In this document: positions 1-62,557 of the stretch, piece by piece
Position numbering within the stretch: position 1 is the stretch's first letter
How the letters are laid out: every line of letters starts with the position of its first letter
Assembly (NCBI RefSeq): GCF_000455205.1
Contig: NZ_AUWQ01000037.1
Span: forward strand, 1 to 62,557
Direction: 5' to 3'
Source: Mycobacterium sp. UM_CSW
Lineage (GTDB): Bacteria; Actinomycetota; Actinomycetes; Mycobacteriales; Mycobacteriaceae
Length of the DNA: 62,557 nt
The notes under the pieces: model-generated
What the model saw: only the letters and a program-made list of their open reading frames with translations
The model's database searches: none
Told to the model about the DNA's origin: nothing
Made by a program: the position numbers and the translations under genes

Positions 1-1
1 C

Positions 2-286
2 ATCTCCGGCAATGGCGGCGCCGGCGGCATCGGTGGGTTCGGCTACACGACCGGCGGGCACGGCGGGGCCGGCGGTACGGCTGGGCCGATCGGCAACGGC
101 GGAGTCGGCGGCGCCGGCGGGGAGGGCCTGGTCACCGGGGGCAACGGCGGTGACGGCGGCGTGGCCGTGCTGATCGGCAACGGCGGCAACGGCGGCAGCG
201 CCGGGGGCGGCCCGACCCCGGGCACGCCCGGCAAAGGCGGCGCCGGCGGCAGCCTGTTCGGTCAGCCCGGGATGGACGGGGTGTAG
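2..286 (+). CDS. PE_PGRS family protein, C-terminal end (5' truncated by window)
   Basis: An open frame enters from the left edge and stops with TAG at 284-286. It is almost entirely Gly-Gly-Ala/Asn repeats (NGGAGG, GNGGNGG), the signature of the PGRS domain of mycobacterial PE_PGRS surface or secreted proteins. It ends in a short non-repetitive tail, [11 protein letters not shown]. The PE domain lies outside the window, so family membership rests on the repeat alone. The role of these proteins is poorly defined; they are generally cell-wall associated or exported by type VII secretion. Confidence 0.85.
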
Positions 287-477
287 GCGCCGGGCGCGCC
301 GGGTGGGCGGTTCACGCCTCACCCGTCACTTTTGTCACCGGACGGTCGGGGTTGGCTTTCTGCCCGCCTCACAGCGACAACTCGCGGGGGGGCGCCGCGC
401 GGGCACCTACCGCGCGGCCAATCACGTTGTCGCTCTGAGGCGGGCACAGCGGCACATCCCGCAACCGGAGAACGCCC

Positions 478-888
478 TTACGCGCCCGTCGGCACCAGGC
501 GCAGCGAGATCGAGTTGATGCAGTACCGCTGATCGGTCGGCGTCGGATAGCCCTCGCCGGCGAACACGTGGCCCAGGTGGCTGTGGCAGTTCGCGCACAG
601 CACCTCGGTGCGCGTCGTGCCCATCGAGTGGTCGGGGCGCAGGATCACCGCGTCCGAGTTCGCCGGGTCGAAGAACGACGGCCAGCCGCAGTGCGACTCG
701 AATTTCTCTGTGCTGCGGAACAATTCGGCGCCGCAGGCCCGACACTGGTAGATGCCTTCCGTCTTGGTGTCGGTGTACTCACCGGTGAACGGCCGCTCGG
801 TGCCGGCCTGGCGCAGCACGTGAAACTCTTCGGGGGTGAGCTTCTGGCGCCACTCGTCGTCGGTCAGCTGAAGCTTGGGGGAAGTCAT
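478..888 (-). CDS. msrB: Peptide-methionine (R)-S-oxide reductase MsrB
   Basis: A 136-residue protein matching the full length of free-standing MsrB. It reduces the R-epimer of methionine sulfoxide in proteins, using thioredoxin-type reductants in the cytoplasm. Two CxxC pairs (Cys49/Cys52 and Cys98/Cys101) form the structural zinc site. The catalytic cysteine is Cys123 in RYCINS, and Cys67 in the SHCGWP motif is a possible resolving cysteine. The start lies 10 nt from the stop of aftC on the same strand, so the two may be co-transcribed. It corresponds to Rv2674 by sequence and gene order. Confidence 0.95.
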   Translation of the reverse strand: MTSPKLQLTDDEWRQKLTPEEFHVLRQAGTERPFTGEYTDTKTEGIYQCRACGAELFRSTEKFESHCGWPSFFDPANSDAVILRPDHSMGTTRTEVLCANCHSHLGHVFAGEGYPTPTDQRYCINSISLRLVPTGA

Positions 889-897
889 GCGTCCACG

Positions 898-2235
898 CTA
901 GCTCGAATGGCGGTGACCCGCTGCGCCCGGCTCCGCCGCGCTTGCGATCACCGCGTCGCGCTCGCGGTCAACGGGCACCCACGCCGGATCGATGCCTTCG
1001 TCCAGCCGGTTTTCGGCCTTGGCGTCCAGGTAGCGGAAGTAGAGCACCGTGAACACCACGATCAGCAGCAGCGACCAGCCGTAGGTGATCTTGAGGTAGT
1101 GCAGCGCGCGGCCGTACCGCATGTGTTGGTAGATCAGCCAGTCGTCCAGCGCCAGGAACCCGTAGACACCCAGCCACGCCGGCCAATTGCGGATCAGCGA
1201 GTTAGGCAGCACCACCGTCATCAAGAAGGGGAACAGCATCATCGAGTAGTAGCCCTGGGCCAGCGGCAGCACCAGCCAGGACCACAGCAGCAGCACGCCC
1301 GACGAGCTGGTGTACCAGAACAGCGGGTCCAGGGTTCGGTAGTAGCGGTACAGCAGCCACAGCGCGCCGATCGCGAGCAGCGTGAACAGAACCCGCAGGA
1401 ACACGATCAGCCAGGTGGGCAGCCCGAAGTACACCCCGTTGCCCTCGATCGAGCTGTTGAAGTAGTCCCGGACGCCGCCGATGTAGGGAAGCGTGCGGGT
1501 GACGAAGTCCATCGGGTCGCTGACCAACGGCCACGCGGCCGCGTTGATGACGACCGGGACCACGATCGCGGGCACCAGGGTCCGCCACTGGCGGTTCAGC
1601 AGCGGCAGCAACAGCAGCGGTCCCAGCACGGGTTTGAGCGTCAGCGTCAGCCCGATGACCGCCCCCGCCCACCACTGATCGCCCACCTGGCCGTCCAGCA
1701 GCCACCTCAGGAAAAGCACCTCGGCCAGCAGCACGCAGCCGTTGATGTTGGTGAACACCAGGGTGCTGGTCACGCTTTCGGTGCAGAACATGGCCAGCAG
1801 TAAGGCGGGCGCGGCCACCGAGGACAGCGTGAATTTGAACAACCGCAGCAACAGATACCAGGCGAGCAGGATCGCGACGGTGTTGATTCCGATGAACAGA
1901 TACCGCGACGGCGTGAAGGACAGGTACCCGAAGGGCGCCATCAAGAGCGTGCCGCCGGGCGGATACAGGTAGTGCGGGTCGACGTAGTCGAAGTGCTCGT
2001 TGTAGATGTCCCAGCCGCGCCGGAAGTTCAGCACCGCCCGGTAGACCGGCTTGAAGTCATCGGTGATGTTGCCGTTGAGCGTGAGGATGATGCTGCGGTG
2101 CAGCACTGACATGATGGCCAACGGCCACAACACCGACCGCACTACCGTCGCGGTGCTCGGTGCGCTGGTGCGGGGACGGAACGCGGCCAGCACCGAATCG
2201 CGCAGGCCGGTTCGGGTCGAGTCAGCTGCCGTCAC
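898..2235 (-). CDS. aftC: Alpha-(1->3)-arabinofuranosyltransferase AftC
   Basis: A polytopic membrane protein of about 445 residues with at least eight hydrophobic segments. It belongs to the GT-C arabinofuranosyltransferases, which use decaprenyl-phosphoryl-arabinose to place alpha-1,3 branch points in arabinogalactan and lipoarabinomannan. The N-terminal loop after the first membrane segment carries an acidic stretch (NGNITDDFKPVY) of the kind that holds the catalytic Asp in GT-C enzymes. GTG at 2235 is preferred; a TTG nine nucleotides upstream is possible. Position between msrB and a Rv2672-type hydrolase matches Rv2673. Confidence 0.92.
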   Translation of the reverse strand: MTAADSTRTGLRDSVLAAFRPRTSAPSTATVVRSVLWPLAIMSVLHRSIILTLNGNITDDFKPVYRAVLNFRRGWDIYNEHFDYVDPHYLYPPGGTLLMAPFGYLSFTPSRYLFIGINTVAILLAWYLLLRLFKFTLSSVAAPALLLAMFCTESVTSTLVFTNINGCVLLAEVLFLRWLLDGQVGDQWWAGAVIGLTLTLKPVLGPLLLLPLLNRQWRTLVPAIVVPVVINAAAWPLVSDPMDFVTRTLPYIGGVRDYFNSSIEGNGVYFGLPTWLIVFLRVLFTLLAIGALWLLYRYYRTLDPLFWYTSSSGVLLLWSWLVLPLAQGYYSMMLFPFLMTVVLPNSLIRNWPAWLGVYGFLALDDWLIYQHMRYGRALHYLKITYGWSLLLIVVFTVLYFRYLDAKAENRLDEGIDPAWVPVDRERDAVIASAAEPGAAGHRHSS

Positions 2236-2248
2236 GAAGCGCAAAGTA

Positions 2249-3808
2249 TCAGGCGGGACAGTAGGTGTCGGTCCCGGGCAGTTTGCCGCTGTTGAGATAG
2301 CCGATCAGCGGCGCGACGGCGCAGGGCGAATAGATGCTGGCGCCGTGGCCGATGCCCTGCCACATCACCCGCTTGCTGGCCGCGTTGGCGTTGATGATCA
2401 TGGCCGCGGTCGCGGCGGCTCCCTCGTTGCCGACGATCGGGTCGTTCTGCACGCCCGCCAGCAGGACGTCCACCTTGAGGTCCTTGGGCGGCGCGGGCGG
2501 CGGAATCGTCGGCCAGTGCACGCATTTCACCAAGTTCAGCGCGGCTACGGTGCCGAACTGGGGATACAGCTTCGCCCACGCCACCACGAGCTCGCGCACC
2601 CGGTCCGGGGTCGGCCGGTTGATGGAATCGCTGCAGGAGTTGACGAACTGGCCGTCCGAATCGGTGAGGGAGTAGGCGTGGGCGATCAGGTTGTTCAGCT
2701 GGTTGGCGTCCCCGGAGCGGGCGGCCGCCAGCGCGCCGGCCAGGCTCTGGGTGGCGCCGACGCGTCCGCCGGAGGGGAATCCCAACGCGACGGTGATCGC
2801 AGTGGCCACCGCGGACACCGGCGCGCCGCCGGGCCCCTTGCCCGCGCGGGCGTCGGCCAGCATCGCGCTGATGGCGCCCTTGGGGTCCGGGCCCAGCGGG
2901 CAGTTGACGGCGACGCACTGGGCGGCGAACGCGTCGAGCGCGGCCTGCTGGCCCTTGACCTGTTGCTCGGCGGCGGCCTCGGCGTTGACGCCCAAGGCAA
3001 TTGGGGAGTCGAGGATCAGCCGGGCGACCCGGTCGGGCCGCGACGCGGCATAGGCCAGCGCCACCTGGGCGCCGTTGCCGATCCCCACCAGCGCGACCGC
3101 CGGCACGTCCCACAGGCTGCGCAGCCGCTCGATGTCGGAGGCGGCGTGCGAGTTGTCGTAGGCCGAGGAGCCCGGGGCGATGGCGTCGGTGCAGTTGGTG
3201 GTGGCGGTGTTGGAGAGGTCGGACAGGTTGGCGACCGGGTCGTCGCCGGCCTGGAACTGCGCCTGGTCGCGCATGGCCTGGCGGTCGAGCTGGTCGCGGC
3301 AGTCGATGGGGCTCGACATGCCGATGCCACGGCGGTCGACGGCCACGATCGGGTGGGTTTGCAGCACGTCGGCGCCGCCCCGGGCGAGCCAGGCGGGCAA
3401 CTGCGTCGACGACGGCAGGTCCGAGCCGGTGGTGAAGACGAGCGGCCCGGCGTCGTGCGGCGTCTTGTCCGAGCGCGCGCGGACCACGCCGATGCTCAGC
3501 GTTCCCGACCCGCCGCCCGTCGGGTCGAGGTCGGCGTCGTAGTTCGCGCAGTCCAGCTGCACGCCGGGCGCCGCGGGGACAGCCGCGTCGCCGAACACCT
3601 TCGCCGTGCAGTCGCGCCAGGACAGGTCGTTCTTGGGGGCGGCGATCGGCGGCGGACCGGCCGGCGGGGGCTTCGAGGTGGGCACGCCCTGGGGGCGGGC
3701 GCCGGAATTGGTGGCGAAGCGCGGGTCCGCGCCCAGGCCGGGGACGCAGCCGGCGATCAGCGCGCTCACCGCCACCAGGATTGTGGCGGACGCGATCTGC
3801 CGACTCAT
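2249..3808 (-). CDS. Secreted TAP-like alpha/beta-hydrolase lipoprotein (Rv2672 type)
   Basis: About 519 residues with a lipoprotein signal peptide ending in a lipobox (LIAGC). A long alpha/beta-hydrolase domain and a TAP-like C-terminal domain follow, as in tripeptidyl aminopeptidase-type proteases. The C-terminal part keeps a plausible acid (NDPI) and histidine (GIGHGAS). The expected nucleophile elbow GxSxG reads GIGNG, so the serine is missing at that place. It lies immediately upstream of aftC on the same strand (13 nt gap). Rv2672 is annotated as a probable secreted protease; activity here is uncertain because of the elbow. GTG at 3817 is an alternative start. Confidence 0.88.
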   Translation of the reverse strand: MSRQIASATILVAVSALIAGCVPGLGADPRFATNSGARPQGVPTSKPPPAGPPPIAAPKNDLSWRDCTAKVFGDAAVPAAPGVQLDCANYDADLDPTGGGSGTLSIGVVRARSDKTPHDAGPLVFTTGSDLPSSTQLPAWLARGGADVLQTHPIVAVDRRGIGMSSPIDCRDQLDRQAMRDQAQFQAGDDPVANLSDLSNTATTNCTDAIAPGSSAYDNSHAASDIERLRSLWDVPAVALVGIGNGAQVALAYAASRPDRVARLILDSPIALGVNAEAAAEQQVKGQQAALDAFAAQCVAVNCPLGPDPKGAISAMLADARAGKGPGGAPVSAVATAITVALGFPSGGRVGATQSLAGALAAARSGDANQLNNLIAHAYSLTDSDGQFVNSCSDSINRPTPDRVRELVVAWAKLYPQFGTVAALNLVKCVHWPTIPPPAPPKDLKVDVLLAGVQNDPIVGNEGAAATAAMIINANAASKRVMWQGIGHGASIYSPCAVAPLIGYLNSGKLPGTDTYCPA

Positions 3809-3832
3809 GCCGACCACAGTAGCTTCGACTTT

Positions 3833-4588
3833 TCAGCCCCGGACGTAACGGGCGTATAGGTAGCCGGCGTCGTCGGTGAGCAGGTGGGCGCGGCGCATCC
3901 GGGTCAGCACCTGGCCCGGGCCCGTCGCGATGCGCCGGGCCAGCCCGCCGACCAGGTAGGGCGCGATCGTCAGGCACAGCTCGTCGAGCAGGTCGCGGTC
4001 GACGAACGCGCCGAGCAGCATCGGCCCGCCCTCGGTCAGCACGTGGCGCATTCCGCGCGCCGCCAGGGCCGCCAGCAGGGCGGCCTCGTCGACCTGACCG
4101 GGATCGCCGCCGGAGCACTCGAGCACCTCGCACAGGTCGCCGAGTCGCCGGCTCGTCTCCGCGGCCGACGCCGCGCAGGTGAGCACCAGGGGCGGCACCT
4201 CGGTGCGGGTGAACACCGCCATGTCGCGGTCGAGGCGGCCGGACTTGGTGACGATCGCCAGCTGCGGGACCTCGCTTTGCCCGCGGGTCTGCCGGGCCTG
4301 TCGCTGCGCGACGGCCAGGTGCGCGCCGGAATAGCCCTCGATGCGCACGGTGCCCGCGCCGACCACGATCACGTCGGCCAGTTCGCGCAGCAGGTTGAAG
4401 ATGTGCCGGTCGCCGGGCCCGCCCATGGTGCCGCTGCTGCCGTCGGCGGTGGCGCCGCCGTCCACGCTGGTGATGAAATTCGCCCGCACGCATGTGCCGT
4501 CGGTGTCCGGATAGCCGTACAGGCGGGCGAGTTCGGCGTCGTCGATTTCCCGCGTCGACCCGAGCAGCGTCAACCGGGTCTCTGGCAT
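3833..4588 (-). CDS. ribD: RibD C-terminal-domain reductase (Rv2671 type)
   Basis: A 251-residue protein made of the RibD_C / dihydrofolate-reductase-like fold only, without the N-terminal deaminase of full RibD. Recognisable pieces are the NFITSVDGG strand near residue 40, the NADPH-binding segment VIVVGAGTVRIEGY near 95, and the TEGGPMLLGAF loop near 190. Family members reduce a pyrimidine or pterin with NADPH; Rv2671 is reported to substitute for dihydrofolate reductase when overproduced. It sits upstream of the hydrolase and aftC genes on the same strand, and is divergent from the ATPase gene, whose start lies about 35 nt away. Confidence 0.9.
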   Translation of the reverse strand: MPETRLTLLGSTREIDDAELARLYGYPDTDGTCVRANFITSVDGGATADGSSGTMGGPGDRHIFNLLRELADVIVVGAGTVRIEGYSGAHLAVAQRQARQTRGQSEVPQLAIVTKSGRLDRDMAVFTRTEVPPLVLTCAASAAETSRRLGDLCEVLECSGGDPGQVDEAALLAALAARGMRHVLTEGGPMLLGAFVDRDLLDELCLTIAPYLVGGLARRIATGPGQVLTRMRRAHLLTDDAGYLYARYVRG

Positions 4589-4622
4589 GAGCTTGATTGC
4601 AGCACGCCGCTACAGTTCGTGC

Positions 4623-5663
4623 ATGCACGGGGGCCGCGTGGGGCATCTGGTGGATCGGCATCCGACCGTGTCGCCGGAGCGATTGATCGCCCAATTGCGG
4701 CCGCCGCCAACGTTCGCCGACGTGAGCTTCGCGTCGTATCGGCCCGATCCAAGGGAACCGAGCCAGGCGGCCGCCGTCGCGGCCTGCCAGGACTTCTGCC
4801 GGCAGGCCGTGGAGCGGCGGGCCGGCCGCCGAAAACTGTTGGGCAAGCGCGCCGTGCTGCCCGGCGTCGGGCTGTATCTCGACGGCGGCTTCGGCGTGGG
4901 CAAGACCCACCTGCTCGCCTCGGCCTACTACCAGCTGCCGGGGGAAGGGCCCGAGCCGCCAACGCCCAAGGCCTTCGCCACCTTTGGCGAGCTCACCCAG
5001 CTCGCCGGGGTGTTCGGCTACGTCGAATGCATCGACATGCTGGCGGGTTACACCGCGGTGTGCATCGACGAGTTCGAGCTCGACGACCCCGGCAACACCA
5101 CCCTGATCTCGCGGCTGCTGTCCTCGTTGGTGGAGCGGGGGGTGTCGGTGGCGGCCACCTCGAACACCCTGCCCGAGCAGCTCGGCGAGGGCCGCTTCGC
5201 CGCCCAGGACTTCCTGCGCGAGATCAACACGCTGGCAAGCATTTTCACCACGGTGCGGATCGAGGGGCCCGACTACCGGCATCGCGGGCTGCCGCTGGCG
5301 CCGCAGCCGCTGTCGGACGAGGAGGTCGCCGCGCGTGCCGCGACCGTCGACGGGGCGACGCTGGACGATTTCGACGCGCTGTGCGCGCACCTGGCCACCA
5401 TGCACCCTTCGCGGTATCTGACGCTGATCGAGGGCGTGACGGCGGTGTTCCTGACCGGCGTGCACGGCATCGACGACCAGAACGTGGCACTGAGGCTGGT
5501 GTCGTTGACCGACCGGCTTTACGACGCCGGCATCCCGGTTGTCGCCTCCGGCGCGCCGCTGGACACGGTGTTCAGCGAGGAGATGCTGGCCGGTGGCTAT
5601 CGAAAGAAATATCTGCGGGCTACGTCGCGGCTGGTGGCGCTGACCCAAGCTCGCGAACCATGA
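4623..5663 (+). CDS. AFG1/ZapE-family ATPase (Rv2670c type)
   Basis: About 346 residues of the AFG1-like P-loop ATPase family, called ZapE in Enterobacteria, where it acts at the division ring. Walker A is GGFGVGKTH at residues 88-96. Walker B is the VCIDEFEL segment, followed by sensor-like ATSNTLP. ATG at 4623 is chosen because MHGGRVGHLVDRHP reads like the conserved N-terminus; an ATG at 4587 overlapping the ribD start is possible. The 3' end overlaps the convergent GNAT gene by 44 nt. Cellular role in mycobacteria is not established. Confidence 0.9.
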   Translation: MHGGRVGHLVDRHPTVSPERLIAQLRPPPTFADVSFASYRPDPREPSQAAAVAACQDFCRQAVERRAGRRKLLGKRAVLPGVGLYLDGGFGVGKTHLLASAYYQLPGEGPEPPTPKAFATFGELTQLAGVFGYVECIDMLAGYTAVCIDEFELDDPGNTTLISRLLSSLVERGVSVAATSNTLPEQLGEGRFAAQDFLREINTLASIFTTVRIEGPDYRHRGLPLAPQPLSDEEVAARAATVDGATLDDFDALCAHLATMHPSRYLTLIEGVTAVFLTGVHGIDDQNVALRLVSLTDRLYDAGIPVVASGAPLDTVFSEEMLAGGYRKKYLRATSRLVALTQAREP

Positions 5664-6156
5664 GGTAGTCGTTCTCGAGGCGGGCGCCCACCCGAAAGGT
5701 CCTGGTGCCGTTGACCGTAAAGCCATGCTTGGCGTAAAAGCGTTGCGCGCGTTGGTTTGCCTGGTTGACGCCCAGCCAGACGCGCTGCGCGCCCCACTTC
5801 TCGGCGGTGGCCACGCTGAGCTCCATCAGCGCCGCCGCCGCCCCGGTGCCGTGGTGTTCGGGCAGCACGTAGATCTTCGACAGCTCGGCGGAGTCGGTGC
5901 CATCGCGAATCACCATGGCGTAGCCGATGATTCGGCCGCCGCGCGCGGCGGTGATGATCGCGCGGTCCGGGTCGGCCAGGTATTCGGCGAAGCGCTCCGC
6001 CGACAGGTTGGCGTCGATGAACGACGCGATGTCTTCAGGAGCGGTAGTGGGCGGGCAGGCTAGCGGAAAGGTTTGCGCGGCAACGGTAGCCAGGTCCCCG
6101 GCGTCAACCGGGCCCGTGGCGACCGTCAGAGATTCCCCGCGGATCAAAGATTCCAT
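5620..6156 (-). CDS. GNAT-family N-acetyltransferase (Rv2669 type)
   Basis: A 178-residue single-domain GNAT protein. The acetyl-CoA binding loop is visible as LPEHHGTGAAAALM (around residue 110), preceded by the beta-4 strand AELSKIYV. The late NQRAQRFYAKHGF motif is typical of the family. The substrate cannot be inferred. ATG at 6156 lies inside the 3' end of the upstream secreted-protein gene (13 nt overlap), so the two are probably translationally coupled. The C-terminus overlaps the convergent ATPase gene. Confidence 0.9.
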   Translation of the reverse strand: MESLIRGESLTVATGPVDAGDLATVAAQTFPLACPPTTAPEDIASFIDANLSAERFAEYLADPDRAIITAARGGRIIGYAMVIRDGTDSAELSKIYVLPEHHGTGAAAALMELSVATAEKWGAQRVWLGVNQANQRAQRFYAKHGFTVNGTRTFRVGARLENDYLMVRELGSAPPAAT

Positions 6157-6653
6157 TGGGCGAGGTGATAGCCCGTCTTCTTGTCCAGCAGGACCACGGT
6201 GGAGACCGGGTCGCGGTAGGCGTCCCAATACACCGCTCCGCGCACGATCGCCCCGTTCGGCGCGTTGACGAGCACGTTGTCCAGCGCGTCGGGCGCGTCG
6301 GAGGCCCGCGGCTTGTAGGCGTCGGCGAACGGGGTGACGCCGTCGAAGCTGAACTCGGTCGCCATGATGAACGGATTGGGCACCCGGACCGCGCGAATCG
6401 TCACATCGGCGCGGTCGACGGTGCTGCCCGGGAAGCTTTTGATCGGAACGCCCTCGCGGGTGTAGCCGAATCCCGGCGGCGGGTCGCACGGGGCCACGCT
6501 GCTGACGGTGACGTCGGCGACGTACTTGCCGGTGTCCACCCGCAGGGTGTCACCGAGGTGACCGATCGGCGCGTCACCCGCCCACGCGCGCGGCGCGGAG
6601 ACGTTCGCGACCGCGACGATCAAGATGGACAAGGCAATCAGCCAGCGGTGCAT
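6144..6653 (-). CDS. Secreted protein of unknown function (Rv2668 type)
   Basis: A 169-residue protein with a clear signal peptide (MHRWLIALSILIVAVANVSA, cleavage near PRAWA-GD). The mature part resembles the small DUF1942/MPT63-like beta-sandwich type of exported mycobacterial proteins, but I do not recognise a catalytic motif. It lies 21 nt downstream of clpC2 and overlaps the following GNAT gene, so the three likely form one transcript. Assignment to Rv2668 rests mainly on gene order. Confidence 0.85.
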   Translation of the reverse strand: MHRWLIALSILIVAVANVSAPRAWAGDAPIGHLGDTLRVDTGKYVADVTVSSVAPCDPPPGFGYTREGVPIKSFPGSTVDRADVTIRAVRVPNPFIMATEFSFDGVTPFADAYKPRASDAPDALDNVLVNAPNGAIVRGAVYWDAYRDPVSTVVLLDKKTGYHLAQWNL

Positions 6654-6674
6654 CCTCGCATGATTGCACAGGCG

Positions 6675-7412
6675 CTACGGCGAAGGGGAGGGGTCGGTCC
6701 CGGCGCTCAGCGATTCGAGCGCATCGACCAAATCCGTTTCGACGCGCTCCTTGTCGACGCCGCACCGGTGCAGCGGTCCCGCTCCGTCCTCGAGTTCGAG
6801 CAGCGCCAGCAGCAGGTGTTCGGTGCCGATGTAGTTGTGGCCCAGCCGAAGTGCCTCGCGGAAGGTCAGCTCCAGCGCCTTGCGCGCCGGGCCGCTGGAC
6901 GGGATGAGCTCAGGGGGTTCGCCGGCCGCCGGGGGCAGGCTGACGGCCGCCCGGATGGTGTCGGGGTCCACCTTCTGCCGCTTCAGCAGCACCGTCGCCA
7001 GCGCGGCCGGGTCGGTGAGCAGGCCGAGCAGCAGGTGGTCGGGGGTGATCTCGCTGTTGCCGGCCTCGTGCGCGGCGTTCTGGGCCGCCACCACCGCGCT
7101 GCGGGCCCGGGGCGTGAACCGCCCGAAGCCCTGCTCGGGGTCCAGCGTGGTGGGCTCGGCGCGGGGAACGAACCGCTTTTGGGCGGCCTGCTTTGTGACG
7201 CCCATGCTTTTGCCGATGTCGGTCCAGGAGGCGCCCGACCGGCGGGCCTGGTCGACGAAGTGCCCGATCAGGTGGTCGGCGACCTCGCCGAGGTGCTCGG
7301 CGGCCAGGACGGCGTCGGCGAGCTGGTCCAGCACGTCCGGGTGCACCCGTTTGATGGCGTTGATCAGCTCGTCGAGGCGGACGGGATAGGCGATCGGGGT
7401 CGGTTCGGACAT
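6675..7412 (-). CDS. clpC2: ClpC2: HTH plus Clp-N domain protein without ATPase modules
   Basis: A 245-residue protein with a helix-turn-helix-like segment at about residues 62-80 (WTDIGKSMGVTKQAAQKR) and a double Clp N-terminal repeat from about residue 98 to 240. No Walker motifs are present, so it cannot unfold proteins itself. Mycobacterial ClpC2 (Rv2667) has been described as binding ClpC1-targeting cyclic peptides such as cyclomarin through the Clp-N domain and as controlling its own expression. Two perfect palindromes begin 4 nt upstream of the ATG and fit that autoregulatory role. It heads the three-gene transcript with the Rv2668-type and GNAT genes. Confidence 0.93.
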   Translation of the reverse strand: MSEPTPIAYPVRLDELINAIKRVHPDVLDQLADAVLAAEHLGEVADHLIGHFVDQARRSGASWTDIGKSMGVTKQAAQKRFVPRAEPTTLDPEQGFGRFTPRARSAVVAAQNAAHEAGNSEITPDHLLLGLLTDPAALATVLLKRQKVDPDTIRAAVSLPPAAGEPPELIPSSGPARKALELTFREALRLGHNYIGTEHLLLALLELEDGAGPLHRCGVDKERVETDLVDALESLSAGTDPSPSP

Positions 7413-7415
7413 GCC

Positions 7416-7461
7416 GTCAACGGTAGGTTGACGAACGCGCGGTTGTCAACCTCAAGTTGAC
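7416..7461. promoter_or_regulatory. Paired 17-bp palindromic operators upstream of clpC2
   Basis: Two copies of GTCAAC-N5-GTTGAC lie at 7416-7432 (spacer GGTAG) and 7445-7461 (spacer CTCAA), centres 29 bp apart. Both are perfect inverted repeats and sit between the clpC2 start (7412) and the divergent DUF732 gene (start 7512). Duplicated palindromes beside a gene encoding an HTH protein suggest an autorepressor site. Binding by ClpC2 is inferred. Confidence 0.7.
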
Positions 7462-7511
7462 GCCTCGTTTCGGGTGCGGCCGTCCGTCCCCTCTGGCACG
7501 ATCAGGGGGCT

Positions 7512-7844
7512 GTGAAACCGCTGATTCTCACGCTTACGAGCCTTGCCGCCCTGGTCGGCATGGCCGCGCCCGCGCGGGCGGACTACACCGACGACGCCTT
7601 CCTCACCTCGCTGCGCGCGGCCGGCATCACCTTCCCCGACCCGGGGCCCGCAATCGGTGCCGGGAAATGGGTGTGCGACGCGGTGGGCAAGGGGACGCAG
7701 ATGGTGGACGTCGTCAAGACGATCCAGGCCCAGAATCCCGGGCTGCACGGGGACAACGCGGCCCGGTTCACCGCGATCGCGGCCAACGTGTATTGCCCGC
7801 AAACCCTGGCCGCCAGCGGCGGGAAGGTCGACGGCGTCTCGTAG
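7512..7844 (+). CDS. DUF732 secreted protein
   Basis: A 110-residue protein starting at GTG, with a signal peptide ending AAPARA-DYTDDAF. It carries the DUF732 pattern: a first helix FLTSLRAAGITFPDPGPAI, a conserved cysteine in WVCDAV, and a C-terminal cysteine in VYCPQTL. DUF732 proteins are small exported mycobacterial proteins of unknown function. It is divergent from clpC2 and may share the palindrome-containing intergenic region. It is one of four family members within 12 kb here. Confidence 0.88.
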   Translation: MKPLILTLTSLAALVGMAAPARADYTDDAFLTSLRAAGITFPDPGPAIGAGKWVCDAVGKGTQMVDVVKTIQAQNPGLHGDNAARFTAIAANVYCPQTLAASGGKVDGVS

Positions 7845-7946
7845 CGTCACTGGATCTTTACAAACACGCCGGCCAACGGCGGGTTAACGAAACCTGACGT
7901 CAACATTTCACGCTTAGTCTGCTGCGAACAGCGGCCCAGGTGGGGG

Positions 7947-9437
7947 ATGGATTTGGACTTCGTTCAGTCACGGGTCATCGACCCGCTGAGCAATGCCCTG
8001 AGTTGTCATGTCCTCGTTTACCTGTTGATCGGCGTCGGCGTCTATTTCACGGTCCGCACCCGATTCATTCAGATCCGTTACTTCGGGCGCATGCTTCGCC
8101 AGCTCCGCAGGTCCCATCGCCAAGACGGTGGGATCTCGTCTTTTCAGGCCTTCTGTGTCGGCCTCGCGTCCCGGGTAGGCACCGGAAACATCGCCGGCGT
8201 CGCGATCGCGCTCACCGTGGGAGGGCCGGGCGCGATCTTTTGGATGTGGGTGGTGGCCGGGGTCGGCATGGCGACCGCGTTGATCGAGGCCACCCTCGCC
8301 CAGGTCTTCAAGGTCCGCTCGGGCGACGGCGCCTTCCGGGGCGGGCCGGCGTTCTACATCCAGCGCGGCCTGCGCTCGCGGGCGGGCGGCGTCTTCTTCG
8401 CCGTTCTGCTCGTGGTCACGTTCTCGACCGCGTTCAACATGGTGGAGACCAACGCGATCAGCGGGGTGCTGAAGTCGTCGCACGGCGTCGACATCGGTTG
8501 GACGACAATGGGTCTGGCCGTGCTGGCGGCGGCGGTCCTGTTCGGCGGGGTGCGCAGCGTCGCCAAGTTCGCGGAATGGGTCATCCCGGTCGCCGCGCTG
8601 ACGTACGCGTCGCTGGCGTTGGCGATCGTGGCGGTCAACATCTCCGCGCTGCCGGGGGTGCTCGAGGAGATCGTCGGCGGGGCCTTCGGGATCAGGCAGC
8701 TGGCGGGTGGTTTCGCCGGCGGCATCGCGACGGCCATGCTGACCGGGGTCAAGCGCGGCCTGTTCGCCTGCGAGGCGGGGATGGGCAGTTCGCCCAACAT
8801 CGCCGGCGCCGCGACGGTGTCACATCCCGTGGAGCAGGGCCTGATTCAGTCGCTCGCCGTGTTCGTCGACACCATGGTGATCTGCACGGCGACGGCGTTC
8901 ATCGTGCTCATGGCGGGTCCGGGCGTTTACGATCCGGCGCGTACCGGCTCGATCGCGGGCGCCAGCCTGACCCAGTCGGCGATCGCCGCCGGCCTCGGAT
9001 CGTGGACCACCGCGGTGATGACCGCCGTCGTCTTCGTGTTCGGATTCGCCTCGGTGCTCAGCAATTACGTGTGCGCCGAGGCCAATCTGTTCTTCCTGGG
9101 CGGACGGCACCTGGCAACCAACGGGCTGAAAGTCGTGACGCTAGGGGCGATCGTGTTCGGCGCGATGTCCCAGCTGAAGTTCGTCTGGGCGCTCGCCGAT
9201 CTGACGATGGCGCTGATGGCCATCGCCAACCTGGTCGCGATCTGCCTGCTGAGCAAGTGGGCGTTCGCGACGGTGCGCGACTATCACCGCCAGTCCATGC
9301 GCGGCGGCCATCCCGTCTTCATCGCCAGCGAGGCCGGGCTGCCCGGCACGCTCGCCGGCGACATCTGGGAAGTCCCGGAGCGCCGGCAGGTCGGTGCACT
9401 GCCCGAGTCGTTGCGGCTGAGCCGGCCCGCGGCGTAG
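7947..9437 (+). CDS. Sodium:alanine symporter (AGCS family)
   Basis: A 496-residue integral membrane protein with about ten membrane segments and the AGCS hallmark motifs GLASRVGTGNIAGVA near residue 72 and AMLTGVKRGLFACEAGMGSS near 265. Family members import alanine or glycine with sodium. The start ATG follows a GGTGGGGGATG context. The gene stands alone, with about 100 nt before it and 220 nt after it in which no gene is seen. The substrate within small neutral amino acids cannot be resolved. Confidence 0.93.
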   Translation: MDLDFVQSRVIDPLSNALSCHVLVYLLIGVGVYFTVRTRFIQIRYFGRMLRQLRRSHRQDGGISSFQAFCVGLASRVGTGNIAGVAIALTVGGPGAIFWMWVVAGVGMATALIEATLAQVFKVRSGDGAFRGGPAFYIQRGLRSRAGGVFFAVLLVVTFSTAFNMVETNAISGVLKSSHGVDIGWTTMGLAVLAAAVLFGGVRSVAKFAEWVIPVAALTYASLALAIVAVNISALPGVLEEIVGGAFGIRQLAGGFAGGIATAMLTGVKRGLFACEAGMGSSPNIAGAATVSHPVEQGLIQSLAVFVDTMVICTATAFIVLMAGPGVYDPARTGSIAGASLTQSAIAAGLGSWTTAVMTAVVFVFGFASVLSNYVCAEANLFFLGGRHLATNGLKVVTLGAIVFGAMSQLKFVWALADLTMALMAIANLVAICLLSKWAFATVRDYHRQSMRGGHPVFIASEAGLPGTLAGDIWEVPERRQVGALPESLRLSRPAA

Positions 9438-9659
9438 CCGACGACCGGGCTCGGCGCCGATTGTCACAATTAGGACCGCGTTCCGCGCGCTGCGCTGTGT
9501 GCAGGGCATCGGCTCGATAAAGTCGGCGCGTCTGACACGCCATCTGGGCTGAATACGAAGGGTTTTAGCACTCTCGCAGTCATCGTCGACGCCAAAAGTG
9601 CTCGACGACGGCCGACCCCCAGCGGCTTGCCCCAAAAACACCTAAGCCGAAGGAATGTC

Positions 9660-11294
9660 GTGAGCCGATTCACCGAAACGATGTACTACAACGCCCGGTG
9701 GAGTCCCAAGGGGATGGTCACCGGGGAGCCGCACGCGCCCGCAAGACATACCTGGGCCGAGGTGCACGAGCGGGCCCGCCGCGTGGCGGGTGGACTGGCC
9801 GCGGCGGGCATCGGGCACGGCGACGCTGTTGCCGTGCTGGCAGGCGCACCCGTCGAGATCGCGCCCACCGCGCAAGGCATCTGGATGCGCGGCGCCAGCG
9901 TGACCATGTTGCATCAGCCCACCCCCCGCACCGACCTGGCGCGTTGGGCCGAGGAGACAACCGGCGTCATCAACATGATTTCGGCGAAAGCCGTTGTCAT
10001 CTCGGAGCCGTTCATGGCCGCAGCGCCGGTGCTGTCGGGTCTCGGAATCACGGTGCTCACCGCCGCGACGCTGCTCGCGAACGCCCCCGTCGGCCCCGTC
10101 GACACCGGCGACGACGACGTGGCGCTGATGCAGCTGACGTCGGGCTCGACGGGGTCGCCCAAGGCGGTTCAGATCACGCACGCCAACATCGTCGCCAACG
10201 CGGAAGCGATGATGGTCGGCTGCGACTTCGACCTCGATACCGACGTGATCGTCAGTTGGCTGCCGTGCTTCCACGACATGGGCATGACGGGCTACCTGAC
10301 GGTGCCCATGTACGTCGGTGCTGAGCTGGTGAAGGTCACGCCGATGGACTTCCTGCGCGATACGTTGTTGTGGGCCAAGCTGATTGACAAATACAAGGGC
10401 ACCATGACCGCCGCGCCCAACTTTGCGTACAACCTGCTGGCCAATCGGTTGCGTAGACAGGCCACGCCCGGGGACTTCGACCTGTCCTCACTGCGGTGGG
10501 CGCTCTCGGGCGCCGAGCAGGTGGACCCGCTCGACGTCGAGGACCTCTGCGAGGCCGGGGCGCCGTTCGGCTTGAAGCCCGAAGCGATCGTCCCCGCCTA
10601 CGGCATGGCCGAGACGACGGTTGCGGTGTCGTTCTCCGCGTGCGGAGGCGGCATGCTCGTCGACGAGGTGGACGCCGACCTGCTGGCCATCCTGCACCGC
10701 GCGGTCCCCGCGACCCGGGGACATACCCGCCGGCTCGCCTCACTGGGCCGGCCGCTGGAGGGGTTGGAGCTGCGGATCCTCGACGAGGAGGGGAGCGTCC
10801 TGCCGGCGCGCGGCGTGGGCGTCATCGAGGTACGCGGCGAACCCGTGACGAATGGCTACACCACAGTGGCCGGGTTCGTCGCCGCGCGGGATGAGCGGGG
10901 CTGGTATGACACCGGCGACCTGGGCTATCTCACTGAGGACGGCAATGTCGTGGTGTGCGGGCGGCTCAAGGACGTCATCATCATGGCTGGCCGCAACATC
11001 TACCCGACCGACATCGAGCGCGCCGCCTGCCGGGTGGCCGGGGTGCGGCCGGGCTGTTCGGTCGCGGTGCGACTCGACGCCGGGCAATCGCGCGAGACGT
11101 TCGTGGTGGCGGTGGAATCCAGGGAGTACGACGACCAGGCGCAAATGCGCCGCATCGAGCGCCAGGTGGCGCACGAGGTGTTCGCCGAAGTCGATGTCCG
11201 CCCCCGAAACGTGGTGGTGCTGCAGCCCGGGATGATCCCGAAAACCCCGTCGGGCAAGCTGCGGCGCACCCACGCGCTGGGCCTCGTCAGCTGA
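9660..11294 (+). CDS. Fatty-acyl-AMP/CoA ligase (FadD)
   Basis: About 544 residues of the acyl-adenylating superfamily. The phosphate-binding loop is [16 protein letters not shown], the A5 motif is [10 protein letters not shown], the A7 motif is [11 protein letters not shown], and the catalytic lysine lies in [11 protein letters not shown]. The sequence is closer to the FAAL-like mycobacterial FadD group than to acetyl-CoA synthetases, so the product may be handed to a carrier protein rather than CoA. GTG at 9660 is chosen; an in-frame upstream ATG at 9627 is less likely. No adjacent polyketide synthase is seen. Confidence 0.9.
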
Positions 11295-11374
11295 ATCGGC
11301 AATCTTGGTCTCACATCGAAACCACGCGGGCCGGCACCAACCCGCGGTCGCGGCCAAGCGCGGCGCCGCGCCTT

Positions 11375-11563
11375 TTACGACGGTGGCGTAGCCGAGGAAT
11401 CGCTCTTCGGGCCGTCGGAGAACGTAGGAAGTTGCACCGGTTCCGAATCGCGACTGGCGTCGGGGACGACCTCAGGTTCGTAGCGATGTGAAAACAATTC
11501 GGACGAATTCATGTATGCGCGGTCCTCAAATTGGTTCGTGCGATCGATTCGTGAGCTGCTCAT
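11375..11563 (-). CDS. Possible small hypothetical protein
   Basis: A 62-codon frame starting MSSSRIDRTNQFEDRAY, rich in Ser, Asp, Glu and Pro, with no recognisable domain. It sits in a 375-bp gap between the FadD and CtaG-like genes, where codon use is less GC-biased than in neighbours. It could be real or chance; nothing else was seen in the gap. Confidence 0.3.
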   Translation of the reverse strand: MSSSRIDRTNQFEDRAYMNSSELFSHRYEPEVVPDASRDSEPVQLPTFSDGPKSDSSATPPS

Positions 11564-11669
11564 CTCCACAGAAAATGTCGATGGTGGCAGTGCCCAAGAC
11601 GAACGTCTTACCAACCAATCTACATGCGAGCCCCGAAGCGGCGGCTGAGCCGGCAATAAGCTAAGGACC

Positions 11670-12596
11670 ATGCGCGTCGATCCGGGCCCGCTGACGTGGT
11701 CCGCCCTGGTGCAGAGCTGGCAGCTGGACCTCGCCTCCGCGGCGGCGATCGTGCTGGTGGCCGCCGCCTACGCCTGGTGTGCCCGGCGCGGTCGCAGCGT
11801 GGGATCCGCGCAGGCCGGCTGCCTCGTGGCCGGCGTGGCGGTGTGGGCGCTGGCGACGATGAGCGCGATCGGCGTCTACGCCTACGCCCTGTTCTGGGTG
11901 CGCGCGCTGCAGGTCCTGCTGCTGCTCTACGTCGTGCCGTTCTTCATCGCGCAGGCCAAGCCGGTCACCGTGCTGCGCGACGCGCTCGGCCAGCCCGGGC
12001 GCGATCGCCTCGACCGGCTGCTGGCGAGCCGGTTCGCGCGGGCGCTCGCGCACCCGCTGACCACGTCGCTGGCGATGCTGGGCACGCCGTGGCTGCTCTA
12101 CCTGACGCCCTGGTATACCGCGTCCCTGCAGAACGAGTGGGTCGGCGCACCCACCCGAATCCTGTTGGTAGCGATCGGTTTTGGCTACTTCTACGCTCGA
12201 CTGCAGGCAGACCCCGTTCCGCGCCGGTACTCCCAGGCGATCTCGCTGCTGATCACCGTCGTCGAGGCCCTCGGCGACGGGGTGCTCGGGTTGGTCGTCT
12301 GGCAGGGCTCGTTGATCGGCGCGGCGTACTACGCGCAGCTGCACCGATCCTGGGGTCCCGATCAGCGCCTCGATCAGACGATCGGCGCGGGCGTCCTGTG
12401 GATTCTCGGGGACCTGGTCGGCTGGCCGTTCGTGCTGCTGCTGATGCGTGCCCTGACCCGGGACGAGAAGGCGCACGCGGTCGCCGTCGACGCGGAGCTG
12501 GACGCGGCCGAAGCGACCGAGACCGAAAGCGCCGAGCCGTCGGGATTGTGGTGGGAAAACGATCCCCAACTGCGCGAGCGATTCCGGCGCGGCTAG
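11670..12596 (+). CDS. CtaG-like (caa3-type) membrane protein
   Basis: A 308-residue polytopic protein with about seven hydrophobic helices and the caa3_CtaG features LFWVRALQVLLLLYVVPFF and ALGDGVLGLVVW. Family members are implicated in copper delivery to, or assembly of, cytochrome oxidase. The C-terminus is a cytoplasmic acidic tail (AELDAAEATETESAE). It lies 49 nt upstream of a DUF732 gene. Substrate and partner cannot be shown from sequence. Confidence 0.88.
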   Translation: MRVDPGPLTWSALVQSWQLDLASAAAIVLVAAAYAWCARRGRSVGSAQAGCLVAGVAVWALATMSAIGVYAYALFWVRALQVLLLLYVVPFFIAQAKPVTVLRDALGQPGRDRLDRLLASRFARALAHPLTTSLAMLGTPWLLYLTPWYTASLQNEWVGAPTRILLVAIGFGYFYARLQADPVPRRYSQAISLLITVVEALGDGVLGLVVWQGSLIGAAYYAQLHRSWGPDQRLDQTIGAGVLWILGDLVGWPFVLLLMRALTRDEKAHAVAVDAELDAAEATETESAEPSGLWWENDPQLRERFRRG

Positions 12597-12645
12597 GTCG
12601 GCCGAGGATGCGGGAACCGCACGAGTCTGGCACGATGGCGGCGTC

Positions 12646-13023
12646 ATGAGACTGCTGTGGGGGATAGCAACCGTGGTCGCCGTGCTCGGCCTGGCCGCGC
12701 CGGCGCACGCCGATCCCGACGCCGACCCCAACGCCGCCGCCGCTAGCGACCCGGCAACCGACGCGGACTTCCTTACCGCGCTCAAATTCGCCGGGATCTC
12801 CTACCAGGACCCGAACGCCGCGATATCGGCCGCCAAGACGCTGTGCCAGTTGGAGGACACCGGGGCGACCGAGGACGAAATCATCGGAAACCTTCAGCAG
12901 CGCAACGGGTTTAGCGGAAATGGCGCCGCCAAGTTCACGGTGATCGCGGTCGGGGCCTACTGCCCCAAGTACATCACCGGCGAGGGCCGCGGCCCCAAGC
13001 CCGAGGGCGCCGTCGGCGACTAG
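12646..13023 (+). CDS. DUF732 secreted protein
   Basis: A 125-residue protein with signal peptide cleaved near APAHA-DPDADP, then an Asp/Ala-rich linker before the DUF732 domain (DFLTALKFAGISYQDPNAAI, KTLCQLE, VGAYCPKY). The two conserved cysteines are present. It follows the CtaG-like gene on the same strand. It is the second DUF732 member of the window. Confidence 0.88.
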   Translation: MRLLWGIATVVAVLGLAAPAHADPDADPNAAAASDPATDADFLTALKFAGISYQDPNAAISAAKTLCQLEDTGATEDEIIGNLQQRNGFSGNGAAKFTVIAVGAYCPKYITGEGRGPKPEGAVGD

Positions 13024-13029
13024 CCCCGG

Positions 13030-13254
13030 TTAGACCGCGCGGCCCTCGATGATGCTGAACCGCGACGCGGTGTCGATGACGCCCGTCATCTCGAAACCGG
13101 CCTCGTCGAACAGGCGGCGGTATTCCGCGGCGGTGCGTTCGCGGCCGTTGTTGATGACGAGCATTTCGATGTCCACCCATTTGGCGACCGACTCGCAGTC
13201 GTCTTCGGGCATGACCGTCTCGACGAGCAGCACGGCGGCCCCGGGGGGTGGCCG
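13030..13254 (-). pseudogene. O-methyltransferase C-terminal remnant
   Basis: The minus strand encodes about 75 residues matching the end of SAM-dependent O-methyltransferases of the plant-type (methyltransferase_2) fold: VLLVETVMPEDD, then ERTAAEYRRLFDEAGFEMT and ASRFSIIE. The SAM-binding core and the N-terminal dimerisation domain are missing, because the frame dissolves upstream of 13254. It lies between two plus-strand genes and looks like a leftover of a deleted gene. Confidence 0.75.
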
Positions 13255-13361
13255 CCGGCTTGTCGAGTGAAGTCATGTGCGGATTCTTACCACGGAAGGG
13301 ATTCGGCATCCGCTATGTTGCGCGTGACGTCGGCAACCGCCGACCACGGCGACAGGAGCCA

Positions 13362-14012
13362 ATGGTGAGCAAAGCATCGGTTATGGCGGCCGGGATCGCG
13401 GCGAGCGCGCTGGTGGTCGGCGCCGCGGCCACCGGCTGTCAAAGCAACAAGTCGTCCAGCCCGTCGTCGGCACCGGCGTCGGCGACATCCTCGACAACGT
13501 CGACCCCGGCCGCGTCATCGAGCAGCGCCACCCCGCGGCCCTTCGACTACAGCAACATGCTGATCAAGCCGACCGACATCGTCATGCCCGGCGATACGTT
13601 CACCCTGTCGCAGACCCTGCCGGTTCCCAATCCGGCGGGAACCGAAGGCGTGTTCATGAATCAGGCCGGCACCCGCAAGGTCGACGACACCATCTACGTC
13701 TATCCCGACGCCGCCGCGGCATCTCAGGCGCTCGACCAGAGCGCCAAGGGGATTCAGGAGCTCAGTGTGAAGGCGGCGCCGACACCGGCCGACGTGGGCA
13801 CCGGCGGCCAGCTCGCCGTCGGCCCGTCGCCGGACGGCGCGAAGTCGAAGGCGATCGTGATGTTCACCGAGGGCAAGGTCTTTGCGGTCCTCGAATTCGA
13901 GAGCCCGCCGGACGATCCCGTGCCGTCGGACGTTGCGCTCGACCTCGCGAAGAAGCAGGACGCCGCAATCAAGAGCGGGCTGCCCGACTGCTGCGCCGCG
14001 AGGCCGTCGTGA
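13362..14012 (+). CDS. Putative lipoprotein
   Basis: A 216-residue protein with a lipobox (AAATGC) at about residue 24 and a Ser/Thr/Ala-rich linker. The C-terminal domain of about 150 residues has the YPDAAAASQALDQ segment seen in small mycobacterial lipoproteins of the LpqN/LpqT kind. ATG at 13362 follows GACAGGAGCCA. The stop overlaps the start of the hydrolase gene (ATGA-type, 4 nt), so the two are translationally coupled. Function unknown. Confidence 0.85.
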   Translation: MVSKASVMAAGIAASALVVGAAATGCQSNKSSSPSSAPASATSSTTSTPAASSSSATPRPFDYSNMLIKPTDIVMPGDTFTLSQTLPVPNPAGTEGVFMNQAGTRKVDDTIYVYPDAAAASQALDQSAKGIQELSVKAAPTPADVGTGGQLAVGPSPDGAKSKAIVMFTEGKVFAVLEFESPPDDPVPSDVALDLAKKQDAAIKSGLPDCCAARPS

Positions 14013-14962
14013 GAACGGGTTTGGCCTCGCTCGGTGCGGCCGGCCTATTGGGGTGGGGGGCCGCGCGGGCGATGGCGTCGCGAATAGCGCGCAACCCGGA
14101 TCCCCTTCCGCGGGAACGGCTTCTGGCCGAGCCCGAGGGTGAGCAGGTTTCCATCACCCGGCCCGACGGCACCGTCCTGAACGCGTTGGTCGCGGGGCAG
14201 GGGCCGCCGGTGGTTCTCGTGCACGGCTACACCGCCCGGATCCTCGAGTGGAATTTCGTGTGGGACGAGCTGCAGGCCAGGGGCTTTCGCGTCATCGCGT
14301 TCGACCAGCGCGGCCACGGACGTTCCACACTCGGTTCCGACGGCATCGGGTCGGAGCCGATGGCGGCCGACCTCGCCGCGGTGCTGCAGCACTTCGACGT
14401 TCACGACGGCGTGCTCGTCGGGCACTCGATGGGCGGATTCGTCACCATCCGCACCGTGCTCGACCACGCCGACGTGGCGCCCCGGCTCCGCGGGCTGGTG
14501 CTGTTCGCCACCTGGGCGGGTCGCATCCTCGACGGGGCACCGCAGAACCGGCTGCAGATCCCGCTCCTGCAATACGGCATCCTTCAACGGATGATGCGCA
14601 ACGACACCGTCGCGACGCTGTTCGGTGCCGCACAATGCGGCACGCGCCCCGCACCGACGATGGTCTCGGTGTTCATCGACTTCTTCAACCAGCACCTGGA
14701 CGAACACGGGCCGCTGCTCCCGATCGTGCGGGCCTTCTCGCAGGAGGACCGGTATCCGCGGCTGGGCGAAATATCGGTACCGACGGCGGTGATGGTCGGC
14801 TCCGCGGATCGCACCACGCCGACCAGTCATTCGCGCCGCCTCGCCGAGGGCATTCCCGGCGCCCGGCTGGTGACGGTGCCCGACGCGGGACACCTGCTGA
14901 ACTGGGAAGCGCCCGACGAACTGATCAAGGTCGTCGAATCGTTTCCGGCGCAACGGGTTTAG
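14009..14962 (+). CDS. Alpha/beta hydrolase
   Basis: A 317-residue alpha/beta-hydrolase with an N-terminal hydrophobic or membrane-anchor segment. The oxyanion region is VLVHGYT, the nucleophile elbow is GHSMGG, the acid is probably in VGSADRTTP, and the histidine is in DAGHLLNWE. The overall pattern is that of esterases or epoxide-hydrolase-like enzymes. It overlaps the upstream lipoprotein gene by 4 nt and converges with the CDF gene, overlapping it by 4 nt. Substrate unknown. Confidence 0.9.
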   Translation: MRTGLASLGAAGLLGWGAARAMASRIARNPDPLPRERLLAEPEGEQVSITRPDGTVLNALVAGQGPPVVLVHGYTARILEWNFVWDELQARGFRVIAFDQRGHGRSTLGSDGIGSEPMAADLAAVLQHFDVHDGVLVGHSMGGFVTIRTVLDHADVAPRLRGLVLFATWAGRILDGAPQNRLQIPLLQYGILQRMMRNDTVATLFGAAQCGTRPAPTMVSVFIDFFNQHLDEHGPLLPIVRAFSQEDRYPRLGEISVPTAVMVGSADRTTPTSHSRRLAEGIPGARLVTVPDAGHLLNWEAPDELIKVVESFPAQRV

Positions 14963-15879
14963 GCGGCCCGCGCGGTCCAGCTGAAGCTGTGCATCTCGGG
15001 AATCAGAGGCGTCAGCGCGGACGCGACGCTGCGACCGACGCGATCAGCTTCCGCGAGTGGGGTTTTCGGGTCAAGGAAGCCTTCGACCTCGACCCGTAGG
15101 GTGCGACCGGTCCAACGGGCCCGCGCGTGCGCGTGCACGACGCCGGCAACCGAGGCGGCCGCGGTTTCGGCCGTCGTGATGATTTCCGGGTCGACGCCGT
15201 CGAGCAGCCGGTGCGCGATGTCGGCGGTCACCTCCCAGCCGACGTGGCAGATGAACGCCGTGACGACGATTCCGGCGACCGCGTCCGCCCAGCCCCAGCC
15301 GAGCGCCACGCCGATCAGGCCCAGCATCGCCCCGGCCGAGGACAATGCGTCGAGCCAGGAATGCTTGGCGTCGGCCACCATGGTCGCCGAGCGAATCCGC
15401 CGGCCCACCGCCAGCTTGTAGCGGGCCACCAGTTGATTGCCCGCGATGCCCACCGCCGCGGCGGCGATGCCCCAGCCCACGTGCCCGGTCCCGCCGTGGC
15501 GGAGCAGCTTGGTGACGCTTTCGAATCCGGCGACCGCGGCGCTGCCCCAAATCACCAGCGCCACACCGATGCCGGCGAGGTCCTCGGCGCGTTCGTAGCC
15601 GTACGGATAACGCTCCGTGGGCAGTTTGCGGGACGCCCGGAAACCGACGAACACCAGGGCGCTGGTCGAAACGTCCGACAGGTTGTGCAGCGCGTCGCCG
15701 AGCAGCGCCACCGACCCGGACACCAGCGCGATGGCCAGTTCGACGAGGCCGGTCAGCGCCAACCCGACCGCGCTGACGGCGACGGCGCGATTGGCCTGGC
15801 GGCGCTCGCCCGCATCGTCGGCCAGGGTCTCGAGGGGAAAGCTCGCCGCGGGGTCGCGGACTCCGTTGATCACGTGCAT
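14959..15879 (-). CDS. Cation diffusion facilitator (CDF) metal exporter
   Basis: A 306-residue membrane protein with six predicted helices and both CDF metal-site motifs: GDALHNLSD in helix 2 and DAKHSWLD in helix 5. A short cytoplasmic C-terminal domain contains VHAHARARW. It would export Zn2+, Mn2+ or a similar divalent cation in exchange for protons. No metal-sensing regulator lies next to it. It is divergent from the glycosyltransferase gene with about 50 nt between the starts. Confidence 0.92.
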   Translation of the reverse strand: MHVINGVRDPAASFPLETLADDAGERRQANRAVAVSAVGLALTGLVELAIALVSGSVALLGDALHNLSDVSTSALVFVGFRASRKLPTERYPYGYERAEDLAGIGVALVIWGSAAVAGFESVTKLLRHGGTGHVGWGIAAAAVGIAGNQLVARYKLAVGRRIRSATMVADAKHSWLDALSSAGAMLGLIGVALGWGWADAVAGIVVTAFICHVGWEVTADIAHRLLDGVDPEIITTAETAAASVAGVVHAHARARWTGRTLRVEVEGFLDPKTPLAEADRVGRSVASALTPLIPEMHSFSWTARAA

Positions 15880-15929
15880 ACCGCCAAGGCTACGAGCTTG
15901 CGACCACCGCCGTGCGTTAGGTTCCGTCC

Positions 15930-17099
15930 GTGAAGTTCGTGGTGGCAGGCTACGGAAGCAGGGGCGATGTCGAGCCCTGCGTGGCCGTCGGCCGCGAGCT
16001 GCTGCGCCGGGGCCACGAGGTTCGCATGGCAGTCTCGCCCGACAAGCTCGGCTTCGTCGAGTCGGCCGGGCTTACCGCGGTCGCCTACGGGGAAGACACG
16101 CGCGAGCGGATGGATTCCGCCGAGCGATTCGTTCGCAAGGTGGACAACCCGTTCGCCGCGCTGCCCGAAGTGATGGAGCAACTCACCAGGGTTTGGGCGG
16201 ACAAGACCGCCACGCTGACGTCGCTCGCGACCGACGCCGACCTGCTGTTGGCGGGATTCAACGAGCAGGAGCTGGCCGCCACCGTGGCGGAGTATCGCGG
16301 CATTCCGCTGGCCGCGCTGCATTTCTTCCCCACGCGCGTGTACTCCACCGGGGTGCTGTATTCGAACATCGTCAAGGACGTCGCGGCGGCCCAGCGCCGC
16401 TCGCTCGGGTTGCCCGAAGCGCCCCCGCCGGCGTCGTCGTTGGAAATCCAGGCCTATGACGAGCTCTGCCTGCCCGGGCCTGCGTCCGACTGGGTGGAAG
16501 CGGACGAGCGGCGGCCGTTCGTCGGCGCGCTGACGCTGGAGTTGCCCGCCGACGCCGACGACGAGGCCCTGTCGTGGATCGCCGCGGGGACGCCGCCGAT
16601 CTGCTTCGGCCTGGGCAGCACGCCGGTCTCGGCCCCGGCGGAGCTGGCCGCCATGATCGGCGCGGCCTGCGCGCAGCTGGGGGAGCGGGCGCTGATTTGC
16701 AGCGGCCCCAACAACTTTGCCGATCTGCCGCGCCCCGATCATGTCAAGATCGTCGATGCGGTCAACCATGCGGCCGTGCTGCCGGTGTGTCGCGCCGTCG
16801 TGCACCATGGCGGCGCCGGTGTGACGGCGGCGGGTCTACGCGCCGGAATCCCGGCCCTGGCGCTCTGGCTCTGGCTCGATCAGCCGATGTGGGCCGCCGG
16901 CCTCGAACGACTGAAAGCCGGTGCCGCGCGCCAGCTTTCGATGACGACCCAGGAATCGCTCGTCGCCGACCTTCGCCGCATCCTCGCCCCGGACTACGCC
17001 GCGCGGGCCCGCGACGTCGCCGCCCTTATGACCAAATCCGCCGAAAGCGTCGCCCGCGCCGCCGATCTGCTCGAAGATGCCGCCTCGAGTTGCGCCTAG
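15930..17099 (+). CDS. GT1-family glycosyltransferase (UDP-glycosyltransferase-like)
   Basis: A 389-residue GT-B enzyme beginning MKFVVAGYGSRGDVEPC, the typical N-terminus of mycobacterial lipid or antibiotic glycosyltransferases. The donor-binding signature is HHGGAGVTAAGLRAGIP near residue 290, followed by DQPMWA. Relatives transfer rhamnose, deoxytalose or glucose to glycopeptidolipids, phenolic glycolipids or xenobiotics; the substrate here is unknown. It starts at GTG 15930. A small secreted-protein gene follows. Confidence 0.9.
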   Translation: MKFVVAGYGSRGDVEPCVAVGRELLRRGHEVRMAVSPDKLGFVESAGLTAVAYGEDTRERMDSAERFVRKVDNPFAALPEVMEQLTRVWADKTATLTSLATDADLLLAGFNEQELAATVAEYRGIPLAALHFFPTRVYSTGVLYSNIVKDVAAAQRRSLGLPEAPPPASSLEIQAYDELCLPGPASDWVEADERRPFVGALTLELPADADDEALSWIAAGTPPICFGLGSTPVSAPAELAAMIGAACAQLGERALICSGPNNFADLPRPDHVKIVDAVNHAAVLPVCRAVVHHGGAGVTAAGLRAGIPALALWLWLDQPMWAAGLERLKAGAARQLSMTTQESLVADLRRILAPDYAARARDVAALMTKSAESVARAADLLEDAASSCA

Positions 17100-17124
17100 C
17101 CCTCGCGTATCCCACGCTTGGAAA

Positions 17125-17358
17125 ATGGGGTGGCTCGTCTCGCGTCTGATTCTTCCGGCAATGGTTACCGGCGTGATTGCGAGCGTTGTCGCGCCGGCGA
17201 ATGCACCGGGCGTGGTGCCGCTCGGCTGCGGGATCACGTGGACGCGCACCGGTGGTGTGTGGATCTACCAACCGGACTGTCCGCAACAGCCGCCGCCTTC
17301 GCAGCCGTCACCGGAGAGCCCGCCGCCTGGCCCGCCACCGCCGCCGCCGACTCCGTAA
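17125..17358 (+). CDS. Small secreted proline-rich protein
   Basis: A 77-residue protein with a signal peptide (cleavage near APANA-PGV), a short core with two cysteines (PLGCGITWTRT, YQPDC), then a C-terminal run of Pro with Ser and Gly. ATG 17125 fits a signal-peptide start better than 17077, which overlaps the glycosyltransferase. Function unknown; it may span or bind the cell wall through its proline-rich tail. Confidence 0.7.
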   Translation: MGWLVSRLILPAMVTGVIASVVAPANAPGVVPLGCGITWTRTGGVWIYQPDCPQQPPPSQPSPESPPPGPPPPPPTP

Positions 17359-17368
17359 GCTTCCGCTC

Positions 17369-17659
17369 GTGGCATATGACGTTCACATCCGAACCGCCGA
17401 CGGCGGTGTCCAATACCCCAACGCATTCAGCTACGACATCAAAGACGGGATCCTGATGGTCGAGGTCGGCGACGACGTCGACCATGCGGACAAGATCTAC
17501 TTCTCGCCGGGCTACTGGCAGCAATATGTGGTCGACCCATTCGGCGACGACCCCCTCGACCTGGAGCTCGATGTCTTCGACGACGAAGACGAAGACGAGG
17601 ACTACGACGAAGACGAAGACGTCGAAGAAGAAGACGAGGACGAGGAAGGCGACGAATAG
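17369..17659 (+). CDS. Small protein with extreme acidic tail
   Basis: A 96-residue protein starting GTG at 17369. The first 60 residues look like a compact beta-rich domain (YDVHIRTADGG, YPNAFSYDIKDGILMVEV). The last 30 or so are nearly all Asp and Glu. The gene starts 10 nt after the proline-rich gene. No family is recognised. The acidic tail could bind cations or basic partners. Confidence 0.7.
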   Translation: MAYDVHIRTADGGVQYPNAFSYDIKDGILMVEVGDDVDHADKIYFSPGYWQQYVVDPFGDDPLDLELDVFDDEDEDEDYDEDEDVEEEDEDEEGDE

Positions 17660-17782
17660 CCGTCGCCTGACTTGGTGACGTCGGTCACCTTTGCCTCCGA
17701 TTTGGGCAGCCCTGCCGTCGCTCCGGTGTTGCACAGGACGGTTGTCGCATCAGACGGCCACCCTGATCGGAGCGAGGCAGAC

Positions 17783-18085
17783 ATGGGGCACATCACGACC
17801 ACGACCGGTGGACACCACAGGACCCGCGACTTGGAGGCCGCCGCGTTCTGGATCTTCGGCGGCATCATCCTGTTGGTCGCCTTCGGCGACGCGGTGGCGG
17901 TATTGGCCGTCGCGGTCGCGGTGGTGGCGTCGGTCGCGTGGATCTACCGCAAGATTGCGCACCGCTGGGTGCGACACGACGCGCACCCGGCTCCCGTGAC
18001 CCATCTTCGCTCAGAGTGGGCGGGGCAATTCGACGTGAAAGAGGCTCCGGCACAAGCGCTGTCGCACCACCCGCACGCCGCCTAG
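17783..18085 (+). CDS. Small membrane protein
   Basis: A 100-residue protein with a His/Thr-rich N-terminus (MGHITTTTGGHHRTRD), one or two tight hydrophobic helices (FWIFGGIILLVAF and VAVLAVAVAVVASVAW), and a basic then His-rich C-terminus. ATG 17783 is preferred over 17672 because the upstream part lacks coding character. No family is recognised. Confidence 0.65.
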   Translation: MGHITTTTGGHHRTRDLEAAAFWIFGGIILLVAFGDAVAVLAVAVAVVASVAWIYRKIAHRWVRHDAHPAPVTHLRSEWAGQFDVKEAPAQALSHHPHAA

Positions 18086-18194
18086 ATAATCGCTTCAAAA
18101 GCCGACTATTCAACTCTTCATAATCTGCTTTTTCCCGGCTCTCCACTATTCTTCTACGGCAACCTCAACGCCGAGGAGAGAGAGAGCGCATCAA

Positions 18195-18542
18195 ATGTCC
18201 TCACTTCGCTGGCTCGCCGGGCTGGCCATTCCCGTCGTGACCGGCGCCGCCCTGGTTTCCGGCGCCGCGATCGCGACGGCCGATCCTGTTGACGACGCGT
18301 ACCTGTCCCAACTGCGCGCCGCCGGCTTCAGCTGGCCGCCGGACCACGACGAGGCCCTCACCGCGATGGGCCGGCTCATCTGCGACGATCTCGGGTGGGG
18401 TTGGACCTATGACCAGATCACCCAAAACATCCACTCCACTTTGGACCCGAGGAACGTCACGTTCGGGGAGATCGGATCCATGGTGAGAATCGCGCACGCG
18501 ACCTATTGCCCCCTGCAGCAATGCTGGGCCGCTCATTGCTGA
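18195..18542 (+). CDS. DUF732 secreted protein
   Basis: A 115-residue DUF732 protein preceded by a purine-rich ribosome site (GAGGAGAGAGAGAG). The signal peptide is cleaved near AIATA-DPVDDA. The domain reads AYLSQLRAAGFSWPPDHDEAL, with Cys in LICDDLG and YCPLQQC; two extra cysteines close the C-terminus. Third DUF732 member here. Function unknown. Confidence 0.88.
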   Translation: MSSLRWLAGLAIPVVTGAALVSGAAIATADPVDDAYLSQLRAAGFSWPPDHDEALTAMGRLICDDLGWGWTYDQITQNIHSTLDPRNVTFGEIGSMVRIAHATYCPLQQCWAAHC

Positions 18543-18635
18543 GCGGTCCCTTTTCCGGCGTGAAATAAAGGTATAGAAGGGGTATATGCACTTCGCTCTA
18601 GTTCCGCAGTTGTCGCGGACTGAGAGGAGAAGCCG

Positions 18636-19136
18636 ATGACCCCGAATGGTCTGAGCGGTCTTGTTGGTTTGTGTGCCGCACCGCTCGCTATCGCCCTGTA
18701 CGTTGCCCCGGCCGCATCCGCCGACGCCGCGTCGTGGAACGGCACCTACGCGATCACGTTCATGGTCGGCCCGAAATCCGGGACCAGCATGGCGGTCGGC
18801 GACCCCGAGGTGCAGCACACCGACACCTACGGGTTCCGCTCGAGCTGTTCGAGCGGAAAGTGCGTCGCCACCATCGTCAGCGGCCCCCCGCCAAGCAACC
18901 CGACGGTTCCGCAACCGGTCCAATTCACCTGGGACGGGTCGTCGTGGACCCAGGTCAGCGATTTTCAGTGGGACTGCATGATGCCTGACACCAGCATCCA
19001 ATGGAATCCGGCCCACTCCACCGTGCGCTACACGCCCCAGCCCGACGGGTCGCTTTCCGGCGTCATGCACACCGAGATCCTCAGCGGCGCGTGCCAGGGC
19101 ACCATCGACATGGATATGAAGGCCGAGCGGGCGTGA
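18636..19136 (+). CDS. Secreted protein of unknown function
   Basis: A 166-residue exported protein with signal peptide (cleavage near PAASA-DAA) and a mature domain built of short beta strands with two cysteine pairs (CSSGKC, and WDCMM with GACQG). The pattern SWNGTYAITFM at the N-terminus and the spaced cysteines resemble the product at 19977-20420, so the two may be distant paralogs. It is preceded by GAGAGGAGAAGCC. No enzymatic motif is visible. Confidence 0.8.
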   Translation: MTPNGLSGLVGLCAAPLAIALYVAPAASADAASWNGTYAITFMVGPKSGTSMAVGDPEVQHTDTYGFRSSCSSGKCVATIVSGPPPSNPTVPQPVQFTWDGSSWTQVSDFQWDCMMPDTSIQWNPAHSTVRYTPQPDGSLSGVMHTEILSGACQGTIDMDMKAERA

Positions 19137-19211
19137 CACGCTAAGCCATTGCGCTGCAATGCAATTTGCCTAATCCTTTGTCTCCAACATGCGCGGCGAT
19201 ACGATACGACC

Positions 19212-19496
19212 ATGCGTTTCACCTATTTCGCTGCCGCGGTGGGCATCGCCATCGCGCTGCTGGGAGCGTCGCCCGCCCACGCTGACTACAGCGGTTTCAC
19301 TCGTTGCGTGGGAGGCATCAAGCAACTACCGCTGAATGAACCGGACCCACAAAACTTCCAACGCGTTGGCGTTATCGAGCAGGACCTCAAATCTGGTGTT
19401 TCCCCCGCCGCGGAAGCTCAGAAGGTGGCGGGGATGGGATTCGACCAGCAGACCGCCGCCACGATTGTGCAGTGCATCATCGAGGAGAACCCGTAG
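19212..19496 (+). CDS. DUF732-like secreted protein
   Basis: A 94-residue protein with signal peptide (cleavage near SPAHA-DYSGF). The mature part has one early and one late cysteine (FTRCVGG and IVQCIIEE), and the helix QKVAGMGFDQQTAATI is characteristic of short DUF732-like proteins. ATG 19212 is chosen because it starts the signal sequence. Fourth small family member in the cluster. Function unknown. Confidence 0.8.
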   Translation: MRFTYFAAAVGIAIALLGASPAHADYSGFTRCVGGIKQLPLNEPDPQNFQRVGVIEQDLKSGVSPAAEAQKVAGMGFDQQTAATIVQCIIEENP

Positions 19497-19517
19497 TCGC
19501 GACGCTTTGAAGGCAAT

Positions 19518-19907
19518 TCAGTCGGTCTTGTGCCAGGTTTGGCAGCTGCGCGTCAAGAACGCCTTGTCGGTTGGCGCGATCATCACCACCTGAGGGCCTG
19601 TGCCGATGTCGCTATCGATGATGTGGGTCGAATTCAGGCTGCTTAGCCGCGCCCAATAGCAATCGGATCCTCCCTCAGGGCTGGGACCGCCCGAGCGATA
19701 GGTGCCCGCCACGATGTCGATGCCGACCCGATAGGTCCCGTCGGTTTCGATGACGGTCCTGGGGGCGAACGGTGGCGGGGGAGCGGTCACGGTGACCGTT
19801 TTGGTGATTTCCACAGCGGACGTCACCGTCGTCGCCGTCTTGCCCGACCCGCCGCAACCTGCGAGAACTATCGCCGCGCCCGCGATGGCGATCTGCTTGC
19901 CGTGCAT
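19518..19907 (-). CDS. Putative lipoprotein
   Basis: A 129-residue protein with lipobox LAGC at residue 18, a Thr/Val-rich spacer, and a C-terminal domain reading TYRVGIDIVAGTYRSGG and CYWARLSSL. That pattern is found in small actinobacterial exported proteins of unknown function. Two further cysteines may pair. It is convergent with the DUF732-like gene and divergent from the 19977 gene. Confidence 0.75.
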   Translation of the reverse strand: MHGKQIAIAGAAIVLAGCGGSGKTATTVTSAVEITKTVTVTAPPPPFAPRTVIETDGTYRVGIDIVAGTYRSGGPSPEGGSDCYWARLSSLNSTHIIDSDIGTGPQVVMIAPTDKAFLTRSCQTWHKTD

Positions 19908-19976
19908 TGAAGGAGGGTAAGCAACGGATGCTCGGACCTCCAGTGCAGGCGGAGGTGGTGATGTCAAGCTAAACGC

Positions 19977-20420
19977 GTGTCGAGGGTTGATCTGCCGGCC
20001 GCCCGGACGTTTGCCACAGCGGCCACCTTCGCCGCCGTCGCTGTCGGGGCGGCCGCTCCCGCGTCTGCCGCTCCCGTGATGAGCGGCCATTACCTCAAGA
20101 CCACCACCGATCCCGGCGGCGGCCGCGCTTTCACCGAGAATTGGTACTTCACCCCCTGCGGTGACGGATGCGCCGACATGTCGAGCCCAGCGTCCGGCGT
20201 CAGCGGCCGGGCGATGTTGGTGGATGGTCAGTGGACGCTTGATAGCACCGAGGACATCGTGTGTAAGGGCGGTGTCACTGAAGGTAATGCGGCGAACGCC
20301 CACTACACCTGGGATCCGAACACCCTTGCCGGCACGGTCCAAGTCGTCCAAAACCGGGGCGTCTGCGACCATCCGCCGCAGTCGTATTCGTTGAGCTTCC
20401 GACTCACGAAGGCGCCCTGA
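19977..20420 (+). CDS. Secreted protein of unknown function
   Basis: A 147-residue exported protein from GTG 19977 with signal peptide cleaved near ASA-APVMSG. The mature domain has cysteines in TPCGDGC, IVCKGG and GVCDHP, and a YTWDPNTLAGTVQV segment. It resembles the 18636-19136 product in length, beta-rich character and cysteine placement. Function unknown. Confidence 0.78.
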   Translation: MSRVDLPAARTFATAATFAAVAVGAAAPASAAPVMSGHYLKTTTDPGGGRAFTENWYFTPCGDGCADMSSPASGVSGRAMLVDGQWTLDSTEDIVCKGGVTEGNAANAHYTWDPNTLAGTVQVVQNRGVCDHPPQSYSLSFRLTKAP

Positions 20421-20581
20421 AAAAGGCGCTCTGAACGGCGTTTGCCCAAGACTCCGGTCGTGGAAGGGGCCGGCGTCGCAAGTAAGGCTTTCGCCCGCCG
20501 GTTGTCGAAAGAGTAGTCGCCTACTCATACCGATCCCCGAGGAAGACCGCATCCTGAGTGGGCGGCCAAGGAGGTAGCGAG

Positions 20582-21148
20582 ATGTCCTATGTGATTGCGG
20601 ACCCAGAGATGATGACGGCGGCGGCAGGGGACTTGGCAGCCATCGGCTTGAACGTCAACGCGGCCCACATGGTGGCGGCGGCTCCAACCGTCGCGGTGAT
20701 ACCCGCCGCCGCCGATGAAGTGTCGACAGGTATCGCGCACCTGTTCTCCCAGCACGCTGCGAACTATCAGGCGCTGGCCGGTCAGGCGGCTGCATCTTAT
20801 GAGCAGTTTGCTCAGCACTTGACTGCCAGTGCGGGCGCGTATGCCAGTGCTGAGGACGCCATCGCCGCGTTGTTGCAGAACAATTTGTTGTCTGAGATCG
20901 CAACCGGGTGGTCCGCCTTTCTTGCCACGTTGCCTGAAGGTTCACTGGAAACAGCCCTTCTGTTACTTCTGGGCGTTATTTCAATTCCATTTTTATTCGC
21001 TCTTGGCATTCTACTTCTTGGCGTTGTGTTGCCACTCGCCATAGCGATTTTCCTGCCACTCGGCATCGTTTTTCCGTGGGCATTCGTCGGGCTCGTAGTC
21101 GGAGGGTTCATTTTGGGTTCGCTTTCGGAGTCACTGGCGGCTCTTTAG
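20582..21148 (+). CDS. PE-family protein with hydrophobic C-terminus
   Basis: The 188-residue product starts MSYVIADPEMM after a GGAGGTAGCG ribosome site and has a complete PE domain (about residues 1-95) with the YxxxE-like secretion element near residue 85. The remaining 70 residues are almost wholly hydrophobic (LLLLLGVISIPFLFALGILL and two further runs). This is unlike the PGRS or linear PE types. PE proteins are ESX substrates. The C-terminus suggests membrane insertion. No PPE partner is adjacent. Confidence 0.85.
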   Translation: MSYVIADPEMMTAAAGDLAAIGLNVNAAHMVAAAPTVAVIPAAADEVSTGIAHLFSQHAANYQALAGQAAASYEQFAQHLTASAGAYASAEDAIAALLQNNLLSEIATGWSAFLATLPEGSLETALLLLLGVISIPFLFALGILLLGVVLPLAIAIFLPLGIVFPWAFVGLVVGGFILGSLSESLAAL

Positions 21149-21695
21149 GCGGGCGTCGACGACCGACCAGCATTCAAAAGCCCGCAAAGGACAAATGAGA
21201 GCCATGACGGCCCAGGAAATAGGCGGACGCAGTTCCACAGGGTGATACTTACCGCATCGCCCGCCATCTCGGCATAACAGGCTTCAGGGTATTAACGGCG
21301 ATACCCACCAGGCTTTCTCGCCGCTTATCGACGCCGCTCCTAACGGACCCGCCGAGGTAACCCGCATCGGAAAGCCGAACAGTGCCTCATGGCACGCACC
21401 ACCCGACACGCTGCCGCTCACTCCGGTGATCCGCATTAAGCGTGTCCGCTGGTTAGACGGGGCTCTTTGAGCCATTCCCAACTAACCGTGAAAGTACAAC
21501 TCGACAACGAAAAATGAGTACTACAAAAGAATATGACGCGATGTCCGAGACATCTTATTCGGGCATCTACAGAATGCTTCAAGCAGCTTATGGACAAGGA
21601 GAACCAGCAGCTTCATGCTCCGCCTTCGCCTCGACGACTAGTCGGAGATTGTCCGGTAGCTGCCTGGAAGAAAAGATGGCCATATTGCGCCGTAT
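21149..21695. other. Lower-GC gene-poor scar
   Basis: About 550 bp between the PE gene and a minus-strand remnant, with visibly lower GC than the flanks. A plus-strand frame at about 21270-21470 (PLIDAAPNGPAEV, RIKRVRWLDGAL) has plausible codon use and a TGA stop but no start codon, so it may be the end of a deleted gene. I recognise no family. Confidence 0.4.
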
Positions 21696-21926
21696 TTACC
21701 ATCCGTCCGGCATCGAGGCTGCGGGGGGAGCGCTTGGGTCGTCGCGGTCCGCGCGCCTTAGAAGGTCTATTAGGTCGTGCGGCTGTTCTTCGTCCTCGTC
21801 CAACGCTTCAACACCTTCCAAAAAGCGCTTCACCCTTCGATGCTTGGCCGCAAGATCCCGTTCCGCCTCTTTACGTTCCCGTATGAGGCGCTGACTCTCA
21901 GATACCTTTTGCGCGACCCGCTGAGC
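21696..21926 (-). pseudogene. Start-less coding remnant beside tRNA-Val(GAC)
   Basis: The minus strand from 21926 to the TAA at 21696 is open and has strongly coding-like composition. It begins just after an in-frame TAG and reads a charged helix (RLIRERKEAERDLAAKHRRV) followed by an acidic segment (ALDEDEEQPHDLIDLLRRAD). No ATG is present. The only usable start is GTG 21833, which would leave 45 residues. Likely the 3' end of a truncated gene. Family unknown. Confidence 0.6.
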
Positions 21927-21966
21927 CTATTCCCGGGTACTGCTTTTCTAGCTGCGAAAACTCTGG

Positions 21967-22038
21967 TGCGCGATACTGGGATTGAACCAGTGACCTCTTC
22001 CGTGTCAGGGAAGCGCTCTCCCGCTGAGCTAATCGCGC
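21967..22038 (-). tRNA. tRNA-Val (anticodon GAC)
   Basis: A 72-nt cloverleaf read on the minus strand. Acceptor GCGCGAT pairs with ATCGCGC, the D-arm is AGCTCAGC, the anticodon stem CTTCC/GGAAG encloses loop CTGACAC, and the T-arm is GGTTCAATC. The discriminator is A and CCA is encoded (complement at 21964-21966). First of three minus-strand tRNA genes in tandem. Confidence 0.97.
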
Positions 22039-22055
22039 CTGGGGGTCAAACTTGG

Positions 22056-22126
22056 AGGTGGAGACGGGAATCGAACCCGTGTGCACGGCTTTGCAGGCCG
22101 TTGCCTCACCACTCGGCCACTCCACC
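22056..22126 (-). tRNA. tRNA-Cys (anticodon GCA)
   Basis: A 71-nt minus-strand cloverleaf. The acceptor GGTGGAG pairs with CTCCACC, the anticodon stem ACGGC/GCCGT encloses CTGCAAA, and the T-arm is GGGTTCGATTCCC. The discriminator is U, the identity base for cysteine, and CCA is encoded. It lies 17 nt upstream of tRNA-Val(GAC) on the same strand. Confidence 0.97.
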
Positions 22127-22155
22127 GCGGGGGATTGATGCCACTTGCACCTTCG

Positions 22156-22228
22156 AGCGGACGACGGGATTCGAACCCGCGACCCTCACCTTGGCAAGGT
22201 GATGCGCTACCAACTGCGCTACGTCCGC
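22156..22228 (-). tRNA. tRNA-Gly (anticodon GCC)
   Basis: A 73-nt minus-strand cloverleaf. The acceptor GCGGACG pairs with CGTCCGC, the anticodon stem TCACC/GGTGA encloses TTGCCAA, the T-arm is GGGTTCGAATCCC, and the discriminator is U. CCA is not encoded. It is the promoter-proximal gene of the Gly-Cys-Val tRNA transcript. Confidence 0.97.
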
Positions 22229-22405
22229 GCGCAACGAGCGAGATCGTCGCCCGGTGCGAAGGACGACGATAGTCCACCCGAGCGGGCGCACACAAATCTC
22301 TTGGTTACGTTGCGGCTCTAGGCTAGCGCGCTCTCCGACGCACGCGGCGAGTTCGGCGCTGCCCGATTCGTGCTACCCTTCGACGTCGTTCGCCCGTCGG
22401 CGCCG

Positions 22406-22477
22406 GGTCCCGTGGCTCAGTGGAAGAGCGTCCGCTTCACACGCGGAAGGTCGCTGGTTCGATCCCAGCCGGGACCA
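22406..22477 (+). tRNA. tRNA-Val (anticodon CAC), probable integration target
   Basis: A 72-nt plus-strand cloverleaf. The acceptor GGTCCCG pairs with CGGGACC, the anticodon stem TCCGC/GCGGA encloses TTCACAC, the T-arm is CTGGTTCGATCCCAG, and the discriminator is A. CCA is not encoded. It is divergent from the other three tRNAs. An integrase gene ends 98 nt beyond its 3' end, so the T-arm/acceptor half is the likely attachment site. To my knowledge the M. tuberculosis prophage phiRv2 also uses a valine tRNA in this neighbourhood. Confidence 0.97.
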
Positions 22478-22574
22478 CACTCATCAGTGCAGCTCATGGC
22501 ATGTTCCGCTGTCCACAAACCGATCCAGCTCTCACAACGGCCCAGGCTTATCCGCCGTTTATCCGCCGCGACGG

Positions 22575-23675
22575 TTAATCGCCGAGCCCGTCGAGCGCGT
22601 CCGCCACACGATCCAGGTCGGAGTCGTAGAGATCGGCGTAGGTGTGCGCGGTGACCACGATCGAGGCGTGGCCCATTGTTACCTGCAGGAGTTTCATGTC
22701 GGCGCCGGCCGATCGGGCCAGCGACGCATAGGTATGCCGGAGGTCGTGCACGCGCATCGTCGGATGCCCGAGTTCGCCGATGCGGGTCCGCCAGCCAACG
22801 GCGCGTTTCCAGTTTTCGAGCCCTAGTCGCGCCCCCTTCGGCGACACGATCGCCGGCTCGCTGGCCGTACGTCCGGCGATTCGGCGTTCAAGGGTTGCGA
22901 TCAGCCGTTCCGGAATCGGCACACTACGACGACCCGCACGGCTTTTGGGCGGTCCTTCAAGGAGGCGGCCAGACAGTTGCGTGATGGATCGGCGAACGCG
23001 AATACGCCGCGCCGGCAGGTCGACATCTTCGACGTTGAGTCCGGTTAGCTCTCCGAACCGCAGTCCGGTGTAGGCGAGGATGAGCACCACATCGCCTTGC
23101 TTTGCGGCTCTTGAGGACTCGCCCGAGGCCGTGTCACAAAGTTCGGCCAGCTTCGCCACTTCCACCGCGGTCAGATAGACATGGCTCGTTTCACCCATCG
23201 CCGGGAACCGCACATTCGCCGCGGGGTTTTTGCCACGCAGTTTCTTGTCCGTGACGGCGTGGTCCAGGGTCATCCGAAGGACGCTGTGCGTCCAGCGCAC
23301 CGTGCGGGGCCCGAGGCCGTCAGCGGTCATTCCGTTAATCCATTCCTGGACGTCCTCTCGCAAGATTCGCCCAATCGGCCAGTTGCCGAACTTTGGCTCA
23401 ATCCGCAGCCGCCAGTTGTCCTCGTAGCCGCGGCGTACTTTCGGCGACAGATCGGGCCGGGATGCAAGCCAGCTCTTGTACACAAGGCGCAGTTCGGTTT
23501 TGCCGCCGCGGGGATCGACCGCCTCGCCATCTTCGCGAGCGGAGCGCACTTCGCCGTCGAACAACTTGGCAGCCCGCAGGGTCTTGAATGTCTTGGATCG
23601 CTTGGTCCCATCGGGCAGCAGCCACTCGACATCCCAGCGGGTGCCAGACTTCGCTTCACGTCTGCGAATTGTCAT
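22575..23675 (-). CDS. Tyrosine-type site-specific integrase
   Basis: A 366-residue tyrosine recombinase, full length for the phage-integrase family. An N-terminal arm-binding domain and a SAM-like core-binding domain (VYKSWLASRPDLSP) precede the catalytic domain. Catalytic residues are visible: Arg in TGLRFGEL, His-x-x-Arg in HDLRHTYASL, His in GHASIV, and Tyr in TAHTYADLY. It points away from tRNA-Val(CAC), with its C-terminus next to the tRNA 3' end. The excisionase gene lies 3 nt upstream of its start, giving an int-xis unit. Confidence 0.95.
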   Translation of the reverse strand: MTIRRREAKSGTRWDVEWLLPDGTKRSKTFKTLRAAKLFDGEVRSAREDGEAVDPRGGKTELRLVYKSWLASRPDLSPKVRRGYEDNWRLRIEPKFGNWPIGRILREDVQEWINGMTADGLGPRTVRWTHSVLRMTLDHAVTDKKLRGKNPAANVRFPAMGETSHVYLTAVEVAKLAELCDTASGESSRAAKQGDVVLILAYTGLRFGELTGLNVEDVDLPARRIRVRRSITQLSGRLLEGPPKSRAGRRSVPIPERLIATLERRIAGRTASEPAIVSPKGARLGLENWKRAVGWRTRIGELGHPTMRVHDLRHTYASLARSAGADMKLLQVTMGHASIVVTAHTYADLYDSDLDRVADALDGLGD

Positions 23676-23678
23676 GGC

Positions 23679-23882
23679 TCAACACCGCGCGGCGGCAAGC
23701 CATTCCACGACATCGGCGCGCATCCAGCGTCGATGCCGAGACGACAACTTACAGTGACGCGGTCCCGGCGACTCCAGCCCTCGCTCTCGTTTCGCCGCCC
23801 AATCATGCAGTGTGGAGACCGGGATGCCTGTCATACGTGACACCTCGCCCGCGGTGAGCACATCGTCCGCTGCCATGGTCAT
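23679..23882 (-). CDS. Excisionase (MerR-type HTH_17)
   Basis: A 67-residue DNA-binding protein starting MTMAADDVLTAGE, with a winged helix-turn-helix: LTAGEVSRMTGIPVSTLHDW, wing residues HCKLSSRHRRW, then DVVEWLAA. This is the actinobacterial Xis/HTH_17 pattern, which directs excision by the adjacent integrase. Its stop is 4 nt from the integrase start, so the two are co-translated. A longer frame upstream lacks domain content. Confidence 0.88.
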   Translation of the reverse strand: MTMAADDVLTAGEVSRMTGIPVSTLHDWAAKRERGLESPGPRHCKLSSRHRRWMRADVVEWLAAARC

Positions 23883-23895
23883 GGCTCCTGCCCTC

Positions 23896-24225
23896 CTATC
23901 CCGTCGCCGAACTTTGTTGTCTGCCTGGTGGTCCGGCAACCACAAGGACCTTGTTGCAGTTGGCTCTCCAGGCGACCCGTTGGGAGACGGCACCCGTGAT
24001 GAGTCCATCCCGATGCGGTGCGCTGCGGTCACCCGAATCGACTCGGTAGATGGGTACATTGTCGCGGTCGCGGTCGGATGTGTGCCATGCCGTTGCGGCG
24101 GCCGTCAAGTGTTTTCGCTCTCGCGCTCCTGGGGACCGCAGCGCATTAATGACGTCCTTGGCAGTCACCAGTTGCCTGCACGCGTTCGGGTCAACTAGAT
24201 CGCGCTGGCTAATGGAGGTGCTCAT
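23896..24225 (-). CDS. Hypothetical protein upstream of xis
   Basis: A 109-codon frame (MSTSISQRDLVDPNACRQLV) ends 13 nt before the excisionase start and has the same direction. The first half (TAKDVINALRSPGARE) is plausible protein; the rest is low in structure signals. It may be a small phage-type protein or chance. No family is recognised. Confidence 0.35.
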   Translation of the reverse strand: MSTSISQRDLVDPNACRQLVTAKDVINALRSPGARERKHLTAAATAWHTSDRDRDNVPIYRVDSGDRSAPHRDGLITGAVSQRVAWRANCNKVLVVAGPPGRQQSSATG

Positions 24226-25531
24226 TTACCCACTGTACGAATGCTGAAGAGCCTACGCGACGGTCGCAGGAAACGTTTTCCGCATGAACATCGCTGTGCG
24301 AAGCGCGGGCTAAAGTCGATGCATTGCAGTAAGTCCCGCTAATTCTCTGTCGAGCGGCAGAAAATCGGAATCTTTGACGAGTCGCTCGATTGCGTCCCAA
24401 ACGAACACGTCTCGACCGTCGTGCGGTCGCGGCGACAGTCGTGAGGGTTGGAAGTGGCGAGAGAACGTCGGGCTCTGGATCCGAACCGGCGGCAACACGG
24501 GTTTCACCGCTAATGCCCTCGCGAGTACGGGCAAGCGCCCCGTGCTGCTCACCAACCCGGCATCTCAGCTTCGGTGCCGTGATTGCAGTCGGTCCGCCAC
24601 GCCGCGCCAGCGGCGCGCCAGCCCGGCGCCGCTGACGTTTTCTCGTCGCGTTTCCAACGGCCAATCCACCGACGATGTTGCGCCGCGTTCTCAGCCGTTG
24701 GTGTGCCGCTCTCTGCGTTTCGCCGGTACCGCCGATGAGACCTCTCGGTAGCCTTCCGAGGGTGGAGCAGGCACTGCTGCAGCTGTTGGTGAGGGCTGAT
24801 CCCGTGCCGCTTTCACTGCTGCACTTTGTCATCACCGGAACCTGGCCACCCGAGGCGATGCAGCCCCGCTTTGACGTGTCATTCCCCAAACGAAGCGGCT
24901 CGGGCGCAGTTCCCATCTGAGGTAGACGGCCCACGAGGTACAGCAGGGCGGGCGATTGCACTTCCCGGCCCGCTGGGCGGCTGCGGGCAGCACGTCTGAG
25001 GGGAGTCGTAGGGGCGGGTTGAGGCGTCCTGTCAGCGTGTAGCTGGCTCGGCGAGTCATCCGACGGCCCGCACCGGCTCGGCAGCTATGCCACTGACTCG
25101 GATTGCACAGGCACGGAGCAGGTGACGCCCGGCGTTGTCACAGCCCACCTCCGCCCAGCAGAGCCTGGGTCCGCTGGGACGGCTGCTCGCCTGGTAGGCC
25201 ACGGGGTCCACAACCATGCACGGCTGGAGGGGATGCAGGTAAGCCGCCGAGCTGGGCGCCGGCCGTGTCTCCGTACCGGCTCGCTGACGTCCTACCGGCC
25301 GCACGCGTCCTCATGACCGCGCACCCTCCCAGCCCTCACGCCGGTCGCATCCGTCAGCACTGACGCCTGCCGCCTCCTACGTGACCTGGGCGGAGCCCGT
25401 CCCGTGCCCCGCCAGCCCACCGGAACTTAGGTTCCCCTCACTTGACCGCCCTTACAGACATCACACCTCTTGCACCAAGGTCACGCTTAGATAACAATAT
25501 GTCCCGACGTAATTGAGAGCAGGGACTTCGG
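24226..25531. other. Gene-poor part of the mobile module
   Basis: About 1.3 kb with open frames in several phases but none with a recognisable domain or a consistent coding pattern. One minus-strand stretch near 25060-25200 reads CWAEVGCDNAGRHLLRACA, which looks like a fragment of a real cysteine-containing protein. I see no repeats, RNA genes or insertion sequence here. Confidence 0.4.
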
Positions 25532-26212
25532 GTGGGCGCTGAGCCGGTGGTTTTGGAGGCACGGACGGACTCGGTGCGAATCTGCCCACGCTGCGGAGAG
25601 ACATTCGACGTGCCCAAAAAGGGCCGGGGCAGGCGCCCGGTGTGGTGCTCGGCGCGATGCCGGCGGCAGGCCTCCGCCGAACGCATCGCCGCCCGCAATG
25701 CCGGTGCGGCGGCGCGCGTCGTCGAGGTACCGCGCGCGCATCGACCCGACCCCAATGCGCGCCTGCCGCTGCCCTCGATGCACACGCTGCAGCGCTTGTT
25801 TCTTAGCTCGGACTACCAGTGCCAAACCTTGCTGGAAGACCTGGCGCGCCGGTACACCTCGGGGGCAATGGGTGAGCAGTTGCGGGCGGCGGTGCAGCGG
25901 TTCGTGGCCGCGATAGCGCTTGAACAAGCCCTCGCCGACGATCCCGTCTATCGGCGGGCCCGCGAGGACGTCGAGCGGCTGCGGGAGCGTCTGTGCCGCG
26001 AGGTCGAGCGTGCCGAGCGGCGCGACCGCGAGTTGGCCCGGTTGCGTCGAGACGCCGAGGAGCTGTGGCGCCTGCGTGCGCGTGTTGCGGAGTTGGAGTC
26101 CGCTCTTGCCGGTGTCGCCCACCCACTGCACCAAGCCGGCCAGCACGACCAGGTGCCGGTGAGCCGCCAGCAGCGCCGCGCCGCCCAACGCGCCGCCCGC
26201 AAGACCTGCTAA
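25532..26212 (+). CDS. Zinc-finger plus coiled-coil protein, unknown function
   Basis: A 226-residue protein starting at GTG. The N-terminus has a CPRCGETFDVP / WCSARCRRQ four-cysteine zinc knuckle (about residues 19-45), like that of recombination or DNA-binding accessory proteins. Residues 110-200 are a charged, Arg/Glu-rich coiled coil (ERLRERLCREVERAERRDR). The C-terminus is a basic tail (RQQRRAAQRAARK). It is the only substantial plus-strand gene of the mobile module. A nucleic-acid-binding role is inferred. Confidence 0.75.
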   Translation: MGAEPVVLEARTDSVRICPRCGETFDVPKKGRGRRPVWCSARCRRQASAERIAARNAGAAARVVEVPRAHRPDPNARLPLPSMHTLQRLFLSSDYQCQTLLEDLARRYTSGAMGEQLRAAVQRFVAAIALEQALADDPVYRRAREDVERLRERLCREVERAERRDRELARLRRDAEELWRLRARVAELESALAGVAHPLHQAGQHDQVPVSRQQRRAAQRAARKTC

Positions 26213-26306
26213 CCCAGCATGTTGCACTAGGGCCCGCCCGCGATGTCGGCGACAACACTCCCGGGTTTCAGGGCTGTGCGTTCCGACCAACGTCTCACCG
26301 CAGTTG

Positions 26307-26669
26307 CTATCTCTCTTGTAGACAAACGAGGCTGATCAGAGCTCTTGTCCGGATAGAGGTTTCAGCAGCCGGTGGCCGCTCGAAGTGTTCGACACATCTG
26401 GTGTACCCGCGCCGCAGACAAGCGAGTGATCCGGCGTCGGAACGCGGTGCGCGGCAACGTATAAATTTGTCGAAATTGACGACGCAATCGCTTGGCAGGC
26501 GGTCGTCGGGGGCGGTCAGTGCCAGCTCGGACACCAGTCCCGTCCGGGTGCGAGTCAATGCGGCCACGACGAACGCGCCGATCCGGTCAGCAACCGGATC
26601 CCTGGTGAGAATGAGCACGGGCCGGTCACCGCCCGGTGTCGCGGCGAACCACAGTTCACCGCGCCGCAT
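26307..26669 (-). CDS. mazF: MazF/PemK-family toxin
   Basis: A 120-residue protein matching the length and fold order of MazF endoribonucleases. The first strand is MRRGELWFAATPGGDRPVLI, with the conserved RGE and GxxRP elements. The basic and acidic active-site region is VAALTRTRTGLVSELAL, and the central DCVVNFDKFIRC strand matches the family NFDQ/NLDN element. MazF toxins cleave mRNA, tRNA or rRNA at short sequences. The ATG overlaps the stop of a short upstream frame (14 nt), the usual arrangement with an antitoxin. Confidence 0.85.
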   Translation of the reverse strand: MRRGELWFAATPGGDRPVLILTRDPVADRIGAFVVAALTRTRTGLVSELALTAPDDRLPSDCVVNFDKFIRCRAPRSDAGSLACLRRGYTRCVEHFERPPAAETSIRTRALISLVCLQER

Positions 26670-26748
26670 CGGCCCAGTCAGCCCAGTCCTCGGCAGGCCC
26701 CCAATCGGCGATCTCGGCGCGGGCCACAGACGACGTAAGCGGGCGCAT
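26656..26748 (-). CDS. Short frame coupled to mazF, candidate antitoxin tail
   Basis: Thirty codons from ATG 26748 (MRPLTSSVARAEIADWG...) to a TGA that overlaps the mazF start. The product is acidic and Trp-rich (PAEDWADWADAA), as expected for the toxin-neutralising tail of a MazE-like antitoxin. No DNA-binding N-terminus is visible. The frame is open upstream and runs without a stop into a short-chain dehydrogenase remnant, so the antitoxin's 5' half seems lost or replaced. Confidence 0.5.
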   Translation of the reverse strand: MRPLTSSVARAEIADWGPAEDWADWADAAR

Positions 26749-26759
26749 GTCAGCCAAGT

Positions 26760-26880
26760 AGCGCTGCGGCGAGTTCAGTCCGCCATCAAGGTTGATAATC
26801 TGCCCTGTGATGGAGCCTTGCAGGTGGTGAACTGAGAAACACCGACAAAGCTGCCACGTCTTTGAGCTGGCCCGAGCGAG
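26760..26880 (-). pseudogene. Short-chain dehydrogenase C-terminal remnant
   Basis: On the minus strand two phases together spell the end of an SDR: LKDVAALSVFLSSPPA in one frame, then SITGQIINLDGGL in another, with a frameshift near 26818. SDRs end in this VxFLxS...ITGQxxxVDGG pattern. The rest of the enzyme is absent. The second segment is in frame with the short mazF-coupled frame. Confidence 0.7.
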
Positions 26881-27075
26881 GCGTCAAATAATGGCCGGTC
26901 CTGTGTCGAGGCCGGCTTTGTGTCAGATTGCGGCCATGCAAACCACCCCTGGAACGTCGCCCGTTCCAAGCCTGCTCCCGCACTTGTGGAAGTTCGCGCT
27001 GGTACCTCTACCGTTGCCGCCGCGGTCGTCGGCGGCCCGCTAAACACCGCATCCGGAAGCTTAGCCTTCTGGAGA

Positions 27076-28578
27076 TCATGCGAATTCGTCTGTGACGGAA
27101 CTAAATTCGACGATAAGTTGGCGGCGCAGCACTTTACCAGTTGCGTTGGTGGGCAATTCGTTCCGGAAGACCACCCGGTCAGGTGTGCGGGAACCGCGCA
27201 AATGCTTACGCACGTGCGCGCGCAGCTCTTCGGGATCGGGATCGGTGCCTTCCGCGGGGACGACCACAGCCAGGATTGTCTGACCCCATTGTGGGTCCTC
27301 CGTGCCGACCACCGCGACGTCGCGGACGTGGGGATGTTCGATCAGGACATCTTCGATCTCGGCGGGCGCGATGTTCTCGCCTCCGCGAATGATTGTGTCG
27401 TCGGAGCGGCCTCCGATAAACAAGTAGCCCTCTTCGTCGATCTCGGCGATGTCGTTCGTGGCGAACCAGCCATCGGCGTCGAGCACCGATCCGATATCGG
27501 CGTAATTACCGGAGATTTGCGCGCCGCGGACGAACAGCTCACCGCGTTGTCCGGGGCCCAATATGCTGCCGTCCTCACCCCGGATCTGCGCTTCGATGCC
27601 GGGTACTACCTTCCCCACCGAGCCGAGCCGGCGCGCCACCGCCGGATCCGGCGAGCACAGCGCGGCACGGTGGTCCTCGGGGCCAAGGACTGCGACGGTG
27701 GAGCTGGTTTCGGTCAACCCGTAGGCGTTAACGAAGCCGACGTGCGGCAGGAGCTGAAGAGCTTTGCGCACCAACGGCAACGCAACTTTGGAGCCGCCGT
27801 ACGCCAGGTTTCGAAGCGTAGGCAGTTCCACCGGCTTGTCTTCGAGTACAGCGATGATGCGGGCGAGCATGGTGGGCACCACCGTTGCGGTGGTTACCCC
27901 TTCGGCGCCGATCAGTTCGAGCCATTTGCGCTCATCGAAATTGCGCAAATAGACCATTTTGCGACCGGCGTACAGGTTCGACAGCGCCGCCCCGATGCCG
28001 GCGATGTGGTAGGGCGGCACGCAGATTAGCGTCGCATCTTCGGCTGCCGCGGAGTCGAATTCGACGGTGCCGGTGACATAGCTGGTCAGATTGTTGTGGG
28101 TGATCTGGACCGCTTTCGGCCGCGACGTGGTGCCCGAGGTGAACAGCATGACCGCGACGTCGTCGGGGTCGATGAAATTGGATACCGGTTCGGCCGTGCG
28201 GGCTGCCGTGATGAAGTCGTAAGAGTGCATCGTCAGGGCCCCGACGCCGGCGACCTGACCGGCGAAGGCGACGTCGACGATGAGTAGGGGTTCGGGTAAC
28301 CGAGCGATCAGTTCGCGCAGACTCTCGCCCGACAGCCGATAGTTCAACGGCGTAAATGGCACGCCCGCGCGTGCCGAAGCGAACAGCAACAGCGGCAACA
28401 GCGCTCCGCCGGTTCCCACATAGGCCACGTGCCGGGCGGCGCATGAAGTGATCACCCCAGCGCCGCCGTCGGCCAACACGCTCAGCTCATCGACAGTCAG
28501 CCGAGCATCTCCGGAGACGACCGCCCCGCGATGCGGATTTGTGGAGGCTGCCATCTCGAGCAGCAGGGAAATACTCAT
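27076..28578 (-). CDS. Acyl-CoA synthetase (FadD)
   Basis: A 500-residue acyl-adenylating enzyme. Motifs in order are [17 protein letters not shown] (P-loop), YGLTETSST (A5), GWFATNDIAEID (A7), GGRSDDTIIRGGENI (A8 hinge) and TNATGKVLRR (catalytic Lys). It would activate a carboxylic acid to its CoA ester for the surrounding catabolic genes. It is the leftmost gene of the catabolic region, read away from a TetR remnant, and its upstream region contains the AT-rich run AAAATATATATAGG near 28686. Substrate unknown. Confidence 0.92.
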   Translation of the reverse strand: MSISLLLEMAASTNPHRGAVVSGDARLTVDELSVLADGGAGVITSCAARHVAYVGTGGALLPLLLFASARAGVPFTPLNYRLSGESLRELIARLPEPLLIVDVAFAGQVAGVGALTMHSYDFITAARTAEPVSNFIDPDDVAVMLFTSGTTSRPKAVQITHNNLTSYVTGTVEFDSAAAEDATLICVPPYHIAGIGAALSNLYAGRKMVYLRNFDERKWLELIGAEGVTTATVVPTMLARIIAVLEDKPVELPTLRNLAYGGSKVALPLVRKALQLLPHVGFVNAYGLTETSSTVAVLGPEDHRAALCSPDPAVARRLGSVGKVVPGIEAQIRGEDGSILGPGQRGELFVRGAQISGNYADIGSVLDADGWFATNDIAEIDEEGYLFIGGRSDDTIIRGGENIAPAEIEDVLIEHPHVRDVAVVGTEDPQWGQTILAVVVPAEGTDPDPEELRAHVRKHLRGSRTPDRVVFRNELPTNATGKVLRRQLIVEFSSVTDEFA

Positions 28579-28765
28579 GGCTTAATCCCTGATACCCATA
28601 ACCGACGCATGGCGCAGGCCCGGATAGGACGAGCCACGGTCGCGGCCACGGCGGGCGGTTTCTCGACCCAGCCAGCACTCATCAGTAAAATATATATAGG
28701 TTTTCTAGAATCCGGCAATCCGTAGTAGTCCGCGGGTAATCGCCGACACTGGAATGGCCTTCCGA

Positions 28766-28906
28766 TCAGGATGCCGATTTAGCCGCCAACCGCGCCTGCA
28801 GGCCTGCAATGATCGTGTCGACGGCGTAGAAGAAGTCGCGGCCGCGCAAGCGCGCCAGCTGTGGCACCAGGCGCTCATCGATGGCAGGATCCCGGTTAAT
28901 CCGCAT
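28766..28906 (-). pseudogene. TetR-family regulator, C-terminal remnant
   Basis: The minus strand encodes about 46 residues (INRDPAIDERLVPQL, RGRDFFYAVDTIIAGLQARL) typical of the end of a TetR ligand-binding domain. It has a normal TGA stop, but an in-frame TAG lies upstream. The helix-turn-helix DNA-binding part is not found. The local regulator has therefore been lost. It lies upstream of the fadD at 27076-28578. Confidence 0.7.
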
Positions 28907-29553
28907 GGCGGATCGCTGTCGGGGGCGCTACCATTTGGTCACATCCGGGAGGCGGTACACCAACTCCAGGGGTTGGCGGGTGAGCGCCAGGTACCAGATG
29001 TGCGGTGTGCGTTGATCATTGCCTGGAGTTTTTCCTCAATGCCCAAGGCCTCGCCCTGCGCGCCGCGTGAGGGGCGCGCAGGGCGATGACCACGAATCGC
29101 GACGACTGGGAATTCGTGACACGTGTCGCGACCGCATCGATTGTCCACACATTGCCGAGGCGAGGCGACTTCGAGGGCAAAACGCGAGTGGGCCCCTTGA
29201 GTCCGCGCCGCCTCAATAGATTCACTGGGGTGGACGGTTGCTGGCCTCGGGGGTTCTCCTTGAGGGACAGTGTCGGAGCGACCGGGCCCGCGTGACGGAC
29301 GGTGGCCGGGGACGGCATCATCACACTTTTCGAAGGGTCCCGGCACTACGAAAGCTGGCGTCTCGTGATCACCAACACAAGTAGATTGCTCCTAGTTGAA
29401 TACTTTGCGGCGCAGGTCCGCATGACAGGTATGCAGCCGGTCTACAGTAGTTTGGAAGAGCTGACCCGGCTTACAAGGGCACCCTTGGATTCAATCCATC
29501 GCCCTGTGTCGGTGTCGGTGCTTGGTTTTTGCGCGTCGGTAGGAGGACCTCGG
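28907..29553. other. Non-coding or decayed stretch before the first acyl-CoA dehydrogenase
   Basis: About 650 bp in which frames of both strands break up and no domain is recognised. It may be debris from the TetR gene and neighbours. The last 15 nt contain AGGAGG at 29541, the ribosome site for the gene starting at 29554. Confidence 0.4.
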
Positions 29554-30726
29554 ATGGTGAATGCGCAGTCGGCGGAAGTGGCCGACATAATCAAGGCTGT
29601 ACGGAGCTTTGTGCGTGATCACGTTGTTGCGTTGGAACCCAAGATCGAGGCCGATGACGACATCCCGCCGCAGCTACGCCAGGCGTGCGCGGAGATGGGG
29701 TTGTTCGGCACTGCCATCCCCGAGGAGTACGGCGGATTGGGTGCCGACGTCGAAACCGAGGTGTTGCTGGCCTTTGAACTTGGTTGGACGACGCCCGCGC
29801 TGCGAGCGATGTTCGGGACCAACAACGGCATCGCCGGCGAGGTGCTGATCTCCGCCGGCAGCGACGAGCAGCGCAGCGCGTGGCTGCCCCGGTTAGCTAG
29901 CGGTGCGGCCATCGCATCATTCGCGCTGACCGAATCAGAGGCCGGATCGGACCCGTCGACGATGAAGACGTCGGCTCGTCGCGATGGTGGTGACTGGATC
30001 ATCGACGGTGCCAAGCGGTTCATCACCAACGCGCCGTACGCCGACATATTCGTCGTCTTCGCTCGAACCAACCCGGAAGTGCCAGCAGCTCAAGGTATTT
30101 CGGCGTTCCTCGTGCCGAAGGGAACACGTGGACTCCAGATCGGTCCCCGCGACGCGAAGATGGGCCAGGCCGGTGAGGTGACTGCTCCGGTGTACATGGA
30201 CGGGGTTCGAGTACCCGGCGAGGCCATGGTTGGTGGAGAGGGTCAGGGGTACGCCGCCGCGATGCGCAGCCTCGGGCCTGGCCGGATCAGAATCGCGGCG
30301 CTGTGCGTCGGCATGGCCGAGCGCCTTCTCGAGGAATCGCTGGCCTACGCCACCACTCATCATCAGTCTGGTCGGCCGATCGCCGAATTCCAGCTGATTC
30401 AAGCGATGTTGGCGGACAGCCAAACCGACATCTACGCGGGACGCGCGCTCGCTCTGGAGGCGGCCCGCGCGTTCGACGCCGGCACCGACCGAAGGACCGG
30501 ACCGTCGGTTGCGAAATACTTCTGCAGCGAAATGGTCGGTCGCGTTGCCGATCGCGCCGTGCAGCTTCACGGAGGCACCGGATACATGAAGGGCGTAACC
30601 GTAGAACGGCTATATCGCGACGCGCGGGTTTTTCGGCTCTACGAGGGAACCAGCCAGATCCAGCAGTTGATCATCGCCGGACAGTCGGTGCGGCAATACC
30701 GTAATCGCGCCGGAATCCCGTCGTGA
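29554..30726 (+). CDS. Acyl-CoA dehydrogenase (FadE)
   Basis: A 390-residue flavoprotein dehydrogenase. The FAD/substrate loop reads ASFALTESEAGSDPSTMKTSA, and the C-terminal signature is LHGGTGYMKGVTVERLYRDARVFRLYEGTSQIQ, split here across the family helices. The Glu of YEGT is the catalytic base at the medium/short-chain position. ATG 29554 follows AGGAGG by 7 nt and is chosen over an upstream frame start at 29302 that lacks homology. A fadD remnant and a GntR gene follow. It would introduce the alpha-beta double bond into an acyl-CoA. Confidence 0.93.
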   Translation: MVNAQSAEVADIIKAVRSFVRDHVVALEPKIEADDDIPPQLRQACAEMGLFGTAIPEEYGGLGADVETEVLLAFELGWTTPALRAMFGTNNGIAGEVLISAGSDEQRSAWLPRLASGAAIASFALTESEAGSDPSTMKTSARRDGGDWIIDGAKRFITNAPYADIFVVFARTNPEVPAAQGISAFLVPKGTRGLQIGPRDAKMGQAGEVTAPVYMDGVRVPGEAMVGGEGQGYAAAMRSLGPGRIRIAALCVGMAERLLEESLAYATTHHQSGRPIAEFQLIQAMLADSQTDIYAGRALALEAARAFDAGTDRRTGPSVAKYFCSEMVGRVADRAVQLHGGTGYMKGVTVERLYRDARVFRLYEGTSQIQQLIIAGQSVRQYRNRAGIPS

Positions 30727-30797
30727 GCAAGGCGGCGAACGGCAAGTCGACAAGCAATGGGGAAGGGGACGGCTGATGTCACCGATTCACCATCTGG

Positions 30798-30926
30798 CAG
30801 CGCAGTGCCTTGAGAAGATTGCGCAACTCAAAGCCCAAAGGAATGGCTGCGCGTCGACCAAGCGCCGCGCACGCCCGTCGGCAAGCCCGACTATCGGACC
30901 ATCAAAACGTTGATGAGGACGACCTA
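30798..30926 (+). pseudogene. fadD C-terminal remnant (copy A of duplicated module)
   Basis: Two plus-strand phases spell the last 40 residues of an acyl-CoA synthetase: LEKIAQLKAQR, then after a frameshift RVDQAPRTPVGKPDYRTIK. This matches the end of the intact FadD at 48263-49864 (YVRVDEIPRTPVGKPDYRAI). The catalytic-lysine segment remains but the adenylation core is gone. A GntR gene starts directly after it, as in the second copy. Confidence 0.8.
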
Positions 30927-31619
30927 ATGCCCAAACGATACGGTACGAAGGAAAAAGACCAGGCCGTCGAATACATTATCGACCGCCTGCTGACCGGCAA
31001 GTTGCGCACCGGTGATCGGGTCGACCGCAACGAGATCGCCAGAGATCTCGGGCTGAGCCGGGTCCCGGTGACCGAGGCCATCGGACAACTGGAACACGAC
31101 GGAATAGTAACGTCTCGCTATCACCGCGGTACTTTCGTCGAACGTTTCGACCCGGCCACGGTGCTTGAGCACCACGAGGTGTACGGCTTGCTCAGCGGCA
31201 TGGCATCGGCGCGTGCGGCGACCTACCCGACGCCGCGCCTGATCGACAAGCTTAACGAGCTGATCCGCGTTCTTCGGACGGCAACCGACTCGGAGATCTT
31301 CGAACAGACCACCTGGGAATATCGCCGCACAATCAACCACGAGTATGCCGGTCCGCGGCTGCAAGCTGCCATCCGCACGTCGCAGAGCTTCATTCCCAAG
31401 GCTTTCTGGGTGAACTTCGAGGACAACCAGAGATTCATGCTGCCTTCCTACGAGCGGGAGCACGCCGCGATCCTGCGTCATGATTCCACCGCTGCACGTG
31501 CCGCGTGCGAGGACCGTTCGATGACCACGGCGCGTGTGGTCGTCACCGAGCTGGTACGCCGCGGTGTGTTTGAAAGCACCGATGCTGTCGCCCCGGTCGA
31601 CGGCCTGTTGTCGCCATGA
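30927..31619 (+). CDS. GntR-family transcriptional regulator (copy A, intact)
   Basis: A 230-residue GntR regulator of the FadR/FCD type. It begins MPKRYGTKEKDQAVEYIIDR and has a winged helix-turn-helix (DRVDRNEIARDLGLSRVPVTEAIGQLEHDGI, split by family motifs). A C-terminal all-helical ligand domain with HEVYGLLSGMA, NHEY and EREHAAI supplies the metal/acyl ligand histidines. Such regulators usually repress catabolic operons and release on binding an acid or acyl-CoA. A 59-codon deleted twin lies at 49864. Start chosen by the shared N-terminus. Confidence 0.9.
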   Translation: MPKRYGTKEKDQAVEYIIDRLLTGKLRTGDRVDRNEIARDLGLSRVPVTEAIGQLEHDGIVTSRYHRGTFVERFDPATVLEHHEVYGLLSGMASARAATYPTPRLIDKLNELIRVLRTATDSEIFEQTTWEYRRTINHEYAGPRLQAAIRTSQSFIPKAFWVNFEDNQRFMLPSYEREHAAILRHDSTAARAACEDRSMTTARVVVTELVRRGVFESTDAVAPVDGLLSP

Positions 31620-31654
31620 GCACGACTTAGCCGAGGGAGCGGCGACGCGGCGCG

Positions 31655-31830
31655 CCCTTTGATTGGGGCACGAGGAATTTCGCCTGCTGGCACGCGACTT
31701 CATCGCCAGGAATGTCACCTCTTACTACGACTGGATCACGGACGGCATCTTCCCCGCGCAATCTGTACCGCCAACTCACCAGATCGGCGTCATGGGCTTT
31801 CGCGATTCCTGAGTACGGCGCGACCTCGGT
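31655..31830 (+). pseudogene. Acyl-CoA dehydrogenase N-terminal remnant (copy A)
   Basis: Across at least two frameshifts the plus strand reads HEEFRLLARDFIAR, then WITDGIFP, then GVMGFAIPEYG. This corresponds to the first 60 residues of the intact enzyme at 50040 (HEEFRVLVRDFIAKRV, GAMGFAIPEQYGG). Everything after is lost. It directly follows the intact GntR gene, mirroring the fadD-gntR-acad order of the second copy. Confidence 0.78.
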
Positions 31831-32025
31831 GACCAACTCGACGTCGAAGAAGTTTTCGGAGGGCGTGAGAAGGTCACTGTGCCAATATGATCGCCGCCCA
31901 AGTGCGCACGGACTCCGTCGAATTTCGGCGGCCTCGCCATTGCTCGCCGTATCGGGGCACAGTATTCAAGCCAGCCTTTCCGATGACGCGGTCGACAGGG
32001 CGATAGCGCCTCTCGGACTGAACCG

Positions 32026-33228
<1,203 letters not shown>

Positions 33229-33515
33229 TTAATTGGCGAACTATCTACCTATTTAAGCCGATGAAGGTGAACTCCGGTACCCCCGATGTTCAGATACCCA
33301 TCTCAGCGCCACAATCGGGTCGTCGGATGACGGCCTCGGGTCGGGTATCGCATCGGGAGGAGACGCCCGACCATCCTTAGAAACACGGCCAGCCCTGTTC
33401 AGACTGATAGCCGAACTAAGTAACTGCTTGCCGATTACAGCAATCGGAGCAAGAAATCGTGGGGAGGGGCAAACGACCTCGGCATGACATCCGCCATCGA
33501 TGTCGGGCGAATGGC

Positions 33516-34298
33516 TTAGAGCGCCGCGGAGAGCACATCGACGACTGCGACTCTGGAGTCTTCAATCATGTACTTCTGCACCCCGTCGAGGTGCCGCCGC
33601 CAATGCCGTTGAGCACCTTCTAAGTCGCCCTCGATGAGTAGACGCACCAATTTGTTGTGGCCGCGCTGATGCGTGCGGCAGGCTGGGACGTCATACCCCG
33701 CCGGGTGGTCGGCCAAGTGCGCTCGATTGTGGGCCTCGATGATGCTGTACAGCTGATCGGCCAGCACAGACAGTGTCGTATTGCCTGCCAGCGCCATTAT
33801 GGAGTGGTGGAAAACCACATCGAACTCGGCGTAAGCAGCGGGATCCTCGATGAGCCCGGCGCCGCGAGTCGAAAGTTCTTCGAGTTCTCTGATCTGGCGG
33901 CTGAGTCCTCTCCCAGAAGCAAGACCGATGGCGGATTCCTCGAGAGCCGCGCGTGCTTGGTAGACGTCGTCCAGTGTGGTTCCGCGTGATTGCAGCAAGG
34001 CGCCGGTGTAGCGGCCGGCGGCACCGGGGTCTGGGCGACGGGCACGTGCACCACCTCGGGCGCCACGCAGCACTTCGATGAGTTGTTCGGACTCGAGTAT
34101 CCGGAAGGCCTCGCGCAGGGTGGGGCGGGAAACGCCGAACTGCGTCATCAGAGTCGCCTCCGAGGGCAATGCGTCGCCCACGTCTATATCACCCATCACG
34201 ATCTGCCGTCGCAGTTTGGCGGCCACGAGCTCGCCGGCCTTTGGTACCTTCACCGCGTAAGCGTCTAATGGCACGCGTCGTACGTCCTCTCGTCTCAC
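33516..34298 (-). CDS. GntR-family regulator with FCD domain
   Basis: A 260-residue GntR/FadR-type repressor from GTG 34298. The winged helix-turn-helix is ALPSEATLMTQFGVSRPTLREAFRIL (read in two halves, residues 43-68). A helical FCD ligand domain contains FDVVFHHSIMALAGN and histidine-rich NRAHLADH. It lies beside the P450 (same strand) and opposite a decayed LLM oxidoreductase, and is a candidate regulator of this part of the cluster. The upstream region is AT-rich and contains a TCTAGA-centred palindrome near 34391. Confidence 0.9.
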   Translation of the reverse strand: MRREDVRRVPLDAYAVKVPKAGELVAAKLRRQIVMGDIDVGDALPSEATLMTQFGVSRPTLREAFRILESEQLIEVLRGARGGARARRPDPGAAGRYTGALLQSRGTTLDDVYQARAALEESAIGLASGRGLSRQIRELEELSTRGAGLIEDPAAYAEFDVVFHHSIMALAGNTTLSVLADQLYSIIEAHNRAHLADHPAGYDVPACRTHQRGHNKLVRLLIEGDLEGAQRHWRRHLDGVQKYMIEDSRVAVVDVLSAAL

Positions 34299-34411
34299 CC
34301 GCGGCGGGGGCTACTGGCGCTCTATGTGAGCTTGGCTGCCGAGACGCCGTGGCCCATAGCGTCAATAAAGAACAAAATACTAATTTATCTAGATTATAAC
34401 TCTAAGTCGAG

Positions 34412-34930
34412 AAGCTGGGCCTCGGCAGCGAAGACCCCCACGAGCTGGAGATCTGCGGCGCAGACCCACGCCGTCGCGGCGCTCGTCCCGACACTCACTT
34501 CACTGTGGTCCGCGCGCTGGTCGCGGGACAGGAAGACGACGTGGACGACGAGTTCCTGTCAATCCATGGCGCGACCATCCGTCCGGCGCCCGATCCGCCG
34601 GTGCCAATCCTCATCGGGGGCCGATCGGATGCGGTGCTTGAACGAGTAGGGCGTGCAGGCGACGGCTGGATCGCGATCTGGCTCACGGCTCAGCGTGCGG
34701 CGAGCTCACTGGGCGGCCATGGACCAGTACGCGGCCCATCATGGGCGCAATGAGGACGGGAATGGCTATCCACTGATGGTACGGAGTGGGGTGGGCGACT
34801 CGGTCGAGCAGCCGTTCTCGAGCACATGGTCCAGCTTGCGCAACGGATTGGCCGGCGCACATAGGAACGTTTGCGCAGGCGCTGATGACGGGGGCGGGCG
34901 GGCCGACCGAATGGAACAGGACCACGTGGG
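34412..34930 (+). pseudogene. LLM-class F420-dependent oxidoreductase remnant
   Basis: An open frame without start spells the C-terminal half of a luciferase-like F420 enzyme: GLGSEDPHELEICG, RRRGAR, PPVPILIGGRSDAVLERVGR, AGDGWIAIW. After a frameshift near 34690 the tail continues in another phase (MDQYAAHHGRNEDG, GYPLMVRSGVG). The N-terminal half is missing. These enzymes are common in mycobacterial catabolic clusters. Confidence 0.78.
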
Positions 34931-35042
34931 CGGCCTACCATAACGTGAATAAGTAGGACTACAATTTAACTGATTGCGTTTGGGGCGAGGCCCCAAGAGC
35001 CAATCAAACTGCTATCGCGCGCAGCCGGCGCGATGCGAGGAG

Positions 35043-36311
35043 ATGGTCGATGACCTCACCGGCTTCGAGGAGGCGGTTGCCTTGAAGAAACCCATGACAG
35101 GCGTTCGAGTCATCGAGGTCGCCGAGTACACGTTCGTGCCGTCGGCGGGCGCGGTGTTGGCCGACTGGGGTGCCGATGTCGTCAAGATCGAAAATCCCGT
35201 GACTGGTGATGCTCAGCGCGGCTTGGTCAGCGTTCTGAGCCGTTCCGCGTCCCGGCAAGGCGTCCCATTCGCGCCGATGATGGAAGCGCCAAATCGCGGC
35301 AAGCGCAGCATCGGACTGTCCCTGGCTCTTTCCGAGTCGCGTCCGGCGTTCGAGGAGCTCATTCGGCGCAGCGATGTCTTCCTTACCAGCTACCTGCCAC
35401 GAACACGCGCGAAACTGCGCATTGACGTCACCGACGTTCGGCGGGTGAATCCGGACATCATCTACGTCGCGGGAAGCGGCTTCGGCCATCACGGGCCCGA
35501 CCGCGACCGCGGGGGCTATGACGCGACGGCGTTCTGGGCTCGCGGCGGCAGTGCGCAAAGCGTCACGCAGATCGACGACGATTCGCCTGCGCCAATGCCA
35601 GCCGGTGCGTACGGTGACAACATCGGTGGCCTCACCATTGCCGGGGCCGTGGCCGCGGCCCTGTTTGGCCGGCAGAACACCGGCGAAACGTCAAGCATCG
35701 ACGTGTCACTGCTTTCCGTCGGAGCATGGGCGATGCAAGCCAACATCAATTTGGCAATGCTTTACGGATGTCCGTTACCGGTCATCGGTGGCCGCGCCCC
35801 CGCCCCAGGTAACCCGCTGACTGGGACATATCGGTGCAAGGACGGCCGGTTCATTCAGTTATCGATGTTGCAACCGACGCGCTACTGGCCGGAATTCTGT
35901 TCACTGTTCGGCTTGGCATCAGCTGCGACCGATCCTCGGTTCGCGTCGATGGAAGCCCTGGCGCAGCACAACGACGAGGCGATCCGTCTGGTCGCCGAGG
36001 CCATCGGCTCCCGTCCGTTCGAGGAATGCAACCGGCTGCTCGATCAATCCTCCGGGCCATGGGCGCCGTTGCAGGACGCTTGGGAGGTTGCCAACGATGA
36101 AGCACTCATCGCCAATGGGCGAATCGCCGATATTATCGACTCTCAAGGCCATCCTCAGAGGCTAGTAGCCAACCCGGCGCAATTCGACGGCGCACCAACG
36201 AGATTGAATAGGGCGCCATTGTTTGCCGAGCACACCGACGAAGTGCTGCGCGATCTGGGTGTCGATGAGACTGAACTACTGCAGTTGAAGTATGCAGGCG
36301 CCATTACCTGA
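35043..36311 (+). CDS. CaiB/BaiF CoA-transferase family protein
   Basis: About 422 residues of the class III CoA-transferase fold. The N-terminal strand is GVRVIEVAEYTFVPSAGAVLADWGADVVKIE, recognisable by GADVVKIE. The catalytic aspartate lies in GGYDATAFWARGG. GAYGDNIGGLTIAGAVAAAL and GETSSIDVSL follow in family order. It would move CoA between carboxylic acids, or epimerise or activate a branched acid. ATG 35043 follows GAGGAG; 35094 is an alternative. It stands alone between a decayed LLM gene and a convergent fadD. Confidence 0.9.
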   Translation: MVDDLTGFEEAVALKKPMTGVRVIEVAEYTFVPSAGAVLADWGADVVKIENPVTGDAQRGLVSVLSRSASRQGVPFAPMMEAPNRGKRSIGLSLALSESRPAFEELIRRSDVFLTSYLPRTRAKLRIDVTDVRRVNPDIIYVAGSGFGHHGPDRDRGGYDATAFWARGGSAQSVTQIDDDSPAPMPAGAYGDNIGGLTIAGAVAAALFGRQNTGETSSIDVSLLSVGAWAMQANINLAMLYGCPLPVIGGRAPAPGNPLTGTYRCKDGRFIQLSMLQPTRYWPEFCSLFGLASAATDPRFASMEALAQHNDEAIRLVAEAIGSRPFEECNRLLDQSSGPWAPLQDAWEVANDEALIANGRIADIIDSQGHPQRLVANPAQFDGAPTRLNRAPLFAEHTDEVLRDLGVDETELLQLKYAGAIT

Positions 36312-36588
36312 TTCGCTTTTCCTACCGTGCGCGCGGCGGCATCGATAGCTTCACCCAGACCAACCCGAAAGCGTATAGGCAGAAGCCGCACGACCTTCAG
36401 AACGCGTTAGCGGCCCCATAGCGGCGAATCCCAGCGCAAGCGGCAGGGCGCAAGCGCCAACCTTTCACGCCCCGAAGGCGCACACGACGTGCTCGCCGGA
36501 ATTTGGGCACCTCGATCGTCACGAAGTCACCCTGGCCGATGCCACGCTGAGCGAGTGAACGGGAATCCCGGCTGCCGCGGCGGTCCAG

Positions 36589-38109
36589 TTATTGCCAAAT
36601 CACCCGATGTCCCTTTGCACCGCAGGACGTTCGGCGCGCGAGTTCGCGAGATAGTTCGCCTCGCAACAGTTTCCCGTTCGGATTTCGCGGAAGTCGATCC
36701 ACGAAGATCCACTCGACGGGAACCTTGAACCCCGCCAGTTGCGCCCGGCAATGCACCCGCAGGTTTTCGGAATCCGGGGGCTCCTCAACGTCGACTGGTA
36801 CCACGAAGGCGACGATTGTCTCACCAAGCCGGCGGTCCGGTTTGCCGACGACTCCAGCCGACACGACGTCGGGATGCGTCTCTAGTATTTGTTCCACCTC
36901 GAGAGGAAAGACGTTCTCGCCGCCGCGGATGATCTTGTCTCCTCGACGTCCCACCAGGTAGACGAAGTCGTCGACCACCCGACCCAGGTCGCCGGTACGT
37001 TGCCACCCCTGCTCGTCAACGACGAACGAGTGGTCGCTACGCGCCCATATCTCTCCGATTCCGTTAGCATCCGGTTCGTTCAGCCGCAGTTCTACTCCCG
37101 GCGCAGGTCTTCCGACCGATGAGAGCAATCCCTCTTGTCCCGCCGCGGCTCGTCGATGGTCGTCGGCGTTGAGTACCGTCACGGGGCTGCCCTCGGTCTG
37201 GCCGAATAGGTTGATGAGGTCAACTGCGGGCATCACCTTCTGCATTCGCCGCACGGTGTCGGGGTGAATCGACGAGCCACCGTAGGCAAGGACTCTCAGG
37301 CTCGGCGGCGCGGGCACGCCTTCCTCCAAGAGCATCTCAATGACGGACGGTACCAGCGTCGTGTGCGTTGGAGCCGCAGATGCGAGATTACGCCAGAGAT
37401 CGACGGAGAGGGGCGGTATCAGGATGATGCTCGCGCCGTTGGCCAGCGCGGGCATGAGGTTGCCGAGGCCGGCAACGTGATGGAAAAGGGCCGCGGTCAC
37501 ATACCGTGCGTCGCCGTTGAAACCGCAGAGCTGGCCGAGTATTTCGGCGCGGCGTTCGAAGGGGCCCTCGGGCACCGGAACCGGTTTCGGCAAGCCCGTA
37601 GTCCCGGACGTGTGTAGCATGCAGGCGATGTCCTCAGGCCGACGTGCATCAGCACCCAAAGCAACATTGCCAGCGCCGATTTCATCGACGACGGCGATCC
37701 GCTTGCCGGTTGCCTTGGCCAACTCGGAAGCGAAATCACGGTACTGCGGTTCGGTGACCAAGACAGGGCCAGAGATATTTTTTAGGGACGCGAACACTTC
37801 TCTGTGAGTCACACGCGGCGCGAGAGGAGCCAGCGGACGACGAGTGAGCGCGCCTGCAATCAAGAGGGCCACCGAGTGCGGCTGACTGGTGAGTAGCGCA
37901 GGAACGCAGTCTCCGGCCTGGACACCGTGTACGTCGAGGTAGTCACTGGCACCTGCCGTTCTGGCGACGAGTTCGGCTCGCGTCCACGATTCGATGCGCT
38001 CATGATTCATCGAGACGATCGCATCTCGATCGGAATCGCTGAGCAGGTGGTGCAGAATGCGTTGTGACCACGTGGCGAATTGGCGTGGTGGTGCGGGGGC
38101 GGGTTCCAT
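36589..38109 (-). CDS. Acyl-CoA synthetase (FadD)
   Basis: A 506-residue acyl-adenylating enzyme. The P-loop is MLHTSGTTGLPKPVPVPEG, the A5 motif is FGQTEGSPV (variant of YGxTE), the A7 motif is GWQRTGDLGRVV, the hinge is GRRGDKIIRGGENVFP, and the catalytic Lys is in PRNPNGKLLR. It lies 8 nt downstream of the racemase-like CoA-transferase, so the two probably act on the same acid: CoA ligation, then epimerisation. The 3' side has about 280 bp with no recognised gene. Confidence 0.92.
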   Translation of the reverse strand: MEPAPAPPRQFATWSQRILHHLLSDSDRDAIVSMNHERIESWTRAELVARTAGASDYLDVHGVQAGDCVPALLTSQPHSVALLIAGALTRRPLAPLAPRVTHREVFASLKNISGPVLVTEPQYRDFASELAKATGKRIAVVDEIGAGNVALGADARRPEDIACMLHTSGTTGLPKPVPVPEGPFERRAEILGQLCGFNGDARYVTAALFHHVAGLGNLMPALANGASIILIPPLSVDLWRNLASAAPTHTTLVPSVIEMLLEEGVPAPPSLRVLAYGGSSIHPDTVRRMQKVMPAVDLINLFGQTEGSPVTVLNADDHRRAAAGQEGLLSSVGRPAPGVELRLNEPDANGIGEIWARSDHSFVVDEQGWQRTGDLGRVVDDFVYLVGRRGDKIIRGGENVFPLEVEQILETHPDVVSAGVVGKPDRRLGETIVAFVVPVDVEEPPDSENLRVHCRAQLAGFKVPVEWIFVDRLPRNPNGKLLRGELSRELARRTSCGAKGHRVIWQ

Positions 38110-38117
38110 CGCGTGCC

Positions 38118-39281
38118 CTAAACCCGTTGGGAGCCAGTAGCAGCCACTATTTCCTCGTCGGTCAGGCCCAATTCACGAAGCACTTCTTCGGTGTGCTCAC
38201 CACGATCCGGCGGTGCTGACGGCACGTCGGCAGGCGTCGCGCTGAACCGTGGTGCGGGGGCGGGTTGTTCGATGCCGCCGACGGTGATGAACGCGGAGCG
38301 AGCCTTCGCGTGCGGATGTGCGGGGGCCTCGTCGATGCTGAGCACCGGCGTGACGCATGCATCGGACCCGTCGAACATGGCAGCCCACTCGTCTCGAGTC
38401 TTGGTGCGGAACACCTTGGCGAGCGCTTCCTTGCCCTGTGGCCACAGCGCGGGGTCATCCCGGGACGGCACGGCGCCGGCAGGCTGATCGAGGATCCGGA
38501 GGAATTCGGACCAGAACGGACCCTCGAGCGCACCGACGGCAACGAACTTGCCATCGGCGCATTCGTAGACCTCATACTGCGGGGCGCCGGTGTCGGAGTA
38601 GTTGGATCCGGGTTCGCCAGGCCAACGGCCTTGCGCGCGACCGCCGAGGACGACGGCCATCTGCAGAGCAGCACCGTCCACCATTGCCGCGTCGATGACT
38701 TGCCCTTCGCCCGTGCGTGCGGCGTGTACGAGCGCAGCGGTGATGCCGAAGGCCAACATCATTCCGCCGCCGCCCATGTCACCGACGAGGTTCAGGGGGG
38801 GCATCGGGCGCTCGCCGGTGCGGCGGAAATTGTCCAGAACGCCGGCCAGTGCGATGTAGTTGATGTCGTGGCCTGCCGTGGACGCCAACGGCCCGCTCTG
38901 CCCCCACCCGGTCATGCGCGCATACACGAGCCGCGAATTGCGAGCCAGGCAGTCGTCCGGGCCCACACCCAGCCGCTCGGTTACGCCGGGCCGGAATCCC
39001 TCAACGAAGACGTCTGCAGTCTCCACCAGTCGTAGCAGGGCGTCACGACCCTCTGCTGACTTGAGATCGAGTGAGATCGATCGACGTCCCCGGTGCGGTA
39101 TGTACCGACGGGGGTCAGCCTGTGATCGGCCGCCATCATCGATGGATGCAAGCGCAGCCGCCGACATGGCCCGTTCGACTCGCACAACCTCGGCGCCCAG
39201 GTCCGCAAGCAGCATGCAACCGAACGGCGCAGGCCCAATCCCCGCCAACTCGATTATTCGTGTGCCGCGCAGTGGTCCCAT
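38118..39281 (-). CDS. Alpha-methylacyl-CoA racemase-like CoA-transferase
   Basis: A 387-residue class III CoA-transferase of the AMACR/Mcr type. It has the start MGPLRGTRIIELAGIGPAPF, the catalytic Asp in AGHDINYIALAGVL, the glycine loop GDMGGGGMMLAFG and the segment GQVIDAAMVDGAAL, all as in mycobacterial Mcr. Such enzymes interconvert R- and S-2-methylacyl-CoA so that branched acids can enter beta-oxidation. ATG 39281 is chosen because homology begins there. The motif TATCTGATTA lies 30 nt upstream. It is followed by fadD. Confidence 0.92.
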   Translation of the reverse strand: MGPLRGTRIIELAGIGPAPFGCMLLADLGAEVVRVERAMSAAALASIDDGGRSQADPRRYIPHRGRRSISLDLKSAEGRDALLRLVETADVFVEGFRPGVTERLGVGPDDCLARNSRLVYARMTGWGQSGPLASTAGHDINYIALAGVLDNFRRTGERPMPPLNLVGDMGGGGMMLAFGITAALVHAARTGEGQVIDAAMVDGAALQMAVVLGGRAQGRWPGEPGSNYSDTGAPQYEVYECADGKFVAVGALEGPFWSEFLRILDQPAGAVPSRDDPALWPQGKEALAKVFRTKTRDEWAAMFDGSDACVTPVLSIDEAPAHPHAKARSAFITVGGIEQPAPAPRFSATPADVPSAPPDRGEHTEEVLRELGLTDEEIVAATGSQRV

Positions 39282-39310
39282 GTCGGCGTCCTTCCTGTAC
39301 ACGCACCAGT

Positions 39311-39320
39311 TAATCAGATA
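39311..39320 (-). promoter_or_regulatory. TATCTGATTA element upstream of racemase-like gene
   Basis: The decamer TATCTGATTA (minus strand) lies 30 nt before the ATG at 39281. The same decamer in the same orientation lies 34 nt before the acyl-CoA dehydrogenase start at 57647. It could be a -10 region or a shared operator. Function is inferred from position only. Confidence 0.35.
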
Positions 39321-39479
39321 GATAAATGTGTTGTATCGACCCTGTCGCTTGCACCCGGATCGCATGTTTCCGCTCGTACGTTGGGCGAATCGAACCAGGG
39401 CACGATCGTGACCGGTGTTGACTCGACGCCGCCCGGCGCCCACAAAACACTGACGATAACGGCCAAGCGTTGCCGCGGT

Positions 39480-39941
39480 TCAGTCACTCGACGGGGGACC
39501 CCCGTCGTCCGTTTCGTCGGTAGTGGGCGTCTTCAGGGCTACCGTCGCCCAACCGGTGAGGTGCACCCCACCGGTATGACGAGTGCAGACCAAGTCGAGA
39601 TCGACGACGCGTTCGTTCTCATCGGTGCGGGAGTCGACAACGGTTGCAGTGTATGTCAGTTCGTCACCAGGCCACGCCTGCTCCTTGAAGCGGACCCCGA
39701 ACTTACGGACGTTTTCTGGGCCCAGCCAGTCGGTCACGTAAGTGGCTAGCCTCCCGGCTGCGAGCATGCCAACGGCGAACACTTGGTCATACCCTGCCCT
39801 TGCGGCGTATTCGGGGTCATGGTGGATAGGGTTCATGTCGCCCGATGCGCCCTGATACCGAACGAAATCGGTGACTTTGAGCGGCTTGTCGGTTCGCGGC
39901 GGTGGCGAATAGCCGACGACAACGCTTCCAGTTTCGGTCAA
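39480..39941 (-). CDS. MaoC-like (R)-enoyl-CoA hydratase subunit
   Basis: A 153-residue single-hotdog MaoC protein. The hydratase motif YQGASGDMNPIHHDPEYAA carries the catalytic Asp and His. It starts within the stop of the upstream FAS1-like dehydratase (ATGA overlap). In mycobacteria such pairs (HadAB, ChsH1/ChsH2) form heterodimers in which this subunit supplies catalysis. It is the last gene of the four-gene operon 41894-39480. It would hydrate a trans-2-enoyl-CoA. Confidence 0.9.
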   Translation of the reverse strand: MTETGSVVVGYSPPPRTDKPLKVTDFVRYQGASGDMNPIHHDPEYAARAGYDQVFAVGMLAAGRLATYVTDWLGPENVRKFGVRFKEQAWPGDELTYTATVVDSRTDENERVVDLDLVCTRHTGGVHLTGWATVALKTPTTDETDDGGPPSSD

Positions 39942-40381
39942 TGGTCTCCTCCGGTGGGTTTCGATGTCTCAACGAACGTGTTGCGGACTTCTGCCACCAG
40001 ATCGCCCTTTTCATCACGAAATTCGGTGAGCAGAGTCGTGAAGGTCAGGGTGCCGCCGCGTTTACCTTCCTTAGTATGACTACCTTCGATGCGTTGCTGG
40101 CCCGTCAGCTGCATCCCGATGCGGGGTGGTCCCTTGGGAAACGCGAACTCTTGACTAGCGTGCAACACGCGCCGCATGTCGCGATCCTTTGGCCATGCGT
40201 TGTTGTCGGGGCCCTGCCAAAGGATCGCGGTCATCAGAAACGTGGGCGGCGTTACTCCGCCCGGCGAATAGTGCGCGGGATGCTTCGAGCCGGTCGCCTT
40301 TGCGAACTCGCGCGACTTGCCGAGTTCGATTGGGATGTCAAATGGCTCGGCCACGTTACTCCTTTCGACGTCGTGACTCAT
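39938..40381 (-). CDS. FAS1-like / MaoC N-terminal dehydratase subunit
   Basis: A 147-residue hotdog protein of the FAS1-like dehydratase type. It has the segment IELGKSREFAKATG, a HPAHYSPGGVTPPTFLMT cavity strand and HASQEFAFPKGP. It lacks the D-x4-H catalytic motif, as in the substrate-binding partners of heterodimeric hydratases. It overlaps both neighbours by 4 nt. Together with the MaoC subunit downstream it probably forms one enoyl-CoA hydratase. Confidence 0.9.
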   Translation of the reverse strand: MSHDVERSNVAEPFDIPIELGKSREFAKATGSKHPAHYSPGGVTPPTFLMTAILWQGPDNNAWPKDRDMRRVLHASQEFAFPKGPPRIGMQLTGQQRIEGSHTKEGKRGGTLTFTTLLTEFRDEKGDLVAEVRNTFVETSKPTGGDH

Positions 40382-41466
40382 GGAACGATGACTGCGTGCA
40401 GGGGAGGTGCTTCGCCGTGGGCCATGTCGCCCAGAAGATCGGCCACAGAGCCAGCGTCGAGTGCGCAGGTCACTCGCGGGATGGCCTCGAACCGATCGTC
40501 GGTAGCCAGTAGTTCGAGCGCGCGCGCGTAGGCGGTGCCGTCGACGCCGCGTGCCCCGAGCAACGTCAACTCCTTCAGCACGAACCGGTCGGGGTTGAAG
40601 TCCTTGAGGGCGTGCAACCCGCGGGTTCCGGCGACCACCACGGTTCCGCCAGGCCTCGCCAGATCGATGGCTTGAAGGAAAGCGGCGGGCGCGGCAGCAG
40701 TGACGTCGACGACGACATCGGCCAGACCGCCCGTCCTTTCCTTGAGCAACGCCCTTGCGTCTGTAGTGGTGACGTCGACGGTCTCGGTTGCACCCAGAGT
40801 GCGCCCGAGTTCCATGCGCTCGCGGTCGCGGCTCCCCGCCCCCGTCAGCAGAGTGAACGCGGCACCGGCGATGGACACGACGGCAACCGAACTCAGCCCA
40901 CGGAGGCCCGGCCCGAGCACGGCCACTACGTCACCTTGTTGAACCTGCGGCAGCACGTGGGCCCACCGCACGCCGGCGCCCAGCGGGTTGAAGAGGGTGG
41001 CATAGGCCGCATCAAGTCCAGGCGGCACCCTGTGTACGAGGGCATCGCATCCCAGCAAGAGGTGCGTTGCAAAGCCGCCCCACAGCCCGGAGCCCCATTC
41101 GATGGAGGTGTTCCCATAGGACCGCGCGAGTCCGTAGGTTCGACAGAGTGGATATGCGCCTCGACGGCAGGCATCGCACTGTTCGCAGCGTTGGAACACC
41201 TCGAGCGCCACGACTTCACCCTGCTCGAGGCCGCGAGCCGATAGGAATTCGTCGGTGGCTCGTTCGACGACGCCGACGACCTCGTGGCCGGGTATCAAAG
41301 GAAGGCTGCCGGGCATTGCGCCGGTGAACAATTCGTGATCGCTTCCGCAGAGTCCGCATGCCAACACACGCAAGATGGCTTCGCCGGCCGCGGGGGCGGG
41401 AATCTCGATGTGCCGCTCGATCAGGTGGTTGGGAGTCTCAAGTACGAGAGCGGTCGCTTTCATCAC
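40378..41466 (-). CDS. Zinc-dependent alcohol dehydrogenase (MDR family)
   Basis: A 362-residue medium-chain dehydrogenase. The catalytic zinc ligands are in CGLCGSDHE and PGHEVVG. The structural zinc cysteines are in CEQCDACRRGAYPLC. The cofactor-binding turn is VLGPGLRGLSSV, a variant of GxGxxG. It would oxidise an alcohol, perhaps the product of one of the P450s, to an aldehyde or ketone. It overlaps the thioesterase upstream and the dehydratase downstream by 4 nt each. Confidence 0.92.
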   Translation of the reverse strand: MMKATALVLETPNHLIERHIEIPAPAAGEAILRVLACGLCGSDHELFTGAMPGSLPLIPGHEVVGVVERATDEFLSARGLEQGEVVALEVFQRCEQCDACRRGAYPLCRTYGLARSYGNTSIEWGSGLWGGFATHLLLGCDALVHRVPPGLDAAYATLFNPLGAGVRWAHVLPQVQQGDVVAVLGPGLRGLSSVAVVSIAGAAFTLLTGAGSRDRERMELGRTLGATETVDVTTTDARALLKERTGGLADVVVDVTAAAPAAFLQAIDLARPGGTVVVAGTRGLHALKDFNPDRFVLKELTLLGARGVDGTAYARALELLATDDRFEAIPRVTCALDAGSVADLLGDMAHGEAPPLHAVIVP

Positions 41467-41894
41467 GTGGCGATCCGGTAGATGACAGTGCCCGAAGCCA
41501 CTGGCCGACCGCTTTCGCTAACGATCGAGACCTCGGTGAAGTTGAGTTCCCTGGCTCGGCGCACGCAACGTGCGGTCGCGATCACCGCCTCACCGCGGGC
41601 GGCGCCGGTGAAGTTGATCGTGACGCTCACGGTCGCCCCCCGAGTGCCCTTCTCATAGTCGTGGCCATTCCAGGCGGCGGCACTGCCGGCGACGTCGGCG
41701 AGGGTGGCGATCGCCCCACCGTGCGCAGTGCCACCGCTGTTGTCGATCGCCTCGCTGAAGGGCAACCTCACCACAGCGACATCTGGCTCCGACCAATCGA
41801 TGAGTTCGAGGCCGACGACCTTGTTGAACGGCACCTTGGTGAACATGAACCGCAGCGACTTTCCATGGCGCTCGCGCTGCTCATCTTCGCTCAC
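41463..41894 (-). CDS. PaaI-family hotdog thioesterase
   Basis: A 143-residue hotdog protein from GTG 41894. The family signature is NSGGTAHGGAIATLADVAGSAAA: the conserved (N/D)-x-x-G-x-x-HGG helix of PaaI-like acyl-CoA thioesterases. It would release CoA from stalled or dead-end thioesters. It is the first gene of a tightly overlapped operon with the alcohol dehydrogenase and the dehydratase pair. Confidence 0.9.
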   Translation of the reverse strand: MSEDEQRERHGKSLRFMFTKVPFNKVVGLELIDWSEPDVAVVRLPFSEAIDNSGGTAHGGAIATLADVAGSAAAWNGHDYEKGTRGATVSVTINFTGAARGEAVIATARCVRRARELNFTEVSIVSESGRPVASGTVIYRIAT

Positions 41895-42071
41895 CGCGAC
41901 GCCCTAATAAATGAATACATATGGAGCTTCCTTTTCCTCTGCTTAACCTCTGTCAACAGTAAGTTGGTTCTTGAGCTTGGCCGCTTTGCGAATGAACTTG
42001 GATTCAAATGATATGGGCATCGAATAGTGCGTGATCGTGCGTGTCGGCGCAACGCGCGGATTCCGGAGGCA

Positions 42072-43220
42072 TTAGTCGCCGAAGAGCTCAACAATGGTTG
42101 CGTTCGCGGTTCCGCCGCCTTCGCACATGGTCTGCAGGCCGTATCGAATTCCCTTGTCGCGCATGTGATGAACGAGGCGTGTCATCAAGATCGCGCCCGA
42201 TGCGCCAAGTGGATGTCCAACCGCTATCGCCCCGCCGAGTGGGTTGAGCCGAGCCGGATCTGCGCCGGTCTCCGCCAACCATGCCAACGGTACGGGGGCA
42301 AACGCCTCGTTCACCTCGAAGGCGCCGACGTCACCGATGGTGAGGCCGGACTTGGCCAGGACCTGTTGGGTGGCCGGGATGGGACCGGTGAGCACCAACC
42401 GTGGGTCGGCCCCCACCGCGACGCCCCGAACGTATCGCGCCAGCGGTCGCAGATTGAGTGATTTGGCCTTCTCGGGCGTCGTCACGAGCATCGCAGCAGC
42501 GCCATCAGAGATCTGTGATGAATTGCCCGCGTGAATGACGCCGTCGGGACCGGACACCGAGCTCAGCTTGGCCAGGGTCTCCGGCGTGGTGCCCCGCCGC
42601 AGTCCCTCATCGACGCGAAAGTGTCCGTCAGATGTTTCGACTGCCACGATCTGCTCGTCGAACTTACCGTGATCTGCGGCCTCCGCACTCAATTCGTGTG
42701 AGCGGGATGAGTACTCGTCAAGGCGTCGCCTGGAGAGTCCCCACTTCTCCGCAATGGCCTGTGCGCCCGTGATCTGGTTGAAGTCCGCACCCGGAAAGCG
42801 GTCGTAAGCCGCAGGACCATAAGGCATCCCGGTGGCGCGCCCGGCTCCGAGCGGTACTCGACTCATGGATTCGCATCCGCCGGCAACCACGATCTCCTGT
42901 TGTCCCGACATGACGGCATAAGCGGCGTGGTCGAGAGCCTGTTGACTGGATCCGCATGCCCGATTGATGGTGACCGCGGGTACCGTTTCCGGCCACCCCG
43001 CCGCCAGCACGGTGAACCGGCCGACGTTGCTGGACTGGTCACCGAGTTGGGTGACGCATCCCCACTGAACGTCGTCGACGTCGGCCGGGTCAACACCGGT
43101 TCGGGCAACGAGTTCGCCCAAGACGACAGCGCCCAGGGTGGTTGGATGAACCCCGGACAGCGCCCCGTTCCGCTTGCCTATCGCGGTCCGGACCGCTTCG
43201 ACGATGACGGCCTCCGGCAT
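42072..43220 (-). CDS. Acetyl-CoA acetyltransferase / 3-ketoacyl-CoA thiolase (FadA)
   Basis: A 382-residue thiolase. The nucleophilic cysteine is in INRACGSSQQALDHAA. The second active-site block is GGAIAVGHPLGASGA with the catalytic His. The C-terminal cysteine is in CEGGGTANATI, where most thiolases read CIGGGQG. It would cleave a 3-ketoacyl-CoA to release acetyl- or propionyl-CoA. The enoyl-CoA hydratase gene lies 33 nt upstream on the same strand and is probably co-transcribed. Confidence 0.93.
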   Translation of the reverse strand: MPEAVIVEAVRTAIGKRNGALSGVHPTTLGAVVLGELVARTGVDPADVDDVQWGCVTQLGDQSSNVGRFTVLAAGWPETVPAVTINRACGSSQQALDHAAYAVMSGQQEIVVAGGCESMSRVPLGAGRATGMPYGPAAYDRFPGADFNQITGAQAIAEKWGLSRRRLDEYSSRSHELSAEAADHGKFDEQIVAVETSDGHFRVDEGLRRGTTPETLAKLSSVSGPDGVIHAGNSSQISDGAAAMLVTTPEKAKSLNLRPLARYVRGVAVGADPRLVLTGPIPATQQVLAKSGLTIGDVGAFEVNEAFAPVPLAWLAETGADPARLNPLGGAIAVGHPLGASGAILMTRLVHHMRDKGIRYGLQTMCEGGGTANATIVELFGD

Positions 43221-43253
43221 CGCACATTCCTCCCTCGTTCGAAACCTGTCGCC

Positions 43254-44117
43254 TCAAGACTTATCGGCGAACTCTTCGTCGGCGAACCACGGGTAGAACG
43301 CCGGCAGATCGTCTGGGACCGCCGTCGTGAAGTGCGGCTTGCGCTTCTCCTTGAACGCGGCGATTCCCTCTTTCGTGTCAGCCGACCCGCCGAGGCTCAA
43401 AAATGCCTGTGACTCTAAGCGATTGGCACTCATGGGGTGTGGTGAGCCAAGCTGTCGCCACAGCATTTGTCGAGTCAACGCGACGGATAGTGGGGACGCC
43501 TGTTCGGCGATCTGAGCGGCGATCTCACGCGCCCGCGGCAATACCTGTTCGGCAGGCAACAGTTCACTGACCAGACCCCGGGCCGCCGCCTCCTGCGCGT
43601 CGAAGACGCGACCCGTGACACACCATTCGATGGCCGTGGCGATGCCCACGATGCGCGGAAGGAACCATGTCGCGCATGATTCCGGCACGATGCCACGGCG
43701 CGTGAATGGCAGTCCGAAGCGGGCGGAATCAGCTGCGATGCGCACATCCATCGGCAGAATCATCGTGACGCCCACCCCGACGGCAGTTCCGTTGACCGCC
43801 GCTATGACGGGTTTGGTGCAGCTGAATAGGCGCAGCGCCAACACTCCACCGACATCGCGTTTGGTTCCGCGAAGAGGCTTGAACCCGGGTGCGTTCACGT
43901 CGAGGCCGCCACCACCAGCGGCCAGGTCGGTCCCATAGGAAAAGCTGTCGCCGCTACCGGTCACGATGATGGCACGTATCGACGGGTCGGAGTCCGCAGC
44001 TTCGAATGCTTCGATCAGATTGTCGAGCAAGCTGTAGCTCACTGCGTTTCGCGATTGCGGCCGGTTCAAGGTGAGGGTCAGCACTCCCGCTTCCGCATCG
44101 GACAACAGTTCAGGCAT
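43254..44117 (-). CDS. Enoyl-CoA hydratase/isomerase
   Basis: A 287-residue crotonase-fold protein. The oxyanion loops are SFSYGTDLAAGG and AAVNGTAVGVGVTM, and a glutamate sits in RRGIVPESCATW at the usual acid position. The first catalytic Glu position is not obvious, so it may be an isomerase or hydrolase rather than a standard hydratase. It lies upstream of the thiolase with a 33 nt gap. A fragment at 57713-57862 resembles its residues 170-190. Confidence 0.9.
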   Translation of the reverse strand: MPELLSDAEAGVLTLTLNRPQSRNAVSYSLLDNLIEAFEAADSDPSIRAIIVTGSGDSFSYGTDLAAGGGGLDVNAPGFKPLRGTKRDVGGVLALRLFSCTKPVIAAVNGTAVGVGVTMILPMDVRIAADSARFGLPFTRRGIVPESCATWFLPRIVGIATAIEWCVTGRVFDAQEAAARGLVSELLPAEQVLPRAREIAAQIAEQASPLSVALTRQMLWRQLGSPHPMSANRLESQAFLSLGGSADTKEGIAAFKEKRKPHFTTAVPDDLPAFYPWFADEEFADKS

Positions 44118-44444
44118 CGCTTCGTTGCTCTTCCGGTAATCACATTTGCGCGTTGAGGTCGTTCGCCCGCACTCGGTGGCCGCCGCTTCAAGCCCAGCTC
44201 GTCCACCTGGCAGACGTCCGCCTGCTGCCGTGGCGTTTCGTGCTCGGCCTTCGTCGGCGTTACCTCCTGTTCGTACCGACCATCTATACGGTACTATTAT
44301 TTAGTTGTTTATACCAGCGCCGCGTCCGGCGTCGGAAGCGATCCGGCTCGTAGCGCGTGACGGCCAGGGCGATCTGGGGACTTGAACATATAGTTAGATG
44401 AGATGACTTAATAGGGATCAGCCAGGATAGGTGAGCTCGACGTC
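44118..44444. other. Divergent intergenic region
   Basis: About 330 bp between the enoyl-CoA hydratase and an SDR gene. It contains no gene that I can support. Two AT-rich blocks are visible: near 44288-44315 (TACTATTATTTAG), likely the promoter for the minus-strand hydratase/thiolase genes, and 44388-44418 (ATATAGTTAG...), likely for the plus-strand SDR. Confidence 0.5.
44388..44396 (+). promoter_or_regulatory. ATATAGTTA element upstream of SDR
   Basis: ATATAGTTA ends 49 nt before the GTG at 44445. The related ATATAGTTT lies 45 nt before the thioesterase start at 52614. ATATAGTTA occurs again (minus strand) at 61263-61271, about 51 nt from the starts on either side. Similar distance suggests a shared promoter or operator element. 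Confidence 0.35.
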
Positions 44445-45143
44445 GTGGATATGCGTCTGGACGGAAAGGTGGCCCTCGTCACCGGTGCGTCGCGGGGTAT
44501 CGGCCTCGCGATTGCCAACTGCTACGCCGTGAACGGGGCGAAGGTCATGCTGGCCAGCCGAAAAGCCGATGGCCTGGCCGCCGCAGCGGCCACGCTCGAC
44601 GGTCAGGTTGCGGTTAAGGTGGCTAACACACGGAACCTCGATGACATCGAAGGCCTGGTTGATGCCGTACTTGACCGATGGGGACGGCTAGATGTGCTCG
44701 TCAACAACGCCGCCACCTGTCCCTACGTAGGACCGGTCGTAGACGTGGAGCCGGGGCAGCGGGACCGCAATTTCGAAGTCAATCTGCGGGGTTCTTTGTT
44801 CCTGATCCAAAAGGCTTGGCGCGCGTGGATGGTCTCCAACGGCGGAAGCATCATCAACATCTCCTCCGTCGGCGCCTTCCGAACGCATAGGACCATGGGC
44901 TTCTATGACATCGGCAAAGCCGCTCTGGCTCAGCTGACCAGGCACCTGGCGGGTGAGCTCGGACCCCGAGTGCGGATCAATGCGATAGTGCCAGGTCTGG
45001 TGGAGACACGGATGGCCGAGTCGATCATCAAGACCAGGGGCGTCGACATCGCCGCTCGTATTCCGCTGCAGCGCAACGGTATTCCTGAAGACATCGCGGG
45101 AGCCGCGTTGTTTCCAGCAGGCGCTGCCTGGTCCTGGATGACG
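44445..45143 (+). pseudogene. Short-chain dehydrogenase truncated at its 3' end
   Basis: From GTG 44445 the frame encodes an SDR: VTGASRGIGLA (cofactor motif), LVNNAAT, INISSV, and the catalytic YDIGK (Y-x-x-x-K). Homology runs to FPAGAAWSWMT at 45143 and stops there, short of the usual TG-x-x-x-x-VDGG end. The frame continues as a non-homologous 328-codon extension antisense to the next SDR, ending at 46127. The last 15-20 residues of the SDR fold, which help bind the cofactor and form the dimer, are therefore missing. Confidence 0.75.
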
Positions 45144-45908
45144 CTACCGCGGCGCCATGCGAAGGGCGCCATCGAGCCGGATCGTCTCGCCGTTGACGTA
45201 GGGGTTCTCGAGCAATTCGCACGCCATGCGGCCGAACTCCTCCGGTCTTCCCAGCCGTCGAGGGTGAGGGATGTCGGCTGCGAGGGCCGAACGCACTTCG
45301 TCACTGAGTCGTCCGAGCATCGCGGTATCGAAGACCCCTGGCGCGATTGTGTTCACCCGGATGCCCTTCGACGCCAAATCGCGCGCCAAGACGAGTGTCA
45401 TTCCGCGCACACCGGCTTTCGCGGCCGAATAGGCCGTCTGACCAATCTGACCCTCGAACGCAGCGGCCGACGACGTCATCACCACGGCGCCCCGGTCGCC
45501 ATCGGTCGTCGGTGGATTGCGCGAGATTCGTTCAGCCGCGAGCCGGACGACGTTGTAGCTGCCGATGAGATTCACTCGGACGACTTCTTCGAAACTGTTC
45601 AACGGGTTTGCGTTTCCGTCACGGTCGAGTACACGCAACCGATCGCCGCCCCGTCCCGCGCAATGTACGACCGCCCGCAGCGGTCCTGCATCAACCGCGG
45701 TGTCGAGCGCCTGACTCAGACTCTCGGTATCAGTGATATCCGCCGCGACAAAGGTTGCGCCGATGTGCTCGGCGGCAGCAGAGCCGTCCGACGTCGGGAG
45801 GTCGGCGATAACCACGCGGGCGCCACGCCGCGTCAGCGCAGACGCACTCGCGAATCCCAGCCCAGACGCTCCTCCGGTCACCAGGGCAGCCGCGTCATTC
45901 AAATCCAC
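45144..45908 (-). CDS. HSD10-like short-chain dehydrogenase
   Basis: A 254-residue classical SDR resembling 3-hydroxyacyl-CoA dehydrogenase type II. The cofactor motif is VTGGASGLGFA, with D-I-T-D-x-x-S near 60, HCAGRGG, the catalytic TSSAAAF...AYSAAKAG, and the end IRLDGALRMAPR. GTG 45908 follows AAGGAG and is preferred over upstream in-frame starts. It would oxidise a 3-hydroxyacyl-CoA. A paralog lies at 57947-58726. Its stop abuts the broken end of the convergent SDR. Confidence 0.9.
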   Translation of the reverse strand: MDLNDAAALVTGGASGLGFASASALTRRGARVVIADLPTSDGSAAAEHIGATFVAADITDTESLSQALDTAVDAGPLRAVVHCAGRGGDRLRVLDRDGNANPLNSFEEVVRVNLIGSYNVVRLAAERISRNPPTTDGDRGAVVMTSSAAAFEGQIGQTAYSAAKAGVRGMTLVLARDLASKGIRVNTIAPGVFDTAMLGRLSDEVRSALAADIPHPRRLGRPEEFGRMACELLENPYVNGETIRLDGALRMAPR

Positions 45909-46134
45909 CTCGGACTCCTTTACACATCGAGACAATGGATCCATATCAACGTCAAGCATCTTCTAGCCCGCGTCGACGGTACGAAGTCGGATCGGATAGT
46001 AGCAGGTAGACGAGGCGTGGTGTTAGCGGACAGTAATCTATGGTTGAATCCAACTGCTGGCGGCCGCCGAGGGTGGATCCCCCGGCATGAGTTGACGGGA
46101 GAGGCTCCTGAACACGCCCACGCTTGATATTTCG

Positions 46135-47262
46135 TTGCCTACCTTTCGTGCGGCGTTGGGGGGATGGCTGTCAGCCAACGCCGAAAGCCTCGACGAGTTC
46201 CGCCATCACCGCGCCGAGGCCGCCGAAGAGCGCTGGGCCCGCGACCTCCGATTCATTCGGGTGCTGTATGCCGCGGGGTGGAACCGACACGGTTGGCCCG
46301 CGGAGTACGGCGGAGTCGGCGGCCCCGCGGTTCTGCGCAACGTGCTCTACGAGGAACTGGAAAACGCCGGATACCGCGTTCCCGACTGCGTGATCCAACT
46401 CGAATTGCAGGGCGAAGCCTTCATGAAGTTCGCCCCCGAGATCGCGGCGGCCCGCATCCCGGCTGCGCTACGCGGCGACGAGATGTGGACGCAGGGCTTC
46501 TCGGAGCCGGAGGCGGGCAGTGACCTCGCTTCGCTTCGTTGCAAGGCGGTGCAGGATGGCGACGAATGGGTGATCACCGGCCAAAAGACTTGGTCGAGTT
46601 ACGCACTTTCGGCGCGGTGGATGGGGGTGCTCACGCGGACTGGGACACCCGAGTCGCGCCACCGCGGGATCACCATGTTCTTGGTCGATCTCGAGTCCCC
46701 TGGCGTCGAGGTGCGGCCCTTGCGGCTCGCCAACGGAGTTGATGAGTGTGCCGACGTCTTCTTCGACAACGTCCGCGTGTCAGCAGACAACCGCATCGGA
46801 GAGGTCGGCGGCGGCTGGGACGTCGCCATGTACTTGCTTCAATTCGAGAGGGCCAATTATGGATGGCTGCGCCAAGCTCATCTGGCCCGACGGCTCCGTG
46901 AACTCGTCAGCAATATCGACGCTCCGGACCGCCATACGGCGAACGTGTTGGGCAACTGTTGGTTGGCCAACCTCGCGTTGCGCCTTCGCTGCGGTGACAC
47001 CGTACGTCGACTCTTCGCCGGGCAGAGAATCGGACCGGAGGCATCGATCGACAAAGTCCTCATCGCGCAGGCAGAGCAGCCTTTGAACGACGCCTTCCGC
47101 GATCTGTTTCCTGCGCAATTCCTCTTCGATCCGGGCGAGGAGTCCGAAGTGTGGCGATCGGAGTGGTACTACAGTCGCGCGGCATCGATCTACGGGGGCG
47201 CAGGTGAGATTCAGCGGGGCATCATCGCCGACCGCTTACTGGGACTTCCCAAAGAGGTATGA
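46135..47262 (+). CDS. Acyl-CoA dehydrogenase, first subunit of a pair
   Basis: About 375 residues. Flavin/substrate loop: TQGFSEPEAGSDLASLRCKA. Substrate-side segment: WVITGQKTWSSYA. C-terminal signature: YGGAGEIQRGIIADRLLG. The Glu of YEGT is replaced by Gly, so the base must lie elsewhere. The start is uncertain: TTG 46135 or a non-ATG codon near 46108 behind GGGAGAGG. The next gene overlaps by 4 nt and encodes a shorter partner, as in heterotetrameric FadE pairs (FadE26/27, FadE28/29). Confidence 0.88.
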   Translation: MPTFRAALGGWLSANAESLDEFRHHRAEAAEERWARDLRFIRVLYAAGWNRHGWPAEYGGVGGPAVLRNVLYEELENAGYRVPDCVIQLELQGEAFMKFAPEIAAARIPAALRGDEMWTQGFSEPEAGSDLASLRCKAVQDGDEWVITGQKTWSSYALSARWMGVLTRTGTPESRHRGITMFLVDLESPGVEVRPLRLANGVDECADVFFDNVRVSADNRIGEVGGGWDVAMYLLQFERANYGWLRQAHLARRLRELVSNIDAPDRHTANVLGNCWLANLALRLRCGDTVRRLFAGQRIGPEASIDKVLIAQAEQPLNDAFRDLFPAQFLFDPGEESEVWRSEWYYSRAASIYGGAGEIQRGIIADRLLGLPKEV

Positions 47263-48266
47263 GGATGCGATCGACTCTGATGAGCACGGCCGATATCGAG
47301 GCGTTGCGAGACGGGATCCGGGCGTCAGCTCGACACAGCGGCGACGCGGCTGCGGTGGCCCGTGACGTTGGCTTTGAAGATGTGCTTAACGAAGACAGGG
47401 CTGTTGCGGCCGTCTTCTTCGAAGAGTTCGGTCGACTTGGTTTGGACCATCGCCTGAATGATGCAATTGCCGCCAACGCATTGGGTTGTTCCGGGCCGGA
47501 TACGCCGTCGTTGGGTTATCCCCTTCCTGGAATCGACGTCCCGAATCGTCGCACCGGAGGTGGATTAGGCGTTGACGTCCTCGTGCGCGGTGTGGACGGT
47601 GATTCCGTCAGCTCCATCCTCCTACTGGCCGGCGAGGAGGCCGTGTTGGTACCGACGTCGGGTCTGCAATGCTCGCCTGCAAAGGGATTCGACATCGTCG
47701 ATGGCTGGACGAGGTGGCGGGGCAGTGTGTCGGCGGATGATTCGGACGTTCTGTCGACCGACGGCGCAAGACATGTCCGCGCCGTGGTGCGTGCCGCGCT
47801 TGCCAGCGAACTCAACGGGATTGCTTCCAAGGTTAACGAGCTGGCCGTCGACCACGTGACCAGCAGGCACCAATTCGGCCAGGCGCTTGGCAGCTTTCAA
47901 AGCGTCCGGCACCGGCTGGCTGAGACACACGTCGCCATTCATGCCGCTATGCCCGTGATCGAGTTGGCCTGGCAGGCTACCGCCTGTGGGGATGCCGGTT
48001 CGGCGGAACTGGCGACGGCAGCCAAAGCCCTCGCCGGACGTGCCTTCGAGATTGCAGCCAAGAACGCCCATCAGGTATGCGGTGGAATGGGCTTGAGCTG
48101 GGAGCACCCGCTCCACCGGTGGGTCCGTCGAGGAACTGTCCTCAATTCGTTGATCGGATCACCGGACGAATTGGCGGCCGATTTGGGTGGCATGCTCGCC
48201 CGCGGCGCAGCCTTGCCGGTCCCGAATGCGCTGTGCGACGACGAGAATCAGTCCACCCCTGCATGA
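47259..48266 (+). CDS. Acyl-CoA dehydrogenase, second subunit of a pair
   Basis: A 335-residue acyl-CoA dehydrogenase-like protein with a weak middle domain and without the standard TE-x-x-x-GSD flavin loop. It retains the C-terminal helices (SRHQFGQALGSFQSVRHRLAE, QVCGGMGLSWEHPLHRWVRR). Such shortened chains are the beta subunits of mycobacterial alpha2beta2 acyl-CoA dehydrogenases. The ATGA overlap with the upstream gene and a second ATGA overlap with fadD downstream place it in a tight operon. The regular family fold is otherwise intact. Confidence 0.85.
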   Translation: MRMRSTLMSTADIEALRDGIRASARHSGDAAAVARDVGFEDVLNEDRAVAAVFFEEFGRLGLDHRLNDAIAANALGCSGPDTPSLGYPLPGIDVPNRRTGGGLGVDVLVRGVDGDSVSSILLLAGEEAVLVPTSGLQCSPAKGFDIVDGWTRWRGSVSADDSDVLSTDGARHVRAVVRAALASELNGIASKVNELAVDHVTSRHQFGQALGSFQSVRHRLAETHVAIHAAMPVIELAWQATACGDAGSAELATAAKALAGRAFEIAAKNAHQVCGGMGLSWEHPLHRWVRRGTVLNSLIGSPDELAADLGGMLARGAALPVPNALCDDENQSTPA

Positions 48267-49864
48267 CACGGCAACCCGGGGTCGAGGTCGACCCACGACA
48301 CGACGGCGTCACTCCGCTTGGCGAGAACGTCGATAGTCCATCGCACCATTATGTGACAAGCCTGCGGCATTTTGCGGTCAAGCGTCCACAGGATCTCGCC
48401 ATCGTTACGCCAGCCCGGTCGGTCACGTTCGCCGAACTCTCGGAGAGGGCGAACTCTCTTGCGGGCTACCTGCATTCGCGCGGCGTGGCCGCAGGCACGC
48501 CCGTCGCGCTGATGTCGGCGAACAGTGCCGAACTGATCGAAGCGTTTTACGCCGCGCTCGTCTTGGGTGCGCCGCCAGCCAACGTCAACCCTCGTTACCA
48601 CGCACACGAGGTGCGATACGTGCTGGAAAACTGTGCGGCGGGCGCCGTGCTCTTCGACCCGACAAGCGCGACGGTGGTGGCCGAGGCGGTATCCGCTATG
48701 GAGGAACCCCCGTTTCCCCTCGAGTTCGGCAGCAGTAGGTGGCGCGCTGCGATCAGCTCGACCACGGACTACGTGCGCCCGCAGTCCGTCGACGATCGAC
48801 TCCTGATCTATACCGGAGGGACGACCGGTCTTCCTCGAGCCGTGGAATGGCGTGTCGTTGACCACTTTCGAATGATTTGGCAGATGGTCAAACCCACTGA
48901 ACCGCCTCCGACGCCCGAGGCGTTGATCGACTCGGGTCGCAGGGCTCCGACGGCGAGTCCGTGTTCCCCGATTCTGCACGGCGTCGGGTTGTCGCTCACG
49001 CTGAACACTCTCAACGGCGGTGGCACGGTGGTCGTCTCGGACCGTCTGACATTCGACGCTGCAGACACGTTCGACTTGGTCCGCCGATATGACGTGGCTG
49101 TGCTTGGCATCGTGGGAGACGCATTCGCGCGGCCCATGTTGGATGAACTCGAGACCGGCAGGTGGAACGGGAAACTGCCCTCGCTGCGGGCGATCTCATC
49201 GGCGGGCGCGTCGTGGACCTCCTCAATTCGTGACCGGATGGCGAATCTGCTGCCGGGCGTGAAGATGGTCAGCAATTTCGGCTCGACCGAGGCGCTGGTG
49301 GCCCGAGACATCAGCAGCGACCATTCGATAGATCCAGGCGATGGGCTAGTGGTCATCGGTGAAAACGACAGGCCGGCGCAGCCCGGCGAGGTGGGGGTGG
49401 TCGCGACAGCAGGTTACCTGCCGCTGGGTTATCTGGGCGACCCGCAGAAGACGGCCGAAACGTTTCGGACGATCAACGGCCGCCGTTACGCAGTGACCGG
49501 GGATGAGGCTCGAGTTGAGGCGGACGGGCGGATTACACTGCTCGGCCGCGGCAGTGCCGTGATCAACACGGGCGGCGAGAAGGTGTGGCCCGACGAGGTC
49601 GAAGCTGTGCTGCGATCCGTCCCAGGCGTACTAGATGCGGTGGTCGTAGGTCGACCGGACGAACGCTGGGGTCAGCGTGTTGCGGCCGTTCTCCGGATCG
49701 CCGGTACGGCCGAAATCAGCGACCAACGCCTCAGCCAGGGGTGTCGTGAAAGGCTTGCGCCATACAAGTGTCCCCGACAATATGTGCGCGTCGACGAGAT
49801 TCCGCGCACCCCGGTCGGGAAGCCCGACTACCGCGCCATCGATTCTCTACTTGAGGAATCTTGA
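48263..49864 (+). CDS. Acyl-CoA synthetase (FadD, copy B, intact)
   Basis: A 533-residue adenylating enzyme from ATG 48263, which overlaps the previous stop. Motifs are LIYTGGTTGLPRAVEW (P-loop variant), NFGSTEALV (A5), YAVTGDEARVEADG (A7), GRGSAVINTGGEKVWP (hinge) and RTPVGKPDYR (catalytic Lys). Its end is nearly identical in pattern to the fadD remnant at 30798-30926. It is followed without a gap by a deleted GntR gene. The substrate acid is unknown, but the operon suggests the ligase feeds the two acyl-CoA dehydrogenase subunits upstream. Confidence 0.9.
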   Translation: MTRQPGVEVDPRHDGVTPLGENVDSPSHHYVTSLRHFAVKRPQDLAIVTPARSVTFAELSERANSLAGYLHSRGVAAGTPVALMSANSAELIEAFYAALVLGAPPANVNPRYHAHEVRYVLENCAAGAVLFDPTSATVVAEAVSAMEEPPFPLEFGSSRWRAAISSTTDYVRPQSVDDRLLIYTGGTTGLPRAVEWRVVDHFRMIWQMVKPTEPPPTPEALIDSGRRAPTASPCSPILHGVGLSLTLNTLNGGGTVVVSDRLTFDAADTFDLVRRYDVAVLGIVGDAFARPMLDELETGRWNGKLPSLRAISSAGASWTSSIRDRMANLLPGVKMVSNFGSTEALVARDISSDHSIDPGDGLVVIGENDRPAQPGEVGVVATAGYLPLGYLGDPQKTAETFRTINGRRYAVTGDEARVEADGRITLLGRGSAVINTGGEKVWPDEVEAVLRSVPGVLDAVVVGRPDERWGQRVAAVLRIAGTAEISDQRLSQGCRERLAPYKCPRQYVRVDEIPRTPVGKPDYRAIDSLLEES

Positions 49865-50043
49865 TGCCGAAACGGTATGGCACCAAGGAAAAGGAGCAAG
49901 AGTCGGCCGCGCGCGAGGAGCGCTCGACCATGATGGGGCGCGTCGCGGTGACCGAATTGGTCAATCGTGGGGGCTCCGAGACCTACCGAGGGCGTCACGC
50001 CCGGTACCGGGATCTTGACACAGAACTGGTTGGAGGTTATTGA
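49864..50043 (+). pseudogene. GntR regulator with in-frame internal deletion (copy B)
   Basis: A 59-codon frame begins MPKRYGTKEKEQ, like the intact GntR at 30927 (MPKRYGTKEKDQ). It then jumps to the equivalent of that protein's last quarter: AAREERSTMMGRVAVTELV against AACEDRSMTTARVVVTELV. About 170 residues, including the whole DNA-binding domain and most of the ligand domain, are missing. The frame is kept, and it overlaps the fadD stop (TGATG) and the next start (TTGA). It may still be translated, but it cannot bind DNA. Confidence 0.85.
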
Positions 50044-51197
50044 GCGTGCGGCGAACACTATTCGACCAAGAGCACGAAGAATTCCGTGTGCTCGTCCGAG
50101 ACTTCATCGCGAAACGGGTAGTTCCTCATTTCGACGAGTGGGTTGACGAGGGAATCGTTCCGCGCCAGTTGTATCGAGAACTCGGTGCGATTGGTGCGAT
50201 GGGCTTCGCCATTCCAGAGCAATACGGAGGTGGGGGAGTCGACGATTATCGCTACAACGCCGTTTTACAGGAAGAGGCGGCGCGCGCGAACGTGACTTTG
50301 GGAACGATGCGAACGCACCTGGACGTCGTCTTGCCATACCTGCTGAAATACGCCAACGACGAGCAGCGTGAGCGATGGTTCCCGGGGCTGGTAAGCGGTG
50401 ACCTCTTTTTGGCCATCGCCATGACCGAGCCGGGCACGGGATCGGACCTCGCCGGAGTCAAAACCACTGCCAAACGTGACGGTAGCGACTTCATTGTCAA
50501 TGGTGCCAAGACGTTCATCACAGGTGCCGCGCATGCCGACCTCATAATCGTGCTTGCAAGGACCGGCGAGCCCATCGACGGCAACCGTCGCTCTGGTTTG
50601 AGTCTGCTCGTCGTCGAGGACGGTGTTGCGGGTTTCACCAAGGGCCGCCGCCTGCCCAAGCTCGGACTTCGGGTGCAGGACACGGTTGAACTGTCGTTCG
50701 AAGATGTGCGGGTCCCGGCCATCAACCTGCTCGGTGAAGTCGATCAAGCCTTTTCCTACCTGGGACATAACCTCGCCCAGGAGCGCCTGGCCATCGCCGT
50801 CGGATCGGTGGCGCAGAGCCGCGCCGCCATGGAGATGACGATCGACTACGTCAAGAACCGGAACCTCTTCGGCACAACCGTTTCGGCCATGCAGAACACC
50901 AAGTTCGAGATTGCGGCGGTTGCCACTGAGATTGAGGCCGCGCAAGCGATGTGCGACAACGGGGTCAGAGATCTCGTCGACGGCGAGCTCAGCGGAGCGG
51001 ACGCGGCGAAGATCAAGCTCTTCTGCACGGAGATGCAAGCCCGGACCGTCGATCGCTGCCTACAACTGCATGGCGGCTACGGCTACATCCTCGAGTACCC
51101 CATCTCGCGGCTCTACGCCGATGCCCGCGTGAGCCGTATCTATGGCGGAACAAGCGAAGTGTTGAAGTCAATCATCAGTAAGTCGTTGGGACTATGA
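50040..51197 (+). CDS. Acyl-CoA dehydrogenase (copy B, intact)
   Basis: A 385-residue dehydrogenase from TTG 50040 (GTG 50046 is possible) behind GGAGG. Flavin loop: FLAIAMTEPGTGSDLAGVKT. Signature: LHGGYGYILEYPISRLYADA, then YGGTSEVLKS. Gly replaces the YEGT glutamate, as in isovaleryl/long-chain types where the base lies in an earlier helix. Its first 60 residues match the remnant at 31655-31830. It follows the deleted GntR frame with overlap and precedes an enoyl-CoA hydratase (36 nt), giving consecutive beta-oxidation steps. Confidence 0.92.
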   Translation: MSVRRTLFDQEHEEFRVLVRDFIAKRVVPHFDEWVDEGIVPRQLYRELGAIGAMGFAIPEQYGGGGVDDYRYNAVLQEEAARANVTLGTMRTHLDVVLPYLLKYANDEQRERWFPGLVSGDLFLAIAMTEPGTGSDLAGVKTTAKRDGSDFIVNGAKTFITGAAHADLIIVLARTGEPIDGNRRSGLSLLVVEDGVAGFTKGRRLPKLGLRVQDTVELSFEDVRVPAINLLGEVDQAFSYLGHNLAQERLAIAVGSVAQSRAAMEMTIDYVKNRNLFGTTVSAMQNTKFEIAAVATEIEAAQAMCDNGVRDLVDGELSGADAAKIKLFCTEMQARTVDRCLQLHGGYGYILEYPISRLYADARVSRIYGGTSEVLKSIISKSLGL

Positions 51198-51233
51198 GAA
51201 GGTCGCCGACGGCAACGCGAATAGGAGCCGCCC

Positions 51234-52013
51234 ATGTCTGACGTCCTCATCGTCCGTGACGAAGCCGGCGTTCGGCAAATCACCATGAACCGGCCGGAAC
51301 GCAGGAACGCAATGGACATCGACACCCGTCGTCGGTTCGCGGATCTGATTGTCGAATCGCACGATAACCCCGACGTTAGATCAATCGTCATTACGGGAGC
51401 GGGCGGCCATTTCTGTGCCGGCGCGGACGTGACCAGGATGGCTCGGTCGGTCGACGAGGAGGCGGCGTACGAACGCGTCCAGACCGCGCAGGAAATTGCT
51501 CAAGTCATGGCGGAGGGAGCGAAGCCGCAGATCGCCGCTGTGACCGGGTCTGCGGTGGGACTGGGGATGGGCATCGCGCTGGCCTGTGACTACATCGTGG
51601 CGGGGCCGGACGCGCGCTTCGCTGGCGGGTTCGTCAGGGTGGGTTTGTGCGCCGACAACGGCGTGCTGTTCACCCTTCCCCAGCGCGTGGGGCCGGCGCG
51701 TGCTCGAACGATGATGCTCCTTTCCGAGACGGTGCCCGCTGACGAGGCGTTACGCATCGGGTTGATCGACAAGCTGACAGCTTCCGACGATCAGGTGCTG
51801 CCAGCCGCCATCGAGGTGGCTGCCACGCTGGCGGCGGGTCCACCGCTTGCGCTGGCGACGATCAGCCGGGCATTTACCGCACTGCCCATGACCTTCATGG
51901 ATGCACTTGTGCGAGAAGCGGAACTGCAGGCGCCTCTGTTGTGTTCTGACGACCATCAAGAAGCCGCAACGGCTTTCCGGGAGAAGCGGCGACCGGTGTT
52001 CACGGGACGCTGA
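51234..52013 (+). CDS. Enoyl-CoA hydratase/isomerase
   Basis: A 259-residue crotonase. Oxyanion loops are ITGAGGHFCAGADVTRM and AAVTGSAVGLGMGIAL. The usual Glu positions are replaced in part (RVGLCADNGVLFTLP has Asp), so it may be an isomerase, hydratase or hydrolase. The ATG follows AGGAGCCGCCC. It is the last gene of the plus-strand operon that begins at 46135. A convergent decarboxylase-like gene follows. Confidence 0.9.
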   Translation: MSDVLIVRDEAGVRQITMNRPERRNAMDIDTRRRFADLIVESHDNPDVRSIVITGAGGHFCAGADVTRMARSVDEEAAYERVQTAQEIAQVMAEGAKPQIAAVTGSAVGLGMGIALACDYIVAGPDARFAGGFVRVGLCADNGVLFTLPQRVGPARARTMMLLSETVPADEALRIGLIDKLTASDDQVLPAAIEVAATLAAGPPLALATISRAFTALPMTFMDALVREAELQAPLLCSDDHQEAATAFREKRRPVFTGR

Positions 52014-52034
52014 GCGTCGCGAACGCTTGCGGGG

Positions 52035-52466
52035 TCAGCGACCGGAAGCTGAACCCGGCGCGTTCTCTGGGTGGGTCGTCGTTGTCCTGGCCTCACGTGC
52101 GACGACCTCGGACAGCACGTTGAGCGCTTGGATGGCGACCGGGAAACCCGCATATACAGTCAGCATCGAGAGTGCGTGGCGTAGCGCTGGCTCGCTTACG
52201 CCTCCTTGCAGGGCGCCGTGCAGGTAGTTGCGCAATTGGGTGTGGTGGCCCAGGGTGGCCAGTGCCGTGATGGCCACGAGAATTTGCTGCTCCCAGGGGA
52301 TGTCGGAGTCAGTCCATACCTGACCGAAGACGAATTCGTCCGACCACCGGGCCACGTTCTGATCAATAGCCGTTAGCGAACGCTGAAGTGCTTCGTGTTT
52401 GACTCCCTGGGCGCGCCTTCGTCGCGTTGCGCCGTCGCGTCGAAGCTCCTCGCGATTGGGATCCAT
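52035..52466 (-). CDS. Carboxymuconolactone decarboxylase-like protein
   Basis: A 143-residue protein of the CMD/AhpD fold. The core helices read EQQILVAITALATLGHHTQL and SEPALRHALSMLTVYAGFP. There is a conserved glutamate and histidine pair but no CxxC, which argues for the decarboxylase/isomerase type rather than AhpD. ATG 52466 follows GGGAGG. It is divergent from the thioesterase gene with about 150 bp between. The substrate is unknown; a lactone or beta-keto acid would fit the pathway. Confidence 0.88.
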   Translation of the reverse strand: MDPNREELRRDGATRRRRAQGVKHEALQRSLTAIDQNVARWSDEFVFGQVWTDSDIPWEQQILVAITALATLGHHTQLRNYLHGALQGGVSEPALRHALSMLTVYAGFPVAIQALNVLSEVVAREARTTTTHPENAPGSASGR

Positions 52467-52560
52467 TGAACGCCTCCCTTTGATTACGTGCCTTGCAATG
52501 CCCTCGATGACCCAGAGTACGAATCGCGAGTCGACTACCCTGGCGCACCGCGACGGCCAA

Positions 52561-52569
52561 ATATAGTTT
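52561..52569 (+). promoter_or_regulatory. ATATAGTTT element upstream of thioesterase
   Basis: ATATAGTTT lies 45 nt before GTG 52614, within ATATAGTTTAATGGTTTAA. A related sequence is on the minus strand at 55761-55780 (ATAGTTCAATATTTAAG). See the similar elements at 44388 and 61263. Role inferred from spacing. Confidence 0.3.
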
Positions 52570-52613
52570 AATGGTTTAAAGGAAAGGGTGAGAGAGAGGG
52601 CCCGGAGACGGAC

Positions 52614-53447
52614 GTGAGTGATCGCCTTCAGGAGCGGTTGCAACTCGACGATGTCGGGAACGATCGCTTCTCGAGCTCGGCCCCAGGGGCGCCGGTGAAC
52701 ATCTATGGCGGCGAATTGGCCGCGCATGCGCTGGTCGCGGCCAACATGACGGTGACCGACGACCGCCTTCCTCACAGCCTGCATTGCACTTATCTAGCCG
52801 CAGGAGATCCGGCGCATGGTTTGGAGCACCAGGTCACTCGGATCAGGGATGGGCGTTCGTTCTCCGTGCGCAGGGTCGACGTCTTCAATGGTGGTCGCCT
52901 GTCGGTTTCGGCGACTGTGAGTTATCAAACGAAAAGTGCAGGCGTCGAGCACCGTAGGACGGCTCCCAGGGTTCCTTGCCCTGACGACCTTCCGACGTTC
53001 CACGGGGCGTCAAACGCGGCATGGATTCCGTGGGCCGAGGAGAACCCCGAACTAGAAATGCGGGTGGCGCCTCATGATCCGGGTGACTCGCTGGGACGCA
53101 GGACTTTCTGGCTCAAGATCCGGCATGATCCGGCGATCGGATCCGCTGACGATCTGCTGGAAGCCGCTTATGCTGCATATGCGAGCGATTTCACCATGAT
53201 TGCGTCGATTCGGTTGCCGCACGAGGAGCCAGACGTCAAGACCCATGTCATGACCACGTTGACGCACAGCCTGTACTTCCACAAGCCGTTCGCAGCCTCT
53301 CAGTGGCATTTGGTCGACCATTGGTCGCCCGCTGCGGCGGGAGGGCGAGGCCTGTCCATCGCGCACGCCTACAACGCGAGCGGTGACTTAACTATGACAG
53401 CCGTCCAAGAGAGTCTCGTGCGGTCGGCGTCGAAGAAGGCAGGTTGA
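52614..53447 (+). CDS. Acyl-CoA thioesterase II (TesB family)
   Basis: A 277-residue double-hotdog thioesterase from GTG 52614. The N-terminal hotdog shows NIYGGELAAHALVAA and LHCTYLAAGDP. The C-terminal hotdog shows LTHSLYFHKPF and the end HAYNASGDLTMTAVQESLVR. Catalysis in TesB uses Asp, Thr/Ser and Gln near the C-terminus; candidates are present. It would hydrolyse medium or branched acyl-CoA. It stands alone between divergent and convergent genes. Confidence 0.92.
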   Translation: MSDRLQERLQLDDVGNDRFSSSAPGAPVNIYGGELAAHALVAANMTVTDDRLPHSLHCTYLAAGDPAHGLEHQVTRIRDGRSFSVRRVDVFNGGRLSVSATVSYQTKSAGVEHRRTAPRVPCPDDLPTFHGASNAAWIPWAEENPELEMRVAPHDPGDSLGRRTFWLKIRHDPAIGSADDLLEAAYAAYASDFTMIASIRLPHEEPDVKTHVMTTLTHSLYFHKPFAASQWHLVDHWSPAAAGGRGLSIAHAYNASGDLTMTAVQESLVRSASKKAG

Positions 53448-53477
53448 GCATCGTCGTCGACGAGCGGCACTCTAGGT

Positions 53478-54308
53478 TCACTCGGATGCCTGCGGCTCGT
53501 AGGGTGCGTCGCAGCCGGTGAGTTCGGCTGAGAGTTCCCAAAGACGTAGCGCTGTCCGCGGATTGCGCGCTTTTCGATGGGGGATCACCACCTTGGGTTT
53601 ACCCCACTGATGCATGAGACCCCCAGGTGCAAAGCAAGTTCCGCTGGGAGCGGTGGTTTCGATCGCCAGCAGGGTTGAACGCGCCCCGTTGCCGGTGGTT
53701 TGTCCGATGATGGGATGCATGTATTTGCCCGACCAGCGTAGGATCGCCCCACCGTCACGGGTGATGTCACTGAAGACGATTCCCGGATCTGCTGCGTATG
53801 CACGCACCCCACGCCGCGCGAGCTCGTTGATGAAGAGCATCGTTGCCAACTTGGATTCGCCATAGGCCTGCGACTTCGAGTACTTACGTCGCTCCCAGTT
53901 CAGATCGTCCAAATGCGGAGTCGCATATTTGTAGGCGCTGCTCGACAACGACACCACGCGATCGGTGGTGCGGTCAGCGAGCAAACATGTCAGGGCGAAA
54001 TGCCCGAGATGATTGGTGCCCATGTGCGCCTCAAACCCGTCCACGGTTCGTGTATACGGCAGACCCAGCACGCCGGCATTGTTCACCAGTACATCGACGG
54101 TATCCACAGCGTCCGCGAATCTTCGCACACTGGCCAGGTCCGCCAAGTCCAAATGCTGCACACGGACATCGCCGGACATCTGCGCGGCCGCCTCTTCGCC
54201 CTTCTTCAGGGTTCGGCAGGCGATGACGACCTGGTGGCCACGCGCAGCAAGGGCAGTCGCCGTCGCTTTGCCGATGCCGCTGCTGGCCCCGGTGATGATG
54301 ATCTTCAC
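53478..54308 (-). CDS. Short-chain dehydrogenase (retinol-dehydrogenase-like)
   Basis: A 276-residue SDR starting at GTG 54308, inside the P450 stop codon (4 nt overlap). Cofactor motif: ITGASSGIGKATA. Structural: LVNNAGVLG. Catalytic: VVSLSSSAYKY and AYGESKLATM. The WERRKYSKSQAYGESK pattern is that of light/protochlorophyllide or retinol dehydrogenase-like SDRs. The coupling to the P450 suggests it oxidises the P450 hydroxylation product. Confidence 0.9.
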   Translation of the reverse strand: MKIIITGASSGIGKATATALAARGHQVVIACRTLKKGEEAAAQMSGDVRVQHLDLADLASVRRFADAVDTVDVLVNNAGVLGLPYTRTVDGFEAHMGTNHLGHFALTCLLADRTTDRVVSLSSSAYKYATPHLDDLNWERRKYSKSQAYGESKLATMLFINELARRGVRAYAADPGIVFSDITRDGGAILRWSGKYMHPIIGQTTGNGARSTLLAIETTAPSGTCFAPGGLMHQWGKPKVVIPHRKARNPRTALRLWELSAELTGCDAPYEPQASE

Positions 54309-55534
54309 CGGTCTCTCAGCGAGGGGGAGGCGACGACGGGCAGCTTCTCCCAGCCGCGGACAGTGGAGGTATGGGACTGAACGGCATTGTCCCAGTCGAC
54401 ATCCCATTCGGGGAAGCGTTTGAACACCTCTTCGAGTCCCACCCGAGCCTCGAGGCGGGCGAGATGAGCCCCCAGGCAGTGATGAATCCCGAACCCAAAC
54501 GAGACATGGTTCTTGGTCTTGCGGTGGATGTCGAAGCGATCCGGGTCTTCGAAGGCCCGTTCGTCACGGTTGGCCGACGCGGTCAGCAGGAGCACAACGC
54601 TTCCTTGGGGCATCGTGCGGCCGTGGTGCTCGACGTCGCGCGCAACGTATCGCGCCTGCACCGGCGAGGGCGCCTCGAAACGCAACAGCTCTTCGATCGC
54701 CGCTGGGATCAGACTCGGGTCGTTGGCGAGTTCGCGGCGTTGATCCGGATGCTCGGCCAGCACCTTGCCTGCCCAACTAAACAAGCGCACCGTGGTTTCG
54801 TTGCCTGCCGCGGCCAGCAGCCCCACGTAGGTTTGAATCGTTGAATCCTGGAGCTGTCGCTCGTGACCGCCGGAGTCGGTGCACGTCGCGGTGAGGAGAT
54901 CGGTCATCAGATCATCGGCGGGATGCCGCCGCCGAAAGTTGATGTAGTCACCGATGCGCTGTGTGTCGGTCAACGTCAGCAGAGCGCTACCGTCGACCGG
55001 GGCTTGCCCGTCCGCCAGCTTGATGCCTTCGTTGGTGCGATCGCGATGGCTCACTTGATCAGAGTCGGGTATCCCCAGCATCATGCCGATCGTCCGCATC
55101 GGGATCTCCGAACCCAGATCGGCGACGAAATCGAATCGGCCGGTGTCGACGAACTTGTCCAGCGTGGCCGTGCATACGGTGCGGACCTTGTCCTCGATCT
55201 GTGCGATACGACGCATCGTGAATACGCGGGCGAGCAGACCCCGGTGCACATCGTGGCGAGGGGGGTCTTCCCAGAGAATAAAGCCCGGGGGGATCGCCGC
55301 TCCGCTCTTGATCAACTCCAGAACGCTTCCACGACCTGAGGGGTAGGTCTCCCACTCGACGCTGGCTTGCTTCACGTCGTGGAATCGGCTCAGCGCATAA
55401 AAGTCATATTCGTCGTTGTAGTACAACGGCGCCTCGTCGCGTAGCCGACGAAACGTCGGATACGGATCGTTGTCGATCTCGAAATCGTATGGGTCATAAC
55501 GAACGTCGGGCTTACCGACAGCAGTTTCGGTCAT
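54305..55534 (-). CDS. Cytochrome P450
   Basis: A 409-residue P450. I-helix: LLAAAGNETTVRLFSW. ExxR: EELLRFEAPSPVQ. Heme loop: FGFGIHHCLGAHLARLEARV, with the cysteine thiolate ligand. It is translationally coupled to the downstream SDR. Its upstream neighbour (4 nt) is an internally deleted SDR. A hydroxylation then oxidation sequence is the natural reading of the P450-SDR pair. The substrate is unknown; the gene set suggests a hydrophobic alicyclic or isoprenoid compound. Confidence 0.94.
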   Translation of the reverse strand: MTETAVGKPDVRYDPYDFEIDNDPYPTFRRLRDEAPLYYNDEYDFYALSRFHDVKQASVEWETYPSGRGSVLELIKSGAAIPPGFILWEDPPRHDVHRGLLARVFTMRRIAQIEDKVRTVCTATLDKFVDTGRFDFVADLGSEIPMRTIGMMLGIPDSDQVSHRDRTNEGIKLADGQAPVDGSALLTLTDTQRIGDYINFRRRHPADDLMTDLLTATCTDSGGHERQLQDSTIQTYVGLLAAAGNETTVRLFSWAGKVLAEHPDQRRELANDPSLIPAAIEELLRFEAPSPVQARYVARDVEHHGRTMPQGSVVLLLTASANRDERAFEDPDRFDIHRKTKNHVSFGFGIHHCLGAHLARLEARVGLEEVFKRFPEWDVDWDNAVQSHTSTVRGWEKLPVVASPSLRDR

Positions 55535-55538
55535 CGCT

Positions 55539-55739
55539 TCAGATTCTTGTCGGTCCGTTAGGGAATTCGATCAGCGCGCCGCCGTCGATGCGGATCTGTT
55601 GCCCGGTGATATAGCGCGCCTCGCCGGCGGCCAGGTTGGCGACTTCTTCGGGGCTCGATGTAGGGAATCGATGGGCACGACCCTGTCCGCGAGCCGCGCC
55701 AGTGACGAACGCCACTTTGCCGTCAAGTCTCGAGCCCAT
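55539..55739 (-). pseudogene. Short-chain dehydrogenase with internal deletion
   Basis: A 66-codon frame begins MGSRLDGKVAFVTGAARGQG, the N-terminus of mycofactocin-type or related mycobacterial SDRs. It then jumps to an SDR C-terminus (EEVANLAAGEARYITGQQI, RIDGGALIEFPNG). About 190 central residues, with the catalytic Ser-Tyr-Lys, are gone but the frame is preserved. It lies 4 nt upstream of the P450 start. Confidence 0.82.
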
Positions 55740-55889
55740 ACTCCGTCCTCGTGTCATCAACTTAAATATTGAACTATTAGCAGTTGGTTGACAAAGTAGC
55801 TAGGCCAGCGCCACAGCGCAAGCATGCGCATCGACACCGAAGGCTCGAAGCGCACTAGTCGAAACGCATGAGTCAGCACTTCCCGGCGC

Positions 55890-56483
55890 TCACCTCCGTG
55901 AGGGCCACAACATCGGCGGCCTGAGTTGTCGTGCTGGAATTTTCCGGCGCGTCTGCGCCGGAAAGTTCCAGCTGAGCGACGAGCTCGATCTGAGCCACCG
56001 ACTCGTTGGCCGGGTGGGCGCCTCGGGGTCAACCGCGGCTGCCTGACGAGCAGACATATAACCAGGTATGAAGGCGACTCGTTGAGCGCTGAATCCGCAA
56101 CGGTCGACGGCTCGGTAAAGGCCCAGGCCGCAACGCTTCGCCGCCCAAAACGCGAAGAACCGTCTTGAATGCTCGGGGTTGCCATGCTGCAGTAGCGCCA
56201 TCGCCACCTGAATGGAGGTGCCCGGATAGAGCGATGCGACTGCACAATACTCGGCCGGCTCGGTCGATGCGATCGTGTAGGCGCGAAAGGTGCCCCCGTC
56301 CCCACCGTGGTCCTCCGGGAAGTGAATCCGGCTCAGTCCCAGCTCGCGCACCGCGGCCCACAATTCCCAGGAAAACTTCTGCTCGCGGTCCACCTGAGCC
56401 GCCAGTGGACGCACCGTCGACTTGGCGCGAGCGGCGATCGCCGCGCGCAGGCTCTCGAGCTCGGGCTCGACCGGCAGCTTCAC
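55890..56483 (-). pseudogene. Acyl-CoA dehydrogenase N-terminal remnant
   Basis: From GTG 56483 about 115 residues match the first domain of an acyl-CoA dehydrogenase: LRELGL-type helix (WAAVRELGLSRIHFPEDHGG), YTIASTEPAEYCAVASL and MALLQHGNPEHS. The homology ends near 56138, where the frame shifts into unrelated residues. The flavin loop, catalytic region and C-terminus are lost. A strong hairpin (55934-55971) lies in its degenerate tail. It starts 16 nt after the stop of the intact dehydrogenase gene upstream. Confidence 0.8.
55934..55971. repeat. Long near-perfect hairpin
   Basis: Arms CTGGAATTTTCCGGCGC (55934-55950) and GCGCCGGAAAGTTCCAG (55955-55971) pair over 17 bp with one G-T type mismatch, around a 4-nt loop GTCT. 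No U-tract follows on either strand, so a classical terminator is uncertain. It could be a palindromic unit, the end of a small element or a U-less terminator. Confidence 0.65.
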
Positions 56484-56498
56484 AGCACCCCCGCCGAG

Positions 56499-57647
56499 CT
56501 AGTAGCCCATGCCTTTGCCGACGATGTCGAGCATGATCTCGTTGGTACCACCGTAGATTCGCTGGACCCGCGCATCTCGCCAGAGCCGCGCGATCTCGTA
56601 CTCGTTGATGTATCCGTAGCCGCCATGAAGCTGAAGGCAACGATCGATGATCCGCCACTGGGTCTCGGTCGCCCACCACTTGGCGCCGGCCGCATCGTCG
56701 GGCGTCAGCTCACCGGAATTGACCGCCATGATGCAGCGGTCGACATAGGTCTGCATCACGTCGATCTCGGTGTGCATCTGGGCCAGGGCGTGACGGTTGA
56801 CTTGGAACGTCCCGATGGGCTGACCGAAAGCCTTGCGGTCGTGCGCATATTGCTTGGTGAGATCGACGGCGCGACGCGATTGCGCCGCGGCGTGGATCGC
56901 GATGCCCAGCCGCTCGGCGGGCAAGTTCCGCATCAAGTAGTAGAAGCCCTGGTTTTCCTGACCCAGCCGATTGGACACCGGGACGTGAACATCTTCAAAG
57001 TTGAGTTCCGCTGTGTCCGCCGATTTTTGGCCGATCTTGTCGAGTTTACGGCCACGGCTGAAGCCGGGCATGCCGGTCTCCACAACGAGCAAACTGATTC
57101 CCTTGTGGGGTTTTTCGGCATCGGGGTCGGTCCGGCAGGCCACTATCACCAGGTCGGCCAAAAGCCCGTTGGAGATGAACGTCTTCGAGCCGTTGAGGAT
57201 GTACTCGTCGCCCTCGCGTTTCGCCGTCGTCTTCAGCCGGGCCAAGTCCGAGCCGACCGCCGGCTCCGACATTGCGATTGCCGTGATGAGTTCTCCGGAG
57301 ACGAAGCCGGGCAGCCAGCGGCGCTTCTGCTCCTCGGTGGCGAGGTCGCGGAAGTAACCCGACGTGATGTCGTTCTGGACGCCCAGACCGATGCCGACGC
57401 TGCCGGTGAGCCAAAATTCCTCATTGACGATCGCGTTGAACCGGAAATCCGTGACGCCCGCACCGCCGTACTCCTCGGGCATCTCCCATCCCAACAGCCC
57501 GAGTTTGCCCGCCTCGATCCAGGCCTCACGATCGACGTAACCACGGGTCTCCCACTCCTCGGCCTGCGGCACGCAGACGGTTTCGAAGAACGATCTCGCG
57601 GTGGCACGAAATTCGTCATGCTCGGGTTCGAAGATGTCGCGCTTCAT
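56499..57647 (-). CDS. Acyl-CoA dehydrogenase (FadE)
   Basis: A 382-residue enzyme. Flavin loop: ITAIAMSEPAVGSDLARLKT. Substrate segment: YILNGSKTFISNG. Signature: LHGGYGYINEYEIARLWRDA, then YGGTNEIMLDIV. Gly replaces the YEGT Glu, as in the long-chain/isovaleryl group. ATG 57647 (MKRDIFEPEHDEF) follows CGGAGAAA and is preferred to 57680. The TATCTGATTA element lies 34 nt upstream. A dehydrogenase remnant follows downstream. Confidence 0.93.
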   Translation of the reverse strand: MKRDIFEPEHDEFRATARSFFETVCVPQAEEWETRGYVDREAWIEAGKLGLLGWEMPEEYGGAGVTDFRFNAIVNEEFWLTGSVGIGLGVQNDITSGYFRDLATEEQKRRWLPGFVSGELITAIAMSEPAVGSDLARLKTTAKREGDEYILNGSKTFISNGLLADLVIVACRTDPDAEKPHKGISLLVVETGMPGFSRGRKLDKIGQKSADTAELNFEDVHVPVSNRLGQENQGFYYLMRNLPAERLGIAIHAAAQSRRAVDLTKQYAHDRKAFGQPIGTFQVNRHALAQMHTEIDVMQTYVDRCIMAVNSGELTPDDAAGAKWWATETQWRIIDRCLQLHGGYGYINEYEIARLWRDARVQRIYGGTNEIMLDIVGKGMGY

Positions 57648-57680
57648 TAATTTCTCCGTTGGGCTCGCCCGTCGCGGCAC

Positions 57681-57690
57681 TAATCAGATA
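57681..57690 (-). promoter_or_regulatory. TATCTGATTA element upstream of acyl-CoA dehydrogenase
   Basis: The second copy of TATCTGATTA (minus strand), 34 nt before ATG 57647. The first copy is at 39311-39320 before the racemase-like gene, in the same orientation and at nearly the same distance. A common promoter or operator is inferred. Confidence 0.35.
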
Positions 57691-57712
57691 ACTCATTGTA
57701 CTATAAGGGCCT

Positions 57713-57862
57713 ATGGCTGTCCGGGTCGGAGTGGTGACGGGTGGCAACCGCGGCATGCGGGCCGCGGACTGGGCGGTCACTAGCCGGATCTTCGATGCGC
57801 AGGAAGCGTTGGCACGTGGCCTGGTGGGCCCGCTATGGCCCGCGCACGGCGCGGAATCGTAA
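57713..57862 (+). pseudogene. Enoyl-CoA hydratase internal fragment
   Basis: A 49-codon frame (MAVRVGVVTGGNRGM...) whose middle, WAVTSRIFDAQEALARGLV, matches the late helix of crotonases and closely resembles EWCVTGRVFDAQEAAARGLV in the product at 43254. The rest is not recognisable. It is probably a leftover of a deleted hydratase gene; expression as a peptide is unlikely. Confidence 0.6.
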
Positions 57863-57946
57863 CGTCGTTCCTCGACGACCCTGCGCGGAGCCACGGATTA
57901 GCGTGTCAAATTCCGGGTGGACCGGGTTGATCCTGCTCCAACTCGG

Positions 57947-58726
57947 TTACTTGGGCCCGAACCGCTGGGCGCCGTCCAGCCGCACCACCGAACCGTTGGC
58001 ATAGCCGTTCGTGAGCAGGAAGACGGCGGCGTCGGCGAATTCGTCGGGGGTGCCGAGTCGCCGGGGGAAAGGAACATTGGCGGAGAATGCGGCGATCGCC
58101 TCTTCCCCGACCGACTCCATGATCGGCGTCTTCATGGTGCCCGGGGCGATCGTGTTGACGCGAATACCCGTAGCGCCGAGGTCGCGCGCGGCTGCGATGG
58201 TCAGTCCGATCACGCCGGCCTTGGCGGCGGCATAGGCGGTTTGGCCGATCTGCCCCTCGTATCCGGCGATCGACGCGGTCATCACCAGGGCGCCTCGCTC
58301 GCCGCTCTCGGCCGGTTCGGTGGCCGCGACCGACGCAGCGACCAGCCGCAGCATGTTATAGGTGCCGTTGAGGTACAAGTCGATCGTCTTGGTGAACCCT
58401 GCGTAGTCGGCGGGGCGGCCGTCGCGTTGGACGATGCGCTGGGCGACACCCCAACCGCCGTGGGCGACAACGGCGTAGCGCAGCGTGCCCAAGTTGTTGG
58501 CCGCGTCGATGGCCTGGCGCACGCTGTCCTCGTCGGTGACGTCGGTGCTGACGAATTCCGCGCCCTTGCCGAGTTCGTCGGCCAGCGCCTTGCCCTTGTC
58601 CTCGGCGAGGTCGGCGATGACCACGCCGAGCCCTTCGGCGTGCAGTCGACGCACCGTGGCCTCGCCCAGACCACCGGCACCGCCGCTCACGATCGCGGAC
58701 GCGCCTTGGAATGCCGTTGTTACCAT
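57947..58726 (-). CDS. HSD10-like short-chain dehydrogenase
   Basis: A 259-residue SDR starting MVTTAFQGASAIVSGG. Cofactor motif: VSGGAGGLGEATV. STDVTDEDSV is near residue 60, and VMTASIAGYEGQ with AYAAAKAGV supplies the Ser-Tyr-Lys triad. The end is VVRLDGAQRFGPK. It is a paralog of the product at 45144-45908. It probably acts on a 3-hydroxyacyl-CoA. It lies 33 nt downstream of the acyl-CoA dehydrogenase pair on the same strand, in a probable operon. Confidence 0.92.
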   Translation of the reverse strand: MVTTAFQGASAIVSGGAGGLGEATVRRLHAEGLGVVIADLAEDKGKALADELGKGAEFVSTDVTDEDSVRQAIDAANNLGTLRYAVVAHGGWGVAQRIVQRDGRPADYAGFTKTIDLYLNGTYNMLRLVAASVAATEPAESGERGALVMTASIAGYEGQIGQTAYAAAKAGVIGLTIAAARDLGATGIRVNTIAPGTMKTPIMESVGEEAIAAFSANVPFPRRLGTPDEFADAAVFLLTNGYANGSVVRLDGAQRFGPK

Positions 58727-58759
58727 GGATTCTCCTCCGTATCGGGGTATTGCTGTCAT

Positions 58760-59860
58760 TTACCGGTCGCCAAAGTTCCCAATCATCAGGTCCCACAACG
58801 CCTTGGGCTTGGATGCCGCTGCGAGCGCCATCCGACCAAGGGTGCGGGCGTATTCGACCGGGCGGCCGAACTCGGTGCTCCAGCTGTGCGCCCGCAGCGT
58901 CGCCAGCCACAGCGGATGTTCCGCGGTGGCGCCGATCGCGCCGTGTAGCTGGTGGGCGATCGTGGTCACCGGTCTGACGGCACCGCCCAGGGCCACCTTG
59001 CCAACGGCGACGGCGTACTCCGTCTGCTCGGCGGCGAAACCGTATTCGGCGGCGGCGGCCACCGCCAAAGTCGCCGCGGCGCGGGCTGTTTCGATTGCGC
59101 CAGCCATCGCGGCCAGCGCGTGCTGGACGGCCTGGAACTTGCTGAGCGGGCGACCGAACTGCTCGCGTTCTCGGGTGTGGGCAACCGTCAACTCCGCCGC
59201 GGCGTCCAGCGAACCCAGGACCTGCACGCAACGCGCCAACGCCCCGCGGCGCCGCAACTGCTCACCGACCGACGGATCGAGGCGGCGCAACGAGCCGACG
59301 GCGACGTCGAAGCTGACCCGATCGCGGGGCTCGCCGGCGAGATTGTGGCCGTCATCGACGCGGATGTCGTCCGGCTCGAGGGCGCCGACGTAGACACCGT
59401 CGTCGATCTCGGCGGCCAGCAGCACGGCCGCCGCCGCGCGCGTCCACGGCACCTCCGAGGCCACACCCGCGATACGCGAACCGTTAAACTCGGCCCGGCA
59501 AAGGGCCAGCGTCAACGCACCGCTCTCGGGCGTCGCGACGCCCGCCTCCCCGGCCAGCCAACCAGCCAGCAGGTCGGTCTCGGCGATCGGCACCGCAGCT
59601 GCATGGCAGGCCAAACCGCGTAGCACCACCGCCATTTCGGCCGGTCCGGCCCCGAGATCGGGTGTGCTCGTCAGGCGCGCCAGGCCGGTTTCTTCGAGGG
59701 TCTCCCACAGGGCGTCGTCGAACGGTTCCGGGCGGCGCCGTTGGCCCACCCGCGCGTCGAACGAGCGCTTCCCGATGTCGTCGACCAGCCGGCGCAACTC
59801 GGTGAACTCGTCGTCGGCGTCCCCGGTGTCGAACACGCCGCCCGCCAGCCGAAGGCTCAT
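58760..59860 (-). CDS. Acyl-CoA dehydrogenase, short (beta-like) subunit
   Basis: A 366-residue acyl-CoA dehydrogenase-like chain (MSLRLAGGVFDTGDADDEF). It has a divergent middle domain and lacks the TE-x-x-x-GSD flavin loop. C-terminal helices REQFGRPLSKFQAVQHALA and LHGAIGATAEHPLWLATLR are conserved. It overlaps the larger subunit gene by 4 nt. This is the arrangement of mycobacterial heterotetrameric acyl-CoA dehydrogenases acting on steroid or branched side chains. Confidence 0.88.
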   Translation of the reverse strand: MSLRLAGGVFDTGDADDEFTELRRLVDDIGKRSFDARVGQRRRPEPFDDALWETLEETGLARLTSTPDLGAGPAEMAVVLRGLACHAAAVPIAETDLLAGWLAGEAGVATPESGALTLALCRAEFNGSRIAGVASEVPWTRAAAAVLLAAEIDDGVYVGALEPDDIRVDDGHNLAGEPRDRVSFDVAVGSLRRLDPSVGEQLRRRGALARCVQVLGSLDAAAELTVAHTREREQFGRPLSKFQAVQHALAAMAGAIETARAAATLAVAAAAEYGFAAEQTEYAVAVGKVALGGAVRPVTTIAHQLHGAIGATAEHPLWLATLRAHSWSTEFGRPVEYARTLGRMALAAASKPKALWDLMIGNFGDR

Positions 59861-61005
59861 CGCAGTCCCATCCCGCGGGCGACGACACCACGCAGCACCT
59901 CGTTGGTTCCGCCGCGCAGCGTGAACAGCGGCTTGTGCAGCCAGGCGGTGTCGAGCAAGTCGCGCACCGCCGAATCGTGGTCCGGCTCGCAGATCAAGTC
60001 GGATACCCGGCCGACCGAATCCTGCTCGAACGTCGTTCCCAGGTCCTTAACCAGCGCCGCGCGGTTGGCGGCATTGCCGCCTTCGGCCAGCTCGCGCGCA
60101 ACCGAGATCGACAGTTGGCGCAGCGAAATCAACCGAGCGACCAGCTCGCCGACCTTTTCGGCCGTGCGGTCATCGGGTGGGGGAGACGCCGCAAGTTCAC
60201 GCAGCGCTGCGGTGATCAGCGGCGCGGTGGACAGGATGCGTTCCGGGCCGCTGCGTTCGAACGACAACTCGGCGGTCACCTGCTGCCAGCCGTTGCCGAT
60301 CTCGCCGAGCACCTCGGCGTCGGGAACGAAGACATCATCGAAAATGACCTCGTTGAAATGGGGCTCACCCGACATCAGAGCGATCGGGCTGATGCCGATG
60401 CCAGGCGCGTCCCACGGCACCAGGAACTGGCTGAACCCAGCATGCCGCCTATGGGGATCGACCGGGCTGGTGCGGGCCAGCACCACAATCCAATGCGCCA
60501 GGTGGGCGCCACTGGTCCACACCTTGGTTCCGCGCAGCAGCCAGCCGCCCTCGGCGCGCGTGGCTTTCGTCTGGGCGGCGGCCAAGTCGGAGCCGGCGCC
60601 CGGCTCGCTCATGCCGATCGCGGAATACAGTCGGCCGGCGGCGATTTCGGGCAGTAGGTGCCCCCGTTGGTCTTCGCTGCCGAACGTCAGCAGGCCCGGT
60701 GCCAGCTGGCGGTCGGCCACCCAGTGCGCCGCGACCGGTGCGCCATTGGCCAGCAGTTCCTCGCTGACGACATAGCGGTCCAGGTGGCCGAGTCCGCGGC
60801 CGCCATACCTCTCTGGGATGGTCAGCCCCAACAACCCGGCCTCGCCCAGCCGGGCACTGAATCCCTCGTCCCAGCCTCGCAGCCAGGAATCGACCGACGG
60901 CTGCCAACCGTACTCCTCGCGGTCTGCACGCAGGAAGTCCCGTACCGAGCCCCGCAGCTCGGCCAGGTCCGGCTCCATCGCGCACAGCGCGTCGAAAAGT
61001 GTCAT
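59857..61005 (-). CDS. Acyl-CoA dehydrogenase, large (alpha-like) subunit
   Basis: A 382-residue acyl-CoA dehydrogenase from ATG 61005 (MTLFDALCAMEPDLAEL). Flavin loop: SAIGMSEPGAGSDLAAAQTK. Substrate segment: WLLRGTKVWTSGA. Signature: LRGGTNEVLRGVVARGMGLR. It overlaps the short subunit downstream and the SDR remnant upstream by 4 nt each. Together with the short subunit it likely forms one enzyme. It resembles the FadE28/FadE29-type pairs in layout. Confidence 0.9.
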   Translation of the reverse strand: MTLFDALCAMEPDLAELRGSVRDFLRADREEYGWQPSVDSWLRGWDEGFSARLGEAGLLGLTIPERYGGRGLGHLDRYVVSEELLANGAPVAAHWVADRQLAPGLLTFGSEDQRGHLLPEIAAGRLYSAIGMSEPGAGSDLAAAQTKATRAEGGWLLRGTKVWTSGAHLAHWIVVLARTSPVDPHRRHAGFSQFLVPWDAPGIGISPIALMSGEPHFNEVIFDDVFVPDAEVLGEIGNGWQQVTAELSFERSGPERILSTAPLITAALRELAASPPPDDRTAEKVGELVARLISLRQLSISVARELAEGGNAANRAALVKDLGTTFEQDSVGRVSDLICEPDHDSAVRDLLDTAWLHKPLFTLRGGTNEVLRGVVARGMGLR

Positions 61006-61211
61006 GGTTCGCGGCAGCCTACGGCGTCGGCACTGCGGCCGACAGGTAGCGTGCCCGCGATCTTCGGATGCGGCGCCTCGGTCTTTGCCAGCAGCGCAAG
61101 CCGCGCCCCGCCGGCCGCCACCCACACGTCGATGTCACGTCCGATGCCGCGGCTGGCGCCGGTGACCAAGACGACCCGTCCCGCCAGACTCCGCCGATCA
61201 TCATTACCCAC
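61002..61211 (-). pseudogene. Short-chain dehydrogenase N-terminal remnant
   Basis: A 69-codon frame from GTG 61211 reads SLAGRVVLVTGASRGIGRDI and LALLAKTEAPHPKIAGTL, the N-terminal 50 residues of an HSDL2-like SDR. It then ends in unrelated residues (PVGRSADAVG) and a TGA overlapping the next start. The catalytic domain is missing. The intact 4-nt overlap suggests a deletion that kept the operon junction. Confidence 0.8.
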
Positions 61212-61262
61212 GGCGCGTTTTCCTTTCCCGGCCCGGTGGCATCCCTGCGGCGACAAATGATA

Positions 61263-61271
61263 TAACTATAT
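61263..61271 (-). promoter_or_regulatory. ATATAGTTA element in divergent region
   Basis: ATATAGTTA on the minus strand, within the AT-rich TGATATAACTATATAGCG. It lies about 51 nt from the starts at 61211 (minus) and 61322 (plus). The same 9-mer is at 44388. It may drive or control both directions. Inferred from sequence and position. Confidence 0.3.
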
Positions 61272-61321
61272 AGCGTATTGGGAAATCGGATCCAGCGGCC
61301 CTGGGTCCTTAAAGAGGCGGC

Positions 61322-62557
61322 ATGAGTCATCTGACTTCGATAGGCACGTACCTACCACCCTGGCAGCTAGGCAACCGGCGGGCGAAAGGACCCGATGAGG
61401 ACGCGCTGACCATGGCGGTGGCGGCGGGGAGGGCCGCGGATCCCGCGGCGACGGCCGAGCGGGTGGTCCTCATCTCCCGCGACCTCCCGCTGCTGGAGGG
61501 TGGTAACGGCGCCGTGCTGTTGGCCGGGCTCTCGCTACCGGAGACCGCTCCGGTGACCGAGGTGCTCGGCGGCGCCCCTGCCGTCCTGGACCAGATCGTC
61601 GCGAGTGGCCCCGGCACGCTGGTGGTGGCGACGGACGACAACGATTCGGCCGTCGGCGCAGCCGCTGTGCTTCTCGGGGCAGACGAGGGCGGCGCCAACG
61701 TGCACGCGCTCGCGAGGCGGACCCGGAGCCTGCCAATGCAGGCGCGCGGTGCCGACGGGGTCCGGCATCAATACGTCGATCCTCGGTTGCAAAGAGAGGT
61801 CGGCATCCGTTCGACGCTCGCGCGACTCGGGCTGTCGGCATCCGAACGGGTCACCGTGATCGCCGGCGCGAAGGCCGCCGAACTCGGCGGCGGGATCGAC
61901 ACAAGGGGGGCGGCCAACGAACCGGCGCCGTCCGCGTCTGCGGTGATCAGGCTGATCGCCGAAGCGGTCCACGAATCACGTACGGGAGTCGTACTGGCGG
62001 TGGAGCAATCGAGCGTCGCGGCCGCGGGGCTGCGCCTGGGTGCTGGCGACCTGCGCGTCAGCCGCGATGAGACGCCCGCGCGTGACCTGCCGAAGCAGCG
62101 CACCGCCGACGGCAACGGCATCCCGATCTCATTGCCCGCATACGCACGCGCCTTCGAACCGAAATTGCGTTGGGAGGCTGCCATTTACGACGACATGACC
62201 GACATCGACGGCGTGCCGCTGACCCCGCCGCGGCTGCGTGTGGACGCTGCCGGTCAGCTGTTGGACTACCGGCTCGAGAAGTTGCCGCGCACCGGTACGG
62301 TGTACACGCACACCACGATCCGGATCCCGGTTCCCGACCTGCCGAGCCCGTACTCTCTGGCCGTCGTCGTGCTCGACGACACTGCGGTGCGGGTGCTGCT
62401 CAAAGTCACCGGCGTGCCCGCCGGCGAAACCAGCATCGGCCAGAGCGGTTCGGTCGTGCTGCGCAGGATCGCCACCCGCGCCGGCATCCCAGACTACGGC
62501 TACATGTTCTGGCCGGCCAAGGCATTAACCTCCGAACCACAAGGAATCTCAATGAAG
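61322..62557 (+). CDS. Thiolase/HMG-CoA-synthase-like protein with DUF35-type domain (3' truncated by window)
   Basis: The frame is open from ATG 61322 to the window edge (412 codons and continuing). The first 230 residues look like a degenerate thiolase/ketoacyl-synthase fold (SHLTSIGTYLPPWQL, VLISRDLPLLEGGN). The later part resembles an OB-fold DUF35 acyl-CoA-binding domain (PPRLRVDAAGQLLDYRLEKL, GTVYTHTTIRIP). Such proteins partner thiolases or aldolases, as with ChsH2 and Ltp2 in steroid side-chain degradation. It is the first visible gene of a plus-strand operon leaving the window. Confidence 0.75.
   Translation, partial: MSHLTSIGTYLPPWQLGNRRAKGPDEDALTMAVAAGRAADPAATAERVVLISRDLPLLEGGNGAVLLAGLSLPETAPVTEVLGGAPAVLDQIVASGPGTLVVATDDNDSAVGAAAVLLGADEGGANVHALARRTRSLPMQARGADGVRHQYVDPRLQREVGIRSTLARLGLSASERVTVIAGAKAAELGGGIDTRGAANEPAPSASAVIRLIAEAVHESRTGVVLAVEQSSVAAAGLRLGAGDLRVSRDETPARDLPKQRTADGNGIPISLPAYARAFEPKLRWEAAIYDDMTDIDGVPLTPPRLRVDAAGQLLDYRLEKLPRTGTVYTHTTIRIPVPDLPSPYSLAVVVLDDTAVRVLLKVTGVPAGETSIGQSGSVVLRRIATRAGIPDYGYMFWPAKALTSEPQGISMK

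What the first reader, a model, noticed from the sequence alone, without database searches (positions are those of the whole stretch)
30798..51197. Two copies of a fadD-gntR-acad module have decayed in complementary ways
Copy A (30798-31830) is a fadD C-terminal scrap, an intact GntR gene and an acyl-CoA dehydrogenase N-terminal scrap. Copy B (48263-51197) is an intact fadD, a GntR gene with a large in-frame deletion and an intact dehydrogenase. Shared landmarks are RTPVGKPDYR at the fadD end, MPKRYGTKEK at the GntR start and HEEFR...GFAIPE in the dehydrogenase. Between them exactly one working set remains, so the surviving regulator may now control the other copy from 17 kb away.
Basis: partly seen in the sequence, partly recalled or inferred. 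Interest (0 to 1): 0.72.

Follow-up and report, generated by a model that had tools for sequence, protein, structure and literature searches.

The report
Displaced regulator in a catabolic island
In a Mycobacterium, one copy of a fat-breakdown gene set lost its control gene while a second, mostly ruined copy kept that control gene, and a rare DNA motif in front of both suggests that the kept gene may now run the other copy from a distance.

Summary
Copy A is a frameshifted fadD end, an intact 230-aa GntR gene (30927-31619) and an acyl-CoA dehydrogenase start fragment. Copy B is an intact fadD, a 59-codon gntR remnant (large in-frame deletion) and an intact dehydrogenase. Two other mycobacteria (M. 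pinniadriaticum and unnamed G083) carry one complete module each. A and B are not sister copies: A-B identity is 65.2%, against 71.2% and 72.9% of each to M. pinniadriaticum. Both lie in an integrase island at tRNA-Val.

gntR(A) shows coding constraint, unlike its flanking fragments taken together. The decamer TTGGATTCAA occurs 6 times in the 6.39-Mb genome; 3 of 6 are here, upstream of the gene before gntR(A), of a thioesterase-ADH unit, and between an SDR and the copy-B operon. Spacing agrees at two orthologous promoters (54/55 and 103/105 bp). The model's top fold match is the VanR-group repressor Atu1419, whose 10-mer also has G3/C8.

So control of copy B by GntR(A) has sequence support, but binding is untested and other GntR proteins are rivals. 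"Exactly one working set" is too strong: a 61% GntR paralogue lies elsewhere in the genome.

The parts
22406..22478 (+). tRNA-Val (CAC); its 3' end is the attachment site at the left edge of the island
   Evidence: ARAGORN; a 48-bp exact copy of 22431-22478 lies on contig C38 of the same genome; matches of 8 of 10 relatives to this DNA stop at 22478-22480
22575..23675 (-). tyrosine integrase of the island
   Evidence: PF00589 E 8.2e-17, PF14659 E 1.4e-7
29485..29494 (.). candidate operator TTGGATTCAA, 59 bp before the likely ATG (29554) of the acyl-CoA dehydrogenase that precedes gntR(A)
   Evidence: binding not tested
29554..30726 (+). intact acyl-CoA dehydrogenase directly upstream of copy A, same strand (longest ORF starts 29302)
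   Evidence: Pfam; start chosen from a GGAGG before an ATG
30771..30926 (+). copy A: decayed 3' end of fadD
   Evidence: alignment to G018 and B
30927..31619 (+). copy A: intact gntR, 230 aa, FCD/VanR-like fold
31666..31812 (+). copy A: decayed 5' end of an acyl-CoA dehydrogenase gene
41470..41894 (-). thioesterase (orthologue in G083), first gene of a unit with the alcohol dehydrogenase 40378-41466
   Evidence: translation and match to G083; end approximate
41998..42007 (.). candidate operator TTGGATTCAA, 103 bp before the thioesterase start (105 bp in G083)
45144..45959 (-). SDR divergent from the copy-B operon
   Evidence: ORF; SDR assignment from sequence, no family search run on it
46044..46053 (.). 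candidate operator TTGAATCCAA between the SDR and the copy-B operon
   Evidence: site centre 46048.5, centre of 45960-46134 is 46047
46108..47262 (+). first acyl-CoA dehydrogenase of the copy-B operon; homology to G018 runs to a CTG at 46108, first ATG/GTG/TTG start is 46135
47259..48266 (+). second acyl-CoA dehydrogenase of the copy-B operon
48263..49864 (+). copy B: intact fadD
49864..50043 (+). copy B: gntR remnant of 59 codons, overlapping its neighbours at both ends
50040..51197 (+). copy B: intact acyl-CoA dehydrogenase
51234..52013 (+). enoyl-CoA hydratase, last gene of the copy-B run
33516..34298 (-). second GntR gene of the island with an FCD domain: rival owner of the operators
   Evidence: PF07729 E 3.6e-19, PF00392 E 4.8e-17

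Best explanation
The window holds the left part of a horizontally acquired catabolic island. Two related but not sister fadD-gntR-acad modules met in it. Copy B kept the enzymes and lost its regulator by an in-frame internal deletion, leaving a short reading frame that still bridges fadD and acad. Copy A was cut down to the regulator with fragments of its neighbours, now behind another acyl-CoA dehydrogenase gene. GntR(A), a VanR-like FCD regulator, probably binds TTGNATNCAA 10-mers in front of its own new unit, of a thioesterase-ADH unit and of the SDR/copy-B divergon, so one displaced regulator serves the whole cluster and is kept for that. Shown here: anatomy, relatives, island, unequal constraint, motif enrichment and spacing. 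Inferred: binding, repression and release by a pathway acyl-CoA or similar ligand, and the order of events.
Against: No binding data. With one mismatch allowed the window still has only 3 sites, mean 1.51, and 19 of 100 shuffles reach 3. The G083 module promoter has no site within one mismatch, nor has the G018 ADH promoter. G018 has 1 of 9 sites on the module contig (binomial 0.049, and rank 2 not 1). For the acad fragment alone the constraint contrast is p 0.055, and the copy-B fadD control failed to align. The motif was picked after looking at these promoters, and start codons 29554, 41894 and 46108 were chosen with the sites known. B and G018 promoters align at 69% overall, so the site is not an island of conservation. 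The island has another FCD GntR (33516-34298), and a 39% relative of it lies in the C38 stretch.
Confidence: 0.55

Rival explanations
1. The TTGNATNCAA sites belong to another regulator, most likely the FCD GntR at 33516-34298; GntR(A) is a bystander on its way to decay.
For: That protein has a clear FCD domain, lies in the same island, and FadR-subfamily regulators bind such palindromes (PMC4494728, passages).
Against: tblastn found no relative of it in 9 of the 10 loci tried, which include the module stretches of G018 and G083 where the sites also occur; the one hit (39%) is in G000's own C38 stretch. Regulator checks there were partial: 20 proteins against Pfam, one LuxR-type found, and a GntR profile on ORFs of those loci.
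Confidence: 0.2
2. Ordinary genomic erosion: xenologous modules gathered in an island decay at random, and one intact regulator and one intact enzyme set is what chance left; copy B runs unregulated.
For: Islands often carry fragments (general knowledge); only one genome shows this state, so no repeated pattern can be tested.
Against: gntR(A) keeps coding constraint between decayed flanks and sits behind a promoter with the same rare decamer as copy B.
Confidence: 0.2
3. A recent duplication of one module inside this genome, followed by complementary loss.
For: Same gene order, orientation and overlapping landmarks.
Against: A and B are less alike than either is to G018; 5 of 28 informative sites join them. 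The A fragments drift faster, which lowers A-B and A-G018 alike but not the B-G018 excess.
Confidence: 0.05

Closest known systems
Atu1419 of Agrobacterium fabrum (VanR group, FCD GntR; PMC7797058, abstract and passages seen)
   Same: Best fold match of the GntR(A) model; represses several units of one acyl-CoA-type catabolic cluster including its own; 10-bp palindrome with G3 and C8
   Different: About 21% identity; site ATGTATACAT against TTGNATNCAA; its cluster is not reported there as two decayed modules; effector of GntR(A) unknown
[quoted passage not shown] PMC12042122, passages seen)
   Different: 17% identity; 13-bp site ATTGTCAGACAAT; regulator next to its target
Single complete acad-acad-fadD-gntR-acad modules of M. 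pinniadriaticum CVI_P4 and G083
   Same: Gene order and 62-84% protein identity of the parts
   Different: One intact module each; regulator in place; G083 promoter of the module lacks the site
Mycobacterial genomic islands with lipid genes, such as MmGI-1 of M. massiliense (PMC4263727, search listing only)
   Same: Accessory island related to lipid metabolism
   Different: Not compared by sequence here

Membership tests
GntR family, FCD (FadR/VanR-type) regulator: GntR(A) | N-terminal GntR winged helix-turn-helix | tested here: met
   PF00392 48.7 bits, cut-off 27
GntR family, FCD (FadR/VanR-type) regulator: GntR(A) | Pfam FCD domain PF07729 recognised by sequence | tested here: not met
   No FCD hit at E <= 0.001
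GntR family, FCD (FadR/VanR-type) regulator: GntR(A) | all-helical FCD fold behind the DNA-binding domain | tested here: met
VanR group within FCD | six rather than seven C-terminal helices | tested here: inconclusive
   Model has six long helices and one of five residues in 76-211; top rows tie between groups
VanR group within FCD | short palindromic operator with G at position 3 read by Arg45 | tested here: inconclusive
   Candidate TTGNATNCAA has G3/C8; residue 45 of GntR(A) is Arg, nearly invariant among 23 rows; binding not tested
Integrase-type genomic island at a tRNA | tRNA flank with integrase | tested here: met
Integrase-type genomic island at a tRNA | direct repeat of the tRNA end at the other edge | tested here: met
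   48 bp identical on C38; that the two contigs join was not shown
Integrase-type genomic island at a tRNA | absent at the same site in close relatives | tested here: met
   In G017 the match ends at 22478 and other genes follow; those genes are on C38 in this genome
Paralogous pair made by within-genome duplication (A and B) | copies more alike than either is to other species | tested here: not met
   65.2% against 71.2% and 72.9% over 351 columns

The most novel reading that the evidence does not exclude
A regulon rewired by complementary loss between two xenologous modules on one genomic island: the regulator survives only in the module that lost its enzymes, has come under a promoter that carries its own operator, and now controls the orphaned enzyme module 15 kb away through a rare decamer, while the regulator remnant is kept only as a translational bridge between fadD and acad.
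Probability: 0.4. Interest if true: 0.62.

Novelty: new variant of a known kind. Interest (0 to 1): 0.48.

Why it matters
If true, it is a caught-in-the-act case of how a local, operon-embedded regulator becomes a trans-acting one: not by duplication and divergence but by opposite losses in two imported modules. It also gives a concrete, testable operator (TTGNATNCAA) for a GntR clade of mycobacterial acyl-CoA catabolic clusters whose regulon I did not find named in the papers searched, with three candidate target units in one island and more in G083.

Tried and rejected
Recent duplication: rejected. Plasmid origin of the module: 218 of 218 plasmid records matching GntR(A) and 1362 of 1362 matching the first dehydrogenase are below 60% identity, so no plasmid source seen. 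Module in other genera: in 401 genomes of the family, 31 genera, 4 had a match at E <= 1e-86, all in this genus; G018 and G083 were not among the listed matches of that sample. The genome-contig scan gave 4 loci, one of them the 78% relative. Operator from the paralogous C16-type genes: their promoters share a TGAGAAACTT block and not TTGNATNCAA, and TGAGAAACT is absent from the window, so this gave no common site. Simple palindromes shared by the three module promoters: none found by the first scan. Terminator between 30727 and 30926: none; 2 terminator-like sites elsewhere in 29300-32100 against 1.8 in shuffles, no promoter-like site. Promoter-zone count (all 3 sites in 5.1% of the island) rests on a hand-made gene list with starts picked after the sites were known, so it is not used as evidence. 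The other three TTGGATTCAA places in this genome (C36, C95, C129) were fetched but their genes were not resolved; likewise G083 sites at 135732, 151260 and 177101. GC content does not mark a clean island edge: it is already low from 17.5 kb and high again from 57.5 kb.

Full report
What is there. Copy A (30771-31812) is a decayed fadD end, an intact 230-aa gntR and a decayed acad start; copy B (48263-51197) is an intact fadD, a 59-codon gntR remnant and an intact acad. Copy B is part of a run acad-acad-fadD-(gntR)-acad-ech. The remnant has lost the residues matching 13-191 of GntR(A), in frame, and its tail is out of frame; it overlaps fadD by TGATG and acad by TTGA, so it could still couple their translation (coupling inferred).

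Relatives. The window is one whole contig (C37) of a 6.39-Mb genome in 186 contigs. It has one intact module: gntR 78%, acad 84%, fadD 74%, the two first dehydrogenases 82% and 64%, ech 78%. G083 has a further intact module, gntR 68% and acad 77-78%. Among 297 genomes of the genus only these and the window's own have a GntR match at E <= 1e-90. So the module is rare. Nearest relatives by other genes, such as G017, have no match at that level.

A and B are not sisters. In 351 columns where A, B, G018 and G083 all have letters, A-B 229, A-G018 250, B-G018 256, A-G083 231, B-G083 229 and G018-G083 239 are identical; informative sites 5 (A with B), 11 (A with G018), 12 (A with G083). The numbers are small and A's fragments drift, but a recent duplication does not fit. 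The paralogue on C16 (61%) belongs to a group of 19 rows set apart from A, G018 and G083 with support 93/100, just under the usual mark for the first value.

Island. An integrase gene stands beside tRNA-Val; 8 of 10 relatives match the DNA left of it up to 22478-22480 and no further, G010 stops earlier and G083 shows no match there. In G017 other genes follow the tRNA, and these lie on contig C38 here. C38 has an exact 48-bp copy of the tRNA end, about 14.6 kb from those genes. The right end of the window is best matched in G083, G305 and G018, weakly in the nearer relatives. Both copies therefore lie in acquired DNA reaching from 22479 past the contig end.

Is gntR(A) kept? Against G018 its differences fall 27/23/99 on codon positions 1/2/3 (199 each), with no gap; the fadD fragment 16/12/19 and the acad fragment 11/12/23, both with gaps. 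Fisher p: pooled fragments 0.0013, fadD fragment 0.002, acad fragment 0.055. The acad of B, an intact control, has 7/7/25 and does not differ significantly from the A fragment (p 0.27); the fadD control of B gave no aligned columns. dN 0.139 and dS 1.48, the latter near saturation.

Candidate operator. TTGNATNCAA occurs 3 times in the window, all as TTGGATTCAA in one or the other orientation, against 0.38 expected, 0 of 100 shuffles; none lies left of the island. Allowing one mismatch adds no site and is not significant (19 of 100 shuffles). Genome-wide TTGGATTCAA: G000 6, G018 3, G083 1, G017 1, G001 1; reversed control 1, 0, 1, 0, 1. Three of G000's six are in this island, and G083's only one is in its module cluster. 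TTGNATNCAA: G000 18 (3 here), G018 9 (1 on the module contig), G083 7 (6 on the module contig, 4 in 19.9 kb); reversed control 10, 8, 6. Among 48 palindromes of equal composition it ranks first in the G000 island and in 50 kb of G083, second in G018.

Positions. Site to start: copy B 54 bp to a CTG at 46108, where homology with the G018 protein begins (81 bp to the first usual start, TTG 46135); G018 55 bp; dehydrogenase before gntR(A) 59 bp; thioesterase 103 bp here and 105 bp in G083. The 46044 site centres within 2 bp of the middle of the SDR/operon gap if 46135 is the start, 15 bp off if 46108 is. Single sites in such divergons tend to the middle (PMC4494728, section 15). No terminator-like site lies between the dehydrogenase and gntR(A), so the regulator may be read from the 29485 promoter and control itself.

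Rivals. The FCD GntR at 33516-34298 could own the sites. Its relatives were absent from 9 of 10 loci tried, among them the module stretches of G018 and G083; other regulator classes were only spot-checked. The module promoter of G083 and the ADH promoter of G018 lack the site.

Verdict. The complementary decay is real and its reading as displaced control is plausible with independent sequence support; it is not a duplication story. Chemistry: dehydrogenases, ligase, hydratase, thioesterase and CoA-transferases point to acyl-CoA catabolism; the substrate is unknown. That paired dehydrogenases of this kind act on steroid side chains in mycobacteria is recalled, not tested.

Noticed in passing
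window 22431-22478 and G000:C38:51904 (L086): 48-bp attachment-site repeat; between the repeat on C38 and the core genes shared with G017 lie another 14.6 kb that may be a second insertion.
   Followed up: partly
L084 3944-3986 (G018:C22): A second, 93% copy of the tRNA-Val end 2.3 kb beyond the tRNA in M. pinniadriaticum, suggesting use of the same site there.
   Followed up: no
window 46108: The copy-B operon seems to begin with a CTG where G018 has ATG.
   Followed up: partly
promoters of C16-type gntR genes (L002, L010-L020, L030): Most carry a shared block like TGAGAAACTT some 60-70 bp before gntR, a possible autoregulatory site of that clade.
   Followed up: no
L070 4387-5601 and 8623-10905 (G083:C88): A protein with SAVED and HNH domains beside a Mu-type transposase-like gene near the catabolic cluster.
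   Followed up: no
G000:C38, L092 3464-4198: A further FCD-type GntR, 39% identical to the 33516 protein, on the contig with the other att copy.
   Followed up: no
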